Shown here: in pieces, positions 1 to 64,000 of the stretch
Numbering within the stretch: position 1 is the stretch's first letter
Layout: every line of letters starts with the position of its first letter
Assembly (NCBI GenBank): GCA_027603945.1
Contig: JADIIU010000072.1
Coordinates: 1 to 64,000, forward strand
Source of the DNA: Terramyces sp. JEL0728
Taxonomy: Eukaryota; Chytridiomycota; Chytridiomycetes; Rhizophydiales; Terramycetaceae
DNA length: 64,000 nucleotides
Reading direction: 5' to 3'
Notes under the pieces: model-generated
Databases searched by the model: none
What the model was told of the DNA's origin: nothing
What the model saw: only the letters and a program-made list of their open reading frames with translations
Position numbers and translations under genes: made by a program

Positions 1-809
1 CAAAGTCACGTAATTCAACTTGTATCTAAAGTCAGTTGCGGAATAGGAATACTTGGTACATTTTTGACTTTGCCTTATTTTGTATCAAACCAGATAAGCT
101 TGAAGACTCCTATCGGAAAACTAACGTTTATCATCTGGTTAAAGGACTTTCAAGACACGCTTATGCGACTGATAGGCAATACTGCTATTTTTCCTATACA
201 GTCCAACTACTTGCTTTGCTCTATTCAAAGCGTAAGTGGTACATTTGCGAGCAACGTAGATGTTACCGCTAACGCCGTCATAGGGTTCTGGGCATTTTAT
301 CTCTTTTATATAGGCGGTAATAGGGAAATACTAATGCGGTCTCAAACTTTAATCGTCATTGCCATATACACGTTTTCTTTTGTAATGGCAATAATACCGC
401 TCTTCTCTGGTAAATCCGATCTCTTTGGCGGAGTGTATTGGTGCTGGCTGACTACAAAGTACGCTGAGTATCAGTTTTACACTCTGTATCTATGGGTCTG
501 GATTGTGACTGGACTTAACATTATGTCGGCTGTTTTCACATTCTACAATATCCAGCACAAGCAAGTCGGGTCAAGGATTATTGTTCGATTGTTTTCTTAT
601 TTGATTGTATACATCATTGCTTGGGCTCCAACTTCTGCTTACCGGATTTCATTCTATATATATGGTAACGCGCCATTCGCTCTGACAATGCTTCACTACT
701 CAGTTATGCCGATAAGAGGCATGCTACACTATTTTTGTCTCTTGATTGGATTCCAGATCAAGTACGACGTATGCGATTCGTCAGCTCCGAATGGATTTTG
801 TGAAAGCCA
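1..809 (+). repeat. Direct repeat, unit 1 (near-identical to 2198-3006)
   Basis: Bases 1-809 match 2198-3006 with an offset of 2197 and about three substitutions seen by eye (near 84-89, 231 and 275). Identity stops sharply inside the receptor tail. The left limit lies outside the window. A recent duplication or gene conversion is inferred. Confidence 0.85.
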
Positions 810-855
810 ATCTATTACTCACTCCAGCATGTCATTTATAAGCAACGGTGAATAG
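1..855 (+). CDS. Seven-helix receptor, cAMP-receptor-like/class E type (copy A, 5' end outside window)
   Basis: The frame is open from base 1 to the TAG at 853-855. By comparison with the copy at 2180, about six N-terminal residues lie outside the window. Seven hydrophobic segments are visible. The family marks are a W-C-W-L motif in the second outer loop (YWCWL), RLFSYLIVYIIAWAP before and in helix 6, and PIRGMLHY in helix 7. These fit the cAMP-receptor-like/Git3-type GPCR families; the ligand is unknown. Over the first ~809 bases it is almost identical to the third receptor, with about three substitutions seen by eye, and then the tail diverges abruptly (ends SSMSFISNGE). No intron is needed. 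Confidence 0.85.
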   Translation, partial: QSHVIQLVSKVSCGIGILGTFLTLPYFVSNQISLKTPIGKLTFIIWLKDFQDTLMRLIGNTAIFPIQSNYLLCSIQSVSGTFASNVDVTANAVIGFWAFYLFYIGGNREILMRSQTLIVIAIYTFSFVMAIIPLFSGKSDLFGGVYWCWLTTKYAEYQFYTLYLWVWIVTGLNIMSAVFTFYNIQHKQVGSRIIVRLFSYLIVYIIAWAPTSAYRISFYIYGNAPFALTMLHYSVMPIRGMLHYFCLLIGFQIKYDVCDSSAPNGFCESQSITHSSMSFISNGE

Positions 856-1072
856 TACCTCTTTTCATAAAGTCAAGTATGCAATGCAAAGGAGTTGTTA
901 CGCGTCTTTGGCTAAATATACTCTGTTTAAGATCCATTAATAAAATAGTGTGAAATATCTAGTCATTTGCTATTAATCTTTATTGACGGCAACCAATTTT
1001 AAAATATCGGCGGGCGTACTATATTGCATAAATATGAAAGCAATAGCTCCAATTTTGTACAATTTTTAGTTA

Positions 1073-1078
1073 ACGCGT
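1073..1078 (+). promoter_or_regulatory. ACGCGT element just upstream of receptor ATG
   Basis: ACGCGT ends 5 bases before the ATG at 1084. The same or a closely related hexamer sits 5-9 bases before most receptor start codons in this window. A second ACGCGT lies at 900-905. Function is inferred only: MCB-like promoter element, initiator or leader element. Confidence 0.5.
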
Positions 1079-1083
1079 TCTAG

Positions 1084-1959
1084 ATGGAATTCACTCAGAC
1101 TCAAGACGATGTAATCCGTGTATTTTCAAAAGTATGCTGTGGAATAGGATTGTTTGGTACCATATTGACAGTTCCGCTCTTTGTGTATCAGCAGATAAGG
1201 CTCAATACTCCGCTCGGCAAGCTTACTTTGATTATTTGGTTGACAGACTTTTTTGATTCTCTCCAAAGGCTACTCGGGAATACCAACTTGTTTCCGATAC
1301 AATTAAACTACACTATATGTTCGATTCAAAGCATTATTGGGGGGTTTGCGAGCATGCTGGACGTAACAGCGAATGCAGTTGTTGGCGCCTGGGCATTCTA
1401 CCTATTTTATATTGGAGGGAATAGAGAATCTTTAATTCAACATCAAACTCAAGCAATACTCGGAATTTACATCATCAGTTTTCTAGTAACAGTTTCTCCA
1501 CTGCTATCTGGGTATCCAGATCTGTTTGGAGGAAAATATTGGTGCTGGTTAACGGCAAAATATGCCGCATATCAACTGTATACTCTGTATCTTTGGGTAT
1601 GGCTGGTAGTCGTGTTTAATTCATTTTCATTGGTTCTAACGTGGTATTGCATTCAGAAATGCAAAGTTGCCTCAATGATACTTGTACGGCTATTTTCGTA
1701 CTTGGTAGTATTTATTTTAATATGGACTCCAACGTCGGCATACCGGATATCCATGTACATGAACAATAGCGCTCCGTTTATTTTAACACTACTGCAATTT
1801 TCGGTAAACCCGTTAAGGGGGTTCTTGCGGTTTATATGTTTAATGATTGCATCAAGAACAAAGTATCAGTGTACAAAGGAAGAATGTTGCGAAGGAAATG
1901 GCGAAAACCTCTCCCTGGTCCAATCTACCAGATCTTTCCATGAAGGAGCAAAAGAGTAA
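1084..1959 (+). CDS. Seven-helix receptor, class E-like (copy B)
   Basis: A 291-residue intronless receptor with seven hydrophobic segments. It has YWCWL in outer loop 2, LVRLFSY at the start of helix 6 and a W-T-P turn in it. It is the most divergent of the three leading copies: helix 7 reads PLRGFLRFICL where the others have HY, and the third inner loop is Cys/Lys-rich (CIQKCKVAS). The tail ends with STRSFHEGAKE, an example of the family's SFxxxxK tail motif. The ATG follows an ACGCGT element. It lies between two nearly identical copies but was not itself homogenised. Confidence 0.85.
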   Translation: MEFTQTQDDVIRVFSKVCCGIGLFGTILTVPLFVYQQIRLNTPLGKLTLIIWLTDFFDSLQRLLGNTNLFPIQLNYTICSIQSIIGGFASMLDVTANAVVGAWAFYLFYIGGNRESLIQHQTQAILGIYIISFLVTVSPLLSGYPDLFGGKYWCWLTAKYAAYQLYTLYLWVWLVVVFNSFSLVLTWYCIQKCKVASMILVRLFSYLVVFILIWTPTSAYRISMYMNNSAPFILTLLQFSVNPLRGFLRFICLMIASRTKYQCTKEECCEGNGENLSLVQSTRSFHEGAKE

Positions 1960-2179
1960 GCAGAAACCTGTCTCATATCTGACGTGTTCCTCCAACTCAC
2001 TGACTTGTGATAACAAAATTGCTCCCAATGAATTGAAGCTCGTTTCACTTACCGCAATATTACACAACTTGCGACCAATGGGAATTCATGAAACGTAATA
2101 TATATTGTCTAATCTTTTTCGTATCCTTAACACGAAAAAAATTCAATTTCCCTACCACATATTTTTATAATTTGGAAGA

Positions 2180-3061
2180 ATGGCTTTCAACGACACTCAA
2201 AGTCACGTAATTCAACTTGTATCTAAAGTCAGTTGCGGAATAGGAATACTTGGTACATTTTTGACTTTGCCTTATTTTGTATCAAATCAGATAAGCTTGA
2301 AGACTCCTATCGGAAAACTAACGTTTATCATCTGGTTAAAGGACTTTCAAGACACGCTTATGCGACTGATAGGCAATACTGCTATTTTTCCTATACAGTC
2401 CAACTACTTGCTTTGCTCTATTCAAAGCATAAGTGGTACATTTGCGAGCAACGTAGATGTTACCGCTAACGCTGTCATAGGGTTCTGGGCATTTTATCTC
2501 TTTTATATAGGCGGTAATAGGGAAATACTAATGCGGTCTCAAACTTTAATCGTCATTGCCATATACACGTTTTCTTTTGTAATGGCAATAATACCGCTCT
2601 TCTCTGGTAAATCCGATCTCTTTGGCGGAGTGTATTGGTGCTGGCTGACTACAAAGTACGCTGAGTATCAGTTTTACACTCTGTATCTATGGGTCTGGAT
2701 TGTGACTGGACTTAACATTATGTCGGCTGTTTTCACATTCTACAATATCCAGCACAAGCAAGTCGGGTCAAGGATTATTGTTCGATTGTTTTCTTATTTG
2801 ATTGTATACATCATTGCTTGGGCTCCAACTTCTGCTTACCGGATTTCATTCTATATATATGGTAACGCGCCATTCGCTCTGACAATGCTTCACTACTCAG
2901 TTATGCCGATAAGAGGCATGCTACACTATTTTTGTCTCTTGATTGGATTCCAGATCAAGTACGACGTATGCGATTCGTCAGCTCCGAATGGATTTTGTGA
3001 AAGCCAGCTTGCACACTCCAGCATGTCTTTCAATAGTGACGGCGAATTAAGCTTTAAATAG
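2180..3061 (+). CDS. Seven-helix receptor, class E-like (copy C)
   Basis: A complete 293-residue receptor starting MAFNDTQSH. The body is almost identical to copy A, but the tail reads SSMSFNSDGELSFK instead of SSMSFISNGE. It has the usual marks (YWCWL, RLFSYL, AWAPTSAYR, PIRGMLHY). It is the only receptor start in the window without a clear CGCGT-type hexamer just before the ATG; the upstream sequence is an AT-rich run (tatttttataatttggaag). The extreme similarity to copy A points to recent duplication or conversion. Confidence 0.88.
   Translation: MAFNDTQSHVIQLVSKVSCGIGILGTFLTLPYFVSNQISLKTPIGKLTFIIWLKDFQDTLMRLIGNTAIFPIQSNYLLCSIQSISGTFASNVDVTANAVIGFWAFYLFYIGGNREILMRSQTLIVIAIYTFSFVMAIIPLFSGKSDLFGGVYWCWLTTKYAEYQFYTLYLWVWIVTGLNIMSAVFTFYNIQHKQVGSRIIVRLFSYLIVYIIAWAPTSAYRISFYIYGNAPFALTMLHYSVMPIRGMLHYFCLLIGFQIKYDVCDSSAPNGFCESQLAHSSMSFNSDGELSFK
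2198..3006 (+). repeat. Direct repeat, unit 2 (near-identical to 1-809)
   Basis: Second unit of the ~0.8 kb direct repeat, covering nearly all of the receptor at 2180. Similarity ends at the same codon in both copies. Confidence 0.85.
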
Positions 3062-3163
3062 AGCAATCTCTTTCGGCAAAGATCCTCTCTGGCACAATTC
3101 AAATATTGCTTCAATACCCGTAATAAACACTCCTAACGCTGAAGAGTTGTAATTCAACTTTAT

Positions 3164-4177
3164 TTAATGAAAATAGTTTGTTGCATGTCCTTTCACACGC
3201 AACCAGGCTTGATCCAAAGCATCAACGACTTCTTGTGGTAAAGGTCCCTTTTCCAAATCCTTCATGTTTTCTTGCAATTGCTTCAAGCTGCTGGCTCCAA
3301 TAATAATTGCATCGCCATATTCCTTCTTTAAATAAGAATGATGATTCATCCATCTGCACGCAACTTCAATCATAGTCAATCCATGTTTATCTGCAACCGG
3401 CTTTACAATGTCCAATGCTGAAAAGTAAGCATCGTTCCAGTAACGTACTCGGTACATTTTCCCTTGCCATTTGTTTGGGTCAAAGCGGGAGCCAGCTTCT
3501 ACATCCTCTTCCTTTTTGAATTTTCCTGAAAAGAAACCACCTGCTAATGGATTGAATGCGTAGAATGAAATCCCATACTTGCGCAAACAAGGGATTAATT
3601 CAGGTTCGACTTGACGGTGAATTGCATTGTATATTCCCTGATAAGCTGTTGGCATAACGAAGCCTCGTCGTTTACAAATTTCACATATTTGGGCAACTTC
3701 CCATGACATATAGTTGCTTAACCCGAATCTCTTAAAGTAGCCTTCCCTGTAAAGTTTATCAACAGCTTCCATGGTAGTTTCATAATCGGTAGTACGGTCT
3801 GGAGCATGCAAATACCACATATCCATCGTTTGAGACCCCAAGGCTTTTAATGAGATCAAAAGATGTTTGCGAAGATCTTCAGGAGAATGAGTGATTGGCT
3901 CGCCCATGTTCTTGCCTGCAGTCGGATACAATTTGGTGTCCATAACGATACCTCTTTCATACCATTTAAGCTTTCCGAGATATTCTTCAGACGTACCACC
4001 GCCGTAGAACCTTGCAGTATCAATTTCGCTATGGCCGTGAGCTTGGAAGCAATCGAGAATAGCTCGGCAATCGGAAAGGGAAGTAGTTCGAGCTTGTTCT
4101 TGTCCTTCCGCTCCGAAAGTCATGGCACCGAATACAATCTTTAAATTGGATATTGAGGTTGGGGGAATCAAGGCCAT
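3164..4177 (-). CDS. Aldo/keto reductase, AKR7 (aflatoxin aldehyde reductase)-like
   Basis: A 337-residue single-domain NADPH-dependent aldehyde/ketone reductase. The TIM-barrel start FGAMTFG, the catalytic segment EIDTARFYGGGTSEEYLG (Asp and Tyr), Lys in DTKLYP and His in YLHAPD form the usual tetrad. The late motif IIIGASSLKQLQENM fits the cofactor-binding end of the family. Length is normal for AKR7, and no intron is present. It is divergent with the CCDC34-like gene; the two ATGs are only 28 bases apart, so they must share a promoter. The physiological substrate is not evident. Confidence 0.92.
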   Translation of the reverse strand: MALIPPTSISNLKIVFGAMTFGAEGQEQARTTSLSDCRAILDCFQAHGHSEIDTARFYGGGTSEEYLGKLKWYERGIVMDTKLYPTAGKNMGEPITHSPEDLRKHLLISLKALGSQTMDMWYLHAPDRTTDYETTMEAVDKLYREGYFKRFGLSNYMSWEVAQICEICKRRGFVMPTAYQGIYNAIHRQVEPELIPCLRKYGISFYAFNPLAGGFFSGKFKKEEDVEAGSRFDPNKWQGKMYRVRYWNDAYFSALDIVKPVADKHGLTMIEVACRWMNHHSYLKKEYGDAIIIGASSLKQLQENMKDLEKGPLPQEVVDALDQAWLRVKGHATNYFH

Positions 4178-4205
4178 TTTTGGTGAAAATTAACTTTTTT
4201 CAAAA

Positions 4206-5087
4206 ATGGACTTGTCGCCTCGCACTAAACATCACTTTATTAATGGCACGCCAGAGATAAATATGGTTCCAAAGCATGCATACACTCCCAGCATACAGCC
4301 CTCGCAGTTATATTCTCCTGAAATCCTCAAAGACGCGATAGAATCACTGGGTAGGCTAGAGATAGATAAAGAACACGAGTCATTCGTAAAATGGCTCTCG
4401 TCTAAACAATATCCAAAGGAAAAGATTCGGAAACCGGCAAAGCTATTGACTGTAGAAAGACTTGCGGAGTTGACGGAAGAGGAGTTAGATACGCTTATTA
4501 AGCAACTGCAAAAGAACCAAAATACATATGAACGATGGCTGAAAGCAAAGAATGAAATAAAAAGGGAACAGGAAGGGAAGAGGAAGAAGGAACTACAAAA
4601 ACAGCAAGAAAAGGAAACGCAGAGACAAGAGCAGCAAGAAAAGAGAGAAAAGATCATCCACGAAAAGTTTAAGCAATGGTCGTTATCAAAACGACTGGAC
4701 CACTTGATAGAAGACCAAATACAAGAAAAGGAAAAGTTGAAGCAGGAATTTGTTCAGAAAACGAAAAAACAGTTGAACCAGGAAGCATTCTATAACTGGA
4801 TGGAATCTAAAAAACATGCGTCTCCAGCACCTCCGCCTCCCAGCATTGTCAAGCCTTGGGTTCAAGACCCAATAAAAACGCGTAAATGCAATGAAAGTAC
4901 TTTATCACCGCCTAACCTGTACAATGATTACAAGATATACAAGGAAAAATGTCCGGAATACTTTAAAAAATACGGGCTGTTGGTCGCTAGCGCCGGAAAC
5001 GAACCCTGTATGGAGGAGCCAGTGAAAAAGGTTGTTGTCAAAAAGAAAACGGTAGAGAGACCGCTGTTTGTTGTTCGGAAAAAATAA
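4206..5087 (+). CDS. CCDC34-like coiled-coil protein (putative flagellar/centriolar)
   Basis: A 293-residue, highly charged protein. After a loose N-terminus come two long helical runs rich in Lys, Glu and Gln, spaced by short Trp-containing modules (SFVKWLSSKQ, YERWLKAKNE, KFKQWSLSKR, FYNWMESKKH). This repeated W module is typical of the CCDC34 family, known in animals from sperm flagella. A proline run (APPPPS) separates it from a basic C-terminus. No intron. If the assignment is right the organism probably builds a flagellum at some stage. It could instead be a generic coiled-coil protein; the repeated W modules argue for the family. Confidence 0.55.
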   Translation: MDLSPRTKHHFINGTPEINMVPKHAYTPSIQPSQLYSPEILKDAIESLGRLEIDKEHESFVKWLSSKQYPKEKIRKPAKLLTVERLAELTEEELDTLIKQLQKNQNTYERWLKAKNEIKREQEGKRKKELQKQQEKETQRQEQQEKREKIIHEKFKQWSLSKRLDHLIEDQIQEKEKLKQEFVQKTKKQLNQEAFYNWMESKKHASPAPPPPSIVKPWVQDPIKTRKCNESTLSPPNLYNDYKIYKEKCPEYFKKYGLLVASAGNEPCMEEPVKKVVVKKKTVERPLFVVRKK

Positions 5088-5163
5088 AAAGACTGCTATC
5101 TGCAGTTTGAAAAAAAGTAAATAATTATGGGTTAATAAAAGTGTAATCATCGCGTTCTAAAGT

Positions 5164-5169
5164 GCGCGT
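5164..5169 (+). promoter_or_regulatory. GCGCGT element before receptor ATG (with TCGCGT at 5150)
   Basis: GCGCGT ends 8 bases before the ATG at 5178, and TCGCGT occurs at 5150-5155. It belongs to the set of CGCGT-type hexamers placed 5-9 bases before receptor starts. Confidence 0.45.
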
Positions 5170-5177
5170 AACTATTT

Positions 5178-6086
5178 ATGTCCATGAATCAAACTCAAAC
5201 TCAAATAATACGTATTGTCTCCAAAACATGCAGCAGTTTAGGGATCTTTGGATGCATATTGACTATCCCTTACTTTGTTAACAAGCAAATTAAACTAAGC
5301 ACACCGCTTGGGAAATTGACATTCATAATTTGGCTGACAGACTTTCACGATAGTTTTACAAGATTAATCGGCGATACCTCGTTTTTCCCTACACAGACGA
5401 ATTACCTTTATTGTACAATCCAAGGCGTCCAATCGACATTTGCGAATAATGTCGATACGCTAACAAATGCAGTTATTGGCTTCTGGGCACTTTACTTGTT
5501 TTGCATTGGGGGAAATAGAGAACTGCTGCTGAAATACCAAGCGCTGTTGATTGTTTTCATTTACACGTTCGCAATAATTATGGCTATAATACCCTTACTA
5601 TCTGGAAAGGAAGATGTCTATGGCGGCGCTATTTGGTGTTGGATAACTGCGAAATACGGAGTATATCAGTTTTACACAATGTTTCTGTGGGTATGGATCG
5701 CAACAATATTCAATACCTTTTCATTGGGGCTGACTTGGTACAATATTCACCATCGAAGAGTTGGAAGTAAGATTATTGTGCGGCTGTTCTCATACCTTAT
5801 CGTGTATTTGCTCGGTTCTATTCCTACAGCTGCATACAGGATTGCTCTATATTTCTATGATAATGTGCCTTTCGTGCTTGCATTGCTCCAATATAGTATC
5901 CTTCCGCTCAGAGGAATGTCCCATTTTATTGTTTTGACGATAGGATTCAATATGAAGTATGTCAGTGACTACGAGTCTTCGATTCCCCAAGGATTGTCAG
6001 CAAGTATTTCAGTGGACAACTCCAGAGCTTCACTTGAGCAATCCAGCGTTTCATTTCTGGAAGATGGAAAAAGAGAGTCACTATAA
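5178..6086 (+). CDS. Seven-helix receptor, class E-like (copy D)
   Basis: A 302-residue intronless receptor, beginning MSMNQTQTQ (either Met1 or Met3 could start). Outer loop 2 carries IWCWI. Helix 6 departs from the family: the W-x-P turn is replaced by GSIPTAAYR, so the usual Trp is missing, and helix 7 reads PLRGMSHFIVL. The tail has IPQGLS and then SSVSFLEDGKRE, matching the PxGLS and SFxxxxK motifs of its paralogs. It is tail-to-tail with the next receptor. Confidence 0.85.
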   Translation: MSMNQTQTQIIRIVSKTCSSLGIFGCILTIPYFVNKQIKLSTPLGKLTFIIWLTDFHDSFTRLIGDTSFFPTQTNYLYCTIQGVQSTFANNVDTLTNAVIGFWALYLFCIGGNRELLLKYQALLIVFIYTFAIIMAIIPLLSGKEDVYGGAIWCWITAKYGVYQFYTMFLWVWIATIFNTFSLGLTWYNIHHRRVGSKIIVRLFSYLIVYLLGSIPTAAYRIALYFYDNVPFVLALLQYSILPLRGMSHFIVLTIGFNMKYVSDYESSIPQGLSASISVDNSRASLEQSSVSFLEDGKRESL

Positions 6087-6319
6087 TTGGATTGTATGCT
6101 CGTTTAAAGGCACGGGATATTTACATCCAGCTACAATAGATTTACGTTTGATTAATATATGCAAGGGTAAAAAGACTTTTCACAATTATTGCAATACTGG
6201 TATTTCATCGACATCCATACTCCAAGTTTGGATCGAAAAGAACACCTTGAACTCCATAGTCACTAGTTGGTTCACAAATTTTAGGACCGCGAAAAATTCA
6301 CGAAAAGAGAAAGTCGAGG

Positions 6320-7207
6320 TTAAGCAGTTTCTTTTATTTCCTCCTGGAAAGAGCTGGCAGATTGGATATTGGATGAAATCATTGGTGAATTTCCGGGTAG
6401 TAAGCTGTCATTTCCGCCAGAGGAGGATTTCACCCCAAAACTGATCAGCAATGCTATATAATGAAACATCCCTCTTGCCGGCACGGTAATATATTGCAAT
6501 ATAGCTATAATATACGGTGATGAGCCGGTAGTGTAAAACGCCATTCTATACCAAAAAACCGGAGCCCAAACTATCACAAAAACGATAAGGTAGGTGAATA
6601 ATCTAGCGATAATCCGTGATCCTAGTCCAGTTTTTCCAATATGATAACATGTTAGAGCCAAACTGATGATGTTGAACACGCAAATAATCAGCATCCATAA
6701 AAAGAAGGTATAGAATTGGTACTGTGCATAATTGGTGCTGATCCAGCACCAAAATATTCCCCCATACACATGTTGAGAACCTGTCATTACCGGGATAAGA
6801 GCCAGCAAACTTGCGCAGAAGAATATGCTAAACACCATCAGGGGTTGATTGCTGATAAATACTTGGTTTCTTCCGCCAATGTAAAAGAGGTAGAAACACC
6901 AAACGCCTACCACTAGATTGGCCCAAATGCTTATGTTACTTGCAAACGTGGCTTCTATGCCTTGAAAGTAGCATGCGATTTCATTTGTAAGGACGGGTAA
7001 TGCTGGTGTATAAGCGAGTAACTTTGTCACAGAGTCGAGGAAATCTGCGATCCAAATAATAAAATTCAATTTCCCCAGTGGAGTTTTCAGGTCAATCTTG
7101 CCAGAAATAAAAAACGGAATTGTAATTAAACACCCGAATATTCCCAGGCTGCAACTGCATTTTGAAATCAATTGAATAAAATTGTTTTGCGCTTGTGTAA
7201 ATGGCAT
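6320..7207 (-). CDS. Seven-helix receptor, class E-like (copy E)
   Basis: A 295-residue intronless receptor on the minus strand. FWCWI lies in outer loop 2, RLFTYLIVFVIVWAP in helix 6 and VPARGMFHY in helix 7. The tail (LLPGNSPMI, then SASSFQEEIKETA) is Ser-rich and keeps the SFxxxxK motif. Helix 2 has lost the common D-F-x-D-S context less than others (DFLDSVTKLL). TCGCGT lies 7 bases upstream of the ATG (7215-7220 on the plus strand). Confidence 0.85.
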   Translation of the reverse strand: MPFTQAQNNFIQLISKCSCSLGIFGCLITIPFFISGKIDLKTPLGKLNFIIWIADFLDSVTKLLAYTPALPVLTNEIACYFQGIEATFASNISIWANLVVGVWCFYLFYIGGRNQVFISNQPLMVFSIFFCASLLALIPVMTGSQHVYGGIFWCWISTNYAQYQFYTFFLWMLIICVFNIISLALTCYHIGKTGLGSRIIARLFTYLIVFVIVWAPVFWYRMAFYTTGSSPYIIAILQYITVPARGMFHYIALLISFGVKSSSGGNDSLLPGNSPMISSNIQSASSFQEEIKETA

Positions 7208-7666
7208 GAGGTTGACGCGATTCTTAAAATAAACTAAAGTCGTGTACTGCTACGTAATAAGTTCACTGTTTCTTGATGCTAAATCTATAATCGTATTATT
7301 TGGAAATAAAGTTCTCTATTTTAGTTGTAATATTTCATTTTAAAGGACAAAAGCTCCATTATGAAATGATTTGAAGTTAAATCCCCTTAAATCTGAATGG
7401 AATATATCAGATTAGATTGCAAAAGCAGGTAGCACGGCTCATTTCATTTTTCAGCTACTTGAAGCGCTCTAATAGATCCATTGCAAAAATCTCTAGTTTA
7501 AGTGTAGTTGCGTACTAGTTTTGGTAATCGGGTATCGCTTGGTTTACATTAACTTGCCATTCCCAATCTACCAAAATTTACTCACGCTGGCTTCCAGAAA
7601 AAGTATTTCATGGAATCACTCCAAATATAACAATTACTGTAAAGAATTGTATTATTTAAGGCTAAA
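7208..7666. other. Intergenic region between two receptors
   Basis: 459 bases, AT-rich, holding the promoter of the 6320-7207 receptor (TCGCGT at 7215-7220 on the minus strand) and the 3' flank of the next one. I see no gene, RNA or repeat in it. Confidence 0.6.
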
Positions 7667-8692
7667 TTAGACAGTCTCCTCAGATCTTCCTTGCGAATCG
7701 ACAGAAGATACATTGGCTGTCATTTTATCAATCGGTTCTTGCTTTTGTGGCGATGATGAGAAGACTATAGGAGCAATTACAGAACTAACTGAAAAAACCG
7801 ATTTTCCACGTCTTGTTGAACGACTGCGAGATAACAGAGACGGTCCTTGAGAATGAGAGCGAGTTACACGAGAGAGACCGTGAGGCACTGACTGTTGTTC
7901 CGCATCCTCGACTTTTACATTTAAACTGATTACCAAACAGAGGTAGTGGAGGAATCCTCGAAGGGGAATCATAATGTACTCCAAAACTGTCAAGCCAAAA
8001 GGAGAAGCGTCAAACATATAAGCAGAAACACGATAGCAAATGGTTGGAAGCCATACCATTAGAAAGGCAATGAGATAGGAGAATAGCCTGACAATAATTC
8101 TTGAACCCATGCGTCGCTTTTGAATGTGATACCATGTGAATCCCAAAGATAAAAAATTAAATCCAATAACGGTCCACATCCATAAAAACAAAGTATACAG
8201 CTGATAGCCAGGATATTTTGTGCTAATCCAACACCAAATTACTCCAGCGTACAGATTAGGATTACCAGAAAACAGTGGGATAATAGCCATTACAAATGAA
8301 TAAGCATAGATACAAGATACCATCAGCGCTTGATTGCTAATCAGCACTTTGTTCTTTCCACCAACATAAAATAGGTAAAACGACCACGCACCAACTACCG
8401 CATTAGTGGTAACGTCCATGTTACTTGCAAACGTGCCTTCAACGCCTTGCAAGTAACAAAGTATTTGGTTAGTTTGAGTCGGCATAATTGGAGTATTTCC
8501 TATTAATTTTGTAAGAGAGTCGTGAAAATCCGTTATCCAAAGCAGCAGAGTTAGCTTCCCGAGAGGTGTGTCTAGTCTTATTCGTCCTTGAACAAAATAC
8601 TGGATTGATAAAATGACTCCAAAGAACCCTAACGCACAGCTACATTTCGAAATTATCTGAAGGAATTGGTATTCGTCTGCAGTAAAAGTCAT
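7667..8692 (-). CDS. Seven-helix receptor with extended Ser-rich tail (copy F)
   Basis: At 341 residues this is the longest family member. The seven-helix core is standard (IWCWI, RLFSYLIAFLMVWLP, PLRGFLHYLCL). The extra length is a cytosolic tail of about 75 residues rich in Ser and Arg (TRSHSQGPSLLSRSRSTRR), a likely phosphorylation region. The PxGLS motif (VPHGLSR) is kept, but the final SFxxxxK motif is absent. An ACGCGT hexamer lies 9 bases before the ATG. It is divergent from the proline-biosynthesis gene downstream. Confidence 0.85.
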   Translation of the reverse strand: MTFTADEYQFLQIISKCSCALGFFGVILSIQYFVQGRIRLDTPLGKLTLLLWITDFHDSLTKLIGNTPIMPTQTNQILCYLQGVEGTFASNMDVTTNAVVGAWSFYLFYVGGKNKVLISNQALMVSCIYAYSFVMAIIPLFSGNPNLYAGVIWCWISTKYPGYQLYTLFLWMWTVIGFNFLSLGFTWYHIQKRRMGSRIIVRLFSYLIAFLMVWLPTICYRVSAYMFDASPFGLTVLEYIMIPLRGFLHYLCLVISLNVKVEDAEQQSVPHGLSRVTRSHSQGPSLLSRSRSTRRGKSVFSVSSVIAPIVFSSSPQKQEPIDKMTANVSSVDSQGRSEETV

Positions 8693-9142
8693 CTAGCCTT
8701 GACGCGTAAAGGATTCACAATTTTTTACAAGGGAACTCTTCATCCATGTCGCGTCACCGTGTAGCAGATGATGGTTTTTTGGTATTACAGCGATTTAAAG
8801 TGCTTTTCAACCGAAATTTCGCACGACTATAATCTGTATATACTTTTTTCCTTTTTCCACTGATTGGGATATACAAACTACAACGCAAACGACACCAAGT
8901 CTCAGTGGTGTAGGAACCTGCAAGTCAACTGCTTTTAAGCCAGTGGGCATGGTTATTGGACTTCTAATAGGTTGTTGAACATCACATTCTTATTTGCACT
9001 GGTCTATCCAGATGAACCGCATTATGAATTTATTTTAATTTCAATTCTGATCCAAGGCATCGCACTGCTAAGCAGAAACAGTGATATTATTACGTCAGGA
9101 TGTCATCAAGTATTTTTTAAAATCTGGTGATGGAGATTTTTC
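8693..9142. other. Divergent promoter region between receptor F and PRO2
   Basis: 450 bases with the ACGCGT element at 8702-8707 near the left start codon. About 59 codons (roughly 8938-9115) are open on the plus strand without an ATG; I do not call this a gene. No RNA gene is seen. Confidence 0.5.
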
Positions 9143-10526
9143 ATGGCTGAACAATTGGCATCTGCCGGAAAGACAGCTTCATATAAACTGCAAGCATGTT
9201 CCAACCAAGAAAAGAATATAGCTTTGAGAGCAATCTACAATCAACTGAAAAATAACAAGGAATTGATTATCCAGCAAAATAAACTGGACTTGGAATTAGC
9301 CAAACAAAAAGTCAAGGACGGAGAGTTGTCTCAGTCTCTATTCAATAGACTGGATATTGCAAAAAAATATGATTCGCTCTTACAAGGAGTATTGGATATT
9401 GAGCAATTGCAAGACCCAACAGGGCAGTTGCAATTGGCAAAGCAACTTGACGATGGGTTGGAATTGTACAGAGTGTCGTGTCCAGTTGGTGTATTATTGA
9501 TTATATTCGAAGCCAGACCCGAAGTAATTGTTCAAATATCGTGTCTAGCAATCAAATCTGGAAATTCGGTTATATTAAAAGGCGGAAAAGAGGCCAATAA
9601 TTCCAATATTTGTCTGATGGAAATGATCCAGAAGGCTTTAAATGACAGCAAAGTTATTCCTCCGGAAGCAGTTCAGCTGGTAACAACTAGGGATGACATT
9701 GCTACTCTGCTGAAACTGGATCGATATGTGGATTTGGTGATTCCTCGCGGTTCAAATGATTTGGTTAGATATGTACAAGAAAACACACGGTGCACGATTT
9801 TTAATTTAGGATTCCAGTGCTAGGACATGCTGATGGCATTTGTTCCACTTTTGTCGATGAATCTGCTGATATTTCAAAGGCTGTAAACATTGTTGTAGAT
9901 GGAAAGGTAACTGGGAATTGATTCAGACCAACTATCCAGCTGCATGCAATACTACAGAGACATTGTTGATACATTCTGCTATTTTGAATTCCCATTTGCC
10001 TGCGATTGCCAATGGATTAACGGAAAAGAACGTACTTATTAGGGCAGACGAAAAGGCATTGGAAACTTTATCCAGAACCCATTCAAAGTTTATTGGAAGC
10101 CGGATCGTCGCTGCAGTTCCTCAAGATTTCAAAACAGAATTTCTTGATTTAGAAATTGCCGTGAAAACGGTAGATTCGGTGCAGCAAGCCATTGAGCATA
10201 TCAATACGCATGGCTCTAAACATACCGACTGTATTGTATCAGAATCCAAAGCCAATGCGAGCACGTTCATGTCCTTGGTAGATGCAGCAGGCACTTATTG
10301 GAACGCATCAACAAGATTTGCTGATGGTTTTAGATACGGGTTTGGCGCCGAAATTGGGGTTTCTACCAACAAAACCCATGCCAGAGGGCCAGTGGGGTTG
10401 GAGGGATTGATGATTTACAAGTACAAGCTGTATGGCAATGGGCAGTGTGTCGGAGAATATTCTGACGGTGCGAAACAATACAAGAGAGCGGATTTAACGT
10501 TTGATCATTATAATAAACATCAATAA
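9143..10526 (+). CDS. PRO2: Gamma-glutamyl phosphate reductase (glutamate-5-semialdehyde dehydrogenase)
   Basis: The second enzyme of proline synthesis, reducing glutamyl-5-phosphate with NADPH. It has the conserved [31 protein letters not shown] and [10 protein letters not shown] segments, then the Cys-containing region after the second intron ([14 protein letters not shown]) and the C-terminal [14 protein letters not shown] block ([15 protein letters not shown]). Two 20-nt introns restore one frame: 9790-9809 (gtgcacgatttttaatttag) and 9907-9926 (gtaactgggaattgattcag). The product is about 446 residues, normal for the family. It is followed closely by a monooxygenase on the same strand. Confidence 0.95.
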
Positions 10527-10563
10527 AGTTTGTCAGTTACTGATGTGATGGCCATCTCCCAAA

Positions 10564-11739
10564 ATGACTCCTCAGGTTCAACAATTTTCAAGCATGACTA
10601 GAGATAATACAGTCTGTATTATCGGCTCAGGAGCGTCAGGATTAATTGCAGCCCACAAATTATTAAAGGCAAACATTGGATTCGATTTATTTGAGCAAAA
10701 GGACTATCTTGGTGGAGTCTGGCATTACGACGCTCAACCACTCGCAAGCGAATCGTACATCAGGGAGTATAATGGCAATGCAGAGTATATCAGCATCAAC
10801 CGCAATGAATCGAGTATTCCAAGTGCGTTATATCCGTCTCTCCATACAAATTTGCCAGCCGAGTTGATGGGTATGCGGGATTTCCCATTTGAATCAGCAG
10901 AGCAATTCCCATCTCATACAAAGGTATACGAATACTTGTTGGATTTTGCAAACAAAAAGGGAATAACTCCACATATCAAGTTCAACCACCAAGTAGAAAA
11001 TATTTCAGGAAGCCGAGTTACAGTCAATGGCACAACTAGGGAATATGATTATGTTATTGTTGCTAATGGGCACTATGCGGTTCCAAAAATACCGAATACT
11101 CCAGGATTGAGCTCATTCAAGGGGACGATTATGCATTCGCAAGAGTATAGAAACCCAATTGGCGGTAAAGTTCTGGTAGTTGGAGGATCATATTCTGGAA
11201 AAGATATAGCAAGGGAAATCCAGGATGTTGCTGGTCTGTTAGAAACCCTGTGGAGGACCAAGTGTCGGTGGTGGAAAGATTTACAGAAGACGGATTCGTT
11301 TGCAAGGAAGGAGCGTTTAAAGTGGACACCATCATCTTTGCTACTGGATACAAGTACTCGGCCCCATTTTGTGAATTCCTTGATATTAACAAAGGTAGTT
11401 GTTACTTATGCAGGCATAAACGATCTTTACTTGCATATGTTTTATAAGCCAAATCCAATGTACATGTTTTTGGGCGTACCAATGGGTGTAGTTCCTTTCC
11501 ATCTGGTTGAATACCAAGCTGAGTTATGCGTTGCTAGAATTCAAGGTTTGCGGATTGATTTCAGTGGATCTGATATGGAGCCTTTGGAAGGAAAAGCCAA
11601 GCATTGGTTTGGAGCAGACAGGGAGTTTGTATATTGTGACTATCTGGCAAGTTTGTATGGCGGGCCACTCGTACCAAACTGGAGAAAAGAGCTTCGATTA
11701 AATGCAGCAACTCTAAGAATAAAGCAGCTTGGATTCTAA
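10564..11739 (+). CDS. Flavin-containing monooxygenase, FMO family, with a frame problem
   Basis: The FAD motif GSGASGLIAAHKLL, an FMO fingerprint region (NLPAELMGMRDFPF) and the NADPH motif VLVVGGSYSGKDIA are in the first frame. The late FMO motif FATGYKYSAPF and its lead-in (VSVVERFTEDGF) lie in another frame at about 11250-11394. A 19-nt intron at 11395-11413 (gtagttgttacttatgcag) returns to the first frame for GINDLYLHMFYKPNPMYMF and the C-terminus. The first frame change, near 11225-11250, has no convincing short intron and about ten residues seem missing there. It may be a small deletion, a sequence error or a decayed gene. Expected role: NADPH-dependent oxygenation of a sulphur or nitrogen compound. 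Confidence 0.75.
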   Translation: MTPQVQQFSSMTRDNTVCIIGSGASGLIAAHKLLKANIGFDLFEQKDYLGGVWHYDAQPLASESYIREYNGNAEYISINRNESSIPSALYPSLHTNLPAELMGMRDFPFESAEQFPSHTKVYEYLLDFANKKGITPHIKFNHQVENISGSRVTVNGTTREYDYVIVANGHYAVPKIPNTPGLSSFKGTIMHSQEYRNPIGGKVLVVGGSYSGKDIAREIQDVAGLLETLWRTKCRWWKDLQKTDSFARKERLKWTPSSLLLDTSTRPHFVNSLILTKVVVTYAGINDLYLHMFYKPNPMYMFLGVPMGVVPFHLVEYQAELCVARIQGLRIDFSGSDMEPLEGKAKHWFGADREFVYCDYLASLYGGPLVPNWRKELRLNAATLRIKQLGF

Positions 11740-11833
11740 ACCTCCAGATTTGAATATTTAGGTCCCAAGACGTGTTCTAACATAACCCTCGACACATAAA
11801 TCACCTATGACGACAGATTTTTCACGTCAATAA

Positions 11834-12688
11834 ATGTCCTTGACAGATTCTGAAATTAATCTAGTTATTCTGATATCCAAGGCTTGTTGTGGAGTTGGCT
11901 TGTTTGGAAATATTCTTACAATTCCATATTTTATGAATAACAAGATTAATCTAGCAACTCCAATCGGAAAGCTCACTCTAGTCCTGTGGATTACAGATTT
12001 TCATGATGCCTTTTTCAAACTGATTGCTCATACAGTGCTGTTCCCCTCACAGAGTAACAAAACGCTATGTTACATACAAGGAGTGGAGGGCACATTCTCC
12101 AGTAACGTAGATGTAACTGTTAACGGAATATTGGGATTTTGGTCGTTCTATCTATTCATAATGGGAGGAAAGAACCACATACTGGTCCGCCATCAAACCC
12201 TGCTGATTGTTGGAATATATACATGGGCGTCAGTATTAGCTATTCTCCCACTATTCTCTGGAAAGCAAAATTTGTATGGTGGTGATATTTGGTGTTGGAT
12301 CAGCCCAAATTATCCAGGATATCAGTTTTACACAAGCATACTCTGGATGTGGATTGTAATAGTTTTCAATACTCTTTCGTTTTTCTATACTTTGTACCGT
12401 ATCCGAAGATGTAATACTGGACCGCAAATAGTCATGAGGTTATTTTCATATCTCATTGTATTCCTTGTCGTGTGGATTCCATCGAATTTGTACAGAGTTT
12501 CGGAGTATCTGTATGGGTCTTCACCGTTCGGATTGGTAGTGTTGGAATTTTCAATGATTCCGCTACGTGGTATGCTGCACTATCTTAGTCTTGCAGCAGT
12601 GTTAAACTTAAACTGTGATTCGCATCTAGAACATATTTCGCAGGTAAATCCCAAAACTGAAGAGACAGACTTACTTTATACTTTATAA
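11834..12688 (+). CDS. Seven-helix receptor, class E-like (copy G)
   Basis: A 284-residue member with a short tail lacking the SFxxxxK motif. Core marks are IWCWI, MRLFSYLIVFLVVWIP and PLRGMLHYLSL. The third inner loop is Arg/Cys-rich (YRIRRCNTGPQ). A variant hexamer, TCACGT (11822-11827), ends 6 bases before the ATG, in the same place as the CGCGT elements of its paralogs. It is intronless, on the same strand as PRO2 and the FMO, and opens the second receptor cluster. Confidence 0.85.
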   Translation: MSLTDSEINLVILISKACCGVGLFGNILTIPYFMNNKINLATPIGKLTLVLWITDFHDAFFKLIAHTVLFPSQSNKTLCYIQGVEGTFSSNVDVTVNGILGFWSFYLFIMGGKNHILVRHQTLLIVGIYTWASVLAILPLFSGKQNLYGGDIWCWISPNYPGYQFYTSILWMWIVIVFNTLSFFYTLYRIRRCNTGPQIVMRLFSYLIVFLVVWIPSNLYRVSEYLYGSSPFGLVVLEFSMIPLRGMLHYLSLAAVLNLNCDSHLEHISQVNPKTEETDLLYTL

Positions 12689-12920
12689 TAAATTTCCATC
12701 TTTGGCTGATTAGGTTGATCACGTTACTTGATTGTTATTAGCGAGCAGGGCGGGCAAATTCTCCGTGAGTGTCAATAACGATAAATAGTTCCAAGTAACC
12801 GGTGGAATGGTAGTTACCGGAAATCTATCGTCCTTTGTCCGCTTCTCCCTATCGAATCATCGAATAAGCGAAAATCTAGAAGGAGGCGGGTAAATACCCA
12901 TTCATGTGGAAATATTCCTA

Positions 12921-12926
12921 TCGCGT
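12921..12926 (+). promoter_or_regulatory. TCGCGT element before receptor ATG
   Basis: TCGCGT ends 7 bases before the ATG at 12934. It falls inside the reading frame if the upstream ATG at 12904 were used, one reason to prefer 12934 as the start. Confidence 0.45.
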
Positions 12927-12933
12927 TTCTTTC

Positions 12934-13833
12934 ATGTCTTTAGATGACTATCCAGGCGACTTGATTGCAGTCTCTTCAAAAACTGCAAGTGCTATTGGTT
13001 TCTTTGGAGCTGTCGTGACAATACCAATGTTTGTTTCAGGACAACTCCGGCTTTCAACACCACTTGGCAAATTGACTTTTATTCTATGGATTGCAGACTT
13101 TCAAGACTCGTTGTTTAGACTGCTTGCTAATACACCTGTACTTCCCATACAAACGAACGAATCTGTATGTTATTTTCAAGCAATTATGATTACATTCGCA
13201 ACAATGTGTAGCGTGACTGGAAATGCGATAGTCGCTTTCTGGGCATTCTATTTGTTTTATATTGGAGGTAGAAACGAAATATTAATCAAAAACCAAACTG
13301 CGATGATTATTATGCTTTACACCTTTTGTGCTGTACTGGCTCTGTATCCACTATTTATCGGACCACATGTTTATATTGGAACTATTTGGTGTGCTTTGAA
13401 ATCACAGTACAGTGTTTATTCATTCTACACATCACTACTATGGATTTGGATCGTGACTGCCTTCAATATAGCGAGCCTAGGCTTTACGTGGTACCATATT
13501 CAAAGTCGGAGGTTGGGTTCTTTGATTATCGTCCGTCTGTTTTCCTATCTGGTAGTCTATATTCTTGTTTGGACTCCGGCGGTGTGTTTCCGAATATCTC
13601 TGTACTTTTCCAACGATGTGCCATTTGCGATATCATTTTCATACTATATTGCGGTTCCGCTCAGGGGGATGTTGCACTATATCTGCTTGATAATTGGGCA
13701 AAATATTAAATACAGCAATTCAACAACAGACGTTGTTCTTCCCGGTGGATTATCAATAATCGAAGATGACGATCCGTATAGTAACTCTTTTCAAGACGAG
13801 ACTAAAGATTATGAAAGGGATGCGAATATTTGA
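12934..13833 (+). CDS. Seven-helix receptor, class E-like (copy H)
   Basis: I start at 12934 (MSLDDYPGDL), which aligns with paralogous N-termini. An ATG at 12904 would add ten residues and swallow the TCGCGT element. Outer loop 2 reads IWCAL, so the second Trp of W-C-W is lost, as in copy I (IWCVL). Helices 6-7 keep IVRLFSYLVVYILVWTP and PLRGMLHYICL. The tail has LPGGLS and then SNSFQDETKD (SFxxxxK). With copy I it forms a closely related sister pair. Confidence 0.85.
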   Translation: MSLDDYPGDLIAVSSKTASAIGFFGAVVTIPMFVSGQLRLSTPLGKLTFILWIADFQDSLFRLLANTPVLPIQTNESVCYFQAIMITFATMCSVTGNAIVAFWAFYLFYIGGRNEILIKNQTAMIIMLYTFCAVLALYPLFIGPHVYIGTIWCALKSQYSVYSFYTSLLWIWIVTAFNIASLGFTWYHIQSRRLGSLIIVRLFSYLVVYILVWTPAVCFRISLYFSNDVPFAISFSYYIAVPLRGMLHYICLIIGQNIKYSNSTTDVVLPGGLSIIEDDDPYSNSFQDETKDYERDANI

Positions 13834-14145
13834 AATAAATTATACCCAACTACTCGTTTTTCTCGTGTTCGATTAATACAAATTTGCCACTGAACGAATA
13901 CAAGCAAGAATAATTAGAAGCAAGTCTGCTTCTGATACGAATTTGTTGCTTGCTGGATTCGAGCTGCTCAATAGCGAGGTCTGTGCAATGCAGGTTAAAT
14001 TTGTAGTTGAGTAGAACCAGATATGGGGAATCCAGTGCTACAAGATAACCATCTTATCAGCTGATTCAAGTAAACGATTGTATTGTCGATATCGAATATT
14101 GGGTGGCTTAATGTTTCCTGCCAAACAATTACGCGTTAAACATCA
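13834..14145 (+). other. Intergenic region between receptors H and I
   Basis: 312 bases. ACGCGT at 14131-14136 lies 9 bases before the next ATG. No other gene, RNA or repeat is visible. Confidence 0.55.
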
Positions 14146-15045
14146 ATGGCATTAACTGAATATCAGGGGGAGCTAATAGTCATAGCTTCGAAAACCGCAA
14201 GTGCGATTGGATTTTTCGGCGCAATACTGACGATACCAATGTTTGTGTCTGGACAGCTTCGACTTTCCACTCCACTTGGCAAGCTGACTTTTATAATATG
14301 GTTTGCAGATTTTCAAGACTCTTTAATCAGATTACTGGCAAATACACCAATCCTACCGATACAAACTAACGAAGCAGTATGCTATTTTCAGGCTACCATG
14401 GCAGGATTTGCAACAAACTGCAGTGTAACTGGAAATTTAATAGTCGCATTCTGGGCTTTTTACCTGTTCTATATTGGAGGCAAAAACGAAATATTAATCA
14501 AAAACCAAACTGCGATGGTAGTTGTCCTGTACTCTTTTTCGAGTGTCCTGGCAGTAATTCCTATTTTTTTTGGGCAGCATGTTTATGCTGGAACCATTTG
14601 GTGCGTGTTGAAGCCAGAGTACAGTGTTTATGCTTTCTACACGTCAATAATGTGGATTTGGATCGTGACTGCTTTTAATCTAATCAGTCTAGGCTTTACT
14701 TGGTACCATATTCAAAAACGTAGGTTGGGATCCATCATTATCGTTCGGTTATTCTCTTACTTAATTGTTTATATTATTGTTTGGACTCCAGTCGTCGGTT
14801 TCCGGATATCCTTGGCTTTCTCTAATTCGGTACCGATAGCCCTTTCATTGTTGTACTATACAGCTATTCCGCTGCGTGGCATGCTACACTATATTTGCTT
14901 GGTAATTGGGCAGCATATCAAATATAGCACTTCAACTACCGAAATTGTTCTTCCAAATGAATTGGTGATAACTGAAGATGGAGAGCAATATTACGACTCG
15001 TTTCGAGACGGAATAAAGGATTGTGAACAAAGCTCAAATAATTGA
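14146..15045 (+). CDS. Seven-helix receptor, class E-like (copy I)
   Basis: A 299-residue intronless receptor, sister of the preceding gene. Shared features are IWCVL in outer loop 2, the stretch ILIKNQTAM after helix 3, and a tail with IVLPNELVI and YYDSFRDGIKD (SFxxxxK motif). Helix 6 is IVRLFSYLIVYIIVWTP and helix 7 PLRGMLHYICL. It is the last receptor of the array. ACGCGT stands 9 bases before its ATG. Confidence 0.85.
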   Translation: MALTEYQGELIVIASKTASAIGFFGAILTIPMFVSGQLRLSTPLGKLTFIIWFADFQDSLIRLLANTPILPIQTNEAVCYFQATMAGFATNCSVTGNLIVAFWAFYLFYIGGKNEILIKNQTAMVVVLYSFSSVLAVIPIFFGQHVYAGTIWCVLKPEYSVYAFYTSIMWIWIVTAFNLISLGFTWYHIQKRRLGSIIIVRLFSYLIVYIIVWTPVVGFRISLAFSNSVPIALSLLYYTAIPLRGMLHYICLVIGQHIKYSTSTTEIVLPNELVITEDGEQYYDSFRDGIKDCEQSSNN

Positions 15046-15355
15046 AATAAAGGATACCCAATAATTGGTCTGAACAGCGCTCTCATTCCTGAGTTTGAAG
15101 GCAGAGGAGTGCTTGTTCCTTTATGATATCTAGAAGGAGTGTTCATTGTGAATTCATCCTGTGGAGACTAACTGAACAACTGCAATAATTCAATGGCCAT
15201 TCTGTGGTCAGGATTCGTCTCCCTAACATCTACAACACAGCCGCTGTTACCTCATCACAGATCTGTGTTAATTTCCTCATTTGCTTTAATTTTTCCATTC
15301 CGCTAGCATTTTTGTGACCAAAGCCAATTTGGATAAATTCTTTTACAAAAAATAC
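15046..15355 (+). other. Intergenic region
   Basis: 310 bases upstream of the FAD oxidoreductase. The frame of that gene is open back to a GTG at 15314, but the first ATG is at 15356. Nothing else is recognised. Confidence 0.5.
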
Positions 15356-16964
15356 ATGAAGGAAGTAGCAGTAATAGGGTCAGGGCTTGCAGGATTGTCT
15401 GTAGCACACTTGCTATCGAAAAGCAAGGATCATAAAGTCACACTGTTCGAGAGTTCGTCCAGTTGCGGACTGGATGTTGCTTCAGTTTCAGTTGAAGACA
15501 AGGAAAACAATGAAGTTAGAATAGATGTTCCAATGCGAAGTATCAACAAAGCTTATTACCCAACGCTATTTAAGTTATTCAAACATATTGGAGTTCAGGA
15601 AAGACAAGGCGGCTACGAAACAGCCTGGTCAGAATGGAAGGGAAATTCATCGAGTGGTATATGATATTAACAGCAGAAAATCCAAACACCACTTATTTTA
15701 ATGCCTATCGGCCAAGGACAGAGAATTGGAGATGCTACTATGCATTAATCGACCCGTTCTGCAAGCCATTGACGACACTGTACTTTACATTTGAGTTTGT
15801 CCGTTTGTTCTTGCACACCGTATATTATTCGTACACCAACGGATTCCATTTAATTCACGGCACATTTGGAGAATACTTGGAAAAGCATCATTTTGGTGGT
15901 GATTTTGTTTCAATGTTCTTGCTCCCTTTCCTTACTTCTATGGGTACGTGTACCTCTGATGCTATGCTTGAATACCCAGCGAGAGTTATCATGCATATGA
16001 CTTCGCTGTTTGGCACGGAATTTTTCCAAACCAAAGGTGGAGTTAGGACTGTCGTTGAAAAGTTATTATCAAACGTTTCTAGCGTTAATTACAGCTGCGC
16101 TATTGTAGGATTATGGTATTTAAAGGATGAAAACAAAGTTGTACTGCAAGATTCGCTGGGAAGAATGTACAAGTTTGATCACGCCATTTTCTCTACTCAA
16201 GCCAAAATTGCAAAGAACATTCTGACTGCTAAACCGCCAGCACATTTGGAAGGCAAAGTATCCCCTCCTAGCCCGTACTTGTTGGCCTCGCTTGGAACTT
16301 TTCCTTATGAAACTGTCAAAGTTATTGTGCACACCGAGGAATCTATTATGCCTCAAGACAGGTCCCTCTGGAGAGGTATCAACATTACTTGTGATGGAAA
16401 AGAGGCAATGGCCACCCTTTGGGTGAATTACACCCAAGATTTGCCAAAAGGGACCAAAGACTACTTTGAATCGTCAAGCATCTTTGTCAAACCGGAACCG
16501 GTAATCCCTGAAGAAAAAACCATTGGGCAATACGCTTTCCCTCGCTCATTTGTAACTGAGGAAAGCTGCGAAGGATTGGACGAATTGGAGCGACTGCAAG
16601 GAGTCAATCAAATATCATTTGTTGGAAGTTGGGCTTGGCCAGTAGTTTCAATTAACATTAGGGCATGCCGCTATTAGAAGGCTGTGTTGCTTCCGCGGTT
16701 CGTTGTTCTGAACGTTTAGGATTAGAACGACCATGGATCCCAGAAGGATATGAAGCCTTGCCTTGGTCTCCTGCTGACGACACGCTTGAGACTGGTATTG
16801 TGGAGAGATTCTTGAAAAACGAACTCGTAGCAAACAAGGACCAACAACTCTCACTATTCAGCAAATTGTACAATCGATTAACGATCTTTTACATTGGGTG
16901 TTTCATGTGGATTACCACGACAGCAATTGGGTTGACTGTATTCAATAAGAAAAAGCTAAATTAA
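15356..16964 (+). CDS. FAD/NAD(P)-binding oxidoreductase, amine-oxidase fold (COG2907-like)
   Basis: It starts with the dinucleotide motif VAVIGSGLAGLSVAHLL, then an acidic turn at the end of beta-2 (VTLFESS). Later come KGGVRTVVEKLL, a strand with FDHAIFSTQAK and the C-terminal GSWAWPGMPLLEGCVASA, which resembles the FAD-closing segment of predicted amine-oxidase-like proteins. A hydrophobic helix near the C-terminus (TIFYIGCFMWITTTAIGLTV) suggests membrane anchoring. Two introns restore the frame: one at 15657 with acceptor at 15673 (17 nt) or 15676 (20 nt), and one at 16642-16661 (gtagtttcaattaacattag). Substrate unknown. Confidence 0.8.
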
Positions 16965-16984
16965 CTGCAATAAAAGAAATACGT

Positions 16985-18518
16985 TTATTCCTTGTGTTTG
17001 ACTGCTTCAGACTCCAATTCACCGTTCTTGATGACAGTCTTGAATTGCTCAGAAACAGGTTTTTCGGTGAATTCTCCATTTTCAGAAGGAATCAAAATAT
17101 TCATTTCAGATGATTTTGCACTCAAAATTTCGATATCAAGACATTCTTTGGATAGGTACAATTGCAAGCCGTCAGTCTTGTCAACAACCGTAGTTGGGCA
17201 CTTGCCGGTAATTTGAATTTGAAGACGTTGGCAATTCACTGCATCCAAAGTGGCAACAATGTTTTCAGCTAAAAGGCCAACCTTTTTACAATTATCTGAG
17301 TTAGGTTCGAAATACCAATAGAAATGGCATTGACTTTTCCCAAAACCTTGATGGTGCTGTTTTGGCAGTTGTAGATATAAACCGTATGCCTGATTTCGGT
17401 TTGGTCAATGACAATCTCATTGTTTCCGTTGTAGTTTTCGACCACCCACTTGTTACCTTCAAGAGCCAACTTTGGTGGTCCTTTTGGAGCGCTGTTTCCT
17501 TTGACGGCAGAAGTTACTATATCAAGGATAAAATACCTGGCTTTTCAACGGCTTTGACAATGCTGGTTGCACGTAACTCGGGGTTTTTGTGGGTCATTTC
17601 AGATTTGTCAACCTTGCGAAGGCCAGTTGTTCCTCTGCTTAGTTCGCCCAATAAATCCGCTGGGTTTGGAGCAGCCGGCTTTGAAGGAGTAGAAAAGGAT
17701 TCTAATTGCGCAGCTGTTGGAGCTGGTGGTGGTGGAGGTGCTCCGCCAGATTGTGCAGCCGCAGCTCCGCCAATATCTATATATCAAAGATCTTTTACTG
17801 GCTGATTTAGCATCGCCTCCTTTTGGGTTCCAAGCTAGTCCAGTAGTATGCCATTGCTTGACATATGCTTGCAACTCGACCAATACACCTAAATAACTGT
17901 TAACCCATTCAACGTGGGTTGGGTGTCTCGTTAAAAACCATTTACTTGTCCTTGTTGTCCTTAATTACACGGTTTGCATAGAATTGGGCAGCGTCTTTCA
18001 TTTCTCCAATGTACGGTGCTGGAGTTGGAGCAACCACAACCCACCCAAGTGCTGGGATACCGTCAGCAATAGCAGACAAGTGGAAAAACAAAGGCGATGG
18101 TCTGTTCTTGTCCTTGATTTCTGTAATAGCCATAATACCTTTCTGCAAAGGTGCGATGATTTCTTGAAGAGTTTTATCATCTGGCTTTTTCGAAACTGCT
18201 GCAATAGCAACTGCACGTTAATTTCACAGTACCAATCTTTCTAACAGCTGCAAATGCGTGTAAAACTTCCGTAACCTATAATTATCCACTAAATACTTGT
18301 TTTTCAACTAATTCACCGATTGGTTTTGATTGAGCAGCGAATGATTGTAGAGAGCCAGTGATTATTGCATCCAAAGCAGAAACGGCAGGTGAAGAGGCTG
18401 CTGCTGCCGACGCATTTCCAGTTGGTGGAGCTCCTGCTTTTCCTCCATTTGCAATAACATCCAATCTTGCTGCTGTGGCTTCCAGTCTTTCAATTAAGCT
18501 CGCGAGTCTTGACTCCAT
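16985..18518 (-). CDS. SRV2: Adenylyl cyclase-associated protein (CAP/Srv2)
   Basis: CAP recycles cofilin-bound ADP-actin and, in yeast, links Ras to adenylyl cyclase. The N-terminal helix (RLASLIERLEATAARLDVIA), the helical domain with WVVVAPTPAPYIGEMKDA and HPTHVEWVNSYLG, a proline run (GGAPPPPPAPT) and the C-terminal beta-helix (WVVENYNGN, IDNCKKVGLLAENIV, CPTTVVDKTDGLQLYLS) appear in the right order. Six introns of 19-22 nt are needed (plus-strand positions 18276-18296, 18211-18232, 17927-17945, 17777-17798, 17517-17536, 17296-17315). The product is about 470 residues, usual for CAP. Its 3' end faces the FAD gene with a 20-base gap. Confidence 0.95.
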
Positions 18519-18758
18519 TTCAGATTTGGTGGATTTTTTCTCGGCTTCGCTGCTGGGCGTCAGCTTCCAATAAGATACATAATAGATACATTATATATCT
18601 ATTGGCTTCGCGTTACAGCGATAGGCGAGTTGGAAATAGCGGTCTGTGAGAGCCTCTCTAGTAATATAATTCACAGCGTAATCCGTCAAAACACTTTCTT
18701 GACTACTTATCCCAAACCATGTAGATAAGCACAACGTTCGAAATTAAGGATTGAAACT

Positions 18759-20238
18759 TTATTCAGGAGCGACGGCACCTTGGAACTTTTGAAATACATC
18801 GCTTAGCCCTGATGTTTCTGACTGCGAGTACTTTTTAAAGATTAAAGCAGCTATGAGCAAGCCTTCAGCGCGTTTCACTCTGTCCTCGATTGGAATGGAT
18901 GTATCTTTGAATATCTTTACACAGACAGATCGCAGAGTAGCTTCAACATCAAGGACAGTGAAACTCCACAAGGTCTCAACCATGCTGCCAAGACTTTCTT
19001 TGCTAATCTGGGGCTGTTCGCCTTCCTTTTGCTTCATCTTACCTTCTTCTTTTTTTACATTTTGGTACATTTTCACTGCACTTGAAACTACCTTGACTCT
19101 GTTTGACATTACGTGTGCGGATTGGGAGATATTGTTCAATCCCAAACCAGCGGTGACACTTGATTTGAATCCAAGGTAGATTTGAGATTGTTCTTCATAC
19201 ACATATCCCTACGAATAAATTTTGAATTACCAAAACGCCAATCAATGTACCGCCAAAAGCTGTAGCACCCAATTCTTTTGCTTCGGCTTCGACGTGTGTT
19301 TTGAACGCGATATGATCTTCACTTTTATCTTGAATATATTTGTCTAATAATTTGGCAAGGTTGACTGCACATTGCACTTCCCTCTTCTTTTGTTTCAATT
19401 TCATTTGATGTTCGATTCTTTGCATATTTTCTACTTGCGGGTTTTCATAGGAAGCCAGTTTTTCTTGCATTGAAGCTAGCTGCAATTCTCCAACAAAAGC
19501 TTCAAAGTTTTGGCTGCCAAAAATGACTTCATAGAGTTGCGCGCTGTCAAACAAGTTCTTTTCATCTACTGTGCCATTTAGATCGTACGCGGCTCTTAAT
19601 TGCGGGTTGGATAGTACTTGATATGCGTTTCCTAATTGCTGGAACTTTTCATGTGCAGTTGGATCATCGAGATTCTTGTCTGGATGCAACGCAATGGCCT
19701 TGGTTCTATAGGCTTTCTTGATTTCGCCTCCAGTTGCAGTTGGTGCTACACCCAAAACATCATACAATTCGGTGTTTGTTACTTTGCGAACTTGAGCTTT
19801 TTCCATCTTTGCTTCCTCTTCTTTCAATTCTTCAACTTCCTTTGGAAGATTGTAAAGATACCAAACTCTCTTTTCTTCATCCCATATTTTTTCAGACATT
19901 TTTGAATGAATGGCAATTGGAGTATTGACGATTCCTCTCCCAATTTGAACGATGCCAGTTCCAGCCCCAGCCAATGTCAGTCCGACAGCAGATACTACCC
20001 CCATTCCTAATCCTTTGGCAAATCCTAATGCACCTTCTTCTTGGGCTCCTAATACTGGGAGTGCGACCAAGCTGGCAACTCCGCCAGCGACGCCTTTTCC
20101 AATTGACTTTAAACCTGAGGATAGCCCTGCTACAGCATCTTTTGGATTTCTTGTTGAAAATATTTCTCCCAGCTGTACATTCTGGTCTTCTTTTGCTGCA
20201 CTCGCCAAAAACTTTGCTTGCTGATTTTGATTCTCCAT
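18759..20238 (-). CDS. DnaJ (Hsp40) co-chaperone with DnaJ-X-type C-terminus
   Basis: I start at the ATG of MENQNQQAKF. The N-terminal third is Gly-rich and hydrophobic (GLSSGLKSIGKGVAGGVASL, GLGMGVVSAVGLTLAG). The J domain follows (ELYDVLGVAPTATGGEIKKA, the HPD tripeptide in LHPDKN). After a charged linker comes a DnaJ-X-like domain (LWSFTVLDVEATLRSVC). A 22-nt intron at 19209-19230 joins the two frames. The closest known architecture is the Caj1/Djp1 or plant DnaJ-X group. The Gly-rich segment may touch membranes, which is inference. Confidence 0.85.
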
Positions 20239-20490
20239 TTTGTGGAGAATTTGAAGGCACAAACATTTGTGCAAGTCGAGCGGACACAACTAAATGCAGC
20301 TATTATTACAGAACCTGCCCTGCAATTATGGTTTAATCAAGATCACATTCTCATGCGGATAACTAGAACATGGATCGCCAACAAACACGTTTGCCCTCTA
20401 ACCACAAGCGCAGTAGCTGGCTTGGTCGTTTCTACCCTGGATTTTTGATGTGGGGATGAAAATGAAACAGAAGTTGGCGAAAAAAAGAAA

Positions 20491-21089
20491 ATGAAAGTAA
20501 AGTCACTACAGGAATTGTGTGTGCAGGTACTAAGAAGAAATGTTGCTGGTATGCTTTTAATTAACGTAAGCCTTGGCAAACCTCCAAGAAATACCAGAGC
20601 GGTTTATTGTGCCCATACTGCAGAGCTCCACTGCCAAACAAGTAATTTTGAACTGACTGTTAGCTGTACAGCTTGGAAACAATGAATCCTTGGATGATGG
20701 AAACCACAGACATAATTTGGAAATCGCTTTTAAAACGAGAATATCCAATGGCGACAGAAGTAGAATCCAGTTCGTGGAGGGACACATTTAGCAAATACCG
20801 CCAGGCTCAAAAGGAAAAACAAGAGAGGATAGCTAGGCGCTTGCAAGAGCTGAAAAAAGAGTCGCAGGATTCAAAAGAGTCTAGAAAGTGTAAAGTGTTG
20901 GAGAAACCACCAAAGAATGTGCGTGGGTTGTTTAAATCTGGGTATGGGACAAATAAATCGACAAGCAAAGAGCGGAGCGGAGTCCTGGCAAAGATACGAA
21001 AGCAAATGCAGAAAGAGATTGTATACCATAGAGTTAGCGATCTGCCCGATCGCAAGAAACTAGCGGATAAAATTGTAAACAAGCGATAG
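20491..21089 (+). CDS. ELA1: Elongin A-like protein
   Basis: Three exons joined by two 22-nt introns (20549-20570 and 20642-20663). The first part reads VKSLQELCVQVLRRN and then, across the intron, ALANLQEIPERFIVPILQ, a typical N-terminal Elongin A/BC-box-like region. Exon 3 has the family's IIWKSLLKREYP and SSWRDTFSKY blocks followed by a basic helix. Elongin A acts with Elongin C (Ela1/Elc1) in transcription elongation and Cul3-dependent turnover of stalled RNA polymerase II. The product is about 185 residues, short like other fungal copies. No separate Elongin C gene is seen here. Confidence 0.85.
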
Positions 21090-21199
21090 CTCTAAATATA
21101 TTTAGTTGGTAATTTTATACTCGAAATGATAATCGGAATCCCTAGATTCATCGTGAGAGGAGGATCCATTGAAAATCATTTGACATTTTCAATCTTCAA

Positions 21200-21611
21200 A
21201 TGACCATCCAACATGTTTCAACTGATCAAGCGCCAAAAGCCATTGGCCCATATTCACAAGCAGTAATCGCAAATGGGTTCGTATTCACTGCAGGGCAAAT
21301 CGCATTCATCCCAGAAACAATGGAATTGTTAAATGGAGATGTGCAGGCTCAAACCAAACAAGCTCTGACCAATCTTAAAGCAGTATTAGCAAAAGCAGGC
21401 ACTTCGTTTGACCACATTGTAAAGACAACCGTATTCTTAAAAGTAATTAAGGTTAATGTAGGACATGAATGACTTTGCAAAGATGAATGAAACTTATGCG
21501 GAAATGATGGGTACTGCTCGACCAGCTAGATCCGCCGTTGAAGTTGCCAGGTTACCAAGAGACTGTCTTGTAGAAATTGAATGTGTTGCGCTCATTCCAT
21601 CAAAATTATAA
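21200..21611 (+). CDS. HMF1: RidA/YjgF/Hmf1-family enamine/imine deaminase
   Basis: A small enzyme of about 130 residues that hydrolyses reactive 2-aminoacrylate-type enamines. Visible family motifs are [39 protein letters not shown], the substrate-binding Arg in [11 protein letters not shown] and the terminal VEIECVAL. One 19-nt intron (21443-21461, gtaattaaggttaatgtag) lies between FLK and DMNDF. The stop codon is separated by only 7 bases from the stop of the convergent coiled-coil gene. Confidence 0.95.
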
Positions 21612-21618
21612 GGCTTTA

Positions 21619-24131
21619 TTAGTCTGATTCATCAACAAAGTTTTGGATTTCTGAAATATTTTTGTATTTTCGATGTTTTTGACGTTGCTTGATTCTTTCA
21701 ATGTCTGCCTCAAGTTTCATTGTCTAAATCAGTATAAATTACCTCGGTCATTGGCGTTGGTGCTTCAAGGTCAATATCGTTCAATGGATGGTGCTTTGGA
21801 ACGTATTTTTTGCGGTGGGACTTTACCATTAGTGCCTTGTCCAAGTCTCGGCATAGTTTCTTTCTTTCTTCAATCATTTCAGCTTCTTTTGCTACAAGGA
21901 CACCTAAATGTCTTTCGGTATCTTCGTTCTGTTTTTCCAGGACAAGATATTTATCATGTAACTGGCCATACTGTCTTTTTTCAATGGTGATTTGATCAAT
22001 AAGGTCCCGTCTTTGAGCTGCATTCTTTTGAATTATAGCTTCCAGCTCATTGATTCTACCGCTGCTTTGAGCTAACTGATGATTGATTTTAGAGATGGTT
22101 TGTTCATAGTGCTCTCGCATATTATTTGCTTCCTCTTTCCTTATGTAAATTCTGCATTACCATTTTTCGCTCATGCATCGTTGCGTGCTCAGCAGCTTTT
22201 GCAAGTCTCGACAAGTTTTCGCATGCTCATTGGAAACGTTGTCCAAACGACTGCTGTGTTCGGAAAGCTGGAGTTCATATTTACTCTTCAGTGTCTTGAT
22301 TTGCGTTTCGTAATTGGCAACTGCAGAATGCAAATTATCGATGGCATTCTTTTTTTCGTGCTCCAAAGTAGATACTTTTTGTAATAGACCTATTCTTTCG
22401 TTTTTGTTTTCTTCTACTTCTCGTTCTACTCTTTTTAGTCTTCTGTATGTATCTTCTTGTCTTTCTGCATTTTGGTGTCGTTCTTGTTCATATTGCTGCT
22501 GATCTCTGTTCATCTTTTGATGGGTACTATTGTTGGTTTTGCTTACCTTTCCAACTTTTGGACTGCATCGTTCCTTTCTCTTTCTGATGCGCGTAATTTA
22601 GAGTGCATTTCATCAATCGCCATTGTTAGTCGGTCTGCTTCAGCCGGAATGTGTCTAGTTAGTTTCTCCAATTCACTTTCTGCGGCTCTATTGTTAGTGA
22701 AATAAACCTCTTTTCTCTAATTGCTCGTTCAACTTGAGTTTGAAGATTAGCACAAAGTTCTTCCAATTTGTTTGTTTCGAGCGCTTCCTTCTTTCTTTCA
22801 ACTTGATATTGCGATTTCAGCGTCTGAATAGCCAACTCATTTTTTTCTTCATAGATTTTTGGTAATTCCAAGCATTTTTGTGTTAAGGATTGTACTTCTT
22901 GCACAAGACTCTGCTCTCTTTTAACTGCACCTTCTCTTTCAAACAGGGCTTCCTCTAATTCATGTCTTTCTTGCTGTCTGGTTTCTATACTTTCTATTTC
23001 TTTACTTTCCGCTAAACTTAATTTCCGTTCTAAATCTTTGATGATTGCTGTCTGTGTTTCCGCTTGTTCAACCAAGTCTTTGTCTTTTTGAGCCAGCTCA
23101 TTGTTCTGCCGGTCGAGTTCTACGTTAGAAAGGGCTTTCCTTCAAAAGACTCTGTCTTGCGTTGGATTTCGTCCAGCAATTCCTTTTCTCGACTATTGGC
23201 AACGGTAGTTTCCTTTAGCAGCTCTTGATATCTATTAGTCAAATCCGCAACCAAGGCTTGTAGTTCTTGATTCTTTAATATCTGATTTTCCAATTCACGC
23301 TGCTTCTTCTTATTAATTGCGTGTAATTGATCGATATCTGCATCTTTGGTTGCCAATTCATGGTTTCCAGCCTTTAGTTTTCTTTCTAATTGTTTCTTTT
23401 CGTCTTCGATGCTTTCAAAATTGTGCTTGTATTGAACAGCTTGGTCTTTGCTTTCTTCCAAATTTTCAGCTGCTGTTTTGTCTAATTTTAATTCCAATTA
23501 CATTGACGGCCGAGATTGGCCAGATTGTGTTTCAATTGAGTAATCTCATCATGCTGAATGTCATTCTCTTCCAATAATTTATCGTTCTCCTTGATCAGCA
23601 CCGCAATTTGTTCGTTGGATTCGTCAAATTCTGGTTCAAGAGATTTAACATTGTACGCACCCTTTTGCAGAGTGCCATCGGCTGGGAGAAATGGTTTTGC
23701 TGGAATATTCGTTCCAAGCTGAACTGGAGTTTTCATAAAGTCAAAGTTTGGTTGGTCCAGATTTGAATTTGTCGGGATGCTTTCTAAAGATCCAAACTCT
23801 CCCATTGTCATCCTATTGAGCATCTCGCTTTCTTTTATCTGAGCATCAACCTTTTTGAACAACTCATCGTCATTCTCCATTTTTGCAGCCGCTGGTTTCC
23901 CCTGCAATGGTTTCATATAACCCAATTCATTTACGCGGAATTTATCAGCTATGGATGGTGTCTTTCGTTTCAAAGTTTCTAGATAAACAAACACGAACCT
24001 TTGATAGATAAATTTCTGATAAGCGGCACACTGGTCCTTCCTGATGGCTCTAAATCACTGGTTTTGTTAATTTCCCCGACTGAATTAAATGTGGGGATAT
24101 CGAAACTGTCCATCTTTTGCAGATGCTCCAT
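21619..24131 (-). CDS. Long coiled-coil protein, family not assigned
   Basis: Assembled from eight exons with a start at MEHLQKMDSFDI and an end at EIQNFVDESD. Introns of 19-21 nt restore a single frame of about 790 residues; one (23120-23139) has GA-AG ends. After ~150 disordered residues (GYMKPLQGKPAAAK, FDFMKTPVQLGTNIPAKPF) the chain is almost continuous heptad coiled coil, e.g. LKAGNHELATKDADIDQLHA, then ends in a short charged tail. It resembles centriolar, basal-body or appendage scaffolds in design, but I cannot name a family. Other coiled-coil scaffolds are equally possible. Confidence 0.7.
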
Positions 24132-24321
24132 ATCGCGTCAAAGTTTGCAACCACATTTCTGATTTACTTTGCCGCCTCTAACTCATAAATTCTTGCGGAT
24201 ATATTAGCAACTGGAATCTCCAAGGTGTGATTGTAAATATACAGCGCGAGCACATTGCACTGAAACTACAAACTCACCAGTCGCCTCTAGTTTAATCATA
24301 TTAAGCTTATGGAGGAGTTTT

Positions 24322-25700
24322 ATGACTCGCTCAAGACAATTTTTAAAGCCTCAAGATCTTGATTTCAAATCTCAAATGGAAATTGATTGGCCGGACCGTT
24401 GGCAGAACATACACCACTATTTAAAACGAGCTGGACCTTTTTCAGTAGAAGGATTTCAACCTGGTCCTGAGGTAATTGAATATCTCCACGAATGTTCAAT
24501 CTGTATCATTGGCGCTGGAGGTTTAGGCTGCGAATTAATTAAAAATCTTGCAATGACTGGGTTCAAAGATATTCATATTATTGATATGGACACCATTGAT
24601 GTTTCAAACCTCAACAGACAGTTTTTGTTCCGACAAAAAGATGTTGGAAAGAGTAAAGCTGAAGTTGCCGCCGAATTCATAATGAATAGAGTTCCTGGAT
24701 GTAAAGTTACACCATATTTCGGAAAAATTCAAGATAAAGACGAAGAATATTATTCTCAGTTTACATTGGTTATTTGCGGTTTGGATTCGGTTGAAGCACG
24801 GAGATGGATGAATGCAATGGTAATAGGGATGTATGACGAAGAAGATCCATCTACTTTGAAGCCGCTGATTGATGGGGGTACAGAAGGATTCAAAGGACAA
24901 GCCAGAGTGATATTACCAAGGATGACGGCGTGCTACGAATGCTCTCTAGAAATGCAAACAAAACCAAGGACCTTTCCCATGTGTAACTACTTTTTAAATG
25001 GATAGGCACGATTGCAAACACTCCAAGACTACCAGAGCATTGTATTCAATTTGCTTCTCAAGTTCAGTGGCCAGAAGAATTTAAAGACAAGAAATTGGAT
25101 GGTAATACTGATTAATCTAGGCGACGACCCCGAGCATATCCAATGGTGTCTTCGTAAAGCAAAGGAAAGAGCCGATCAGTTTGGAATACGCGGCATCACT
25201 TATTCGCTTACCCAAGGGGTAGTGAAGAATATTATTCCTGCAATTGCTTCTACCAATGCTATTATTGCTGCGTCTTGTGCGAATGAGGCATATAAACTGG
25301 TAACAGGATGTGCTGGATCGATGCAAAACTATATGATGTATGTCGGGGATGCTGGAATTTATACGTATACCTTTGCTTTGGAGCGCAAAGATGAATGCCC
25401 AGTGTGTGGGTCAGCTTTACTCCAAGTTACTATGGACAAGAATCAAACTCTACAGGATTTACTGGATCTGCTTTTAGAAAAGAACGAAGTGTAAGCTTGA
25501 ATTAATCTAGCCAATTGAAACGGCCTTCTCTGCGCACTTCTAGGAAATCATTGTACATGCAAGCACCACCACAACTGGAAGAAATGACTCGCAAAAATTT
25601 AGGGTTGGAGCTTCACGAGCTGATTGAATCAGAGGAAGAAATTAATGTGACTGATATGAACCTTCCAATTTCGTTGCGGTTGCATGTCAAGCTTAAATAA
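24322..25700 (+). CDS. UBA3: NEDD8-activating enzyme E1 catalytic subunit
   Basis: It activates the ubiquitin-like protein NEDD8/Rub1 with ATP and passes it to Ubc12. The adenylation motif [20 protein letters not shown], the [17 protein letters not shown] segment, zinc ligands (CYECS, CPVCGS) and the active-site Cys in [16 protein letters not shown] are present. The C-terminal ubiquitin-fold region has [17 protein letters not shown] and [10 protein letters not shown]. Introns lie at 24983-25005 (23 nt, splitting the catalytic Cys codon), 25102-25120 and 25491-25510. The product is about 440 residues, as expected. Only 35 bases separate it from the next gene. Confidence 0.96.
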
Positions 25701-25735
25701 AACAATGCCTCTCAAAAATTCTTTCTAATTTCAAA

Positions 25736-26052
25736 ATGCAAATCGGAACTAGACAAACCAACAGCCAGACAATAACTGTTACTCCAACAAATGCAGGAAC
25801 TATTTCCGTACAAGCACAGCAACCAGAGACTCAGCGCAGGACGGTCACCTTTGACTCAACAGCAGTGGATAATGAAAACTTGAACAAAAAATCATCCAAG
25901 AGTAAGTAATTGCTAATCCAGTTTGTTGTATATACAGAAAACCATATAACCCGGACGATCCTAGTAGTGATGAGGAGAGTGGGGATGAGAAGGGGAACAG
26001 CTATGAAATCCAGCCAAAGTACAAAAAGAAACACCACCACTGCAGCCATTAA
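25736..26052 (+). CDS. YPI1: Protein phosphatase 1 inhibitor, Ypi1/PPP1R11 (inhibitor-3) family
   Basis: A small two-exon gene of about 98 residues that is easily missed. The signature RRTVTFDSTAVDNENLNKKS is followed, across a 20-nt intron (25902-25921, gtaagtaattgctaatccag), by the Cys and PP1-docking region KICCIYRKPYNPDD, an acidic run and a His-rich end (KKHHHCSH). Ypi1 binds PP1 (Glc7) and regulates its nuclear activity. The first upstream ATG (in aaacaATGCC) is closed by an early stop, so 25736 is the start. Confidence 0.93.
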
Positions 26053-26109
26053 TATATTATTTTTATCTTATTGTGGACCCAGTTTAGCAATTTGAATTTC
26101 AAAATCTTT

Positions 26110-27015
26110 ATGAGACAACGAAAACAAGTGGAAATCATTGAAATAGATGGCAATTCCGTTAGGCACCGCAAAGCTGACGACGTTGAAATTGTCGAAATTA
26201 AAAAGAAACCTAAACTTGAAGAGCTTGTCGATATTCCATCTTCACCAATATTCTGGGAGACTGAAGATTTGCCAAATACCAAGCAGCCAGCTGTAGAATT
26301 ATATCCAAGAGAGAAACAACCAAAACCTAACCCCGAATTGGTGGTGATTGAGTGTAGCTCTGATGAAGAAGGCGACACCTGTTGCATGGTTTGCTTTGAC
26401 GATAGCGCTGGATTCGCTTGCTCTGCCAAACACAACATCTGCAGAGACTGCTTCCCTCAATATATATCAACGGAATTGGACAAACCATTGGCTGTATTAG
26501 CGGAAACAAAAGGGAAAATCAAATGTCCAAACACCAAATGCAAACGATCTTATTCCACCAAGCAGATAACCGATAGCGGACAGATTGAAAAGTACATAAA
26601 AATTATTTATAAGCTGGGTGAAATGGAAGGTGTGAATTCAGCACCAGCTTTGCAAGCGGACAGCATTCGGACAAGACTGGAGGAAGCGCTCAATTTAACT
26701 TGCCCATGGTGCAGGGCAGCGTTTATAGACTATGAAGGATGCGATTCTGTTGTGTGTTCAAAATGCAGAAAATACTTTTGTGGTCTATGCATGGTTGGTT
26801 GCCAAAATTCCATGCAGTGTCATCAACACGCTGCAGCCTGCTCTGGAATTGGTTCTTACAATACTACCCACCGAATTAAGAAAAAGAAGCATTTGGAGTA
26901 CAAGCAGTTAAAAGTGAACAGATTAATTGAAAATCTGTCTCAGCCTGAAAAGGAATGGGTCAAGACCAACTGCATGAAAATCCTACGTAGAGAGAAAATA
27001 AAAGTTGTATTATAG
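26110..27015 (+). CDS. RING/RBR-like ubiquitin ligase with SUMO-interacting motifs
   Basis: 301 residues from the first ATG (MRQRKQ); no intron. The N-terminal 90 residues hold three strings typical of SUMO-interacting motifs: VEIIEI (about 7-12), VEIVEI (about 25-30) and LVVIECSSDEE (about 77-87), the last followed by acidic residues. A RING-like Cys array begins at CCMVCFDDS and a second treble-clef-like array follows (CPWCRAAFIDYEGCDSVVCS, then FCGLCM). This suggests a SUMO-targeted or RBR-type ligase. The exact family is uncertain and catalytic activity is unproven. Confidence 0.65.
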   Translation: MRQRKQVEIIEIDGNSVRHRKADDVEIVEIKKKPKLEELVDIPSSPIFWETEDLPNTKQPAVELYPREKQPKPNPELVVIECSSDEEGDTCCMVCFDDSAGFACSAKHNICRDCFPQYISTELDKPLAVLAETKGKIKCPNTKCKRSYSTKQITDSGQIEKYIKIIYKLGEMEGVNSAPALQADSIRTRLEEALNLTCPWCRAAFIDYEGCDSVVCSKCRKYFCGLCMVGCQNSMQCHQHAAACSGIGSYNTTHRIKKKKHLEYKQLKVNRLIENLSQPEKEWVKTNCMKILRREKIKVVL

Positions 27016-27203
27016 GCTACCATCATAACAGGATTCAGTTTCCGTGATTTACCTGGTATAAATGCAGAGTGAGCAATATCCCTTGATCGTCCGCTATCCT
27101 CCTTTGATCCATTCAAATTTCTATGAGATTAGCCCAGAGATCTTGCTTTGTCAATTTCAAGCGTGTGCGTCCATTTTTTTCTCGTTTCTGATCTAAAATC
27201 ACT

Positions 27204-28946
27204 ATGGCTCTCAAAATTCCAAAGTCTGGTTTAACAACCATGTTGAAAGATGGCTACAAGGTACTCTTAATTAACGCCAGCATAGCCAAGGTTTAGAAGA
27301 AGCTGTTTATAGAAATATTGCAGCAACAAAAGAATTGACTGAAATCACTAGAACATCTTTAGGACCTAATGGTGTTTGATCTCTAATCTAGGCCGCAACA
27401 AGATGGTGATCAACCATTTGGAAAAACTTTTTGTTACTTCAGATGCTGCAACCATTATGAGAGAGTTGGAAGTCGTTCATCCAGCCGCTAAATTATTGGT
27501 AATGGCATCTCAGCAACAAGAAGCTGAAGTAAGTGATTTTAATGTAGATGGGCGATTCCACCAATTTTGTAGTTGTATTCGCCGGGCAATTGTTGCAAGA
27601 AGCAGAGTATTTACTCCGCATGGGTCTTCATGCTGCAGAAGTTATTGAAGGATATCGGTTTGCCTTGAAAAAAGCACTTAGTTTAGCCCCAGGTAACTGA
27701 TCTATAAAAATCTAGAATTAGCAATTGATGCAATCGCTGATCTACATGATCCTGAACAACTAAGAAAGGTTGTCGTATCTTCAATTGGTGCCAAACAGTA
27801 TGGCTACGAAGATTTATTATCTGATTTGGTAATTAAAGCCGCAACTGAAGTCATGCCAAAAAACACAAAGAACTTCAATGTCGATGCTATTCGTGTAGTA
27901 AAGATTTTAGGTGCATCTATTCACGACTCTCAAGTAGTAAAAGGGATGGTATTTGCCCGTTCTCCAGACAGTACTCTTCAAAAAGCTGCCAAAGCCAAAG
28001 TTGCAATTTTCATGTCTGGAATCGATGTCGCATTAACTGAAACTAAAGGAACTGTATTAATTAAAAATGCAAACGAAATGTTGGATTTTTCAAAAGGCGA
28101 AGAAAAGAATTTGGAAGCTGCTATCAAAGAATTAGCAGAAGCTGGAGTCAAAGTAGTTGTATCTGGATCTGGTATTGGTGAATTAGCACTCCACTTTTTA
28201 AACCGCTACAACATGGTTGTGGTTAAAGTATTGTCCAAATTCGATATTCGTCGTTTATGCCGTGTTACTGGAGCTACCGCTTTGACTAGATTTGGAGTAC
28301 CGATGGCTGAAGAAATGGGCTTCTGTGATGTAGTCGAAGCTGTTGAAATTGGTAGTGATAGATGCACTGTGTTCAGACAAGACTCTGAAACTACCAAGAC
28401 TGCTACTATTGTATTACGCGGTGGTACTCAAAACAGCATTGATGATTTGGAACGTGCTGTTGATGACGGTGTCAATGTAATCAAGGCAGTCTCTAAAGAC
28501 AACCGTCTTTTAGCTGGTGCCGGTGCTTTTGAAATCGAGCTTGCTCGCTTGCTCCACAGTGTAGCTGAAACTACTCCTGGACTAAACCAATACGCAATCC
28601 AAAAATTCGCAGAAGCGCTTGAAGTAATTCCAAGAACTTTGGCCGAGAATGCTGGTTTAGATGTAATTTTTATTAACAACAGAGCACCGAAGTAATTTCC
28701 AAGCTGTACGCTTCTCACCAACAAGGAGAAAAGGAAATGGGAATAAATATCGAGAGCGAAGATAACGGGATCTTGGACACCAAGGAAAAGCATATCTTTG
28801 ACATATTCTCTGTCAAGGAATTTGCAATTAAACAAGCAACTAATACTGCTCTTACTATCTTATCTGTCGATCAAATTATAATGAGTAAAGCTGCTGGTGG
28901 ACCTAAAGTGCCAAAGCAACAAGGTAATTGGGACGAAGATGATTAA
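27204..28946 (+). CDS. CCT8: Cytosolic chaperonin CCT/TRiC subunit theta
   Basis: One of the eight subunits that fold actin and tubulin. It opens with LKDGYKHSQGLEEAVYRN and has LTEITRTSLGPNG, MGDSTNFVVVFAGQLL (ATP hydrolysis loop region), KFDIRRLCRVTGA and the C-terminal VDQIIMSKAAGGPK typical of theta. Five introns (27261-27280, 27372-27391, 27529-27547, 27693-27715, 28663-28682; 19-23 nt) join the frames. The product is about 546 residues, normal for CCT. The ATP-binding LGPNG and GDSTN segments lie in separate exons. Confidence 0.96.
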
Positions 28947-29085
28947 TAATAAATTGTTTTTCTTTTGGAATATTTAGAGCTGTTCCAGATGCAAGTTGCT
29001 TAATCAGTGTCTTCAAAGATCGCTGTCATTGTAACCTTAATAAGGTTGGCCAATGTATAAAAACTGAAAATCCAATGCATGAATT

Positions 29086-29983
29086 ATGGAAATACAATTA
29101 CAAAGAGAATTACAAGTCAACCAACTGCGTTCATTCCATGTCTCCACTGGCCTCAAAACAACCCTATATTTTGACAGCATTGTCTATGAACATGTTGATT
29201 TCTCAATTTTCAAATCACTCTACAACAAAGAAGTCATCTTGCCGTTCAACCTCGATATTGCAATTCAGCGTGGATACAAAATCAAGGAAATCAGCCAGTA
29301 AGTGTATTTAAATAGGGTTTCTGTCACTGTGTATTCTGATGAAATCGTACCGCATTTGATTGATTACGAAATACAAAGGGATTATTTGGATTTAAAGTAT
29401 CTCCTAAGTGCAGGTAAACAACCGTATAACAGCAGGCAACCTTGGCCGTAACTTAGGTTTCCACATTTTGTGCTATATAAAAAAGGACAATTTCAATTAC
29501 GTTGTATACATACAGCACGATACAGAAATCAGGCTTTTGATAGTCACAAAAAAGTTGTTGAGCCAAGTACTTGGTATCTACGAATATTCCTTGCTTGATT
29601 ACTGTCGGTATTATCCAACAAAGACAGAAATTAGCGATACTGGTAGCTTGACAAGTGAAGCAGGATTATCCTCATTTGACGAGCCAGAAACACCTGTATT
29701 TGACAGAGAAACACCCTCAAAAATTAGATCTTTTGCGAAACCAGTATTTGAATTACCTTCAAAGGTATCATACGAGTCTGCGTATCAATTGGAAGCAACA
29801 AAGGCTTTCCGCACCTCTTTTGAAGAGTATATGCTCCAAGGGGGAAAGATTGTTAACAAGGTGCCAGTAAGTATTTTTAATTAGACTAAACGAGAAAATG
29901 TATTTTCAGTCAGAGTTAAGCTGGATGGCAAAGTGAAATTCTTTCCTCAAGTAAGAGAAGAAACCCTTGGCAAGTACGAATAA
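29086..29983 (+). CDS. Unrecognised protein, four exons
   Basis: A start at MEIQLQRELQ and introns at 29298-29315 (gtaagtgtatttaaatag, 18 nt), 29414 (19 or 22 nt) and 29867-29884 (gtaagtatttttaattag, 18 nt) give about 280 residues. The N-terminal half looks globular, with alternating hydrophobic residues (FHVSTGLKTTLYFDSIVYEH, VTVYSDEIVPHLIDYEI). The middle is Ser/Thr/Pro-rich and likely disordered (SDTGSLTSEAGLSSFDEPE). The C-terminus is basic. I see no signal peptide, membrane segment or catalytic motif and do not recognise a family. Confidence 0.65.
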
Positions 29984-30035
29984 ACACTAGCAGTCTTTTT
30001 AATCCGATCTTTGTCTGAAATGGTGGATTGATTTA

Positions 30036-32099
30036 TTAAATATCGATACTCTTTTCTTGACATTCCATAAAGAAATCAGTCTCATACTGAGTTGGCCCAT
30101 CTATTCTCAACGGCTTGCGTTTTCCCAATACAACCTTGGGTACAACGCGGAACCCTTCTGGTGGAAACGAGCTGTATTCTCTTAGAACCTTGTTGCTCTT
30201 GATTGATTCGCCTCGTAGAATCTTTTTGGTAAATTCTCTAACAGTTGGGTGGTAGTGTCTGGATAATTCAACAAGTTCCCATAGACTGGTAGCAAATGGG
30301 TTGCACATGTTGGGATCATCCAAGAATGGTTGGTATATACCTGTTGCCACTTTGCCCTCTTCATCAATTAAACATTCTAATCTTGGGAACCGCTAATATT
30401 AATTATTCTTACAGTCAAAGCGCTTTTGATTGTGTTCAAACATGCCAATGCAGAGTTTACTGGAGATGCTGCAGCCAATGTTCCAAGTCTCTTTATGAAA
30501 CTGCATACACGCTCAATAGGTACCTGCGTTAAAACTGATTACTTCTCTATTCTTTTTCAGCATTGATTCAATACCACGCAATAATAGTTCAACTTCGCTT
30601 CGATCAACCACCTCGATTTGCCCAGGCAGATTGAATAATCTACTGATTTGAGTGTATAGAGAAGTGTAAAAATCTCGCAAATCGACTTTAAGTGCACCGC
30701 CAAGAGAGTCTAGCAAATCAAATGCGGCAATAATACAGTGCAGCGCCGTCTTTGACGAATGCGCATCTTTTCCCTCCAAGTAATCCTTGTACTGGGTATT
30801 ACTGATCCCCTTTAACAGATTAAGTAGATCCTGGAAAAAGTCTACATTGATTAAATGTGTGTATTTTGACAGACCTTCCAGGACAGTTGGGACTAGTTGT
30901 GAAGTTGGTTTGTTTTTCAAAATACGGAAATAAGTTAAAAACACGTATTTGAGCGTTTCTGACTGGCGAGACTGCAGCTCTTGTTTATCGTATACAGCTT
31001 CGGCTTCTTTGACTTGTTCTTGAACTTCTTTTAGATGTTTTCCAATTTTCTTCATTTTTTTGCTTAGATGAACTGCTTCCCTCTTTCTCTTCTTTGAGTC
31101 TGTATCTGTACCAGTCACTAGATTGAAATTAAGAGATAGGAAAGTTTCTAGAACGGCAGGCTTGGCTGAATTTGTATTAATGTGGTCAGCTAGCAGTTTA
31201 ACCAGTTCCAAAGACGCTTCCCCGCTCGCATCATTCTTGAATACATCGACAAATGCTAAAGTAATAAGATTGGTTTCAACTTTCAACTGCTTTACCAAAG
31301 CCGTCATGATATTCAATCTAAAGTTGAAATGAGTTTGCGTGGACAATAGCTGACACAACGAAACAACAGACGAATGTTGTAGTTCTGGAGTTTTTAGTGA
31401 CTTTTCCAATAATTTCAAGTATTCTTGATAGTTGGAAAGTAAACCTTCTTCAAACTGCCGCAACTCTTTGACTTGCTTTGATACCTTGACATTTTCATCT
31501 TCGCCAGTTTTTCTGATTCTATATCCAGGAATAATATCCTTGAAAACCATCAACATTGTTAGAATGGCGAAGTTGGTGGCTTTGTGATCTGTGGTGTACT
31601 TGAAAAGATTCTTTAGCAGGGGATAATTCTTTTCTGGATTCTCTAGAATTGCAGTTGCGATATCTGCCAATTCTTCTTTTACGACTGCTAATGATTTTTT
31701 GTTTGATTTTGCAGGATTTTGCTTTTCCCCGCTTGTGCTGGCAGCTGGTTTCTTTTCCACCTGCGTTTCCTTTTTATTTGTCTTTTCAACTGTAGCAAAT
31801 TGTGAAATCTGTTCAGGAACAGGCAGGTTGCCCTCAGATTCAGGCTCTGATTCCTCCTTTACCCTGACAACTCTGCCATTAACTTTGATAGGTAGTTTCG
31901 TATCTTCCTTCATTTCTTTTCTAGGCTTGAGTTCATATTCTTCAAACTCTGCATCTTCCAAAAAGGAAGCTCCTTTTCCAAATTCAGAAAATAATTCTAA
32001 ATCCTGGTCGTCCAATTCAAAATCTTCTTCAACTGCTTGCGGCCTAGCTATTTGGCTTCCTGGTTTTAATCCTCGCCTCCAGCTATTCTTTTTTCCCAT
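30036..32099 (-). CDS. NOC3: Nucleolar complex protein 3 (Noc3)
   Basis: Noc3 works with Noc2 in 60S pre-ribosome export and, in yeast, in replication initiation. I start at MGKKNSWRRG. The acidic N-terminus is followed by the family core: AILENPEKNYPLLKNLFKY, VFKDIIPGYRIRK and, in the CBF/Mak21-like C-terminal part, ALHCIIAAFDLLD and HPTVREFTKKIL. Two introns are needed, 30524-30542 (19 nt) and 30393-30412 (20 nt). The product is about 674 residues. The start codon is only 18 bases from the divergent ELP5 start, across an A-rich stretch. Confidence 0.93.
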
Positions 32100-32117
32100 A
32101 AAAAAACAAAAAAAAAT

Positions 32118-32826
32118 ATGCTCAAAAAACCGCTCTTGACTCAAATACTCGCAAAGAAGGAAAAATTCTCTTCCTTGATTATTTATGATACCGTTGACTA
32201 CCCTGCGCATATGGTCCTTGGCTCGTTGGTAGATTCATCTACAATGTTGATCAAAACGGAACGGTTCCCAATTGAACTAAAGACAATCGAAATGGATATT
32301 GGAGTAATTCGGGACCAGAAGCCAAAATGCGTGTTGATTGACTCGATTAATAACATACTCTACTTTCACGGAATAGATTTCCTCGCTGAATTGCTTTCGC
32401 TCGGTACTTTTTATTAATTTAGATAATATCATGGTTATAGGAGTCTATCACTCTGACCTTGATTTGCCCTACAACTCCAGAATAAATTACATGGCGGTAT
32501 TAGATTCGATGGTCCAACTAAAAATTAAATTGTCAGCGCAAATCACAGTGTCGCTGCGAAAGAAAACCAGAACTGTAATAGAGACTGATGATTATTACTT
32601 TGACGGGGAAATTAAACTTGTTGCGAAGCAAGTGGAAAAGAAAAAGGAAAAAGTAGATGTGGAGGGAATTGCCAGTTTCAATCTGTCATTGACAGACAAG
32701 GAGAGGGAAAAGAAGGATGGACTGGTACTGCCGTACATAGAAGCCCAGCAAGGCGTAATCAATTATTATCATGAGCAAGAAGATGATTTTGACAGCGAAG
32801 ATCCAGATGATGATTTGGATATTTAA
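32118..32826 (+). CDS. ELP5: Elongator complex protein 5
   Basis: Elp5 belongs to the Elp456 RecA-like ring of Elongator, needed for tRNA wobble-uridine modification. The fold begins with SLIIYDTVDYPAHMVLGSLV, and the conserved acidic end reads INYYHEQEDDFDSEDPDDDL, a hallmark of the family. One 19-nt intron (32404-32422, gtactttttattaatttag) joins the two exons. The product is about 230 residues, shorter than yeast Iki1 but with both ends conserved. Confidence 0.92.
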
Positions 32827-32881
32827 TTTGAGCTGTAGCAGATCTCCTATAATAAATGATTACTCTATATTTATTGTACAT

Positions 32882-34079
32882 TCATTCCGCTTGGTCTACT
32901 ACATCCTGTATATACATTTCAAAATCCTCTTCGTCCAATTCTTCATAGGTATCCATTTTCTGCTGCACAGAAGTAATTTTGATATAATTGAACGCTAAGA
33001 TAAACTAAAATTGTACCGCCAATTCCAATCAAACTCATAATTAATCCAATAATCATATTTGAGGTGAATTGATCCTGGAAAATTATGGCTGAAGCAACTA
33101 GAGTCAATATTTCCTATCATCAAATCCATGTTACTTTGAATATGCCGGCAATTGATAAGGTGACTACGGATGTGGATGATATTAGTGCGAATTCAAAATT
33201 GACCATTGTGAATGCGATGCATCCTCCAAATGACACCACGATCAACAGCCAGATAGATTCAGACAATGTTGCAAAATGCGAATCAGCTAACAGCGCAGAG
33301 AACCCTTCCAGAACCAGGAAACTCACAAACAATGAAATTGCAATTATTGGCGCGATAAATAGGTTTGTTGCTAATGGATTATTCATCCCCATCTTTTCAT
33401 TCTCTAGTAATATCTGAGTAATCGCCCATCTAAATCCAGATAATACAGTTGCTACTTGGACTTGAGCGTATCCAAATGCATCAAACTTGGTTTCGTTCGC
33501 AACCATAATACCAACACCGGTACAAATAATTACCACAGCTATAGTGATTTTCCAAGAGGGTCGTTCCAATCCAAATAAAAATGCGAATAGTAAAACAAAT
33601 ACAGGTGCTGCAGATTTGACCATTGTGTAAAAAGATAGAGATATAGACTAGCTTAGATACAAAGTACTTTGAGAGAAGAGTTACTCAATCCGATATCCAG
33701 TCCAGTTGATATTCCACATGGCACAACTTTGAAAATGTAATCCCTTGGTACAGGATACCGTTTCGGTTTCAAGCTTGGCAAGAACTGCAGCAAAACATAC
33801 GAGAGACTGCCTTGCATAACCATATGAATCATTGAGGTGAAGAGTGGGAATTGAAAGTTGTCATGGTTTTTTGAAAAGAGCCATTTGTTGTAGACGTTGA
33901 GTGAAATTGAAGTGGAGTACCATCCCGCAATACTCTAATTAGAAATAATATACAGGAACAATACTTTGAATAAGTGGGTTTGTTTCTGTGGTGTAGAAAT
34001 CAATGAGGATATCATTCAAAAAGAAAAGAAAAAATACAATGGGATTCATTATCCGATTGTAAACTTTATCAATGGGCAT
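32882..34079 (-). CDS. Nucleotide-sugar/triose-phosphate-type transporter, SLC35C2-like
   Basis: A Golgi/ER-type multi-pass carrier. From MPIDKVYN the exons give WYSTSISLNVYNKWLF, CGISTGLDIGLSNSSLK, SLSFYTMVKSAAPVFVLLFA and RWAITQILLENEKMG, the pattern of the SLC35C2/Ymd8 group, and a short acidic tail. Four introns are needed: 19, 20 and 21 nt, and one of 31 nt (32963-32993), the longest in the window. The product is about 368 residues with roughly ten helices. It is tail-to-tail with ELP5 (55-base gap) and divergent from the hydrolase gene. Confidence 0.9.
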
Positions 34080-34169
34080 TGAAGACCAAGCAGACTACTT
34101 GGATTTAATTGATCGATCTAGCACAGATGTAGAAGCGTCGACTGTACTGCTGCCAAATTTTCTACCGAA

Positions 34170-34938
34170 ATGCAAAGCTCAAAAATAGTAGTTGGAGGAA
34201 TCCCAGTTTCCGTGCATTCAATTCCGGATAAACCAGAAGCAAAGGAACCACTAGGAATATTCTTTTTGCATGGACGGTTATGGACCAGCGATTCAACCAT
34301 ACAGAGATGGAGAGAGTTCTTGACGGAAATGCTAGAATCGTTTCCTGAAAAAGTATATTTGATTGCATTCGATCAAAGGAACCACGGTGAACGAATGGTT
34401 CATGAAATCCATAATCAGGGGAAGGACGAGAACACAAACCATGCATTGGATATGTTTGCAATTCAATACGGCACTGCAAAAGATGTTTCTTACCTGATTG
34501 ACTGTCTCCCGTTGTTTCTTGATATTAAAAAATGGTGGGTATTTGGATTCAGTCTAGGAGGTATTTTCCTTTAATCAAGGCCATGCAACTTTATTGGCGC
34601 TGGTTGAAGATGAGCGGTTAGAATTAGGAATCAGCATCGTTGGCTGTGGCGATTACTCTACGTTGATGAAGATGAGGGACTTGCCTGTATCGCATGCATT
34701 GGAATCCTTACTAAAGAAACGGGATCCTATTAATAATATTGGCAAATTGAAAGGACGAGACTTTTTATGTCTGAATGGCGGTGCGGATACTCTTGTTCAA
34801 GCAGCAGCCAACAGCGAATTTGCAAAGTTGTTGGAAGGCACTGGATTCAGCTATGTTATTGATCCAACCGCAAAACATGAGCTGTGCGATTTGATGAAGG
34901 CTGAAATCATGCAATATTTCCAAGCTCATTACAAATAA
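34170..34938 (+). CDS. Alpha/beta hydrolase
   Basis: About 250 residues from MQSSKIVVGG. IFFLHGRLW forms the oxyanion region, FGFSLGGHA the nucleophile elbow (Ser in GFSLGG, the second Gly completed across the intron) and KHELCD carries the likely catalytic His. One 19-nt intron (34561-34579, gtattttcctttaatcaag) falls within the elbow. A 38-codon upstream frame (ATG at 34072) overlaps the start region and may act as a uORF. Substrate cannot be deduced; peptidase, esterase and thioesterase are all possible. Confidence 0.82.
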
Positions 34939-35114
34939 ATTGAACTTGGATGCGAGTTGGCGAATCAACCATAATCTTCATTTAGGCTTTTCTGTATCAT
35001 GTCCTTCTGGAGTTAACCTAGAGCTAACTGTATTCTGTAGGTTCCTGCCAGAACTCGGCCATGCAAATCTAATCACGTATAAATTTTCCTATATTGCTCA
35101 AAACACGAAAACAC

Positions 35115-36279
35115 ATGGAATATGAATCTGGAAATTCGCGAATAGCTAGCGCAAACACACCAAAGAAGCATCCAGCGCTTCCAGGAAAGTTTCCGAAACT
35201 GGATGTAGTATCGGTGGAAGCAAGGTCGGTACATTTCAGTTGGTTCGTATCTCCTCTGTATGAAGGTTTCCAATTTCAAATCACTAGAGCGGAATTAGAT
35301 ACTCTAGATTTCGAAACTGTATACGAAGGAGAAGGACCAGAATGTGAAATTGGAGGGCTCAAACCGCAAACCAACTATCTATTCAAGCTGCGGTTCCAGA
35401 GTCCACCCGACCAACTGAGCAGGATATGGAGTACAGATCATACAGAGATCAGTGTAACTACTCCAGGTACTATTGTTTTGATGTAGATGAAAGCGCTGTG
35501 GTGAAAGCTTCGCACAATTTCATGCGAGCCGTGGTTGACAACGAACCAGGAAAAGTAAAGAGCATCTTGGAAGAGTTTGGTAAACAGATATCTCTGGAAG
35601 CCAGGGACAAAAACGGACGGACATTGTTGATGGTATCTTTCTTTTTGATCCAGATTGCTGCTCAGCATGACTCTGTTGATATAATTAAACAGTTGCTGAA
35701 TGGTGGAGCTGATCCTCACGCCTCTACTCTAATTGGAAAAACAGCACTATCGATAGCAGTTGCTTATGGAAACAAAGCAGCAGTTGACACACTTCTTTTG
35801 TTTGATAAAACATTACTGGACTGTACTGATACAAATGGATCTACATTACTGATGTGGGCTGCAGAGTCAGCTCCGCAGGCTGCAAGAAAAGGCTCCGCTT
35901 CAGATATCATCAAGGTCTTACTTTCATACAACGTTGACGTCAACAAGGAAGATCTAAGAGGCTACACTGCACTAGATAGACTGTGTATGACATCTGGATC
36001 GGCAGAAGCAGCGGTTACGCTGATAAAAGCTGGGGCAAGAATTATCCACCATTGCGACAAGAAACACACACTGACTTCGCTAATGACAGCCGCAATGAAT
36101 GGACATACTGATTTATGTAAGGAATTAATTGAAAACTTTGGTGCCGACCGAACAGTAAAGTCCGAGGTAAATATTTTTTGACGCGCTAGAACAAAATAAC
36201 TGCGCTTGGATATGCTGAAACCGTAGGCCATCGCAAGACAATAGCTTACTTGTCTTTGTTAAACCAACAGTCCGAATAA
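35115..36279 (+). CDS. FANK1-like protein (fibronectin type III + ankyrin repeats)
   Basis: I start at MEYESGNSRI. A single fibronectin III-like domain (residues ~25-115: ARSVHFSWFVSP, YLFKLRFQS) is followed by ankyrin repeats (NGRTLLMIAAQHDSVDIIKQ, GKTALSIAVAYGNKAAVDTL, GSTLLMWAAES, LTSLMTAAMNGHTDLCKELI) and the end TALGYAETVGHRKTIAYL. Fn3 + ANK in this order is the design of FANK1, found in animal sperm and ciliated cells. Introns lie at 35467-35486, 35633-35653 and 36167-36189 (20-23 nt). The product is about 365 residues. The function in this organism is inferred. Confidence 0.8.
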
Positions 36280-36353
36280 TCCATGTTTAATATATTTAAT
36301 TTTCTTCAGGATGAAACGCATTGAGGCAAACAATAATTTGTTTCACTTGTAAA

Positions 36354-37744
36354 ATGAATCCAGACGCAAATGTTTTTAGTGTGGGAATACCTTATAATAT
36401 GATTTATGATCAGGGTTTTATCAATGGACAGTTTTCAGATTTGACAGTCAGAGCCTTTGACGAAAAGTTCAAGCTGCACCGAATCATTCTTATTACCAAC
36501 CAGTATTTCAAAGACATGCTGTTGGGTGACTGGAAAGAATTCAATGACAATGAATTAGAATTGTATTTTGATGACCATTATATCACCAGTGAAACGTTTT
36601 CTGTTATTCTTGAAAGGTAGGAGCTTCTAATGTAGAATATATGGAAATTTGCAAACTGCTATATCAGAGCCAAATGTTCTTTCTCTTCTGGCTACAGCTT
36701 TCTTTTTCCAAGATGAATTGCTCATCCACGAGTGCTGTCAATTTATTTTGAAATCAATCAACGACGGCAATTTGGTAAGATACCTGGAATTCGCGGATAG
36801 TAGATGCTTTGGAACTTGCTCTGATGATATTGTAAATGCGTGTTTGGTATTCTTGTGTCGCACTGGAACTACGCATTTCTATGAATCTATCTGGCAAGAG
36901 CTGGATCTCAAGTACGTGGAGCTAGTCCTAGCGCTAGACTGTTTCTACACATTAGGCGAGTATGACAGGTTCATGTTTATCCAAAGAGTTTTGGAATGCC
37001 GCCATGATCTAGCATCTCTTCACTTGTCAGACACCAATAGTGACTGCGACGAGTCAACGTTAACCAGCCGACAATACTCTTTTGAATCTTGCGTCTTGTT
37101 TGTTAATATGGACTTTGAAGAATTGCTGCTGGTTGAAGAATCTGGAAAAGTGCCTCTTGGCAAAGTAGAAAAGGAAGCTTACAGAAACAGAAAGCTCAAA
37201 CACTTGATTTCAAAGCTGTCGCTTGATAATATCAACCTTGCTCTTCATGATCGTAATTCTTGTTAATCTAGGGACTGAAACTCCAGTCAAGGACACTCTT
37301 CATATTGACATTCAAAAACCAGTCAAAATTACTGAGCTTTTATATTCACCAGATTATCTTTCCACGGCGCATTTCAGATTTTCCTTTGAATATGACGTAA
37401 AGGCAATCCAAAAAGGTGGTAAGCATGTTTCGACTCCAACTTATTACTTTGGCTCATCATGGCAGAATACTGTGCAGCTTAAAAATTCTAAACTTTGCAT
37501 TTACTTGCAGAGAGTCGCTTCCTCTCCTTGGTCCGGCGACGATGATTCCGCTCTCATAGATTGCAGAAAGTCAATTAGAGCGTGGTTCCAGCTGTTCTGC
37601 TTTGTCGGAACAAAATGCTTCCAGTTGGAAAGCAAGCCAGATGAGTTTCAAGTGAACCAATCTTGGGGCTGGACTAGCTTGCAGCTTGGCAATGAATTGA
37701 CTGGCGATAAACTGCAGTTAGTCACAGTCATTGGGTTTACATAA
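36354..37744 (+). CDS. BTB/POZ domain protein
   Basis: The N-terminal BTB fold is clear: FINGQFSDLTVRAFDEKFKL, HRIILITNQYFKDML and, across intron 1, ILERIYGNLQTAI. A BACK-like helical region follows and then a beta-rich C-terminal half (YYFGSSWQNTVQLKNSKLCI, SWGWTSLQLG). Introns are 36617-36635 and 37253-37271 (both 19 nt). The product is about 450 residues. It resembles fungal BTB proteins of the germ-cell-less-like type that may serve as Cul3 adaptors; the target is unknown. The end at VIGFT followed by two stops seems sound. Confidence 0.82.
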
Positions 37745-37790
37745 TAAATTCACGTGGATTTTAAAGGTAAAAATCTTTCCATTTTGTGGA

Positions 37791-38222
37791 ATGAATAGGT
37801 ACAAGGGATACTGGTCCCTAATCCACAGTGTCAAACCAACTACTAAATTCAAAGTACCAGCACCCACGACGAACGAATCCACTTCAGTAATGAAACCAAT
37901 AGAGTCGTTTTTTGTAATAGAGAAACCAACAAAATTGTACGATTTAAAGGATATTACATCCCTGGCTCAACTTTCTCTGAAAGAATCACTCTTGCAGAAA
38001 CCAAGTCCGCCAACAGAGACTGACTGCTGTATGTCTGGATGCAGCACATGTGTGTGGGACCTATACCAAGATGAATTCGATGAATATTTGAGCATGAAGA
38101 AGAGCTTGATTGAAAAAAAAAAGGAATTTGGTGTGTTATCAGAATTTATTCCTGAAGAGAGTATAGAAATCGATCCATCTATCAAAGCATTTAGGGATTT
38201 GGAAAGGTCAAAAAAGTCTTAA
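37791..38222 (+). CDS. Oxidoreductase-like domain protein (OXLD1 family)
   Basis: About 143 residues. The motif CCMSGCSTCVWDLYQDEFDE is the mark of the oxidoreductase-like N-terminal domain family (fungal YPL107W, animal OXLD1), usually mitochondrial. The first 30 residues (MNRYKGYWSLIHSVKPTT) are basic and lack acidic residues, suiting a mitochondrial presequence. The stop codon TAA (38220-38222) overlaps the stop of the convergent CBM19-SH3 gene. The upstream frame is open past this ATG, so a slightly longer or spliced start cannot be excluded. Confidence 0.8.
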   Translation: MNRYKGYWSLIHSVKPTTKFKVPAPTTNESTSVMKPIESFFVIEKPTKLYDLKDITSLAQLSLKESLLQKPSPPTETDCCMSGCSTCVWDLYQDEFDEYLSMKKSLIEKKKEFGVLSEFIPEESIEIDPSIKAFRDLERSKKS

Positions 38223-38901
38223 TTCAACTCTTCTACACAAGTGACTGGTAATATCCCTATCTGTCCCGCGGTCTCGTTTTTACCCTATCATTAGCAATAA
38301 ATCACCTTTGCCCATCCATCGCTGAACAATAAATCTAGAGTAACGATATCTCCGACGTTCATTTCAATTTCATCTGGAGCTATCGGGGTATAGTCCATTA
38401 CTACGATATACCGCTTTTCCAGCACCTCGCTTGGACGATTCTTCCTATGTACAATAAAGTTCTTCTTTTTCCGTTTTACAATCAAATAAATAAGTATTAT
38501 CAGCAGGATGATAAATATGAGGATGGTAAATACAATTGCCAATATAATCCCGGCATTTGTACTTGAACCCGATGAATTCTGCGATGGAGATGAAGTCTCA
38601 GTCCCTTTGCTGTCTATCGGTGCCGTGCTTTGAAAAGTAGTTGACGTTGTAGCTACCGGTGCTGTTTTAAAGCAATTCGATGCGTATACGGGGTCGTCAA
38701 AGCAAGAACTCAAGCAAGTATTTTGTATCGTCCATTTTCCTGTATAAAATAATCATTACCATATTGGCAGACGAGAAATAATTTTCCACTACAGGCTGAT
38801 TGATCTCCTGCATCCGCATTACAATTACTTCCAAGCTGAGCAGTTTGGTTGGCCGACTGTGCAGATAAATATTTTATAGTCAACAAAACCAAGGATCTCA
38901 T
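38219..38901 (-). CDS. CBM19-TM-SH3 membrane protein (copy 1), putative wall sensor
   Basis: A signal peptide (MRSLVLLTIKYLSAQSANQ) is followed by a Cys-patterned module GSNCNADAGDQSACSGKLFL with a downstream W and paired Cys, like chitin-binding CBM19. A Ser/Thr-rich stalk, one strong membrane helix (about 26 hydrophobic residues before KRKKKNF) and a cytosolic SH3 domain (IVVMDYTPIAPDEIEMNVGD, FSDGWAKG) follow. Introns at 38740-38759 and 38285-38305 are required; the second adds the closing SH3 strands (GILPVTCVEEL). The product is about 214 residues. The topology suggests an outside-in sensor with an SH3 output, comparable in logic to Sho1 or Wsc sensors. Confidence 0.78.
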
Positions 38902-39041
38902 TAATTGAAAGTTAAAAAATGTCCCAGCGGGATCAGCCTACTCCGACGCACCAGCCTCTAATTTTGGCAAATTAAATACATCCAGTCTGTAGCCAAAGAT
39001 ATACCTCTATCCCATTGCTAGTTCTAAAATCTATGTATTTA

Positions 39042-39701
39042 TTAAACTACTTGTTCCACACAGGCCACCGGTAGTACTCCCCTTTGCTTCCTAGTCACAT
39101 TCTGTCCCTACATTAGTTTGACGCACCTTTGCATATCCATCTGAAAACAACTGCTCCAGAATAATCTCATCGCCAATATTCAGCTGTATTTCGTCATCTT
39201 GAACCGGTATATAATTTGCAATCACGACATACTTTTTTTGCAATACATCGCTAATTTGACTAGTTCGAACGACGTTGAATGATTTTGGCTTCCATAGGAA
39301 TAATTTGTAGATTGCCAAGACTATACTTCCTGCAACCAGTATCCCGCCGATTACTATCCATAGCCACCAATGCTGAATGAAAGTTGACGAATCCGTTGAC
39401 GGCAAAGAAGTCGGAGTAATAGTGTCAGTAGGGATTGTTGTCAGTGCACTCGTTGAAGCTGTTGCAGTTGTGATTGTCTGATTTGCGCAGTACATTGCGA
39501 ACGTAGGATCCTTTATACATGGCCCTGAACATTGATTCTGTTTCATCCAGTGCCCTACAATTAAATCATTTTACCTGTTGCGGGATTACACTGTAAAAAT
39601 ACTGAATCCAGACAGGCATACCTGTCACCAGCAGTGCTATTGCACGCACCCCCAATTTGCAGCGTTTGAGCAGCAATTAGGTTTACCAGAATTAAAAGCA
39701 T
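39042..39701 (-). CDS. CBM19-TM-SH3 membrane protein (copy 2), putative wall sensor
   Basis: Tandem paralog with the same layout: signal peptide (MLLILVNLIAAQT), Cys module (GGACNSTAGDRYACLDSVFL, HWMKQNQCSGPC), Thr/Ser-rich stalk, a membrane helix (WLWIVIGGILVAGSIVLAI) and SH3 (YVVIANYIPVQDDEIQLNIG, FSDGYAKG). Introns at 39555-39574 (gtaaaatgatttaattgtag) and 39108-39126 (gtgcgtcaaactaatgtag) sit at the same places as in copy 1. The stalk and the Cys-module surface differ most, while the membrane-proximal piece and SH3 are closest. The SH3 ends GVLPVACVEQVV. The ligand (chitin or another glycan) is inferred. Confidence 0.78.
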
Positions 39702-40047
39702 AATTCAATGGACAACTTTTTCAAAAATATCAACCGCCGTGTGGCTGTCGAATCAAAGAGATACGATTGATTTATACATGACGTGGGGAAAGAGGGCCGA
39801 TCGCTGAAAGATATGCTTAGCATTGTAGAGTTATGTCGATCTTGTTGTTTCACGAGACGCAATACTTGGGATTTTTCTCTGAAACCAAAAGCCAGACAGT
39901 CAACTCGCGAATGAACTTGAACATGTGGTTACTGGTATTATAATTATCTTTTATACGATCGGTAATCCATTGCCAAGGTATTCAAAGTGCAAGGCTAATT
40001 TAATGATTTTATAAAACAAAAAATATATTCTAATGATAATGTAATTA
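39702..40047 (-). other. Intergenic region between CBM19-SH3 copy 2 and the flippase
   Basis: 346 bases that must hold the promoter of the CBM19-SH3 copy 2 gene and the 3' end of the flippase gene. No gene or RNA is seen. Confidence 0.5.
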
Positions 40048-43000
40048 TTAACCATGGGGTTTTCTTTTAGTAGTATCATACAAATCAACGACTTTCTGTC
40101 CAAATTGCTGGTCGTTTTGCGAAAATGCGTATCCGTAATTCATTTCTTTCATTCTTTGGATTTTGATCACTGTAGAGTGGAACCATTGGGCTTGAAGACT
40201 ATAATCCGGTATGTTATGTTTTTGAATTTCTTGCACAATGTGATATGACTGGGGGAAAAAGAAACGTTTGTAACTAGGTTAAACATAGGATACAATTTCC
40301 ACGCGAAATCTCTCAGGTTGATTGCAAATGGCAGGAATATCAGGGAAAGAAAGAACGTGTACGAACTAAAGATTGCTTGATTTACATTAAATAGCTCCTT
40401 GGAAATGAATTTAGGCCCAATAAAACTGAGAGCATACTAAGTTAGATTATAATTACAATCGGCAGTAAAATATAGTAGGCAATTAAAGACCCAAATATGG
40501 AAAATATGGTCCATCCGTTGAACAAGTCAATGATCAAACAGTGCTTGATCATTACCGTTGTTAAAGTAGTAGCATACACAAATATTCCAAACACCCAATT
40601 GTCTGACACCAGCCCGTTTGCTAGAATGTCGCCGTCTCCTAGAATGTAAACCCAGGCATAGAAGAGCAACAAAGAGTGGAAAATGGCATTGATGATCCAT
40701 AGAATAAAGGTGTAGTGGTTGTAAAATCGATCGTCTTGCCCATTTCTGTACATTCTAGGATATTTGAACAAAACTTGGGCACTGATATACTGGTCAAAAA
40801 TACCAATGGCGATAGGAGGTAATAAAGTCCAGACCACATTGTACGAAGATACTGCCGACCATGTTTCAAACAACGTCTATAATTAGAAATAACTTGCCAT
40901 TCCAGAGAAAAAGTTACTAAAAGTGAACCAGCACTGGATCAAATACAGCGCCAGGTTTTTGTAGAATGAAATTAAAATGACTTTGGAAATGCGAGAATAT
41001 GCCCATCCACCATGGACTAATAGCAGTTTGCGAAGATAGCGGAACTGTCCAATGGCAAAGTCGGCTGATCTGGCAGCCTGCAAACCTTCCTGTCCTGAAA
41101 TACCAACACCAACGTTTGCCGATTGAATCATGCTGACATCATTGGCTCCGTCGCCGATTGCCAATGTAACTGCTCCGGCGACATTGTTCTTTACCAACTT
41201 GACAACCAATGCTTTTTGTAAAGGCGAAACACGACAACAAATAACTGATTTACATAAAAGTGCGACTTCCAAGAAAATATCAGATACCTCTGGGTCTAGA
41301 GCGTGTGTTAAAGTAGTGCCGTCGATAACCAATGCCATTGGTTCACATCCAACCCCATAGTCCTTGTCAAATTTTGCATTTTTTGCATTTATGCCCCGCC
41401 AAAACTGTTTCCATTTCGACGGCCTTTTATATTCAACAGTCATTCTCTTCTTTGCATCCATCAATGCGCTACTCAAAAAGGCTTTGGTTTCTTCCTTGGT
41501 TTCCTTGTTACAAACAATCATTTCCATTTGTGGATTGAGTAGTCTGCAAGAGATCCCGATATTGATAGCAGTGTCTTGGCGATCCCCAGTTAATACCCAC
41601 ATTCGGATTCCTGCTTCGAGTAAGTTGTAGATGGTTTCTGGTACACCATCCTGAAGTTTATCTTCAATTGCAGTAGCGCCAACGAGCTGAAGGTCTTTTT
41701 CGATTAATTCTGCAGCTTTATCGAGCATTTCTTCCCTGTCGGTGATTGATGTTGCTGCTTTTTCGTATGCCGACTGCCATTCGCGATACTCTGTCTCTTC
41801 AATATCACGGTAGGCAAATACAAGAGTTCTGAGGCCTTCATTTGCATATTCCTCCATATGCTGCATCGTAGCATCTTTGAACTCACAATCAGAGACCAGT
41901 CTTTCCAAAATCACTGTTTCGGCCCCTTTAATCATTAGTTTAACCTTTCCATCAGACCCCCGAACAATCAGAGACATTCGTTTTCTGGTAGAGTTGAATT
42001 CATTGACTTGCAAGATCTGGTATTCTTTATCGACCCCATCGGCATTCATTGTAACTGACTTTGGCCTCCTTGTCTGGTATTAACTAATATTACATGAAAT
42101 TCGTATCCTAGAGTCCTGGCACCATCAACTAGAGCAACCTCATCAGGAGAAGAAGCTTGGTAGATAATTTTCTCAGAGTGTTCATCTTTTTCAGGAATAA
42201 CTGTGTGACAAACTGAGAGCAGCGTAAGAAACTCTTTTAATACGGCGAATTCAGCACTAGCTTTGTGCTCTTCAAAGTGTTTTTTGTTATAATAGCCCTG
42301 TGTTTAAGACAAAGTACCTTTTCAGTTTGAGTTGGCCATTCAGTTAGTGTGTAAGCATTCCCACCAACGGTGAATTTCTTGAACTCCATGATATTTCTCG
42401 TCAGTGTACCAGTTTTGTCACTGAAAATAAAATCCACCTGCCCTAATTCTTCCACCAGGTTTGTGGTTTTAGCAGAAGCAGGCATGTCTTTTTCATCATA
42501 GTACATATCCAAATCCATATTAATGTACGTCCCAAGCACTAGTTTGACAAATTCCAAACTGATCATCAAACTGAGGGGAATCAAGTTGTTGAACAGAATC
42601 ATAAAGGTTAGGACGTGCTCAAAGAACTGCATTGGAGTCGTTGGATTAAATCCCTTGACTGGGGACAAGATTTCACTGACAAAGTTTGTTGATTTTTCCA
42701 TGTACAATTCCCCAACAGCGCACCCTACTGCCAAGAGAATCAAGAATAAAAATAGCAAAACAACCTGGGAATTTACCATTGATTCTACTTTGGTGGATTT
42801 GATTGGTGTAGAAGTGGAATTTTTCATGAGTTTGGTTTCGTGGCCAGTGAAAACAACCAATCCGTATGCCCACTTTGTGTTTCTTAATTGCGCACCCTGA
42901 TGTTATCTCGTAATTACCCTTAGAAGCAATTGATTTGGTCCAATTGCCAACTCCTGGCCGTTGAACCTTAGTGTTGCTTTGAATGTGTACAGGGAGTTGT

Positions 43001-43634
43001 TTGGCAATTCGGTTTCGATACTGCCTTGAAACTTTGCTACGGCTTCAGGAGAGAGTAGATTCCCAGTTTCTGGGATCCCCTGTCTGATTTTCAGATTCGT
43101 TTCTCCATCCAAATTTGATGTTTCAATATAACACAGCGAGTCTGGCTCTGACGTTGAGATTATAACGATATCTCCCGGAAAGTTGTGTCCGTTTTCAATC
43201 CTGACAATTTCCCCCACTTTGACATCCTTCCACAAAGTTTCCACAAATTTATCACCACGGAGTACTTTGCATTTACTGTTATTTACCGCACTATCCTGTG
43301 CATGTCTCTTCCTATCTTCCCACATTTCCTTGAAAGCTGTAATAATGAAAATACCAGCCAAAGGACCAGCAGTAGCGATTTTCGAAGTTGGCGATAAATC
43401 CCCAATCGGCTGGATACATGATATGAATAAAAAGAACATGTTGGCGTATTTTGAAAAGAATTCAAGTGTGAATTTTGGTATGAATGATACTACAGTGTAT
43501 TTTCCCGTTGAAATTGCGTTGTGCAGATAATTTCCTTGGCCGTTGATTTCTACCGTTCGACTGCCATCTGGGACGTACGTTTGGACAATTTGCTCCTGGG
43601 CAAGGCCTAAAGTTACAAGTAGGGATTTGCCCAT
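40048..43634 (-). CDS. P4-type phospholipid flippase ATPase (Drs2/Dnf family)
   Basis: A membrane ATPase moving phospholipids to the cytosolic leaflet. Start at [10 protein letters not shown]. The actuator has DGET ([10 protein letters not shown]); the phosphorylation motif is [11 protein letters not shown], followed by [10 protein letters not shown], the nucleotide-binding [18 protein letters not shown] and [20 protein letters not shown]. The C-terminal membrane half ends [18 protein letters not shown]. Ten helices fit the family; length is about 1150 residues. Six introns of 20-21 nt are needed; that at 40877-40897 has a GC donor (gcaagt). No Cdc50 partner gene is seen in the window. Confidence 0.96.
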
Positions 43635-43857
43635 AATTTGCAAAGCAGTCTTTGAGACCAAATATTTACATTGGTGAAAAGCCACACTAAACTCAAAGAG
43701 ACACCACAAGAAAGGATACAAGCGCAGAAAATTGCTATTCAGCGGGAATATTAAATGGTAAATCAAAGCGATACTTTAAATGCGAAAACAAAAGGCTTTT
43801 GCCGGGTTTACTATGGATTTCCTCTGGGCTCAACATCCCCAGGTTTCACTTTGCCGG

Positions 43858-45451
43858 TCAGAGTTGTCTCGCATTTTTAATTTCATGATAGACAGCGAAC
43901 AGCTCTGGGATATCCTTGGCGTTCGTTAGCATATCAAAAATGTCTCCAGCAAAGCTATCATGCTCATTGGTAAAGGAATTGAGGACTTGACGCATCACTG
44001 CGTATTGTGAGTTGCTTGAGACCTTTTCTTCCATTATCAAGGGGATGGAGGACAAGATGATAATATTGCAAAAGAACGGAGATTGCTTCTCGATATCCCG
44101 GGCATCCTTAATGTAAAGCTCTATCCATATCTGGGAATTTCTCGCAAATTCGAGCACTTTGTGAAAATCTACAAATGTTGGCAGCTGCTGATACTTGTAC
44201 ACTTGAGCAATCTTGAGCAATCTGATGTAAATGTTCAAATAATTGTAGTAGAGTTGCAAAAACAACAGGTTTGAATCGATTGTTGCACTTGCATCAGCAG
44301 ATGGTGTATCCATTGCGTCTTCTTGAAGAGTGTTGGTGGATGCTTGATTTTGAAGTAAATTGATGGATGCCTTTATCGAATCTGGCAAAAGTTGCCGCCA
44401 AACCTCCAAGGAAGATTCCAACGCTTTAACAATGTATTTCTCTGTAGAAAGCTTTAACTTGTATTCGTTAAGCTCAAACTGGGCGATTTTGTGATGAATT
44501 TTGCTGAGTAGCACTTTGTATGCAAAAGCGCTCTGGTTTTGAATTCCAGGGGTGAACCAATGATCAGATTGCATTATTTGCATTCCAAAGTCCGAATCTT
44601 CGAGATCCAATTCTGAAACTCCATCTGCTAATGGTAAATAGAGTGCATTGTCCTTGTCTTGTATCTTATTCGTTCCCAAGTACACATCGTACTGATATAT
44701 TGTCCACCAAAGCTTCCTATAGATTGCTCTCTCAAAATCAAAGAGGGTAAGATTTGATATTGTAGCTTCGCTGTTGATTCCAAACTCCCTTGCCTGTAAA
44801 ACGGCAAGCGTTAAATAGTAGCAGGCTTTTGCTTCCTCGCGTATCCCTATATTAGAAAAACTTACTGTAATATCCGATACAGAGAAGAATAAATGTTACA
44901 ATTGAATTCAATGAGTAGTCCGAAATTGTGTTGCTCACAAAGGATTCGGCTTTTTCAATATATGCTTTTGCAGCTTCTAGTTGGGAAACCCCTACTGGAA
45001 GGCAATTCGGAGGAGCTTTTAAGGAGGCGAATGCATACAATAGGTAGTTTAGCTGGACCGAATTTTGTGCACACATGGTAACAAACGACACATCGATATC
45101 TACCCATACCAAATCCAGGTATTCAATCAATTCTGCCCGTTCTCTAAATAGAAATTCTTGAACTTCATTGGCGATTTCCATTGATGGGGGAGTTTCGTCT
45201 ACGGGTTGCGAATATCGACCAAAGTTGTCAACATCTAGATGCTGGTTGAACAACATTGCTTCCAGATACGTTATACGATCCTCAAATTCTATTTTTGATT
45301 CTTGGATTTTGAATTTGGCACCAGTATATCGACACTCTTCCTTAATTTTAACACAGTTTGAGCATGGGGTCTGCCGATCGCACTTGCGTTTCTGCTATTA
45401 AGAATTGCTTACTCTTTTAATGCAGTTATCACATGTATTATTGACTTTCAT
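43858..45451 (-). CDS. Zn2Cys6 transcription factor (paralog 1)
   Basis: N-terminal binuclear zinc cluster CDNCIKRKRKCDRQTPCSNC (last Cys in KIKEEC), a short coiled coil for dimerisation and a fungal middle-homology-like region (KLWWTIYQYD, DHWFTPGIQNQ). Introns are 45392-45412, inside the zinc cluster between R and K, and a 19-nt intron near 44850 that joins YYR. The product is about 520 residues. Its C-terminal tail is short compared with paralogs 5 and 6. It is the last gene of the head-to-tail array, downstream of AYR1. Target genes unknown. Confidence 0.93.
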
Positions 45452-45582
45452 CTGGCGATCTTGAAATTTTTCAAAGAATTTTGGTTTACAGCATCAAATC
45501 TCACAATCATTATCACGACCAGAGAGTAGTTGCAAATGAATGTGCGCAAAGTAAATTTGTACAGTAAATTGAAATGCGAGGT

Positions 45583-46401
45583 TTATTTCTTTAAAAAGAT
45601 CTTTTTGATCATCCAGTTACGAAGCCAGTAAGGCCACATCAACATAAAGCTAAAAATAGTAGAGTATGTTCCGTAACGAAATCGGACAGGAAGTTTCTTT
45701 CTCAAAGCGCATCTCACGGTAGCATCTGCAAACTCTTTCGTTGGTGTTGAATTGGCGCTTTGAGAAGTCATGGCTCTAGCTTCAATGGCATTTCTATATG
45801 GCCAGAACAAGGAACTTTGATTTGGCAATGCCATGGTCGCAGCAGCAGTCTTGCCAAAGTTGGACTTGATCGCACCTGGTTGAACCAGACATACATCCAC
45901 ATTGAATGGCTCCAACTCCATCTTTAATCCATCGGTCAGCAACCCAATTGCAGCTTTAGTGCTAGCATAGACAGCTCCAAATGGAGTGCTGATATCACCT
46001 ACAATTGACCCAATATTGAGGATTTTACCTCCTCCTTGTTTAGCCATGACTGGAGCAATGATTTTTGAAATTGTGACGATGCTGAATACATTAGTTTCAT
46101 AAACCGACCGAATTTGATCGAGAGAAACATCCAACACAGCTCCAACACAGCCCACGCCGGCATTATTGACAAAGATATCAATTCTTCCGTGTACCCTAAC
46201 AATTTCATCGACGACTTGAATGATATTTTCTGGACTGTTAACATCCAATTTTGTTGGGTAGCTGTTCTTTTGATTTAATGGCTCCATTGATTCCAATCTA
46301 CGAGCGGTAGGATAAACGATACATCCCGCATCAAGGAAGGCTTGTGCTAGGTAGTGTCCTATTCCTCCTTCTGAGCATCCGGTGATTACAACAATTTGCA
46401 T
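45583..46401 (-). CDS. AYR1: Short-chain dehydrogenase, AYR1-like (1-acyl-DHAP reductase)
   Basis: 272 residues, no intron. The NADP-binding motif TGCSEGGIGHYLAQAF, the Arg in PTARRLESM, NNAG, the active-site Ser (NIGSIVGD) and YASTK are all in place. The C-terminal stretch is hydrophobic and basic (SFMLMWPYWLRNWMIKK), fitting a lipid-droplet/ER protein. Ayr1 reduces 1-acyl-dihydroxyacetone phosphate on the way to phosphatidic acid. It lies within the transcription-factor array on the same strand; co-regulation is possible but not shown. Other 17-beta-HSD-like reductases are alternatives. Confidence 0.85.
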   Translation of the reverse strand: MQIVVITGCSEGGIGHYLAQAFLDAGCIVYPTARRLESMEPLNQKNSYPTKLDVNSPENIIQVVDEIVRVHGRIDIFVNNAGVGCVGAVLDVSLDQIRSVYETNVFSIVTISKIIAPVMAKQGGGKILNIGSIVGDISTPFGAVYASTKAAIGLLTDGLKMELEPFNVDVCLVQPGAIKSNFGKTAAATMALPNQSSLFWPYRNAIEARAMTSQSANSTPTKEFADATVRCALRKKLPVRFRYGTYSTIFSFMLMWPYWLRNWMIKKIFLKK

Positions 46402-46733
46402 TTTTCAAGAGAAATTGACGACTGATTTATGCATCACCAAATCCAAAATGACTCACTGTGTATTGAGATTATGCTGGAAATATATCCCTAATCGGTACTG
46501 ATTTGAATCCTCTCTCGTTTGCTGGAGTGGTTTACTGCACCGGAAAATCGATACGTATCCCTTTGTTTCTTTGAAAGGGAAATCTGCAATGGATTAACCA
46601 TATTTTATAAAGGCAAGCTCACGATCCATTTGTGGGATTGCTAGCCCCCGAATTAGGGACCATCCAACATATCTCGTTGACTGCTCATACATAACTGCAC
46701 ACCTTGGAGATTAGTTTTTTATTTAAACCGTCA
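46402..46733 (-). other. Intergenic region between AYR1 and Zn2Cys6 paralog 2
   Basis: 332 bases with the AYR1 promoter. A CCGG-containing stretch (ctgcaccggaaaatcgatac) near 46535 is the only GC-rich patch. No gene or tRNA is evident. Confidence 0.45.
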
Positions 46734-48376
46734 TTAGTCCTTGTAATTCTTGGATTTGAACAGCGCGTATTCTAATGCAATCAATGCCGGATCATTCATA
46801 TGGACGAATTTATCCATCATCCTCCAAAGTATTTCGGAATCTGGGGAGTAGTTGACGTGTTCACGAAGCACTTGGATATGTACATCCAGCGATTGAGCTA
46901 TTTGTTCTAGCTGTTTTTGGTTTAAAGCCAGTTTGTAAGCGCAGACCAGAGGCAATGCTGATTGGAAAATGCTAAGAATATCCAAGTGGGTAATAAATTT
47001 AAATGAAGTGGATTTGTGGGAAAGATAGTGTGACAATACTCTTGCATTTTCGTGTGCCGATTCAATCGAGATAATGAATTCTTCAGTTGTAGTCAAATCA
47101 TCGGCTCCTTCAACCAGTGCCTTCAAAAATTGCGGTGAAAACAACAAAATATGGAGCGTGTGGAACTTTGTAAACGTTTGCAACGTTAACCAGGATTCTG
47201 GCGAGTCTGGGTTCTTTAGATCCAACTGGCCAACCATTGAAATGGTTTCTGGCAAGGATCTCTTCCATTCTCTTAAAGATCCCAAAATTGAGCCACGGAC
47301 AATTTGAGGATTTAATAGTCCATCTTCGCATTCGAATAAGTTGAGATACTTGCCAACTTTGAAAAATATTCTGTCCAATAGTATTCTATATGCTGCAAGA
47401 CATTGATTTGGGATGCCTGGTGAAAACCATTCGTTCGATTTCATGACGACCATCCCAAAATTGGCAATTTCATCTTCAAAATCTTCAAATAATGAAGTGT
47501 CGGTCATTGGTAAGAACAGTTGATGATCATCCTCCACAATAGAATTCATCTTGCGCTCGACGAAATACGAATCATAGTGGGCAAGCAACCACCAGATTGA
47601 TTTCAGATCCTCTCTTTCCTGGTCTACATTAGAAAAGTACGAAATTTGATATTCCACATTTAGGCCCAGCTGTTTTGCCATTTGAATAGCGAGTGTAAAG
47701 TATTTAAACCCTTCGTTTGCTCGATGTACTCCTAATATCAAGATTGGTTACTCATGGTCGCTCTAAAGACTGCAATCAGCGTCAAGACATAACTATATGT
47801 AGGTGCTGCCAACATCTTTGGAACGTAGGAGAGTGCTTTATCCAAATAAAGCAATGCAAGTTGATGCGTATCCTTTATTTCAGGATGGACAGCAGTAGCC
47901 GGTGCAAGCGTGGCTCCAATCGAGCAGAATGCGTACTTTAGTGGAGGTGTGTATGAGAGACAGTTGCGCAAGAAAGGTTCCGACAGGTAGATCCTCGGAA
48001 ATGAGCAGCACTGAATCGCCAACTCGACCAAATCATTCCTATCGTTTTCAAATAGCGCTTGATCTGCTTCCGGTGATAAATCGAAAACCGGGCTAAAGTA
48101 AATAAACGAATCTTGTTGTTTAGGTTCAAAGTTTGTAGGCTGAACTACCGGAACATCGTGAGTAATTATTGGAACTGTGCATTGATTCAAATACTTTTCA
48201 AGTGTTAGCAATCGTTCCTCTACTTCTGGCGACAAATCACTTTTTTCCGGATACTCACATGTAATATTTGAAACAATACAATTTGAGCAACTTGGTCGAG
48301 ATCTGTTGCACTTGCGTTTCTGCTATTAGCTTGATATTACTCTCTTGGTGCAGGCGGTACAAATTATATAGGTCAT
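46734..48376 (-). CDS. Zn2Cys6 transcription factor (paralog 2)
   Basis: Start MTYIICTACTKR; the cluster is CTACTKRKRKCNRSRPSCSN with C-I-V-S-N-I-T-C, so C-x2-C-x6-C-x6-C-x2-C-x6-C. It has the same 21-nt intron between R and K inside the cluster and a 20-nt intron (gtaaccaatcttgatattag) before VHRANEGF. The middle region shows SIWWLLAHYDSYF and EWFSPGIPNQ. The product is about 530 residues. Its start is only 48 bases from the stop of paralog 3, so terminator and promoter are compressed into that gap. Confidence 0.93.
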
Positions 48377-48424
48377 GGCCGACTGTTTTGCAAAAAAATA
48401 CTGGGCTGAAAAATGCAAACTTGG

Positions 48425-50060
48425 TCAATTTATTATCAATCTTGGGCCAACGTGATGGCTAACGTTAGGAAGAACACCGCTGCAAGCTTTGAAATTAGCA
48501 TACTCTAAAGCAACCAAAGAAGGCTCTCCGATTTGCAGCAAGTATTCAAATGTTGTTACTAAAGCTGCTGAACATACTTTGAGATCGTACAGCTTGCGCA
48601 GAATTAGGTAGTGTATATTGAGCGCATTTATAATCTTGGCATTTTGCCCTGGTTCCTGCGGTAATTTTGAAGCTAGGATCAAAGGTAGTGCAATGTGGAA
48701 CAGCAAAAATGTTTGTACAGACAAATACGTGAAAGAATCGTCACGAGAAATAAAATGCTGCAGGAGTTCCGCATTGTACAAGGCAGCCGAAACAGATTCC
48801 TGGTACTCTAAAGTTTTACCAACACCGAGAAAATCTTGAATTAGCAATTGCAATAGATTATTGCTGAGGAGATTAATCTTGATAAAGTGATATTTGACGA
48901 CAACATTGACTAATTTGTAAGTTTCGCGCGGATTTTCTAATCCAGTGTTGGATCTTGCCAAGTTGAGATGGTAAACTATATTTTCTGGGAGGGACTGGAA
49001 CCACAGATTTAGTGAATTCAGTAGAGTGCCTTGAATGTGTTTGTTCCTGACCATCTGGTCTTGTTGATAGTAGCCTTTCTTGAATTCAAGAGTTTTCGAA
49101 AAGATTCTTTGGAGCACCACTCTGTAGAAATCTGGACTCTGATTCTTGAATGGCGGAGTAAACCAATCAGTGGATTGCATGGCTGAGATGGCTGCCAAAG
49201 CAGTTTCGTGTTCTGTTGCCGATACTATCTTATTTTCCATTGGCAAAAACACAGAGTTATCCTGATCTTTCATCACAGACATGTCTCTTTCTGTGAAATA
49301 CTTGTCAATTAGATGGATCATCCACCAAGTGGCTCTGAAGTTGAACAATTCATTGGAGTCTTTGGCCAAATTTTTAAGCTGAGCTTCGTTATTCAAACCA
49401 AGCTCTTTTGCCATCTGATACGAAATAGCGATATATTTATACCCTTCATTATCTAGGTTATCCATTGACTACCTATTTTGAATCTAATGCAGCAAACACA
49501 CAGCAGCACCCACGCAACAACATTTCTTGGGTGTGGAGGAAGCATTGCTGGTATAAACGATTTCGCCCTTTCCAAATAAAAAATAGACATGTCCTGTGAA
49601 TCTCTAAACCCATTCAAAAGATCAGTTGGGGCAACAATTGCAGCCAAGGAATATAGCAAGTACCGAATTGGAGCTGATACTTCGGCCAAATGTATCCAAT
49701 ATTCCTCTGTAACAAAGAAGGACGCAGTGTCTAAACTTTTGAGTCCAAGGGCAACCAGTTCATTGTTCACTTGATCTACAACCGTTTCACTAGACTGGCC
49801 TGAAGGGGTTTCCATTCCTGCATAACTGTTAAGGGCGAATGATTTCGTCTCTTTTCGCTTTAGGAACTGTTCCAGTTTTACTAACCGCTCCTCAATTTCT
49901 CGTTCTGATTGATCCAGGTTGGAGCTATCTGGGTAAGAGCAGGGCATTCCAGATGTGGTGCAAGCGAAGCATGAAGGGCGAGCTCTGTTGCATTTCCGTT
50001 TCTGATATTAGTTTGATTTACCTTTGCCATACAATGGTTGCATGAATAAGATTTACGCAT
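48425..50060 (-). CDS. Zn2Cys6 transcription factor (paralog 3)
   Basis: Cluster CNHCMAKKRKCNRARPSCFA followed by C-T-T-S-G-M-P-C. The intron inside the cluster is 20 nt (gtaaatcaaactaatatcag); a second 20-nt intron (gtagtcaatggataacctag) precedes DNEGYKY. The middle-homology region has ATWWMIHLIDKYF and DWFTPPFKNQS. The product is about 530 residues. It differs from its neighbours in lacking the acidic Asn/Ser linker after the cluster, having instead a short Asp/Ser/Glu run and a coiled coil (EERLVKLEQFLKRK). Confidence 0.93.
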
Positions 50061-50159
50061 TTGAGCTTGGAAAAAAATGAGAATGTCGAGCTTATCAATA
50101 TCATGTTTGGCTCCACAGCAGCAAGGTGTATTACTGAAATACTTTATTGAAAAATAGCA

Positions 50160-51968
50160 TTAATCAGACCAGCCTGTGACGTTACTGACAGAGTCATCCA
50201 TGGGAGAGATAACGTCCATTGGCTGATCTTCACTAGTGCCAACTGAAGAACATAATTGATTGAATATTTCGCCAATATTCTGAGCAGGAGCTTCAGGATA
50301 TGTTGGATACTCGCCTTGAGATTTGATTTGAGCATAACAGATGGCGATTTGTGATAAATCTGTCAAGGTCAGAAGGTTTTCCAAAACATCTGCCAAAAAT
50401 GGAACCCTTTCCCTTGCCATTGAATATAATTTGATACACTGGACACTAATATTGAAATTTTCCTGGGCCAGTTGAGTATCCACATCAAAAAAATCGATTC
50501 TCAAGGCACAAAGGAATAGGAAAGCAAAGTCAAATACAAGGGCACTAAAGAGATTATCGCACATGTAGAACTGGGAGTTTTTGGCGAGAATGTTTTTCAA
50601 AACGTCTACTCCCTCGCTGGCGGTTGCAAGTGCATCGTGGAAATATGGTGTGTCCTGTAGTGTTTCATTGGAGACAACAAGCAATTCCAAAACCGTTGGC
50701 ATGTAGATCAAGACTTTGGTGTGAATTGATCTGAAAATGATATTCACTGAATACCAAGTATTTTCTACATCCAAAATGTCGTTATTGCTTTGAATCAGAT
50801 AGACACTTGAACTGATGTTTTCAGGAAGGCATCTTCTCCACTCTGAAATCGATCCTTCCAGACACCCCATAACATACAACGAAGTACCTTGCAGAGTTTT
50901 GTTTCTTGATTGATAGTGGAAGCTTAATACCTTTCCGTGGATACGCAACAGCAATATATGGTACGCATGTGCTGATAGCCCACGAATACCTGGAGTATAC
51001 CAGCCTTTTGAGGAAACAATCTCCTTTCCAAACGAATTCAAAGAATTCTCCATACTGCTGGTGCCTGGCAGTGAAATTTGATTAGAATCTTCTTTGATGA
51101 GCTGCAAGTTCTTTTCGTAAAACTTGCTGTCGATCAAGTACAAAAACCACCATATATTTCTGATGATTTCTCGCTCTTGTTCGTGGTTGGCAAGGGTCTT
51201 GATTGCTTCTTCGTTGTTAATGCCAACTTCTTTTGCAATGGTCAGAGCCAGAGAATAGTACAAATAGCCTTCTCCCTCTCTTCGCAATCCTGTTGATCAG
51301 CACATAAAACTTACTGTTTGCGGTGATGGAGATGAAGATAAGTGCTAGAACACCAAAGATTGAAGGCCGAGTCATTATTGAAGTGATGAAAGAAGTTGTT
51401 TTGTCCATGTAAGCTTTTGCCATTTCCAAACGGCTTGAAAAGTAGTCCGGTACCATTCCAGGTTGAGCATACAACGAGCCGGCACAATATAGAGCATATT
51501 TTAAGATGGGGTTTTCTTTGGCGCACTCTCGGATATAGCCGTCGGGAATGTTTAAGTCCTTCAACAAACGGGGAGTGAAAGCAAGAGTGACTAAATAGTC
51601 TCTATCTTGTTCGAACAACATATACTGTAGTTCTTTTGAGAGCTGTAAAACTGGCTGAACTGTTACTATCCTGTGTGGGTATAATTCTGAAATCCCATGG
51701 TAGATCCTATCCATAGAATTAAATGGGTTTTTATATCCAGATGAAAGAACTGATTCCAGCTTTTGTAGACGCTCTTCCAAGTCGTTCTTTTTTTCCTGAA
51801 GTCGAAATTTGTTATCGCTGTACATACATTCTTGCCCTGATTGAACACAGCTAGGGTTAAAATAAAGCGGTACTTGGAGCATGGCCGGCCTCTATCACAC
51901 TTTCGTTTCTATTATTAGCTTGGTAGTACTCTTTTAACACAGTAATCGCAGGTATTATTTTTTCGCAT
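50160..51968 (-). CDS. Zn2Cys6 transcription factor (paralog 4)
   Basis: The cluster is interrupted twice: after CDYCVKR by a 21-nt intron and after KRKCDRGRPCS by a 23-nt intron, giving CDYCVKRKRKCDRGRPCSNC and a final Cys in QSGQEC. A third intron of 25 nt, near 51288-51312, joins AN to RLRREGEGY. The middle region has NIWWFLYLIDSKF and GWYTPGIRGLS. The product is about 580 residues with a C-terminal acidic end (PMDDSVSNVTG). The upstream gap contains CGG-N9-CCG (52027-52041), a candidate site for this class of factor. Confidence 0.92.
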
Positions 51969-52063
51969 TCGAGATTAGGGTTGACAAATAAAATCGAAAA
52001 AATGTTCCAAAATTGGAACGTCGAGTCGGCCTCCTGTTCCGGGAGTAATTACAAGTGCATGTT

Positions 52064-54240
52064 TTATTCCCTTTCAAAAATATACGGGGTATCAGAGACC
52101 ACATCAAAATAGTCGTTTTCGTTTTGATTTGACTCTGCTGGGTTCGCTAGAGCTACCTTAGCAAACATGGTATGTGGGGGGGTGTGTCGCTCAAATAACC
52201 TTGGCGAAAGGATACTGGTAAATGCTTGCCTTTCGTGTAAATTGAGGTCGAGGGAGATGTCGAGCGAGTTTAAAGAGGAAACGGAATTTGATCCCGACGA
52301 CAATAAATTGGAGTCGGACTGATTCATGTTTGACATGATTCTCGGTTTACGATTAAAACTAATCTTCTTTTCTAGTATTGGGGATATAGAGTCACTTCCT
52401 TCCTTGGACCTCTCCAAATTCATGTCAGACGTTCGTTGCACATCTATATGCACTCTGGAAACATCCTGTAGAGACGATGTAGAATTGGATCCGGATGAGT
52501 AATTCGACTGGGCCAATAATTCAGGAGTCGTAGCAGAATAGTTGCTTGTTGGGCTGGGAAGGTTCGGGAACTTTCCTTGATACCTGAAATTGGCGTAATC
52601 AATAGCCATTTGTGCAACTGTGGCCTTGCCCATCAATTGAAACGCCATTTCCGAAATTGTATTCGATTTTCCGAATGCTAGACAGTGGTTTTGGATGCAT
52701 TTGATGTGGATATCTATGGATTCCCGGATGTGGTGTGCGTGCGGTGGTGGAAGATCCAGTTTAGAAGCGCATATCAATGGACTAGGATCAATAGGAAATT
52801 ACAATAGAATGTGGAAATTCCACGATGGGAAAACAGAGTTGGTATATAAAAACTTGCTGTTTCTAGTGAGGTACAAATTCAACAGTTTGGCGTTGTCATG
52901 AGCGATTTTGATGGAATCATTGAATATTTTGATTTTTGGCAGATGCTCGGTCTCTCTGACCAGCCTTCTTAATAGGAACGGCGTGTTTAGCAAATTTCTA
53001 ATTTCGTTGTGGTGGATCAGTAGCTGGGCTACAAACCATGTTGTTTTAGGATCGGTTATCGGAAGATTATTTTGCAATATTTGAATGTGGTTATCGATAT
53101 AGTCGGGCAAACTGCATTTCCACTCGCTTAATGAAGCCTGTAGTGTTCCAACGATATAGTTGCAGTCCTTGATTGCATTTTTTTGTGTCAGCGAAAACAA
53201 TTTCAACACTTTTCGATATATTCTGTACAGCAGTATTTTGTATGTAGTCAGCGATTGATTTGCTATCCCCGGTGTATACCACTCGTTGGAATTCAGCACC
53301 TGCATACCGAGAGTAGCCAGCTTCTTGTCTTTGGGCTGTAGCAACAGCTCGCTATTCATTGGGAGATAAATTTGGTTGTCGGAATCCCGAATCAGGTTCT
53401 TTGATTTTTCAATGAGATACGAGTCTAATTGGTACATTATCCACCATATGGACCTTATGTTTTCACGCTCATAGTCGAATGGTGATAGATTAAACAAGCT
53501 TTCTTCATTGTTGATCCCTAGCTCTTTTGCGGTGTCTAATGTAGAAGCAAAATAGATTTGACACTCATGATCCTTTTTCAGCCCTATAATTAACAGTAAT
53601 TACTAGCTGCCGTGTGGAATATGTAGACCATTGCCAGTACCCCAGTCACAGTTGGATTTGAAATCAAGAGGGGGAAATATGAAACTGCCTTCTCATAGTA
53701 CACATGCGACATTTCAATCCTATTGTTGAGCCCTTCCGGGATCATATCCGGTCTCGCTATCAGAGACCCGAATGAATAGAGAATGTATTTCAGCGGGTGT
53801 AACGATTTTGCTGAAGTTCGGATGTATTCTTCGTGAAGACACGAGTATGGTGAGTTTTGGTACAACAATGCCAAATCCAGTAAATCATCGTGGTCTTTTT
53901 CGAATAAATATTTCCGCAATTCGTCTGTTAAATCTCTTTCAGTCTTCAATGTTGGTTTATTCACATCCATGTGTTCCATTTGTAGTGGCAAAATAGAAGT
54001 TTCCGAAGAATATGGACTTGTATTGCTGTAAGCTTCAGATAGCAAGCTCTCCAGTCTTTTTAATCGTTCTTCCAGTTCTCTCTGCGTATCTCCAGCCTTT
54101 GGCTTACTTTCTGAATACACCTACCATTAATTCCATATTACGCATTCGATTTTCGCAGCGATGCAATTCGAACATGGCTTTCCTCTATCACATTTTCGCT
54201 TCCTTTTTACGCAATGATCACAAGTATTATTTTTTCTCAT
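52064..54240 (-). CDS. Zn2Cys6 transcription factor (paralog 5, intron-free zinc cluster)
   Basis: Cluster CDHCVKRKRKCDRGKPCSNC plus I-A-A-K-I-E-C, read without the intron that all five paralogs carry between K/R and K. A 21-nt intron instead follows directly after the last Cys. Further introns near 53587 (20 nt) and 52785 (21 nt). The middle region has SIWWIMYQLDSYL and EWYTPGIANQS. A long Ser/Asn-rich C-terminal tail (SNYSSGSNSTSSLQDVS) sets it apart. The product is about 660 residues, the largest of the set. Confidence 0.92.
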
Positions 54241-54399
54241 TTTGTAATTAATTTGCTAAAAAATTATTCTTTTGACAGGTCAAAACAATGCCTCGCGGCG
54301 TGCCTTCAAACACAATGGAATTGAAAAAAAGATAATTAAAATTCCGCTGCTACAGGATCTAGAGCAAGAATCAGAAACCTGTACTAGGTAACAAACAGG

Positions 54400-54653
54400 A
54401 TGTTTGACTTTGCACGCTGCTGGAATCATGTCCAGACGAAAACGCTCAATAATGAATGTGCGGTAAAATGGAAAGAAAACAGCCTTGGACAAATCTTTTG
54501 GCTCCAAGTTTACAACCAATTACACAGATTAATCGGCACCTCAAGGTAAAAGGACATTGTATTAATGAGAAGGTTGTTGAGGTTTCCAAAGCACACAGTG
54601 TGTTTCAAAAAGTGCGAATTGATTTACCACCAATATCGAAACTTGGCAATTGA
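54400..54653 (+). CDS. Possible small gene, structure not settled
   Basis: From ATG 54400 the frame reads MFDFARCWNHVQTKTL, then two putative introns (20 nt, gtaaaatggaaagaaaacag, and 24 nt ending attaatgag) lead to APWTNLLAPSLQPITQINRH and VVEVSKAHSVFQKVRIDLPP. The product would be about 69 residues, helical. An upstream stretch (from about 54290) is open in another frame (AFKHNGIEKKIIKIPLLQDL) and may be a 5' exon, but I cannot join it with a credible intron. No family recognised. It is on the strand opposite to the transcription-factor array. Confidence 0.4.
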
Positions 54654-54680
54654 GACAATCAATAAAAGTAATATAATATT

Positions 54681-56674
54681 TTAGTTTGGATGGAAAAATG
54701 GATCAGAGGACAGTAAGAGATCAATGTAATTGGAATCTTGCTTGTTTGCTTGCATGGATTGAATTCCTTCCATTTCATTATTTCCCATAAACGAGCCGAC
54801 AAACATTGGTGTTTGCATATCGCCATTCCAATTCATTTGTTGAGAATTAAATTGCTCTGAAGACATGTCTGCTTTAGCAGAAGTCCATGGCGACTGGCCT
54901 TCGGATTGATCAGATCTATCACTGGCGTTTTTGAAGAATGGACTATTCACGGCACTCGGATTGGCTAGTGTCTTTATAACGCTAGGATCTTTGCTGGATG
55001 ATTTGAAATTAAGGTAATCTTTTGCGACTTGTACTGGGTCGGCGAGGGAAATTAGGTAGTCAAGTGTTTCGGAGAGGATTGGCTCCGCTTCATAAGCCAG
55101 TGTGTGTTCTCGTAAACAATGCACATGGACCTCTAGCGACTCGGCTACCTTGGCAGCTTCCAAAGATGGAAGCTCCATCCTGAAAGCACACACAAGCGGC
55201 ACAGCAATGTGGAAAATGTATCTTCCTAACGTAGCAGTACAATAATCAAAGTTTGGATTTCTGCGCAGGAAGCACTGGAGTATAACTGCATTTTCGTGGC
55301 AAATGTTTAACGATTCCAAAAATGCGTGGGAGGACATTGCTGAAGTTGAGTTTTCAATGATATTTTTCAACATGCAAGGATTATACACTAGGGATTTGAC
55401 ATGATTGAATTGTACAATTGTATGCAAAACTACCCAGGTTGTTTCAGGGTCAACAATTATCGCATTGGATTGAACAAGTGGGAAATGTGCAAGTATATGG
55501 TTTGGAAGCGACCTCCACCATTCTCTCAACGAGCTACTAAATGCCTGCATTACATACAGAGGCTGGATTTTGGATTCTTTTTGTTGAGTTAGGTGATTGA
55601 ATAGCAACACCTTCCCGAATATCCTGAACAGCATGATTCGATAAGCTTCCAAGCTCTGATTTGGCAATCCTGGGGTGAACCATTCTATAGTTAATCAAAC
55701 TGTACCAGGCGAAGACAGCATTTGCATTCCGACAAGAGGCAGCTTGTCCTGAGCATGATCAAAGTTGACTTTGTTTGTAGTCGGTAAATACAATTGGTTG
55801 TCTTCATCTTTGATGTAGTGAGCATTTTTTTCCATCAAGAACCTGTCAAGCTGGTACATACTCCACCATACACCTCGATAATTTTCCCTTTCATAGTCTC
55901 CCTCGGCTAATGCAGCCAATTTTTCTTCAACATTCATTCCAATGTCTTTTGCCATTGTAACTGCAAGAGAAAAGTAAGTCATTCCCTCCTTAACTGATAT
56001 TAGTAATGGGTACCTCTGTCATTCCTAATAGCAGATAAAGAAATCGTAAACAATGCGAGAGTGCCAATTAAACTTGGATTTGCAACTACGGCAGGAAAGT
56101 AAGACATTGCTTTGTCCAAATAGATGCTCCCCATTTCAATTCTGTTACTAACGTCATTTGGGACCATTTCAGGACTGGCCTTTGTTGATCCGATAGAGTA
56201 CAGAATGAAATTTACCATTGGCGATTTCGCAGCAGCTTTTCTAAGGAAATCTGCAGTCAGGAATACAAATGGACATTGAATAGATAGAAAAGAAAGGTTG
56301 ATTAAGTCGTCCCTCTTTGTTTCAAATAGGAACTGTTTAGTTTGGCTGGATAATTCTTTAGTGACAACGTTAGTGAACATCTCTCCCTCCACTTTTGAAT
56401 TCATATTATTGGTCATGAAAAACGATCTGTCAGGCATATATCCAAAAGAATCCCCTTGCGATTGCGCCAATAATCCTTCCAGTTTGTGTAATCGTTCCTC
56501 CAAATACTTTTGGTTCTCAGCATTCGGTTTCTGTCTGGTTTCTGCATAGGAACAATCCAGTTTTGATGCGATGCAGTTTGAACACTTTGGCCGGCCGCGG
56601 TCGCACTTGCGTTTCTACATTAATTGGATTCGTACCTTCTTTATGCAATTATCGCACGTATTGTTTCTTCTCAT
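54681..56674 (-). CDS. Zn2Cys6 transcription factor (paralog 6)
   Basis: Start MRRNNTCDNC; cluster CDNCIKKKRKCDRGRPKCSN then C-I-A-S-K-L-D-C, split by a 21-nt intron between K and K. A 20-nt intron (gtacccattactaatatcag) precedes VKEGMTYF and a 21-nt intron lies before EWFTPGLPNQS. The coiled coil EERLHKLEGLLAQSQ follows the cluster. The C-terminal 90 residues are rich in Ser, Asn, Gln and Met, fitting an activation region. The product is about 640 residues. It is the first gene of the array in transcription order. Confidence 0.93.
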
Positions 56675-57148
56675 GGCTGGTCAAGTTTTTCAGTTGGTGG
56701 CAAATGAGCCGCAATCCATGTTACACTGGCATGTATTACTGACAAAAATATTTACCCGAGACCGACATTAAGTTGTGTGACGGGCCGTTCGATTGGAACA
56801 GCAGAGCTCGCTGACGGATGAGAATAGCTGAAATGCATACACAATTCTGGCGGCAATATTAAATTGGTTTCATTGTGTTCCATCCCCCAGCCTCTCAAAC
56901 ATGACTTTGCATTTGCATGATAAAGTGACTCATTGGATAATCAATGTCGTTTTATAAGTGACACCTCACATGATTAATATTGATCGTCAATAGCTTTTTC
57001 CAGCTACTGTTTTAAGGCTGGCTAGATAAGACGAGGTGTTATTTGGGACAGTTTGAAAGCAGCTTACATTTCACCAAGCATCCCACCAAACCTAAATTTT
57101 CTCTAGTTGGACAATTTTTTTCTAGAGTAATTGAACTTTGAAATCTAA
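56675..57148. other. Divergent intergenic region
   Basis: 474 bases between the divergent starts of Zn2Cys6 paralog 6 and the nucleotidase. AT-rich; no open frame with homology, tRNA or repeat was seen. Confidence 0.5.
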
Positions 57149-58129
57149 ATGAATCAGAAAATTGAACATTTGATATCCTGGTGTAAGCAAGAGGAGAATA
57201 ATATTCACATCCGCGATCTAAAAACATTCGCTGGCAAATTATTACAGATAAACAAGCAGAAATCAGAACATTTACACATCATTGCAGATTTTGACATGAC
57301 TCTTACTAGATATTGGCAAAATGGGAAGCGATCCCTGTCATCGCATGGAGTTTTGGAAGAATCTTCCGTCCTTGATGATACAGTAAACTGATTTAATACA
57401 GGTGAAAACGAAAATGCGGGAGACTTATCACAAATATTATCCTCTGGAAATATCGCATTCTATTACCATTGAAGAAAAAACCAAAGCGATGGTTGAATGG
57501 TAAGATCCGGCTAATTTGAGGTGGTCGACTACTCATAAGCTATTGGAAAACGCTGGACTGACCAGACAAGACATAAAAAATATGATTTTAGAGAAACCAG
57601 TGACATTCCGGCCTCTATTACACGAGTTTATAGATTTGGTATCTGATAGAAAGATTCCTTTGCTGGTCTTTTCAGCCGGTTTGGCCGGTACATTGATCTA
57701 ATGCAGATGTAATTGAAACTATATTGGTGGACAGTGGACTCTGGACTGATGATATGGCAATTGTTAGTAACCGAATGATATTTGAAAATGAAGTTTGTGT
57801 TGGATTTCAAGATCCATTAATCCACACATTAAACAAAAATGAAGCTCGGGTGACAGAGACTGTACATGCTCAAAAAGTCAGTAATAGAGACAATGTGGTA
57901 CTTTGGGATTGATACCAGGTGTTGATGGGCGATAGTATAGGTGATTTGCAGATGGGAGACGGGATTCGACATGATACAAAACTGACCATTGGTATTCTGC
58001 GACTAACAAGGTTTCTTGAACCATGATGTTGAATTGTTGCTGGAAAAGTACGCACAAAATTTCGATGTTGTGCTCCTCAATGATACCTCCTTGGAATTCC
58101 TAATTCGAATGATTTCCGCCATTGAATAA
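57149..58129 (+). CDS. Cytosolic pyrimidine 5'-nucleotidase, NT5C3/UMPH-1 family
   Basis: A HAD-superfamily enzyme that dephosphorylates UMP/CMP. The nucleophile motif is HIIADFDMTLTRYW (DxDxT); motif II is in LLVFSAGLAD, and the acidic motif is VLMGDSIGDLQMGDG. The end reads FLIRMISAIE. Five introns of 19-21 nt join the frames (e.g. gtaaactgatttaatacag and gtattctgcgactaacaag); one falls just before the GDSIGD segment. The product is about 294 residues, normal for the family. Confidence 0.93.
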
Positions 58130-58373
58130 AGAATTGATTAGAGTGTTTTGGGATTATTAGGCAGTCAGTTGCCCACACACAGACTCTAGCCACAGAGACC
58201 GAAGCGCTATGATACCGATACAAAGATAATCGCTCCTACTCTCGTAACAACCAGTTTATCCACTATCAAATACTGGCACCCTTTACTTGATTTACCGCTT
58301 TGCTCAAAAAGGGAAACCTAGAGAAATTTTAATGTAGCTTTGAAGCACAAGGTCCCGTTTTGTACTTTCCCAA

Positions 58374-59585
58374 ATGATTTTAGAAACAATAGACTTGATT
58401 GCCAACTACTCTTTTTACGTTTCGTTTCTGTTGATTATCCTCTGCCAAATATTCCCCCAACTTATGACATTTCTAATGTCCAACCCATTCGCTAATCAAA
58501 TACAGTGGTCAATTGGCAGACATGGCTTGGAATTACAGACAGTATTGTATGCGGTGTATCATCCAACTGTGTTTGAAATTGTTTCTCACTTTACCTTTGT
58601 GCCCGATTTACTTGCTTGGATGCTTATCATATTGCGTTTGACGGATACTTTTACCTTGTACTTTTGTGGGATGGTTTTAGCCTTGCAGGCGGTATCTTTC
58701 AGGGATAGGCTGATGATAGTTATGCTGCCACTGTATCTGGCATTCATTTTCCTCGCTATTCAAATTAACGCAATACAAGACAGCTTTTACTGGGCAAAGC
58801 TGGTACTGTGTATTGATGCTATGCTCAGGACTCTCTGCCACTTTTTTGGATGGTTGCCTCCGTTCTATATGGGCAATAACAAAGGCTGGGTTAGGATCCT
58901 TGACGAGTTGTGGGGTTTAATTACAAAGAAACCATTGCACCTCCTGGCTTCTTTTCCAATGGGATACTTTTCAGAAATGGCAGCATCAGTACCAGGCAGA
59001 CTGTTTCCAATTCTATTTTACGTATTTTTACTCAAAATTGGGTTTAAAGGAACAGTAATTAAGGATTACACGTCGCTTAAAGTAGCTGTTGATGGGATTG
59101 TTAATGAAAAGAATTGGGATGGGTTCAGCGTTACCAACTGCTTGTTCAACAATAGGAAACGCGATTCTTACACGCTTGCTTCAGTAAAACCATGGATTCC
59201 ATTCTTTTACATTGATTGCATATTGCAGTTGCTGCTTGGGTTTGGTTGGGTGGTTAGCAGTTTCGATGGGGACATTGGCCAGCTCACACTTGATACCAAA
59301 TCGCTTATTTTGCAGCTATCAGGATTGCTTGCTTGCCTTTTTATATGGTTTTATTCCAGGCTATTGATAGATCCTGCGTATACCGACTTGAATGTTTTTT
59401 GTGATTTCCAAGAATCACTGATGGTATTCGACGGATTATTTTGCCTAATTGCCATTTATCATCTGAAAACTGACACGAATTGGATAGTTGCTGGTCACCT
59501 CGGAATCCATTTTGTATTCATGTGTGCCAGATGTATGTTCTTTAGTTTCCAAGACTCGCGCTGTTTCAAGAATTCAAAATCATAA
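58374..59585 (+). CDS. Unassigned multi-pass membrane protein
   Basis: 403 residues, no intron, with about eight to nine hydrophobic segments. Segments in order: YSFYVSFLLIILCQIFPQL, LLAWMLIILRLTDTFTLYF, LMIVMLPLYLAFIFLAIQIN, LFPILFYVFLLKIGF, FFYIDCILQLLLGFGWVV, LILQLSGLLACLFIWFY and LGIHFVFMCARCMFF. A soluble loop of ~50 residues (YTSLKVAVDGIVNEKNWDGF) separates the halves. I see no transporter, acyltransferase or GPCR signature and do not recognise the family. Confidence 0.75.
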   Translation: MILETIDLIANYSFYVSFLLIILCQIFPQLMTFLMSNPFANQIQWSIGRHGLELQTVLYAVYHPTVFEIVSHFTFVPDLLAWMLIILRLTDTFTLYFCGMVLALQAVSFRDRLMIVMLPLYLAFIFLAIQINAIQDSFYWAKLVLCIDAMLRTLCHFFGWLPPFYMGNNKGWVRILDELWGLITKKPLHLLASFPMGYFSEMAASVPGRLFPILFYVFLLKIGFKGTVIKDYTSLKVAVDGIVNEKNWDGFSVTNCLFNNRKRDSYTLASVKPWIPFFYIDCILQLLLGFGWVVSSFDGDIGQLTLDTKSLILQLSGLLACLFIWFYSRLLIDPAYTDLNVFCDFQESLMVFDGLFCLIAIYHLKTDTNWIVAGHLGIHFVFMCARCMFFSFQDSRCFKNSKS

Positions 59586-59750
59586 ATAAACATGCTAAAT
59601 TGAATCTATTGGCAATAGACATAATCAGTTATGCCGGAGTTGGCAACTCGCTGAATTTACATGTTGACGTGGATGAACGATAACTTACGACCCAAAGACA
59701 TTAAATATAAAGGCAAAGAGAGATAGTCAAAATCAACGGATGTTGCCAGT

Positions 59751-60620
59751 TTATTGGCTCATCAGTTGTTCAGTTCCTTTAACAGAAATATTCTTGGTGT
59801 TGTTTGTTACCTTTTCGCTTCTATCCAGTATATCCTTCATATTCCCTCCAAATTCCAGCAGATCTGCAATCATGTACCCGTAGCAAAGGTGCGAATAGTA
59901 GGGAAAATATTCAGCCCTGCCAGTTGCCATGATATACGCAGAATCAAATAGATACACGGCCAAGAGAACAACTTCGCATCCGCTACACACTACCAGGTAC
60001 TTGCTCGTATCATTCGTCTGGTTTACCCATTCTATTTTTGAAACCAGCGTGTAAAAGAAGGCTATTTCGACAAGCAACTCGGAAATAAGTATGAACCAAG
60101 TTGGCATGTTGATATAATAGGTTTGAATGAGATTATTCATATCGGAGGACACCACTCCATTGTTTTGAATGTACGCAATAGAATATGCAAACATTCTGGC
60201 AAACTTGAGAGTGAATACCAGCGACAGTGGGACGAATACCCACCAAAAGTACTTTCGTAGCCATATAATCATAGACTGAGCGCGATACAAGATTTCAAAG
60301 AGCACCCACCATTGTTGCACGATATCAAGAAATACAAAGGTATTGTAGGAAACCAATACACCAGATGCACCTTGTATTGATTTGACTCCCTTTGCCAAAA
60401 CATAAAAGATATCTGCTAGTGCTTTGAGCATTGTTAAAGCTGCCAATGCCAATATTCGATAGTGATATCTTTGAGTTACCGCTGAAGCAGATTTGACTTT
60501 ACCGTACGAAACTAGTTTCTTGATGAATGGACGGAATACAATCGCGATGGTCATTCCCAGCACAGTGGCGGATTCGCAAGTACTTTCTAATTGGTCGTAA
60601 TTGAAGGGTACTGTAGCCAT
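59751..60620 (-). CDS. Unassigned seven-helix-like membrane protein
   Basis: 289 residues, no intron. About seven hydrophobic segments (e.g. ILALAALTMLKALADIFYVL, YFWWVFVPLSLVFTLKFARM, WFILISELLVEIAFFYTLV) and a charged, Asn/Lys-rich C-terminal tail (VTNNTKNISVKG). The size matches the receptors at the left end, but their W-C-W, RLFSY and P-x-R-G motifs are absent, so it is not placed in that family. It could be an orphan receptor or a small membrane protein of another type. Confidence 0.7.
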   Translation of the reverse strand: MATVPFNYDQLESTCESATVLGMTIAIVFRPFIKKLVSYGKVKSASAVTQRYHYRILALAALTMLKALADIFYVLAKGVKSIQGASGVLVSYNTFVFLDIVQQWWVLFEILYRAQSMIIWLRKYFWWVFVPLSLVFTLKFARMFAYSIAYIQNNGVVSSDMNNLIQTYYINMPTWFILISELLVEIAFFYTLVSKIEWVNQTNDTSKYLVVCSGCEVVLLAVYLFDSAYIMATGRAEYFPYYSHLCYGYMIADLLEFGGNMKDILDRSEKVTNNTKNISVKGTEQLMSQ

Positions 60621-60830
60621 TTATTTGCGCAATAATATATATTTAAATAGATTTTAGCCAAGATTACGTTTGCATGCTGTGATGTAATGATATCACGGTA
60701 TCTACTGCTTTGAAGGGTTTCTTGCCGACGGTAGATCAAATACAAATGCCGAATGCTAGACTTTGCTTTGAATATTAACGAGCGACTGCAATACATTGTG
60801 AGGGAAAACCAACTCGAACCAACAAATTTA

Positions 60831-63065
60831 TTACCATTCAAGCCCAGAGTAATCAGAGCAGCCAAGAACAACTTCTCTTTGTTTGGTTCTAATGGCCGCA
60901 CACGAATCTTCTTCATATTCAATATTATCGGGGTTTATGCCAGATTCTTGGCGACTGCTTTCAGAATAGAATTGCTTGTACCAACGCCTGAATTCCTTGA
61001 TTTGTTTATCATCACGAATCAAAATAGGAGATCCTAAAGTTAGTTGAGTGTACTTGGATATTCCTTGTGGTTCCAGATTTCAATATCTTCGCCAAATGCA
61101 AATTTTGCTTCTCGAAGAATGTACCATACCAGCAGACTTGGAACGCTTTTTTCAGCAAAGTAAGTATCGTGCATAGTTGATTCAAGTGCTTTTGAAGGAG
61201 TGAATGTCTTTACCATTAAAATAACTAGATTAGTTTAAAAATACATCCGAATGGAGTGTTAAATTGAAAGTACATTACTGAAGATGGTCCGCACATAGTA
61301 ACAGTGGTGTACACTTTGTCAGGAAGACAAGGTTTAGTATCATCAAACACAGAGTACACCTTTGCCCAGTTTGTAAATTTCAATACGTGTGGTTTGTCTT
61401 CATATTTCACTGATTCGATTGTATGCTTGATGTAGGTAAATAATGACAAAATAGGGAAATGTAGTTTGCTGTGAACAACATCAAAGTGCGTCCAGTCGGC
61501 ACTGTTTTCAGCAACGTCTTGCATGTGTAAATATACTTTACGCTCAGACTCACCAAAACAAGCCATCTTGTTTTGATCAAACTGCGGGAATCTAAACAAA
61601 TCGTAGAGGGGAGGACGGTTTTCTGCATCGTACCATACATAAATATTTCCCATGTATTCAAATGAAGGCCAGCTCTTTACCCGTGCATTGTCCGGCACTC
61701 TGGCTCCAGGGATTTGCACACATTTACCATCTTGTCCAAATCTCCATTCGTGGAATGGACATTCCAGAGTATCGCCAACTACACGACCACCAACGGCCAT
61801 ATTTGCACCCAAGTGAGGACAGATAGCATCTGTTACTGAGATTTGCTCGTTATCTTCGCCTCTGAATACAGCAAACTTTCTTCCCAAACAAATTTTTTGA
61901 AGTACTTGGCCAGGTTGAACTTCCTTGCTTGAAAACAATCTGTACCATCCATTTGGGTATGGCGGAGGGAACTTCCATGCACGGTGTTTCCTCGATCCAT
62001 TCTTTTCGTCAACGTCTTTTTCAACTACAGGAGCATTCATTTTTGCAATGATATATCCAACCGCCATACCCCCAGCTAGTGTCACTACGTTTCCAAAAGC
62101 ACCAAGCCTGATATTTTCCCATTGCGACGCTAAAGCAGAGAATAAGAATATTGCCAACGAAGGCACCACATAAGCAAATAGTTGGTGGGATGGGAAACAA
62201 ACAAACAACGACAACGAAATAAGAGAAATTACAAGGATTTCGTTTGGTGGCATAATTCCTAAATGTTCTGAAAGCATTTGCCAGAACACACGGAGACCAA
62301 GAATGCCAATAGCAGAGATCGAGTACAGCGATTTAAGACGGCTTTCTTGATTCTTTTTAGCTTGCAATCGTCTGATGAAATCCTTGGTTGCAAACATACC
62401 AATGGAAAATGCCAAGACGTGAGAAATGGTGAGGTTCCAAGCTTCGCCAAAAGACATGCCAGTATCTGAAGGGATGATGAAGATGTGGAAACAGTACTTG
62501 AACCATAGCAAACAACCTAGTGTCAAAGATAATCACCAGTCAAAAATTCAATGTGGAAGATAAAGTCAAACAGGACATGCAAAAAGTCCTTTCCATCTTT
62601 TCCCAACTTTGGAGCCTTGGCAGCAATTCTGTCGACTGATCTAAGTATGCCAAAATATGCTGTGATCCCAAACAATAGGCACAGTGTGTGTGAAAACCGT
62701 GTATTGAAAAAGAATCCTTGAATACCAGCCGCTACATTTTCAGGAACGACAATAGATCCAAAAATAAAGGTATCTGGATATCTGAACAGTGTTGAAGGGC
62801 TGGATTTTAGTTCCACGTTAAAGTATTTCAAGAGTTGCTGCAAGTACTGATACCCTAGTGCTTGATAATACGCGGTCGTTGAGGCAGAGATACATGTATG
62901 ATAGCAAAACAAGAGGAATTGGGACCAGACCAAGTACGACAGAACTTGTGATCTGGTTTTTTGTTGAAGTGTTTGTTTTAGTTGGATGATCCCCATCACA
63001 GCGTTGTATACGAATGTTGCCGTGAACAGACCAACTGGAATGTAAACCAGTACCGTCGATAACAT
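60831..63065 (-). CDS. Rieske-type oxygenase fused to an N-terminal multi-pass membrane domain
   Basis: The C-terminal half is a Rieske non-haem iron oxygenase of the DAF-36/Neverland/KshA type. Rieske ligands appear in CPHLGANMAVGG and CPFHEWRFG; the mononuclear iron region is ENSADWTHFDVVHSKLHF; the end FRRWYKQFYS is typical of cholesterol 7-desaturases. Before it lie about 300 residues with some eight to ten hydrophobic segments (SHTLCLLFGITAYFGILRS, ILVISLISLSLFVCF). Three 20-nt introns, including gtgattatctttgacactag, which joins the membrane parts, link all frames. I start at MLSTVLVYIPVG; an ATG at 63102 with a mini-exon is possible. The product is about 725 residues. Confidence 0.85.
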
Positions 63066-63454
63066 TTCTTTGGTGAAAACAGCCTTGACCACTTTTAGCC
63101 ATTTTATGCGATTGTCTGTGCGGCGGCTCTGTTATTCAACATGACTGTTGCACAGCGACTGGATGCTACTCATTGTGCAGCGGATTAATGCTCTTGGCTG
63201 ATCTACTACATGGCAGAGGTTTAGCTGCTCTACTGACGAAACACGCGAAACACCGTCTTCTAATGTAGAACCCATACTTGCGATGGCCTCGATCTTGAAT
63301 GCAATCCCAATGTATTTGTGAGAATGTGCAAGTCCAGCTAGGAAAAAGTCCCTAATTTTTTTTGCAAATGTTTAGGAGAATCCGGTTAATTTCATTATGT
63401 AGAAGCTATGCAACAAACCCTCATATAAAAACAGCCCCCAAGAGCACTAGTTCA
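63066..63454. other. Intergenic region between Rieske oxygenase and PPR-like gene
   Basis: About 390 bases of divergent promoter. It holds the alternative ATG at 63102 on the minus strand. No other feature recognised. Confidence 0.5.
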
Positions 63455-64000
63455 ATGCCAACAAATTTCCAATATTCCAGAATGGACAGTCCAAGAGTCA
63501 ATTTTAATTTAAAGAAAATCAGACAGCTAAACGGGCAGGAAAAGATTGATCTCTTAAAGGACTATATAAAGACCAAGTCGTTCAGCGAAGCAATATTTGT
63601 TTATGAATTAATTGTGAAAAACGGAATTGCAAATCGTCTCACTTATGGCCACCATCACACCCTATTCCACCTGCTGCTAAAAAGGGCAGAGGAGTGCAAA
63701 CCAACTATCCAATTAATTTACGAGCAGCTGAACTTGTACAAATTTGAACCGACTGAAAACTTTTTGAACGATTATCTGATTTGCTTGGTAAAGTGGGGAG
63801 AGATCAACCACGCAAAGCAAATGATTGAACAGATGATTAAAGATGATATACAAATCCACGTTTCTGGATGGTCCTACTTGTTCAAGTTCTACAATAAACA
63901 AATCGGAGCTGCTGCTTGGAAAGAAGGTGCCGAAATGTATGAAAAATTTCAGCAGATTATTCCTAAACAAAGACCAGATAGGGCCACATTCATATCGGTG
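63455..64000 (+). CDS. PPR-like helical-repeat protein (3' end outside window)
   Basis: Open from ATG 63455 (MPTNFQYSRMDSP; Met at 63482 also in frame) to the window end without a stop. The 182 visible residues are helical pairs of about 35 residues, e.g. FSEAIFVYELIVKNGIANRL, FLNDYLICLVKWGEINHAKQ and WSYLFKFYNKQIG, as in pentatricopeptide repeat proteins that handle mitochondrial RNA. A mitochondrial role is inferred; the strength of the repeat match cannot be computed here. Confidence 0.65.
   Translation, partial: MPTNFQYSRMDSPRVNFNLKKIRQLNGQEKIDLLKDYIKTKSFSEAIFVYELIVKNGIANRLTYGHHHTLFHLLLKRAEECKPTIQLIYEQLNLYKFEPTENFLNDYLICLVKWGEINHAKQMIEQMIKDDIQIHVSGWSYLFKFYNKQIGAAAWKEGAEMYEKFQQIIPKQRPDRATFISV

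What the first reader, a model, noticed from the sequence alone, without database searches (positions are those of the whole stretch)
9143..63065. Genome-wide use of 17-25 nt spliceosomal introns
In about 29 genes, frame and conserved protein sequence force removal of nearly eighty introns. Almost all are 17-25 nt, with a strong mode at 19-21. Examples: gtaagtatttttaattag (18 nt, 29867), gtaattaaggttaatgtag (19 nt, 21443), gtaatactgattaatctag (19 nt, 25102). The pattern is GTA-N-(T/C)TAA(T/C)-N(1-6)-AG, so the branch adenine is only about 3-8 nt from the acceptor. Such sizes are known from chlorarachniophyte nucleomorphs and Stentor. A fungal-type genome with so many, in genes as conserved as CCT8, UBA3 and CAP, would be striking and implies an unusual intron-definition mode.
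Basis: partly seen in the sequence, partly recalled or inferred. Interest (0 to 1): 0.88.

Follow-up and report, generated by a model that had tools for sequence, protein, structure and literature searches.

The report
Twenty-nucleotide introns throughout a chytrid genome
In a chytrid, a flagellated microscopic fungus, protein genes are interrupted by introns of about 20 letters with an almost fixed layout, among the shortest known, although several of the usual splicing helper proteins are still encoded.

Summary
The window lies in a 15.0 Mb chytrid genome; CCT8 as spliced here is 100% identical over 546 aa to the public record of Terramyces sp. JEL0728 (Rhizophydiales), so those annotators removed the same five introns. 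An ab initio splice search on 264 kb (window plus 20 stretches of 10 kb), given only GT..AG and a flat 12-40 nt range, put 202 of 264 introns at 18-23 nt, mode 20; decoy dinucleotides put 23-44 of 147-242 there. With learned signals: 225 against 3-14. No class of 24-400 nt rises above decoys. Without a branch term, 137 of 202 carry YTRAY with the adenine at nt 14-16, 12 expected. The distances donor-to-branch and branch-to-acceptor (5-6 nt) are each nearly fixed and vary independently. Canonical U2 snRNA, U2AF65, U2AF35, SF1 and Slu7 are encoded; U1, U6, RED and RBM17 were not found, which proves nothing. Such introns are known from nucleomorphs, heterotrich ciliates and mikrocytids; an intron-rich fungus that keeps a strong anchored branch site is a new variant. 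No RNA data were available.

The parts
27204..28946 (+). CCT8 (T-complex subunit theta): six exons, five introns of 20, 20, 19, 23, 20 nt at 27261, 27372, 27529, 27693, 28663
   Evidence: Spliced protein 100% identical over 546 aa to the named record of Terramyces sp. JEL0728 (sequence); aligns to PDB 4b2t chain Q over 1-545 with two one-residue gaps, neither at a junction; models
24322..25700 (+). UBA3 (NEDD8-activating enzyme catalytic subunit) with introns of 23, 19, 20 nt at 24983, 25102, 25491
   Evidence: Spliced protein matches PDB 1tt5 chain B, 502 bits, residues 19-431, with no gap at the three junctions; models
16985..18518 (-). CAP (adenylyl cyclase-associated protein) with six introns of 21, 22, 19, 22, 20, 20 nt
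   Evidence: Spliced protein matches PDB 9q7o chain W over residues 6-458, 371 bits; some junctions lie in poorly conserved stretches; intron sequences
21200..21611 (+). RidA-like gene with one 19-nt intron at 21443 (name from reading the sequence, no family search)
   Evidence: Gene model
9143..10526 (+). Gamma-glutamyl phosphate reductase-like gene, two 20-nt introns at 9790 and 9907 (name from reading the sequence)
   Evidence: Gene model
29086..29983 (+). Gene of unknown name with introns of 18, 19 and 18 nt at 29298, 29414, 29867; two of the three 18-nt introns in the set of 310
   Evidence: Gene model, (one search had a 130-nt jump in place of the second)
30036..32099 (-). NOC3-like gene, introns of 19 nt at 30524 and 20 nt at 30393 (name from reading the sequence)
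   Evidence: Gene model
40048..43634 (-). P4-type phospholipid-transporting ATPase gene, introns of 21, 20, 20 nt (42897, 42298, 42074) and 20, 20 nt (40437, 40274); one search split it into two models, joined here by homology
   Evidence: Homologues; intron sequences
40877..40897 (-). GC-AG intron of 21 nt, GCAAGTTATTTCTAATTATAG, branch A at nt 15, tail 6; missed by the GT-AG models
   Evidence: Sequence; homologues P0132 and P0138 read FSG-MTLFETW across the junction, P0121 and P0122 break after FSGM
60831..62996 (-). Rieske oxygenase gene (KshA_C plus Rieske domains) with three 20-nt introns at 62517, 61225, 61034
   Evidence: Gene model; Pfam on the spliced protein

Best explanation
These are U2-type spliceosomal introns miniaturised to about 18-23 nt throughout the nuclear genome of a rhizophydialean chytrid (Terramyces sp. 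JEL0728 or an isolate identical in the gene compared). Shown by sequence: GT donor (one GC donor seen) with consensus GTAATT, branch motif YTRAY, mostly TAG or CAG acceptor; branch adenine at intron nt 14-15; 5-6 nt from it to the last G; the first AG after the branch is the acceptor. Inferred: the intron is recognised as a whole unit by its own signals plus two independent spacings (donor to branch, branch to acceptor), with no room for a polypyrimidine tract. U2 pairs with the branch site; SF1 and the U2AF heterodimer are held mainly by protein contacts and by U2AF35 on the AG, not by U2AF65 reading pyrimidines; the 3' splice site is the first AG. Splicing then gives a lariat loop of about 14 nt and a tail of 5-6 nt. 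The stated confidence is for the shown part; for the tethering step I would say about 0.55.
For: Length peak without length or branch assumptions against decoys. Branch motif not put in by the search: 137 of 202 with YTRAY adenine at nt 14-16, 12.2 expected after shuffling interiors. A position SD 0.71 nt, tail SD 0.76 nt, correlation 0.006, n = 141; first AG after A is the acceptor in 138 of 141. A named public protein is identical to my splice of CCT8. PDB alignments of spliced CCT8, UBA3 and CAP. Among the 30 best proteins of the first CCT8 search, 27 hold the segment before intron 5; six unnamed ones (P0001-P0005, P0019) end 2-8 residues after the junction with tails that begin with V, as GTN would give, and one named partial record (P0014) ends at it; the other 20 continue into the next exon. 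Three of the six tails (VFNY, VHYF, VYFF) end after four residues, where the TAA of a branch site with its A at nt 15 would lie (inference). U2 snRNA with GUAGUA; U2AF65 at 334 bits, over the cut-off of 310, with four introns of 19-20 nt of its own; SF1-HH and KH; U2AF35 exons at 51-69% identity; Slu7 289 bits.
Against: No RNA or peptide data were available. U1 was not found. U6 gave only two matches of 27 bits in what looks like a repeated element, below the cut-off of 44; the pattern ACAGAGANNATTAGC gave 16 hits, all with one mismatch, against 26 for the reversed control, and the one of 16 that was fetched has no Rfam match. RED_N and RBM17 were not found. 65 of 202 introns lack strict YTRAY at the expected place. 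The +5 position is T in 59% and G in 14%, not the usual G that canonical U1 and U6 favour (recalled). In the final run decoys still give 4-35 calls against 310, so some calls are false. The tethering step is inference; the SF1 model lacks its 3' part.
Confidence: 0.9

Rival explanations
1. Same introns, rebuilt early machinery: another UHM protein (RBM17/SPF45, or the RBM39 homologue found here) replaces U2AF on them, as SPF45 does on human short introns with truncated pyrimidine tracts. This competes with the inferred tethering step, not with the shown part.
For: SPF45 replaces U2AF65 on truncated tracts in human cells (PMC8363638, passages seen). An RBM39-type protein with RS-rich part, RRMs and RBM39 linker is encoded at C19, with six introns of 19-21 nt in its own gene. 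A tail of 5-6 nt leaves no space for a pyrimidine tract.
Confidence: 0.25
2. The apparent introns are an artefact of frameshifts in a draft assembly or of over-fitted gene models.
For: Assembly in 231 contigs; gene models are ab initio, and decoy dinucleotides are also called at a low rate (4-35 against 310).
Against: Decoys give 3-14 against 225 and 23-44 against 202 without any signal model; a named public annotation is letter-identical for a five-intron gene; solved homologues run through the junctions; six unnamed relatives break at the same junction.
Confidence: 0.02
3. The segments are not spliced by a spliceosome but removed from DNA (as in ciliates), skipped in translation or otherwise bypassed.
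For: Uniform short length resembles some eliminated DNA elements (recalled, not tested).
Against: GT/GC..AG ends, branch motif at a fixed place and retained splicing factors; I recall no DNA elimination of this kind in chytrids.
Confidence: 0.01
4. A second class of longer introns exists and the 20-mers are only the part that this search can see.
For: 16, 16 and 18 jumps at 24-60, 61-150 and 151-400 nt were still called with real signals; two 25-nt candidates look plausible.
Against: Decoys call more in each of these bins (21-39, 26-47, 34-47). Introns over 400 nt, UTR introns and introns with other signals were not tested.
Confidence: 0.12

Closest known systems
Chlorarachniophyte nucleomorph introns (Bigelowiella, Lotharella, Amorphochlora)
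   Same: GT-AG introns of mostly 18-23 nt throughout the genome, commonest size 18, 19 or 20 nt by species (PMC4494063, passages seen).
   Different: Relict endosymbiont nuclei with 793-1,028 introns; no branch-point signature and donors largely GT(A) in B. natans (PMC2483917, passages seen). Here 310 called introns in 264 kb of a fungal nucleus and a strong anchored branch site.
Stentor coeruleus
   Same: Branch adenine at a nearly fixed position and a 3' tail of 5 nt; U2 GUAGUA kept (PMC9505925, parts 1 and 2 of 6 read).
   Different: 15-16 nt, branch at nt 10-11 without strong consensus, 18% of genes with introns. Here 18-23 nt, branch at nt 14-15 with YTRAY, 104 of 140 predicted genes with at least one intron.
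Mikrocytid introns (Mikrocytos mackini, P. canceri)
   Same: Very uniform, tiny, conserved in sequence (PMC10245619, passages seen).
   Different: 16-17 nt, 224 introns in the parasite M. mackini with a strongly reduced spliceosome. Here the early factors that were found include U2AF65, U2AF35, SF1 and Slu7.
Paramecium ultra-short introns
   Same: Intron-rich genome with only short introns (about 25 nt, PMC5014332; median about 24 nt in P. bursaria, PMC12862383; passages seen).
   Different: Slightly longer and almost no branch motif (ctrayw in 3.55% of introns, PMC2483917). Here CTRAY is in 63 of 202 and YTRAY in 145 of 202; the motifs are one base shorter, so the comparison is rough.
Yarrowia, Giardia, Trichomonas anchored branch sites
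   Same: Branch site at a fixed short distance from the AG (PMC2483917, passages).
   Different: Treated there as intron-poor genomes; Yarrowia introns are long (median 204 nt). Here the donor-to-branch spacing is fixed too.

Membership tests
U2-type (major) spliceosomal introns | GT-AG (or GC-AG) boundaries with frame restored in conserved proteins | tested here: met
U2-type (major) spliceosomal introns | Branch motif complementary to U2 GUAGUA, and that U2 encoded | tested here: met
   YTRAY in 137 of 202 at nt 14-16; U2 140 bits with GUAGUA
U2-type (major) spliceosomal introns | Complete set of U1, U2, U4, U5, U6 snRNAs | tested here: inconclusive
   U2 found; U1 and U6 not found; U4 and U5 not searched
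U2-type (major) spliceosomal introns | Excision shown in RNA | not testable with these tools
   No reads held; indirect only: identical public protein, whose evidence base is unknown to me
Genome-wide ultrashort-intron lineages (nucleomorph, heterotrich, mikrocytid type) | Nearly all introns in a narrow band under about 25 nt | tested here: met
   225 of 282 at 18-23 nt with length free from 11 to 150, the rest not above decoys; no excess up to 400 nt. Sample 264 kb of 15.0 Mb
Genome-wide ultrashort-intron lineages (nucleomorph, heterotrich, mikrocytid type) | Weak branch and donor consensus, as stated for three short-intron lineages in PMC2483917 (not a rule for mikrocytids) | tested here: not met
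   137 of 202 with YTRAY at nt 14-16 against 12 expected
SPF45/RBM17-type U2AF-independent short introns | RBM17 with G-patch and UHM encoded | tested here: inconclusive
Smu1/RED-dependent short introns | RED and Smu1 encoded | tested here: inconclusive
   RED_N: no candidate, and nothing rang in the controls either; Smu1 not searched

The most novel reading that the evidence does not exclude
An intron-rich fungus whose spliceosome has converged on about 20-nt introns while keeping U2AF, SF1, Slu7 and a strong branch site: recognition depends on two independent spacing rules (14-15 nt and 5-6 nt) and no pyrimidine tract, so assembly must bypass the roughly 50-nt minimum between donor and branch known from human complexes. 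The trait would be shared by other Rhizophydiales and be partly mis-annotated there.
Probability: 0.45. Interest if true: 0.8.

Novelty: new variant of a known kind. Interest (0 to 1): 0.62.

Why it matters
The shortest known introns sit in organisms that are hard to work with: relict nuclei, giant ciliates and intracellular parasites. A chytrid that bears an isolate number (JEL0728; I recall these as culture numbers) with the same trait would be a practical system to ask how a spliceosome acts on an intron far shorter than the roughly 52 nt that the human U6 and U2 pairing regions and their gap would need (PMC6692369, passages). It also departs from the statement that short-intron lineages have degenerate signals (PMC2483917), and it warns that gene callers can break genes at such introns: six unnamed relatives of CCT8 end 2-8 residues after one junction.

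Tried and rejected
Rejected as U6: two 27-bit Rfam matches at C199 and C111; the stretch after the box does not fit the consensus, and both flanks carry the same spurious hits at the same places, so they look like copies of one repeat. The U6 pattern hit at C65 and all four exact hits to ATACTTACCTG (5' end of U1, recalled) have no Rfam match even at E 10; by eye they look like coding sequence, which I did not test. So a U1 or U6 change that might explain T at +5 could not be tested. One untested idea is an mRNA-type intron inside U6, as recalled for some fungi.

Not supported: selection against cryptic intron motifs in exons. A strict geometry motif occurs 2 times in 168 kb of spliced coding sequence, 1.7 expected after synonymous shuffling; a loose one 68 times against 79 (SD 8), antisense 73 against 90 (SD 9.5). 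The strict motif fits 136 of 310 introns, the loose one 249; but the coding set was made by a model that cuts such motifs out, so this contrast is biased upward.

Not claimed: that 21-nt (3n) introns are enriched for in-frame stops. 52 of 57 introns of length 3n and 136 of 253 others hold one, but the finder sees 3n introns mainly through their stops.

The first look at relatives pointed to Kappamyces because the length filter hid full-length records; one search corrected it to Terramyces. The Kappamyces record P0006 starts at the residue that is the first Met after intron 4 of CCT8, which fits a missed tiny intron but does not show one. In one search the reversed-sequence control was higher than the Markov control at many lengths and shows no peak at 19-20 nt (5 and 3); I judged it unsuitable because TAA is avoided in frame, and rely on the Markov control. 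In one search one model used false jumps of 70 and 14 nt in the P4-ATPase, where homologues support a 21-nt GC-AG intron; these rows stay in the counts. In some searches the search had no signal terms, but its codon table came from gene models that had used them. The iterations learned a poor branch matrix (TTTA); the matrix used later was seeded with TTAAT, which is why I rest the branch claim.

Literature: the ten searches listed no paper whose title or opening abstract concerns intron length in Rhizophydiales or Terramyces; long lists were cut (20 of 132, 25 of 62, 10 of 12), and the library holds open-licence papers only. Passages of PMC13391722 and PMC9698843 mention chytrid introns but no such lengths, and passages of PMC11649378 name no chytrid. 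I recall, and did not see, that the Terramyces, Kappamyces and Globomyces genomes come from Amses et al. 2022 (one search shows that citation only for Globomyces pollinis-pini).

Full report
WHAT IS THERE. The window is contig 72, bases 1-64000, of a genome of 15,016,339 bases in 231 contigs; the window is 38-42% GC. A search with the spliced CCT8 protein found a record of Terramyces sp. JEL0728 with 100% identity over 100% of 546 residues on a 67,274-base contig, then Globomyces at 84% (sequence). Taxonomy places it in Rhizophydiales, Chytridiomycota. So the genome is that isolate or one identical in this gene.

TEST OF THE INTRONS. I wrote a Viterbi gene finder with codon-pair scores, trained on 75 long open frames and later retrained on its own predictions. 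Data: the window plus 20 stretches of 10 kb, one from each of contigs 1-20, 264 kb in all; the eight 3-kb loci were left out. With only GT..AG and a flat range of 10-90 nt, 16 of 41 jumps fell at 19-22 nt; decoys gave 1 of 32 (CT..AC), 1 of 41 (GA..TG) and 4 of 38 (TG..GA). After learning signals with a flat range of 11-150 nt, 224 of 282 introns were 18-23 nt: 3, 61, 100, 31, 22 and 7 at 18 to 23 nt. In a rerun with the same signals the real pair gave 225 in that band; decoy dinucleotides gave 7, 14, 3, 6 and 9, and a scrambled signal model 12; at 24-150 nt the decoys had 106-148 (scrambled model 72) against 49 real. With no signal terms and a flat 12-40 nt range the real pair gave 202 of 264, the decoys 23 of 161, 23 of 147, 32 of 183, 44 of 242 and 34 of 185. 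Extending the learned model to 400 nt gave 189 at 18-23 nt (decoys 1-4) and no longer class: 16, 16 and 18 real jumps at 24-60, 61-150 and 151-400 nt, decoys 21-39, 26-47 and 34-47. Scaled by length this suggests some 17,000 introns in the genome before false calls are taken off, a rough extrapolation from 1.8% of it. Two 25-nt candidates outside that set look plausible (window 51290; L042).

HOMOLOGY. Spliced CCT8 aligns to CCT theta in PDB 4b2t over residues 1-545, 625 bits, with no gap at its five junctions. UBA3 matches 1tt5 over 19-431, 502 bits, three junctions. CAP matches 9q7o over 6-458, 371 bits, six junctions, some in poorly conserved stretches. In the first CCT8 search, six close unnamed proteins (P0001-P0005, P0019; 81-87% identity) end 2-8 residues after the intron-5 junction, each tail starting with V as GTN would give; 27 of the 30 best hold this segment, one more (P0014, a named partial record) ends at the junction, and 20 read on into the next exon, among them Kappamyces. 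Three tails have four residues, where a TAA with its last A at nt 15 would follow. In the P4-ATPase search, P0121 and P0122 break at the place of my 21-nt GC-AG intron, and P0132 and P0138 read through it as FSG-MTLFETW.

GEOMETRY. To avoid circularity I used introns found with no donor or branch term: 202 of 264 at 18-23 nt; 137 of 202 have YTRAY with A at nt 14-16, 12.2 expected after shuffling interiors. For 141 introns with a clear branch, SD of the A position is 0.71 nt, of the tail 0.76 nt, and their correlation is 0.006; the commonest pairs (A position, tail) are (14,6) 34, (14,5) 34, (15,5) 27. The first AG after the A is the acceptor in 138 of 141. From the learned set, donor +3 A 95%, +4 A 58%, +5 T 59% (G 14%), +6 T 58%; base before AG: T 71%, C 21%, A 8%. 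This learned set used donor and branch terms, so its percentages are biased up; +3 A is 178 of 202 and +5 T 105 of 202.

MACHINERY. U2 snRNA: one match at C70, 140 bits, with canonical GUGUAGUA. U2AF65 at C2, about 45 kb: 252 bits unspliced, 334 bits to TIGR01642, over its cut-off of 310, once spliced; RRM1-RRM2 and UHM match PDB U2AF65 chains; four introns of 19-20 nt in its own gene. SF1: SF1-HH 115 bits and KH, model lacks its 3' part. U2AF35: four exon matches on C4 at 51-69% identity. Slu7: 289 bits. RBM39 homologue at C19. Not found: U1, U6, RED_N, RBM17. The tool warns that nothing rang in its controls for U1 and RED, so absence is not shown. U4, U5, Smu1, Prp8 and Prp18 were not searched.

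HOW IT MOST LIKELY WORKS. Shown: fixed layout, canonical U2, early factors encoded. Inferred: intron definition by the intron alone, two spacing rules, U2AF held by protein contacts because 5-6 nt after the branch leaves no pyrimidine tract, first-AG choice for the second step. In human B complexes the donor and branch helices and the gap between them need about 52 nt (PMC6692369, passages); here donor and branch are 14-15 nt apart, so the pairing regions must be shorter or be handed over one after the other. Nuadthaisong et al. make a steric argument for Stentor (PMC9505925, abstract and parts 1-2).

COMPARISON. Narrow ultrashort introns are known: mostly 18-23 nt in chlorarachniophyte nucleomorphs, 15-16 nt in Stentor, 16-17 nt in mikrocytids, about 25 nt in Paramecium. 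Irimia and Roy state that three short-intron lineages show weak signals and no branch signature (PMC2483917, passages). This chytrid does not fit that. The ten searches named in Tried and rejected listed no paper on intron length in this group. The public protein shows that annotators already removed these introns in at least one gene, so the data are not new, but I found no description of the pattern.

VERDICT. RNA evidence is still needed.

Noticed in passing
window 64-855, 1084-1959, 2180-3061, 5178-6086, 6320-7207 (-), 7667-8692 (-), 11834-12688, 12904-13833, 14146-15045: Nine similar single-frame genes of about 260-340 aa (the first may run off the window) that look like multi-pass membrane receptors by eye; the one tested has no Pfam match. 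They appear intronless in a genome where 104 of 140 predicted genes have introns.
   Followed up: partly
window 43858-56437 (-): Array of about six genes that look related by eye; one tested has weak Fungal_trans similarity (21 bits, below the Pfam cut-off of 23). Five of them have a 19-21 nt intron, the sixth (50160-51825) a possible 25-nt one.
   Followed up: partly
window 40877-40897 (-): A 21-nt GC-AG intron with the standard branch position; GC-AG introns may be a minor class that GT-only models miss.
   Followed up: partly
G000 C199:4823-4928 and C111:34941-35045 (L040, L041): Two near-copies of an element with a weak U6-like stretch including ACAGAGA; judged a chance match.
   Followed up: partly
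   Followed up: partly
window 60831-62996 (-): Rieske oxygenase with KshA_C domain, reminiscent of animal cholesterol 7-desaturases (recalled), in a chytrid.
   Followed up: no
protein P0006 (Kappamyces sp. JEL0680): Public CCT8 record begins at the residue that is the first Met after the place of intron 4, as if a tiny intron had been missed in annotation.
   Followed up: partly
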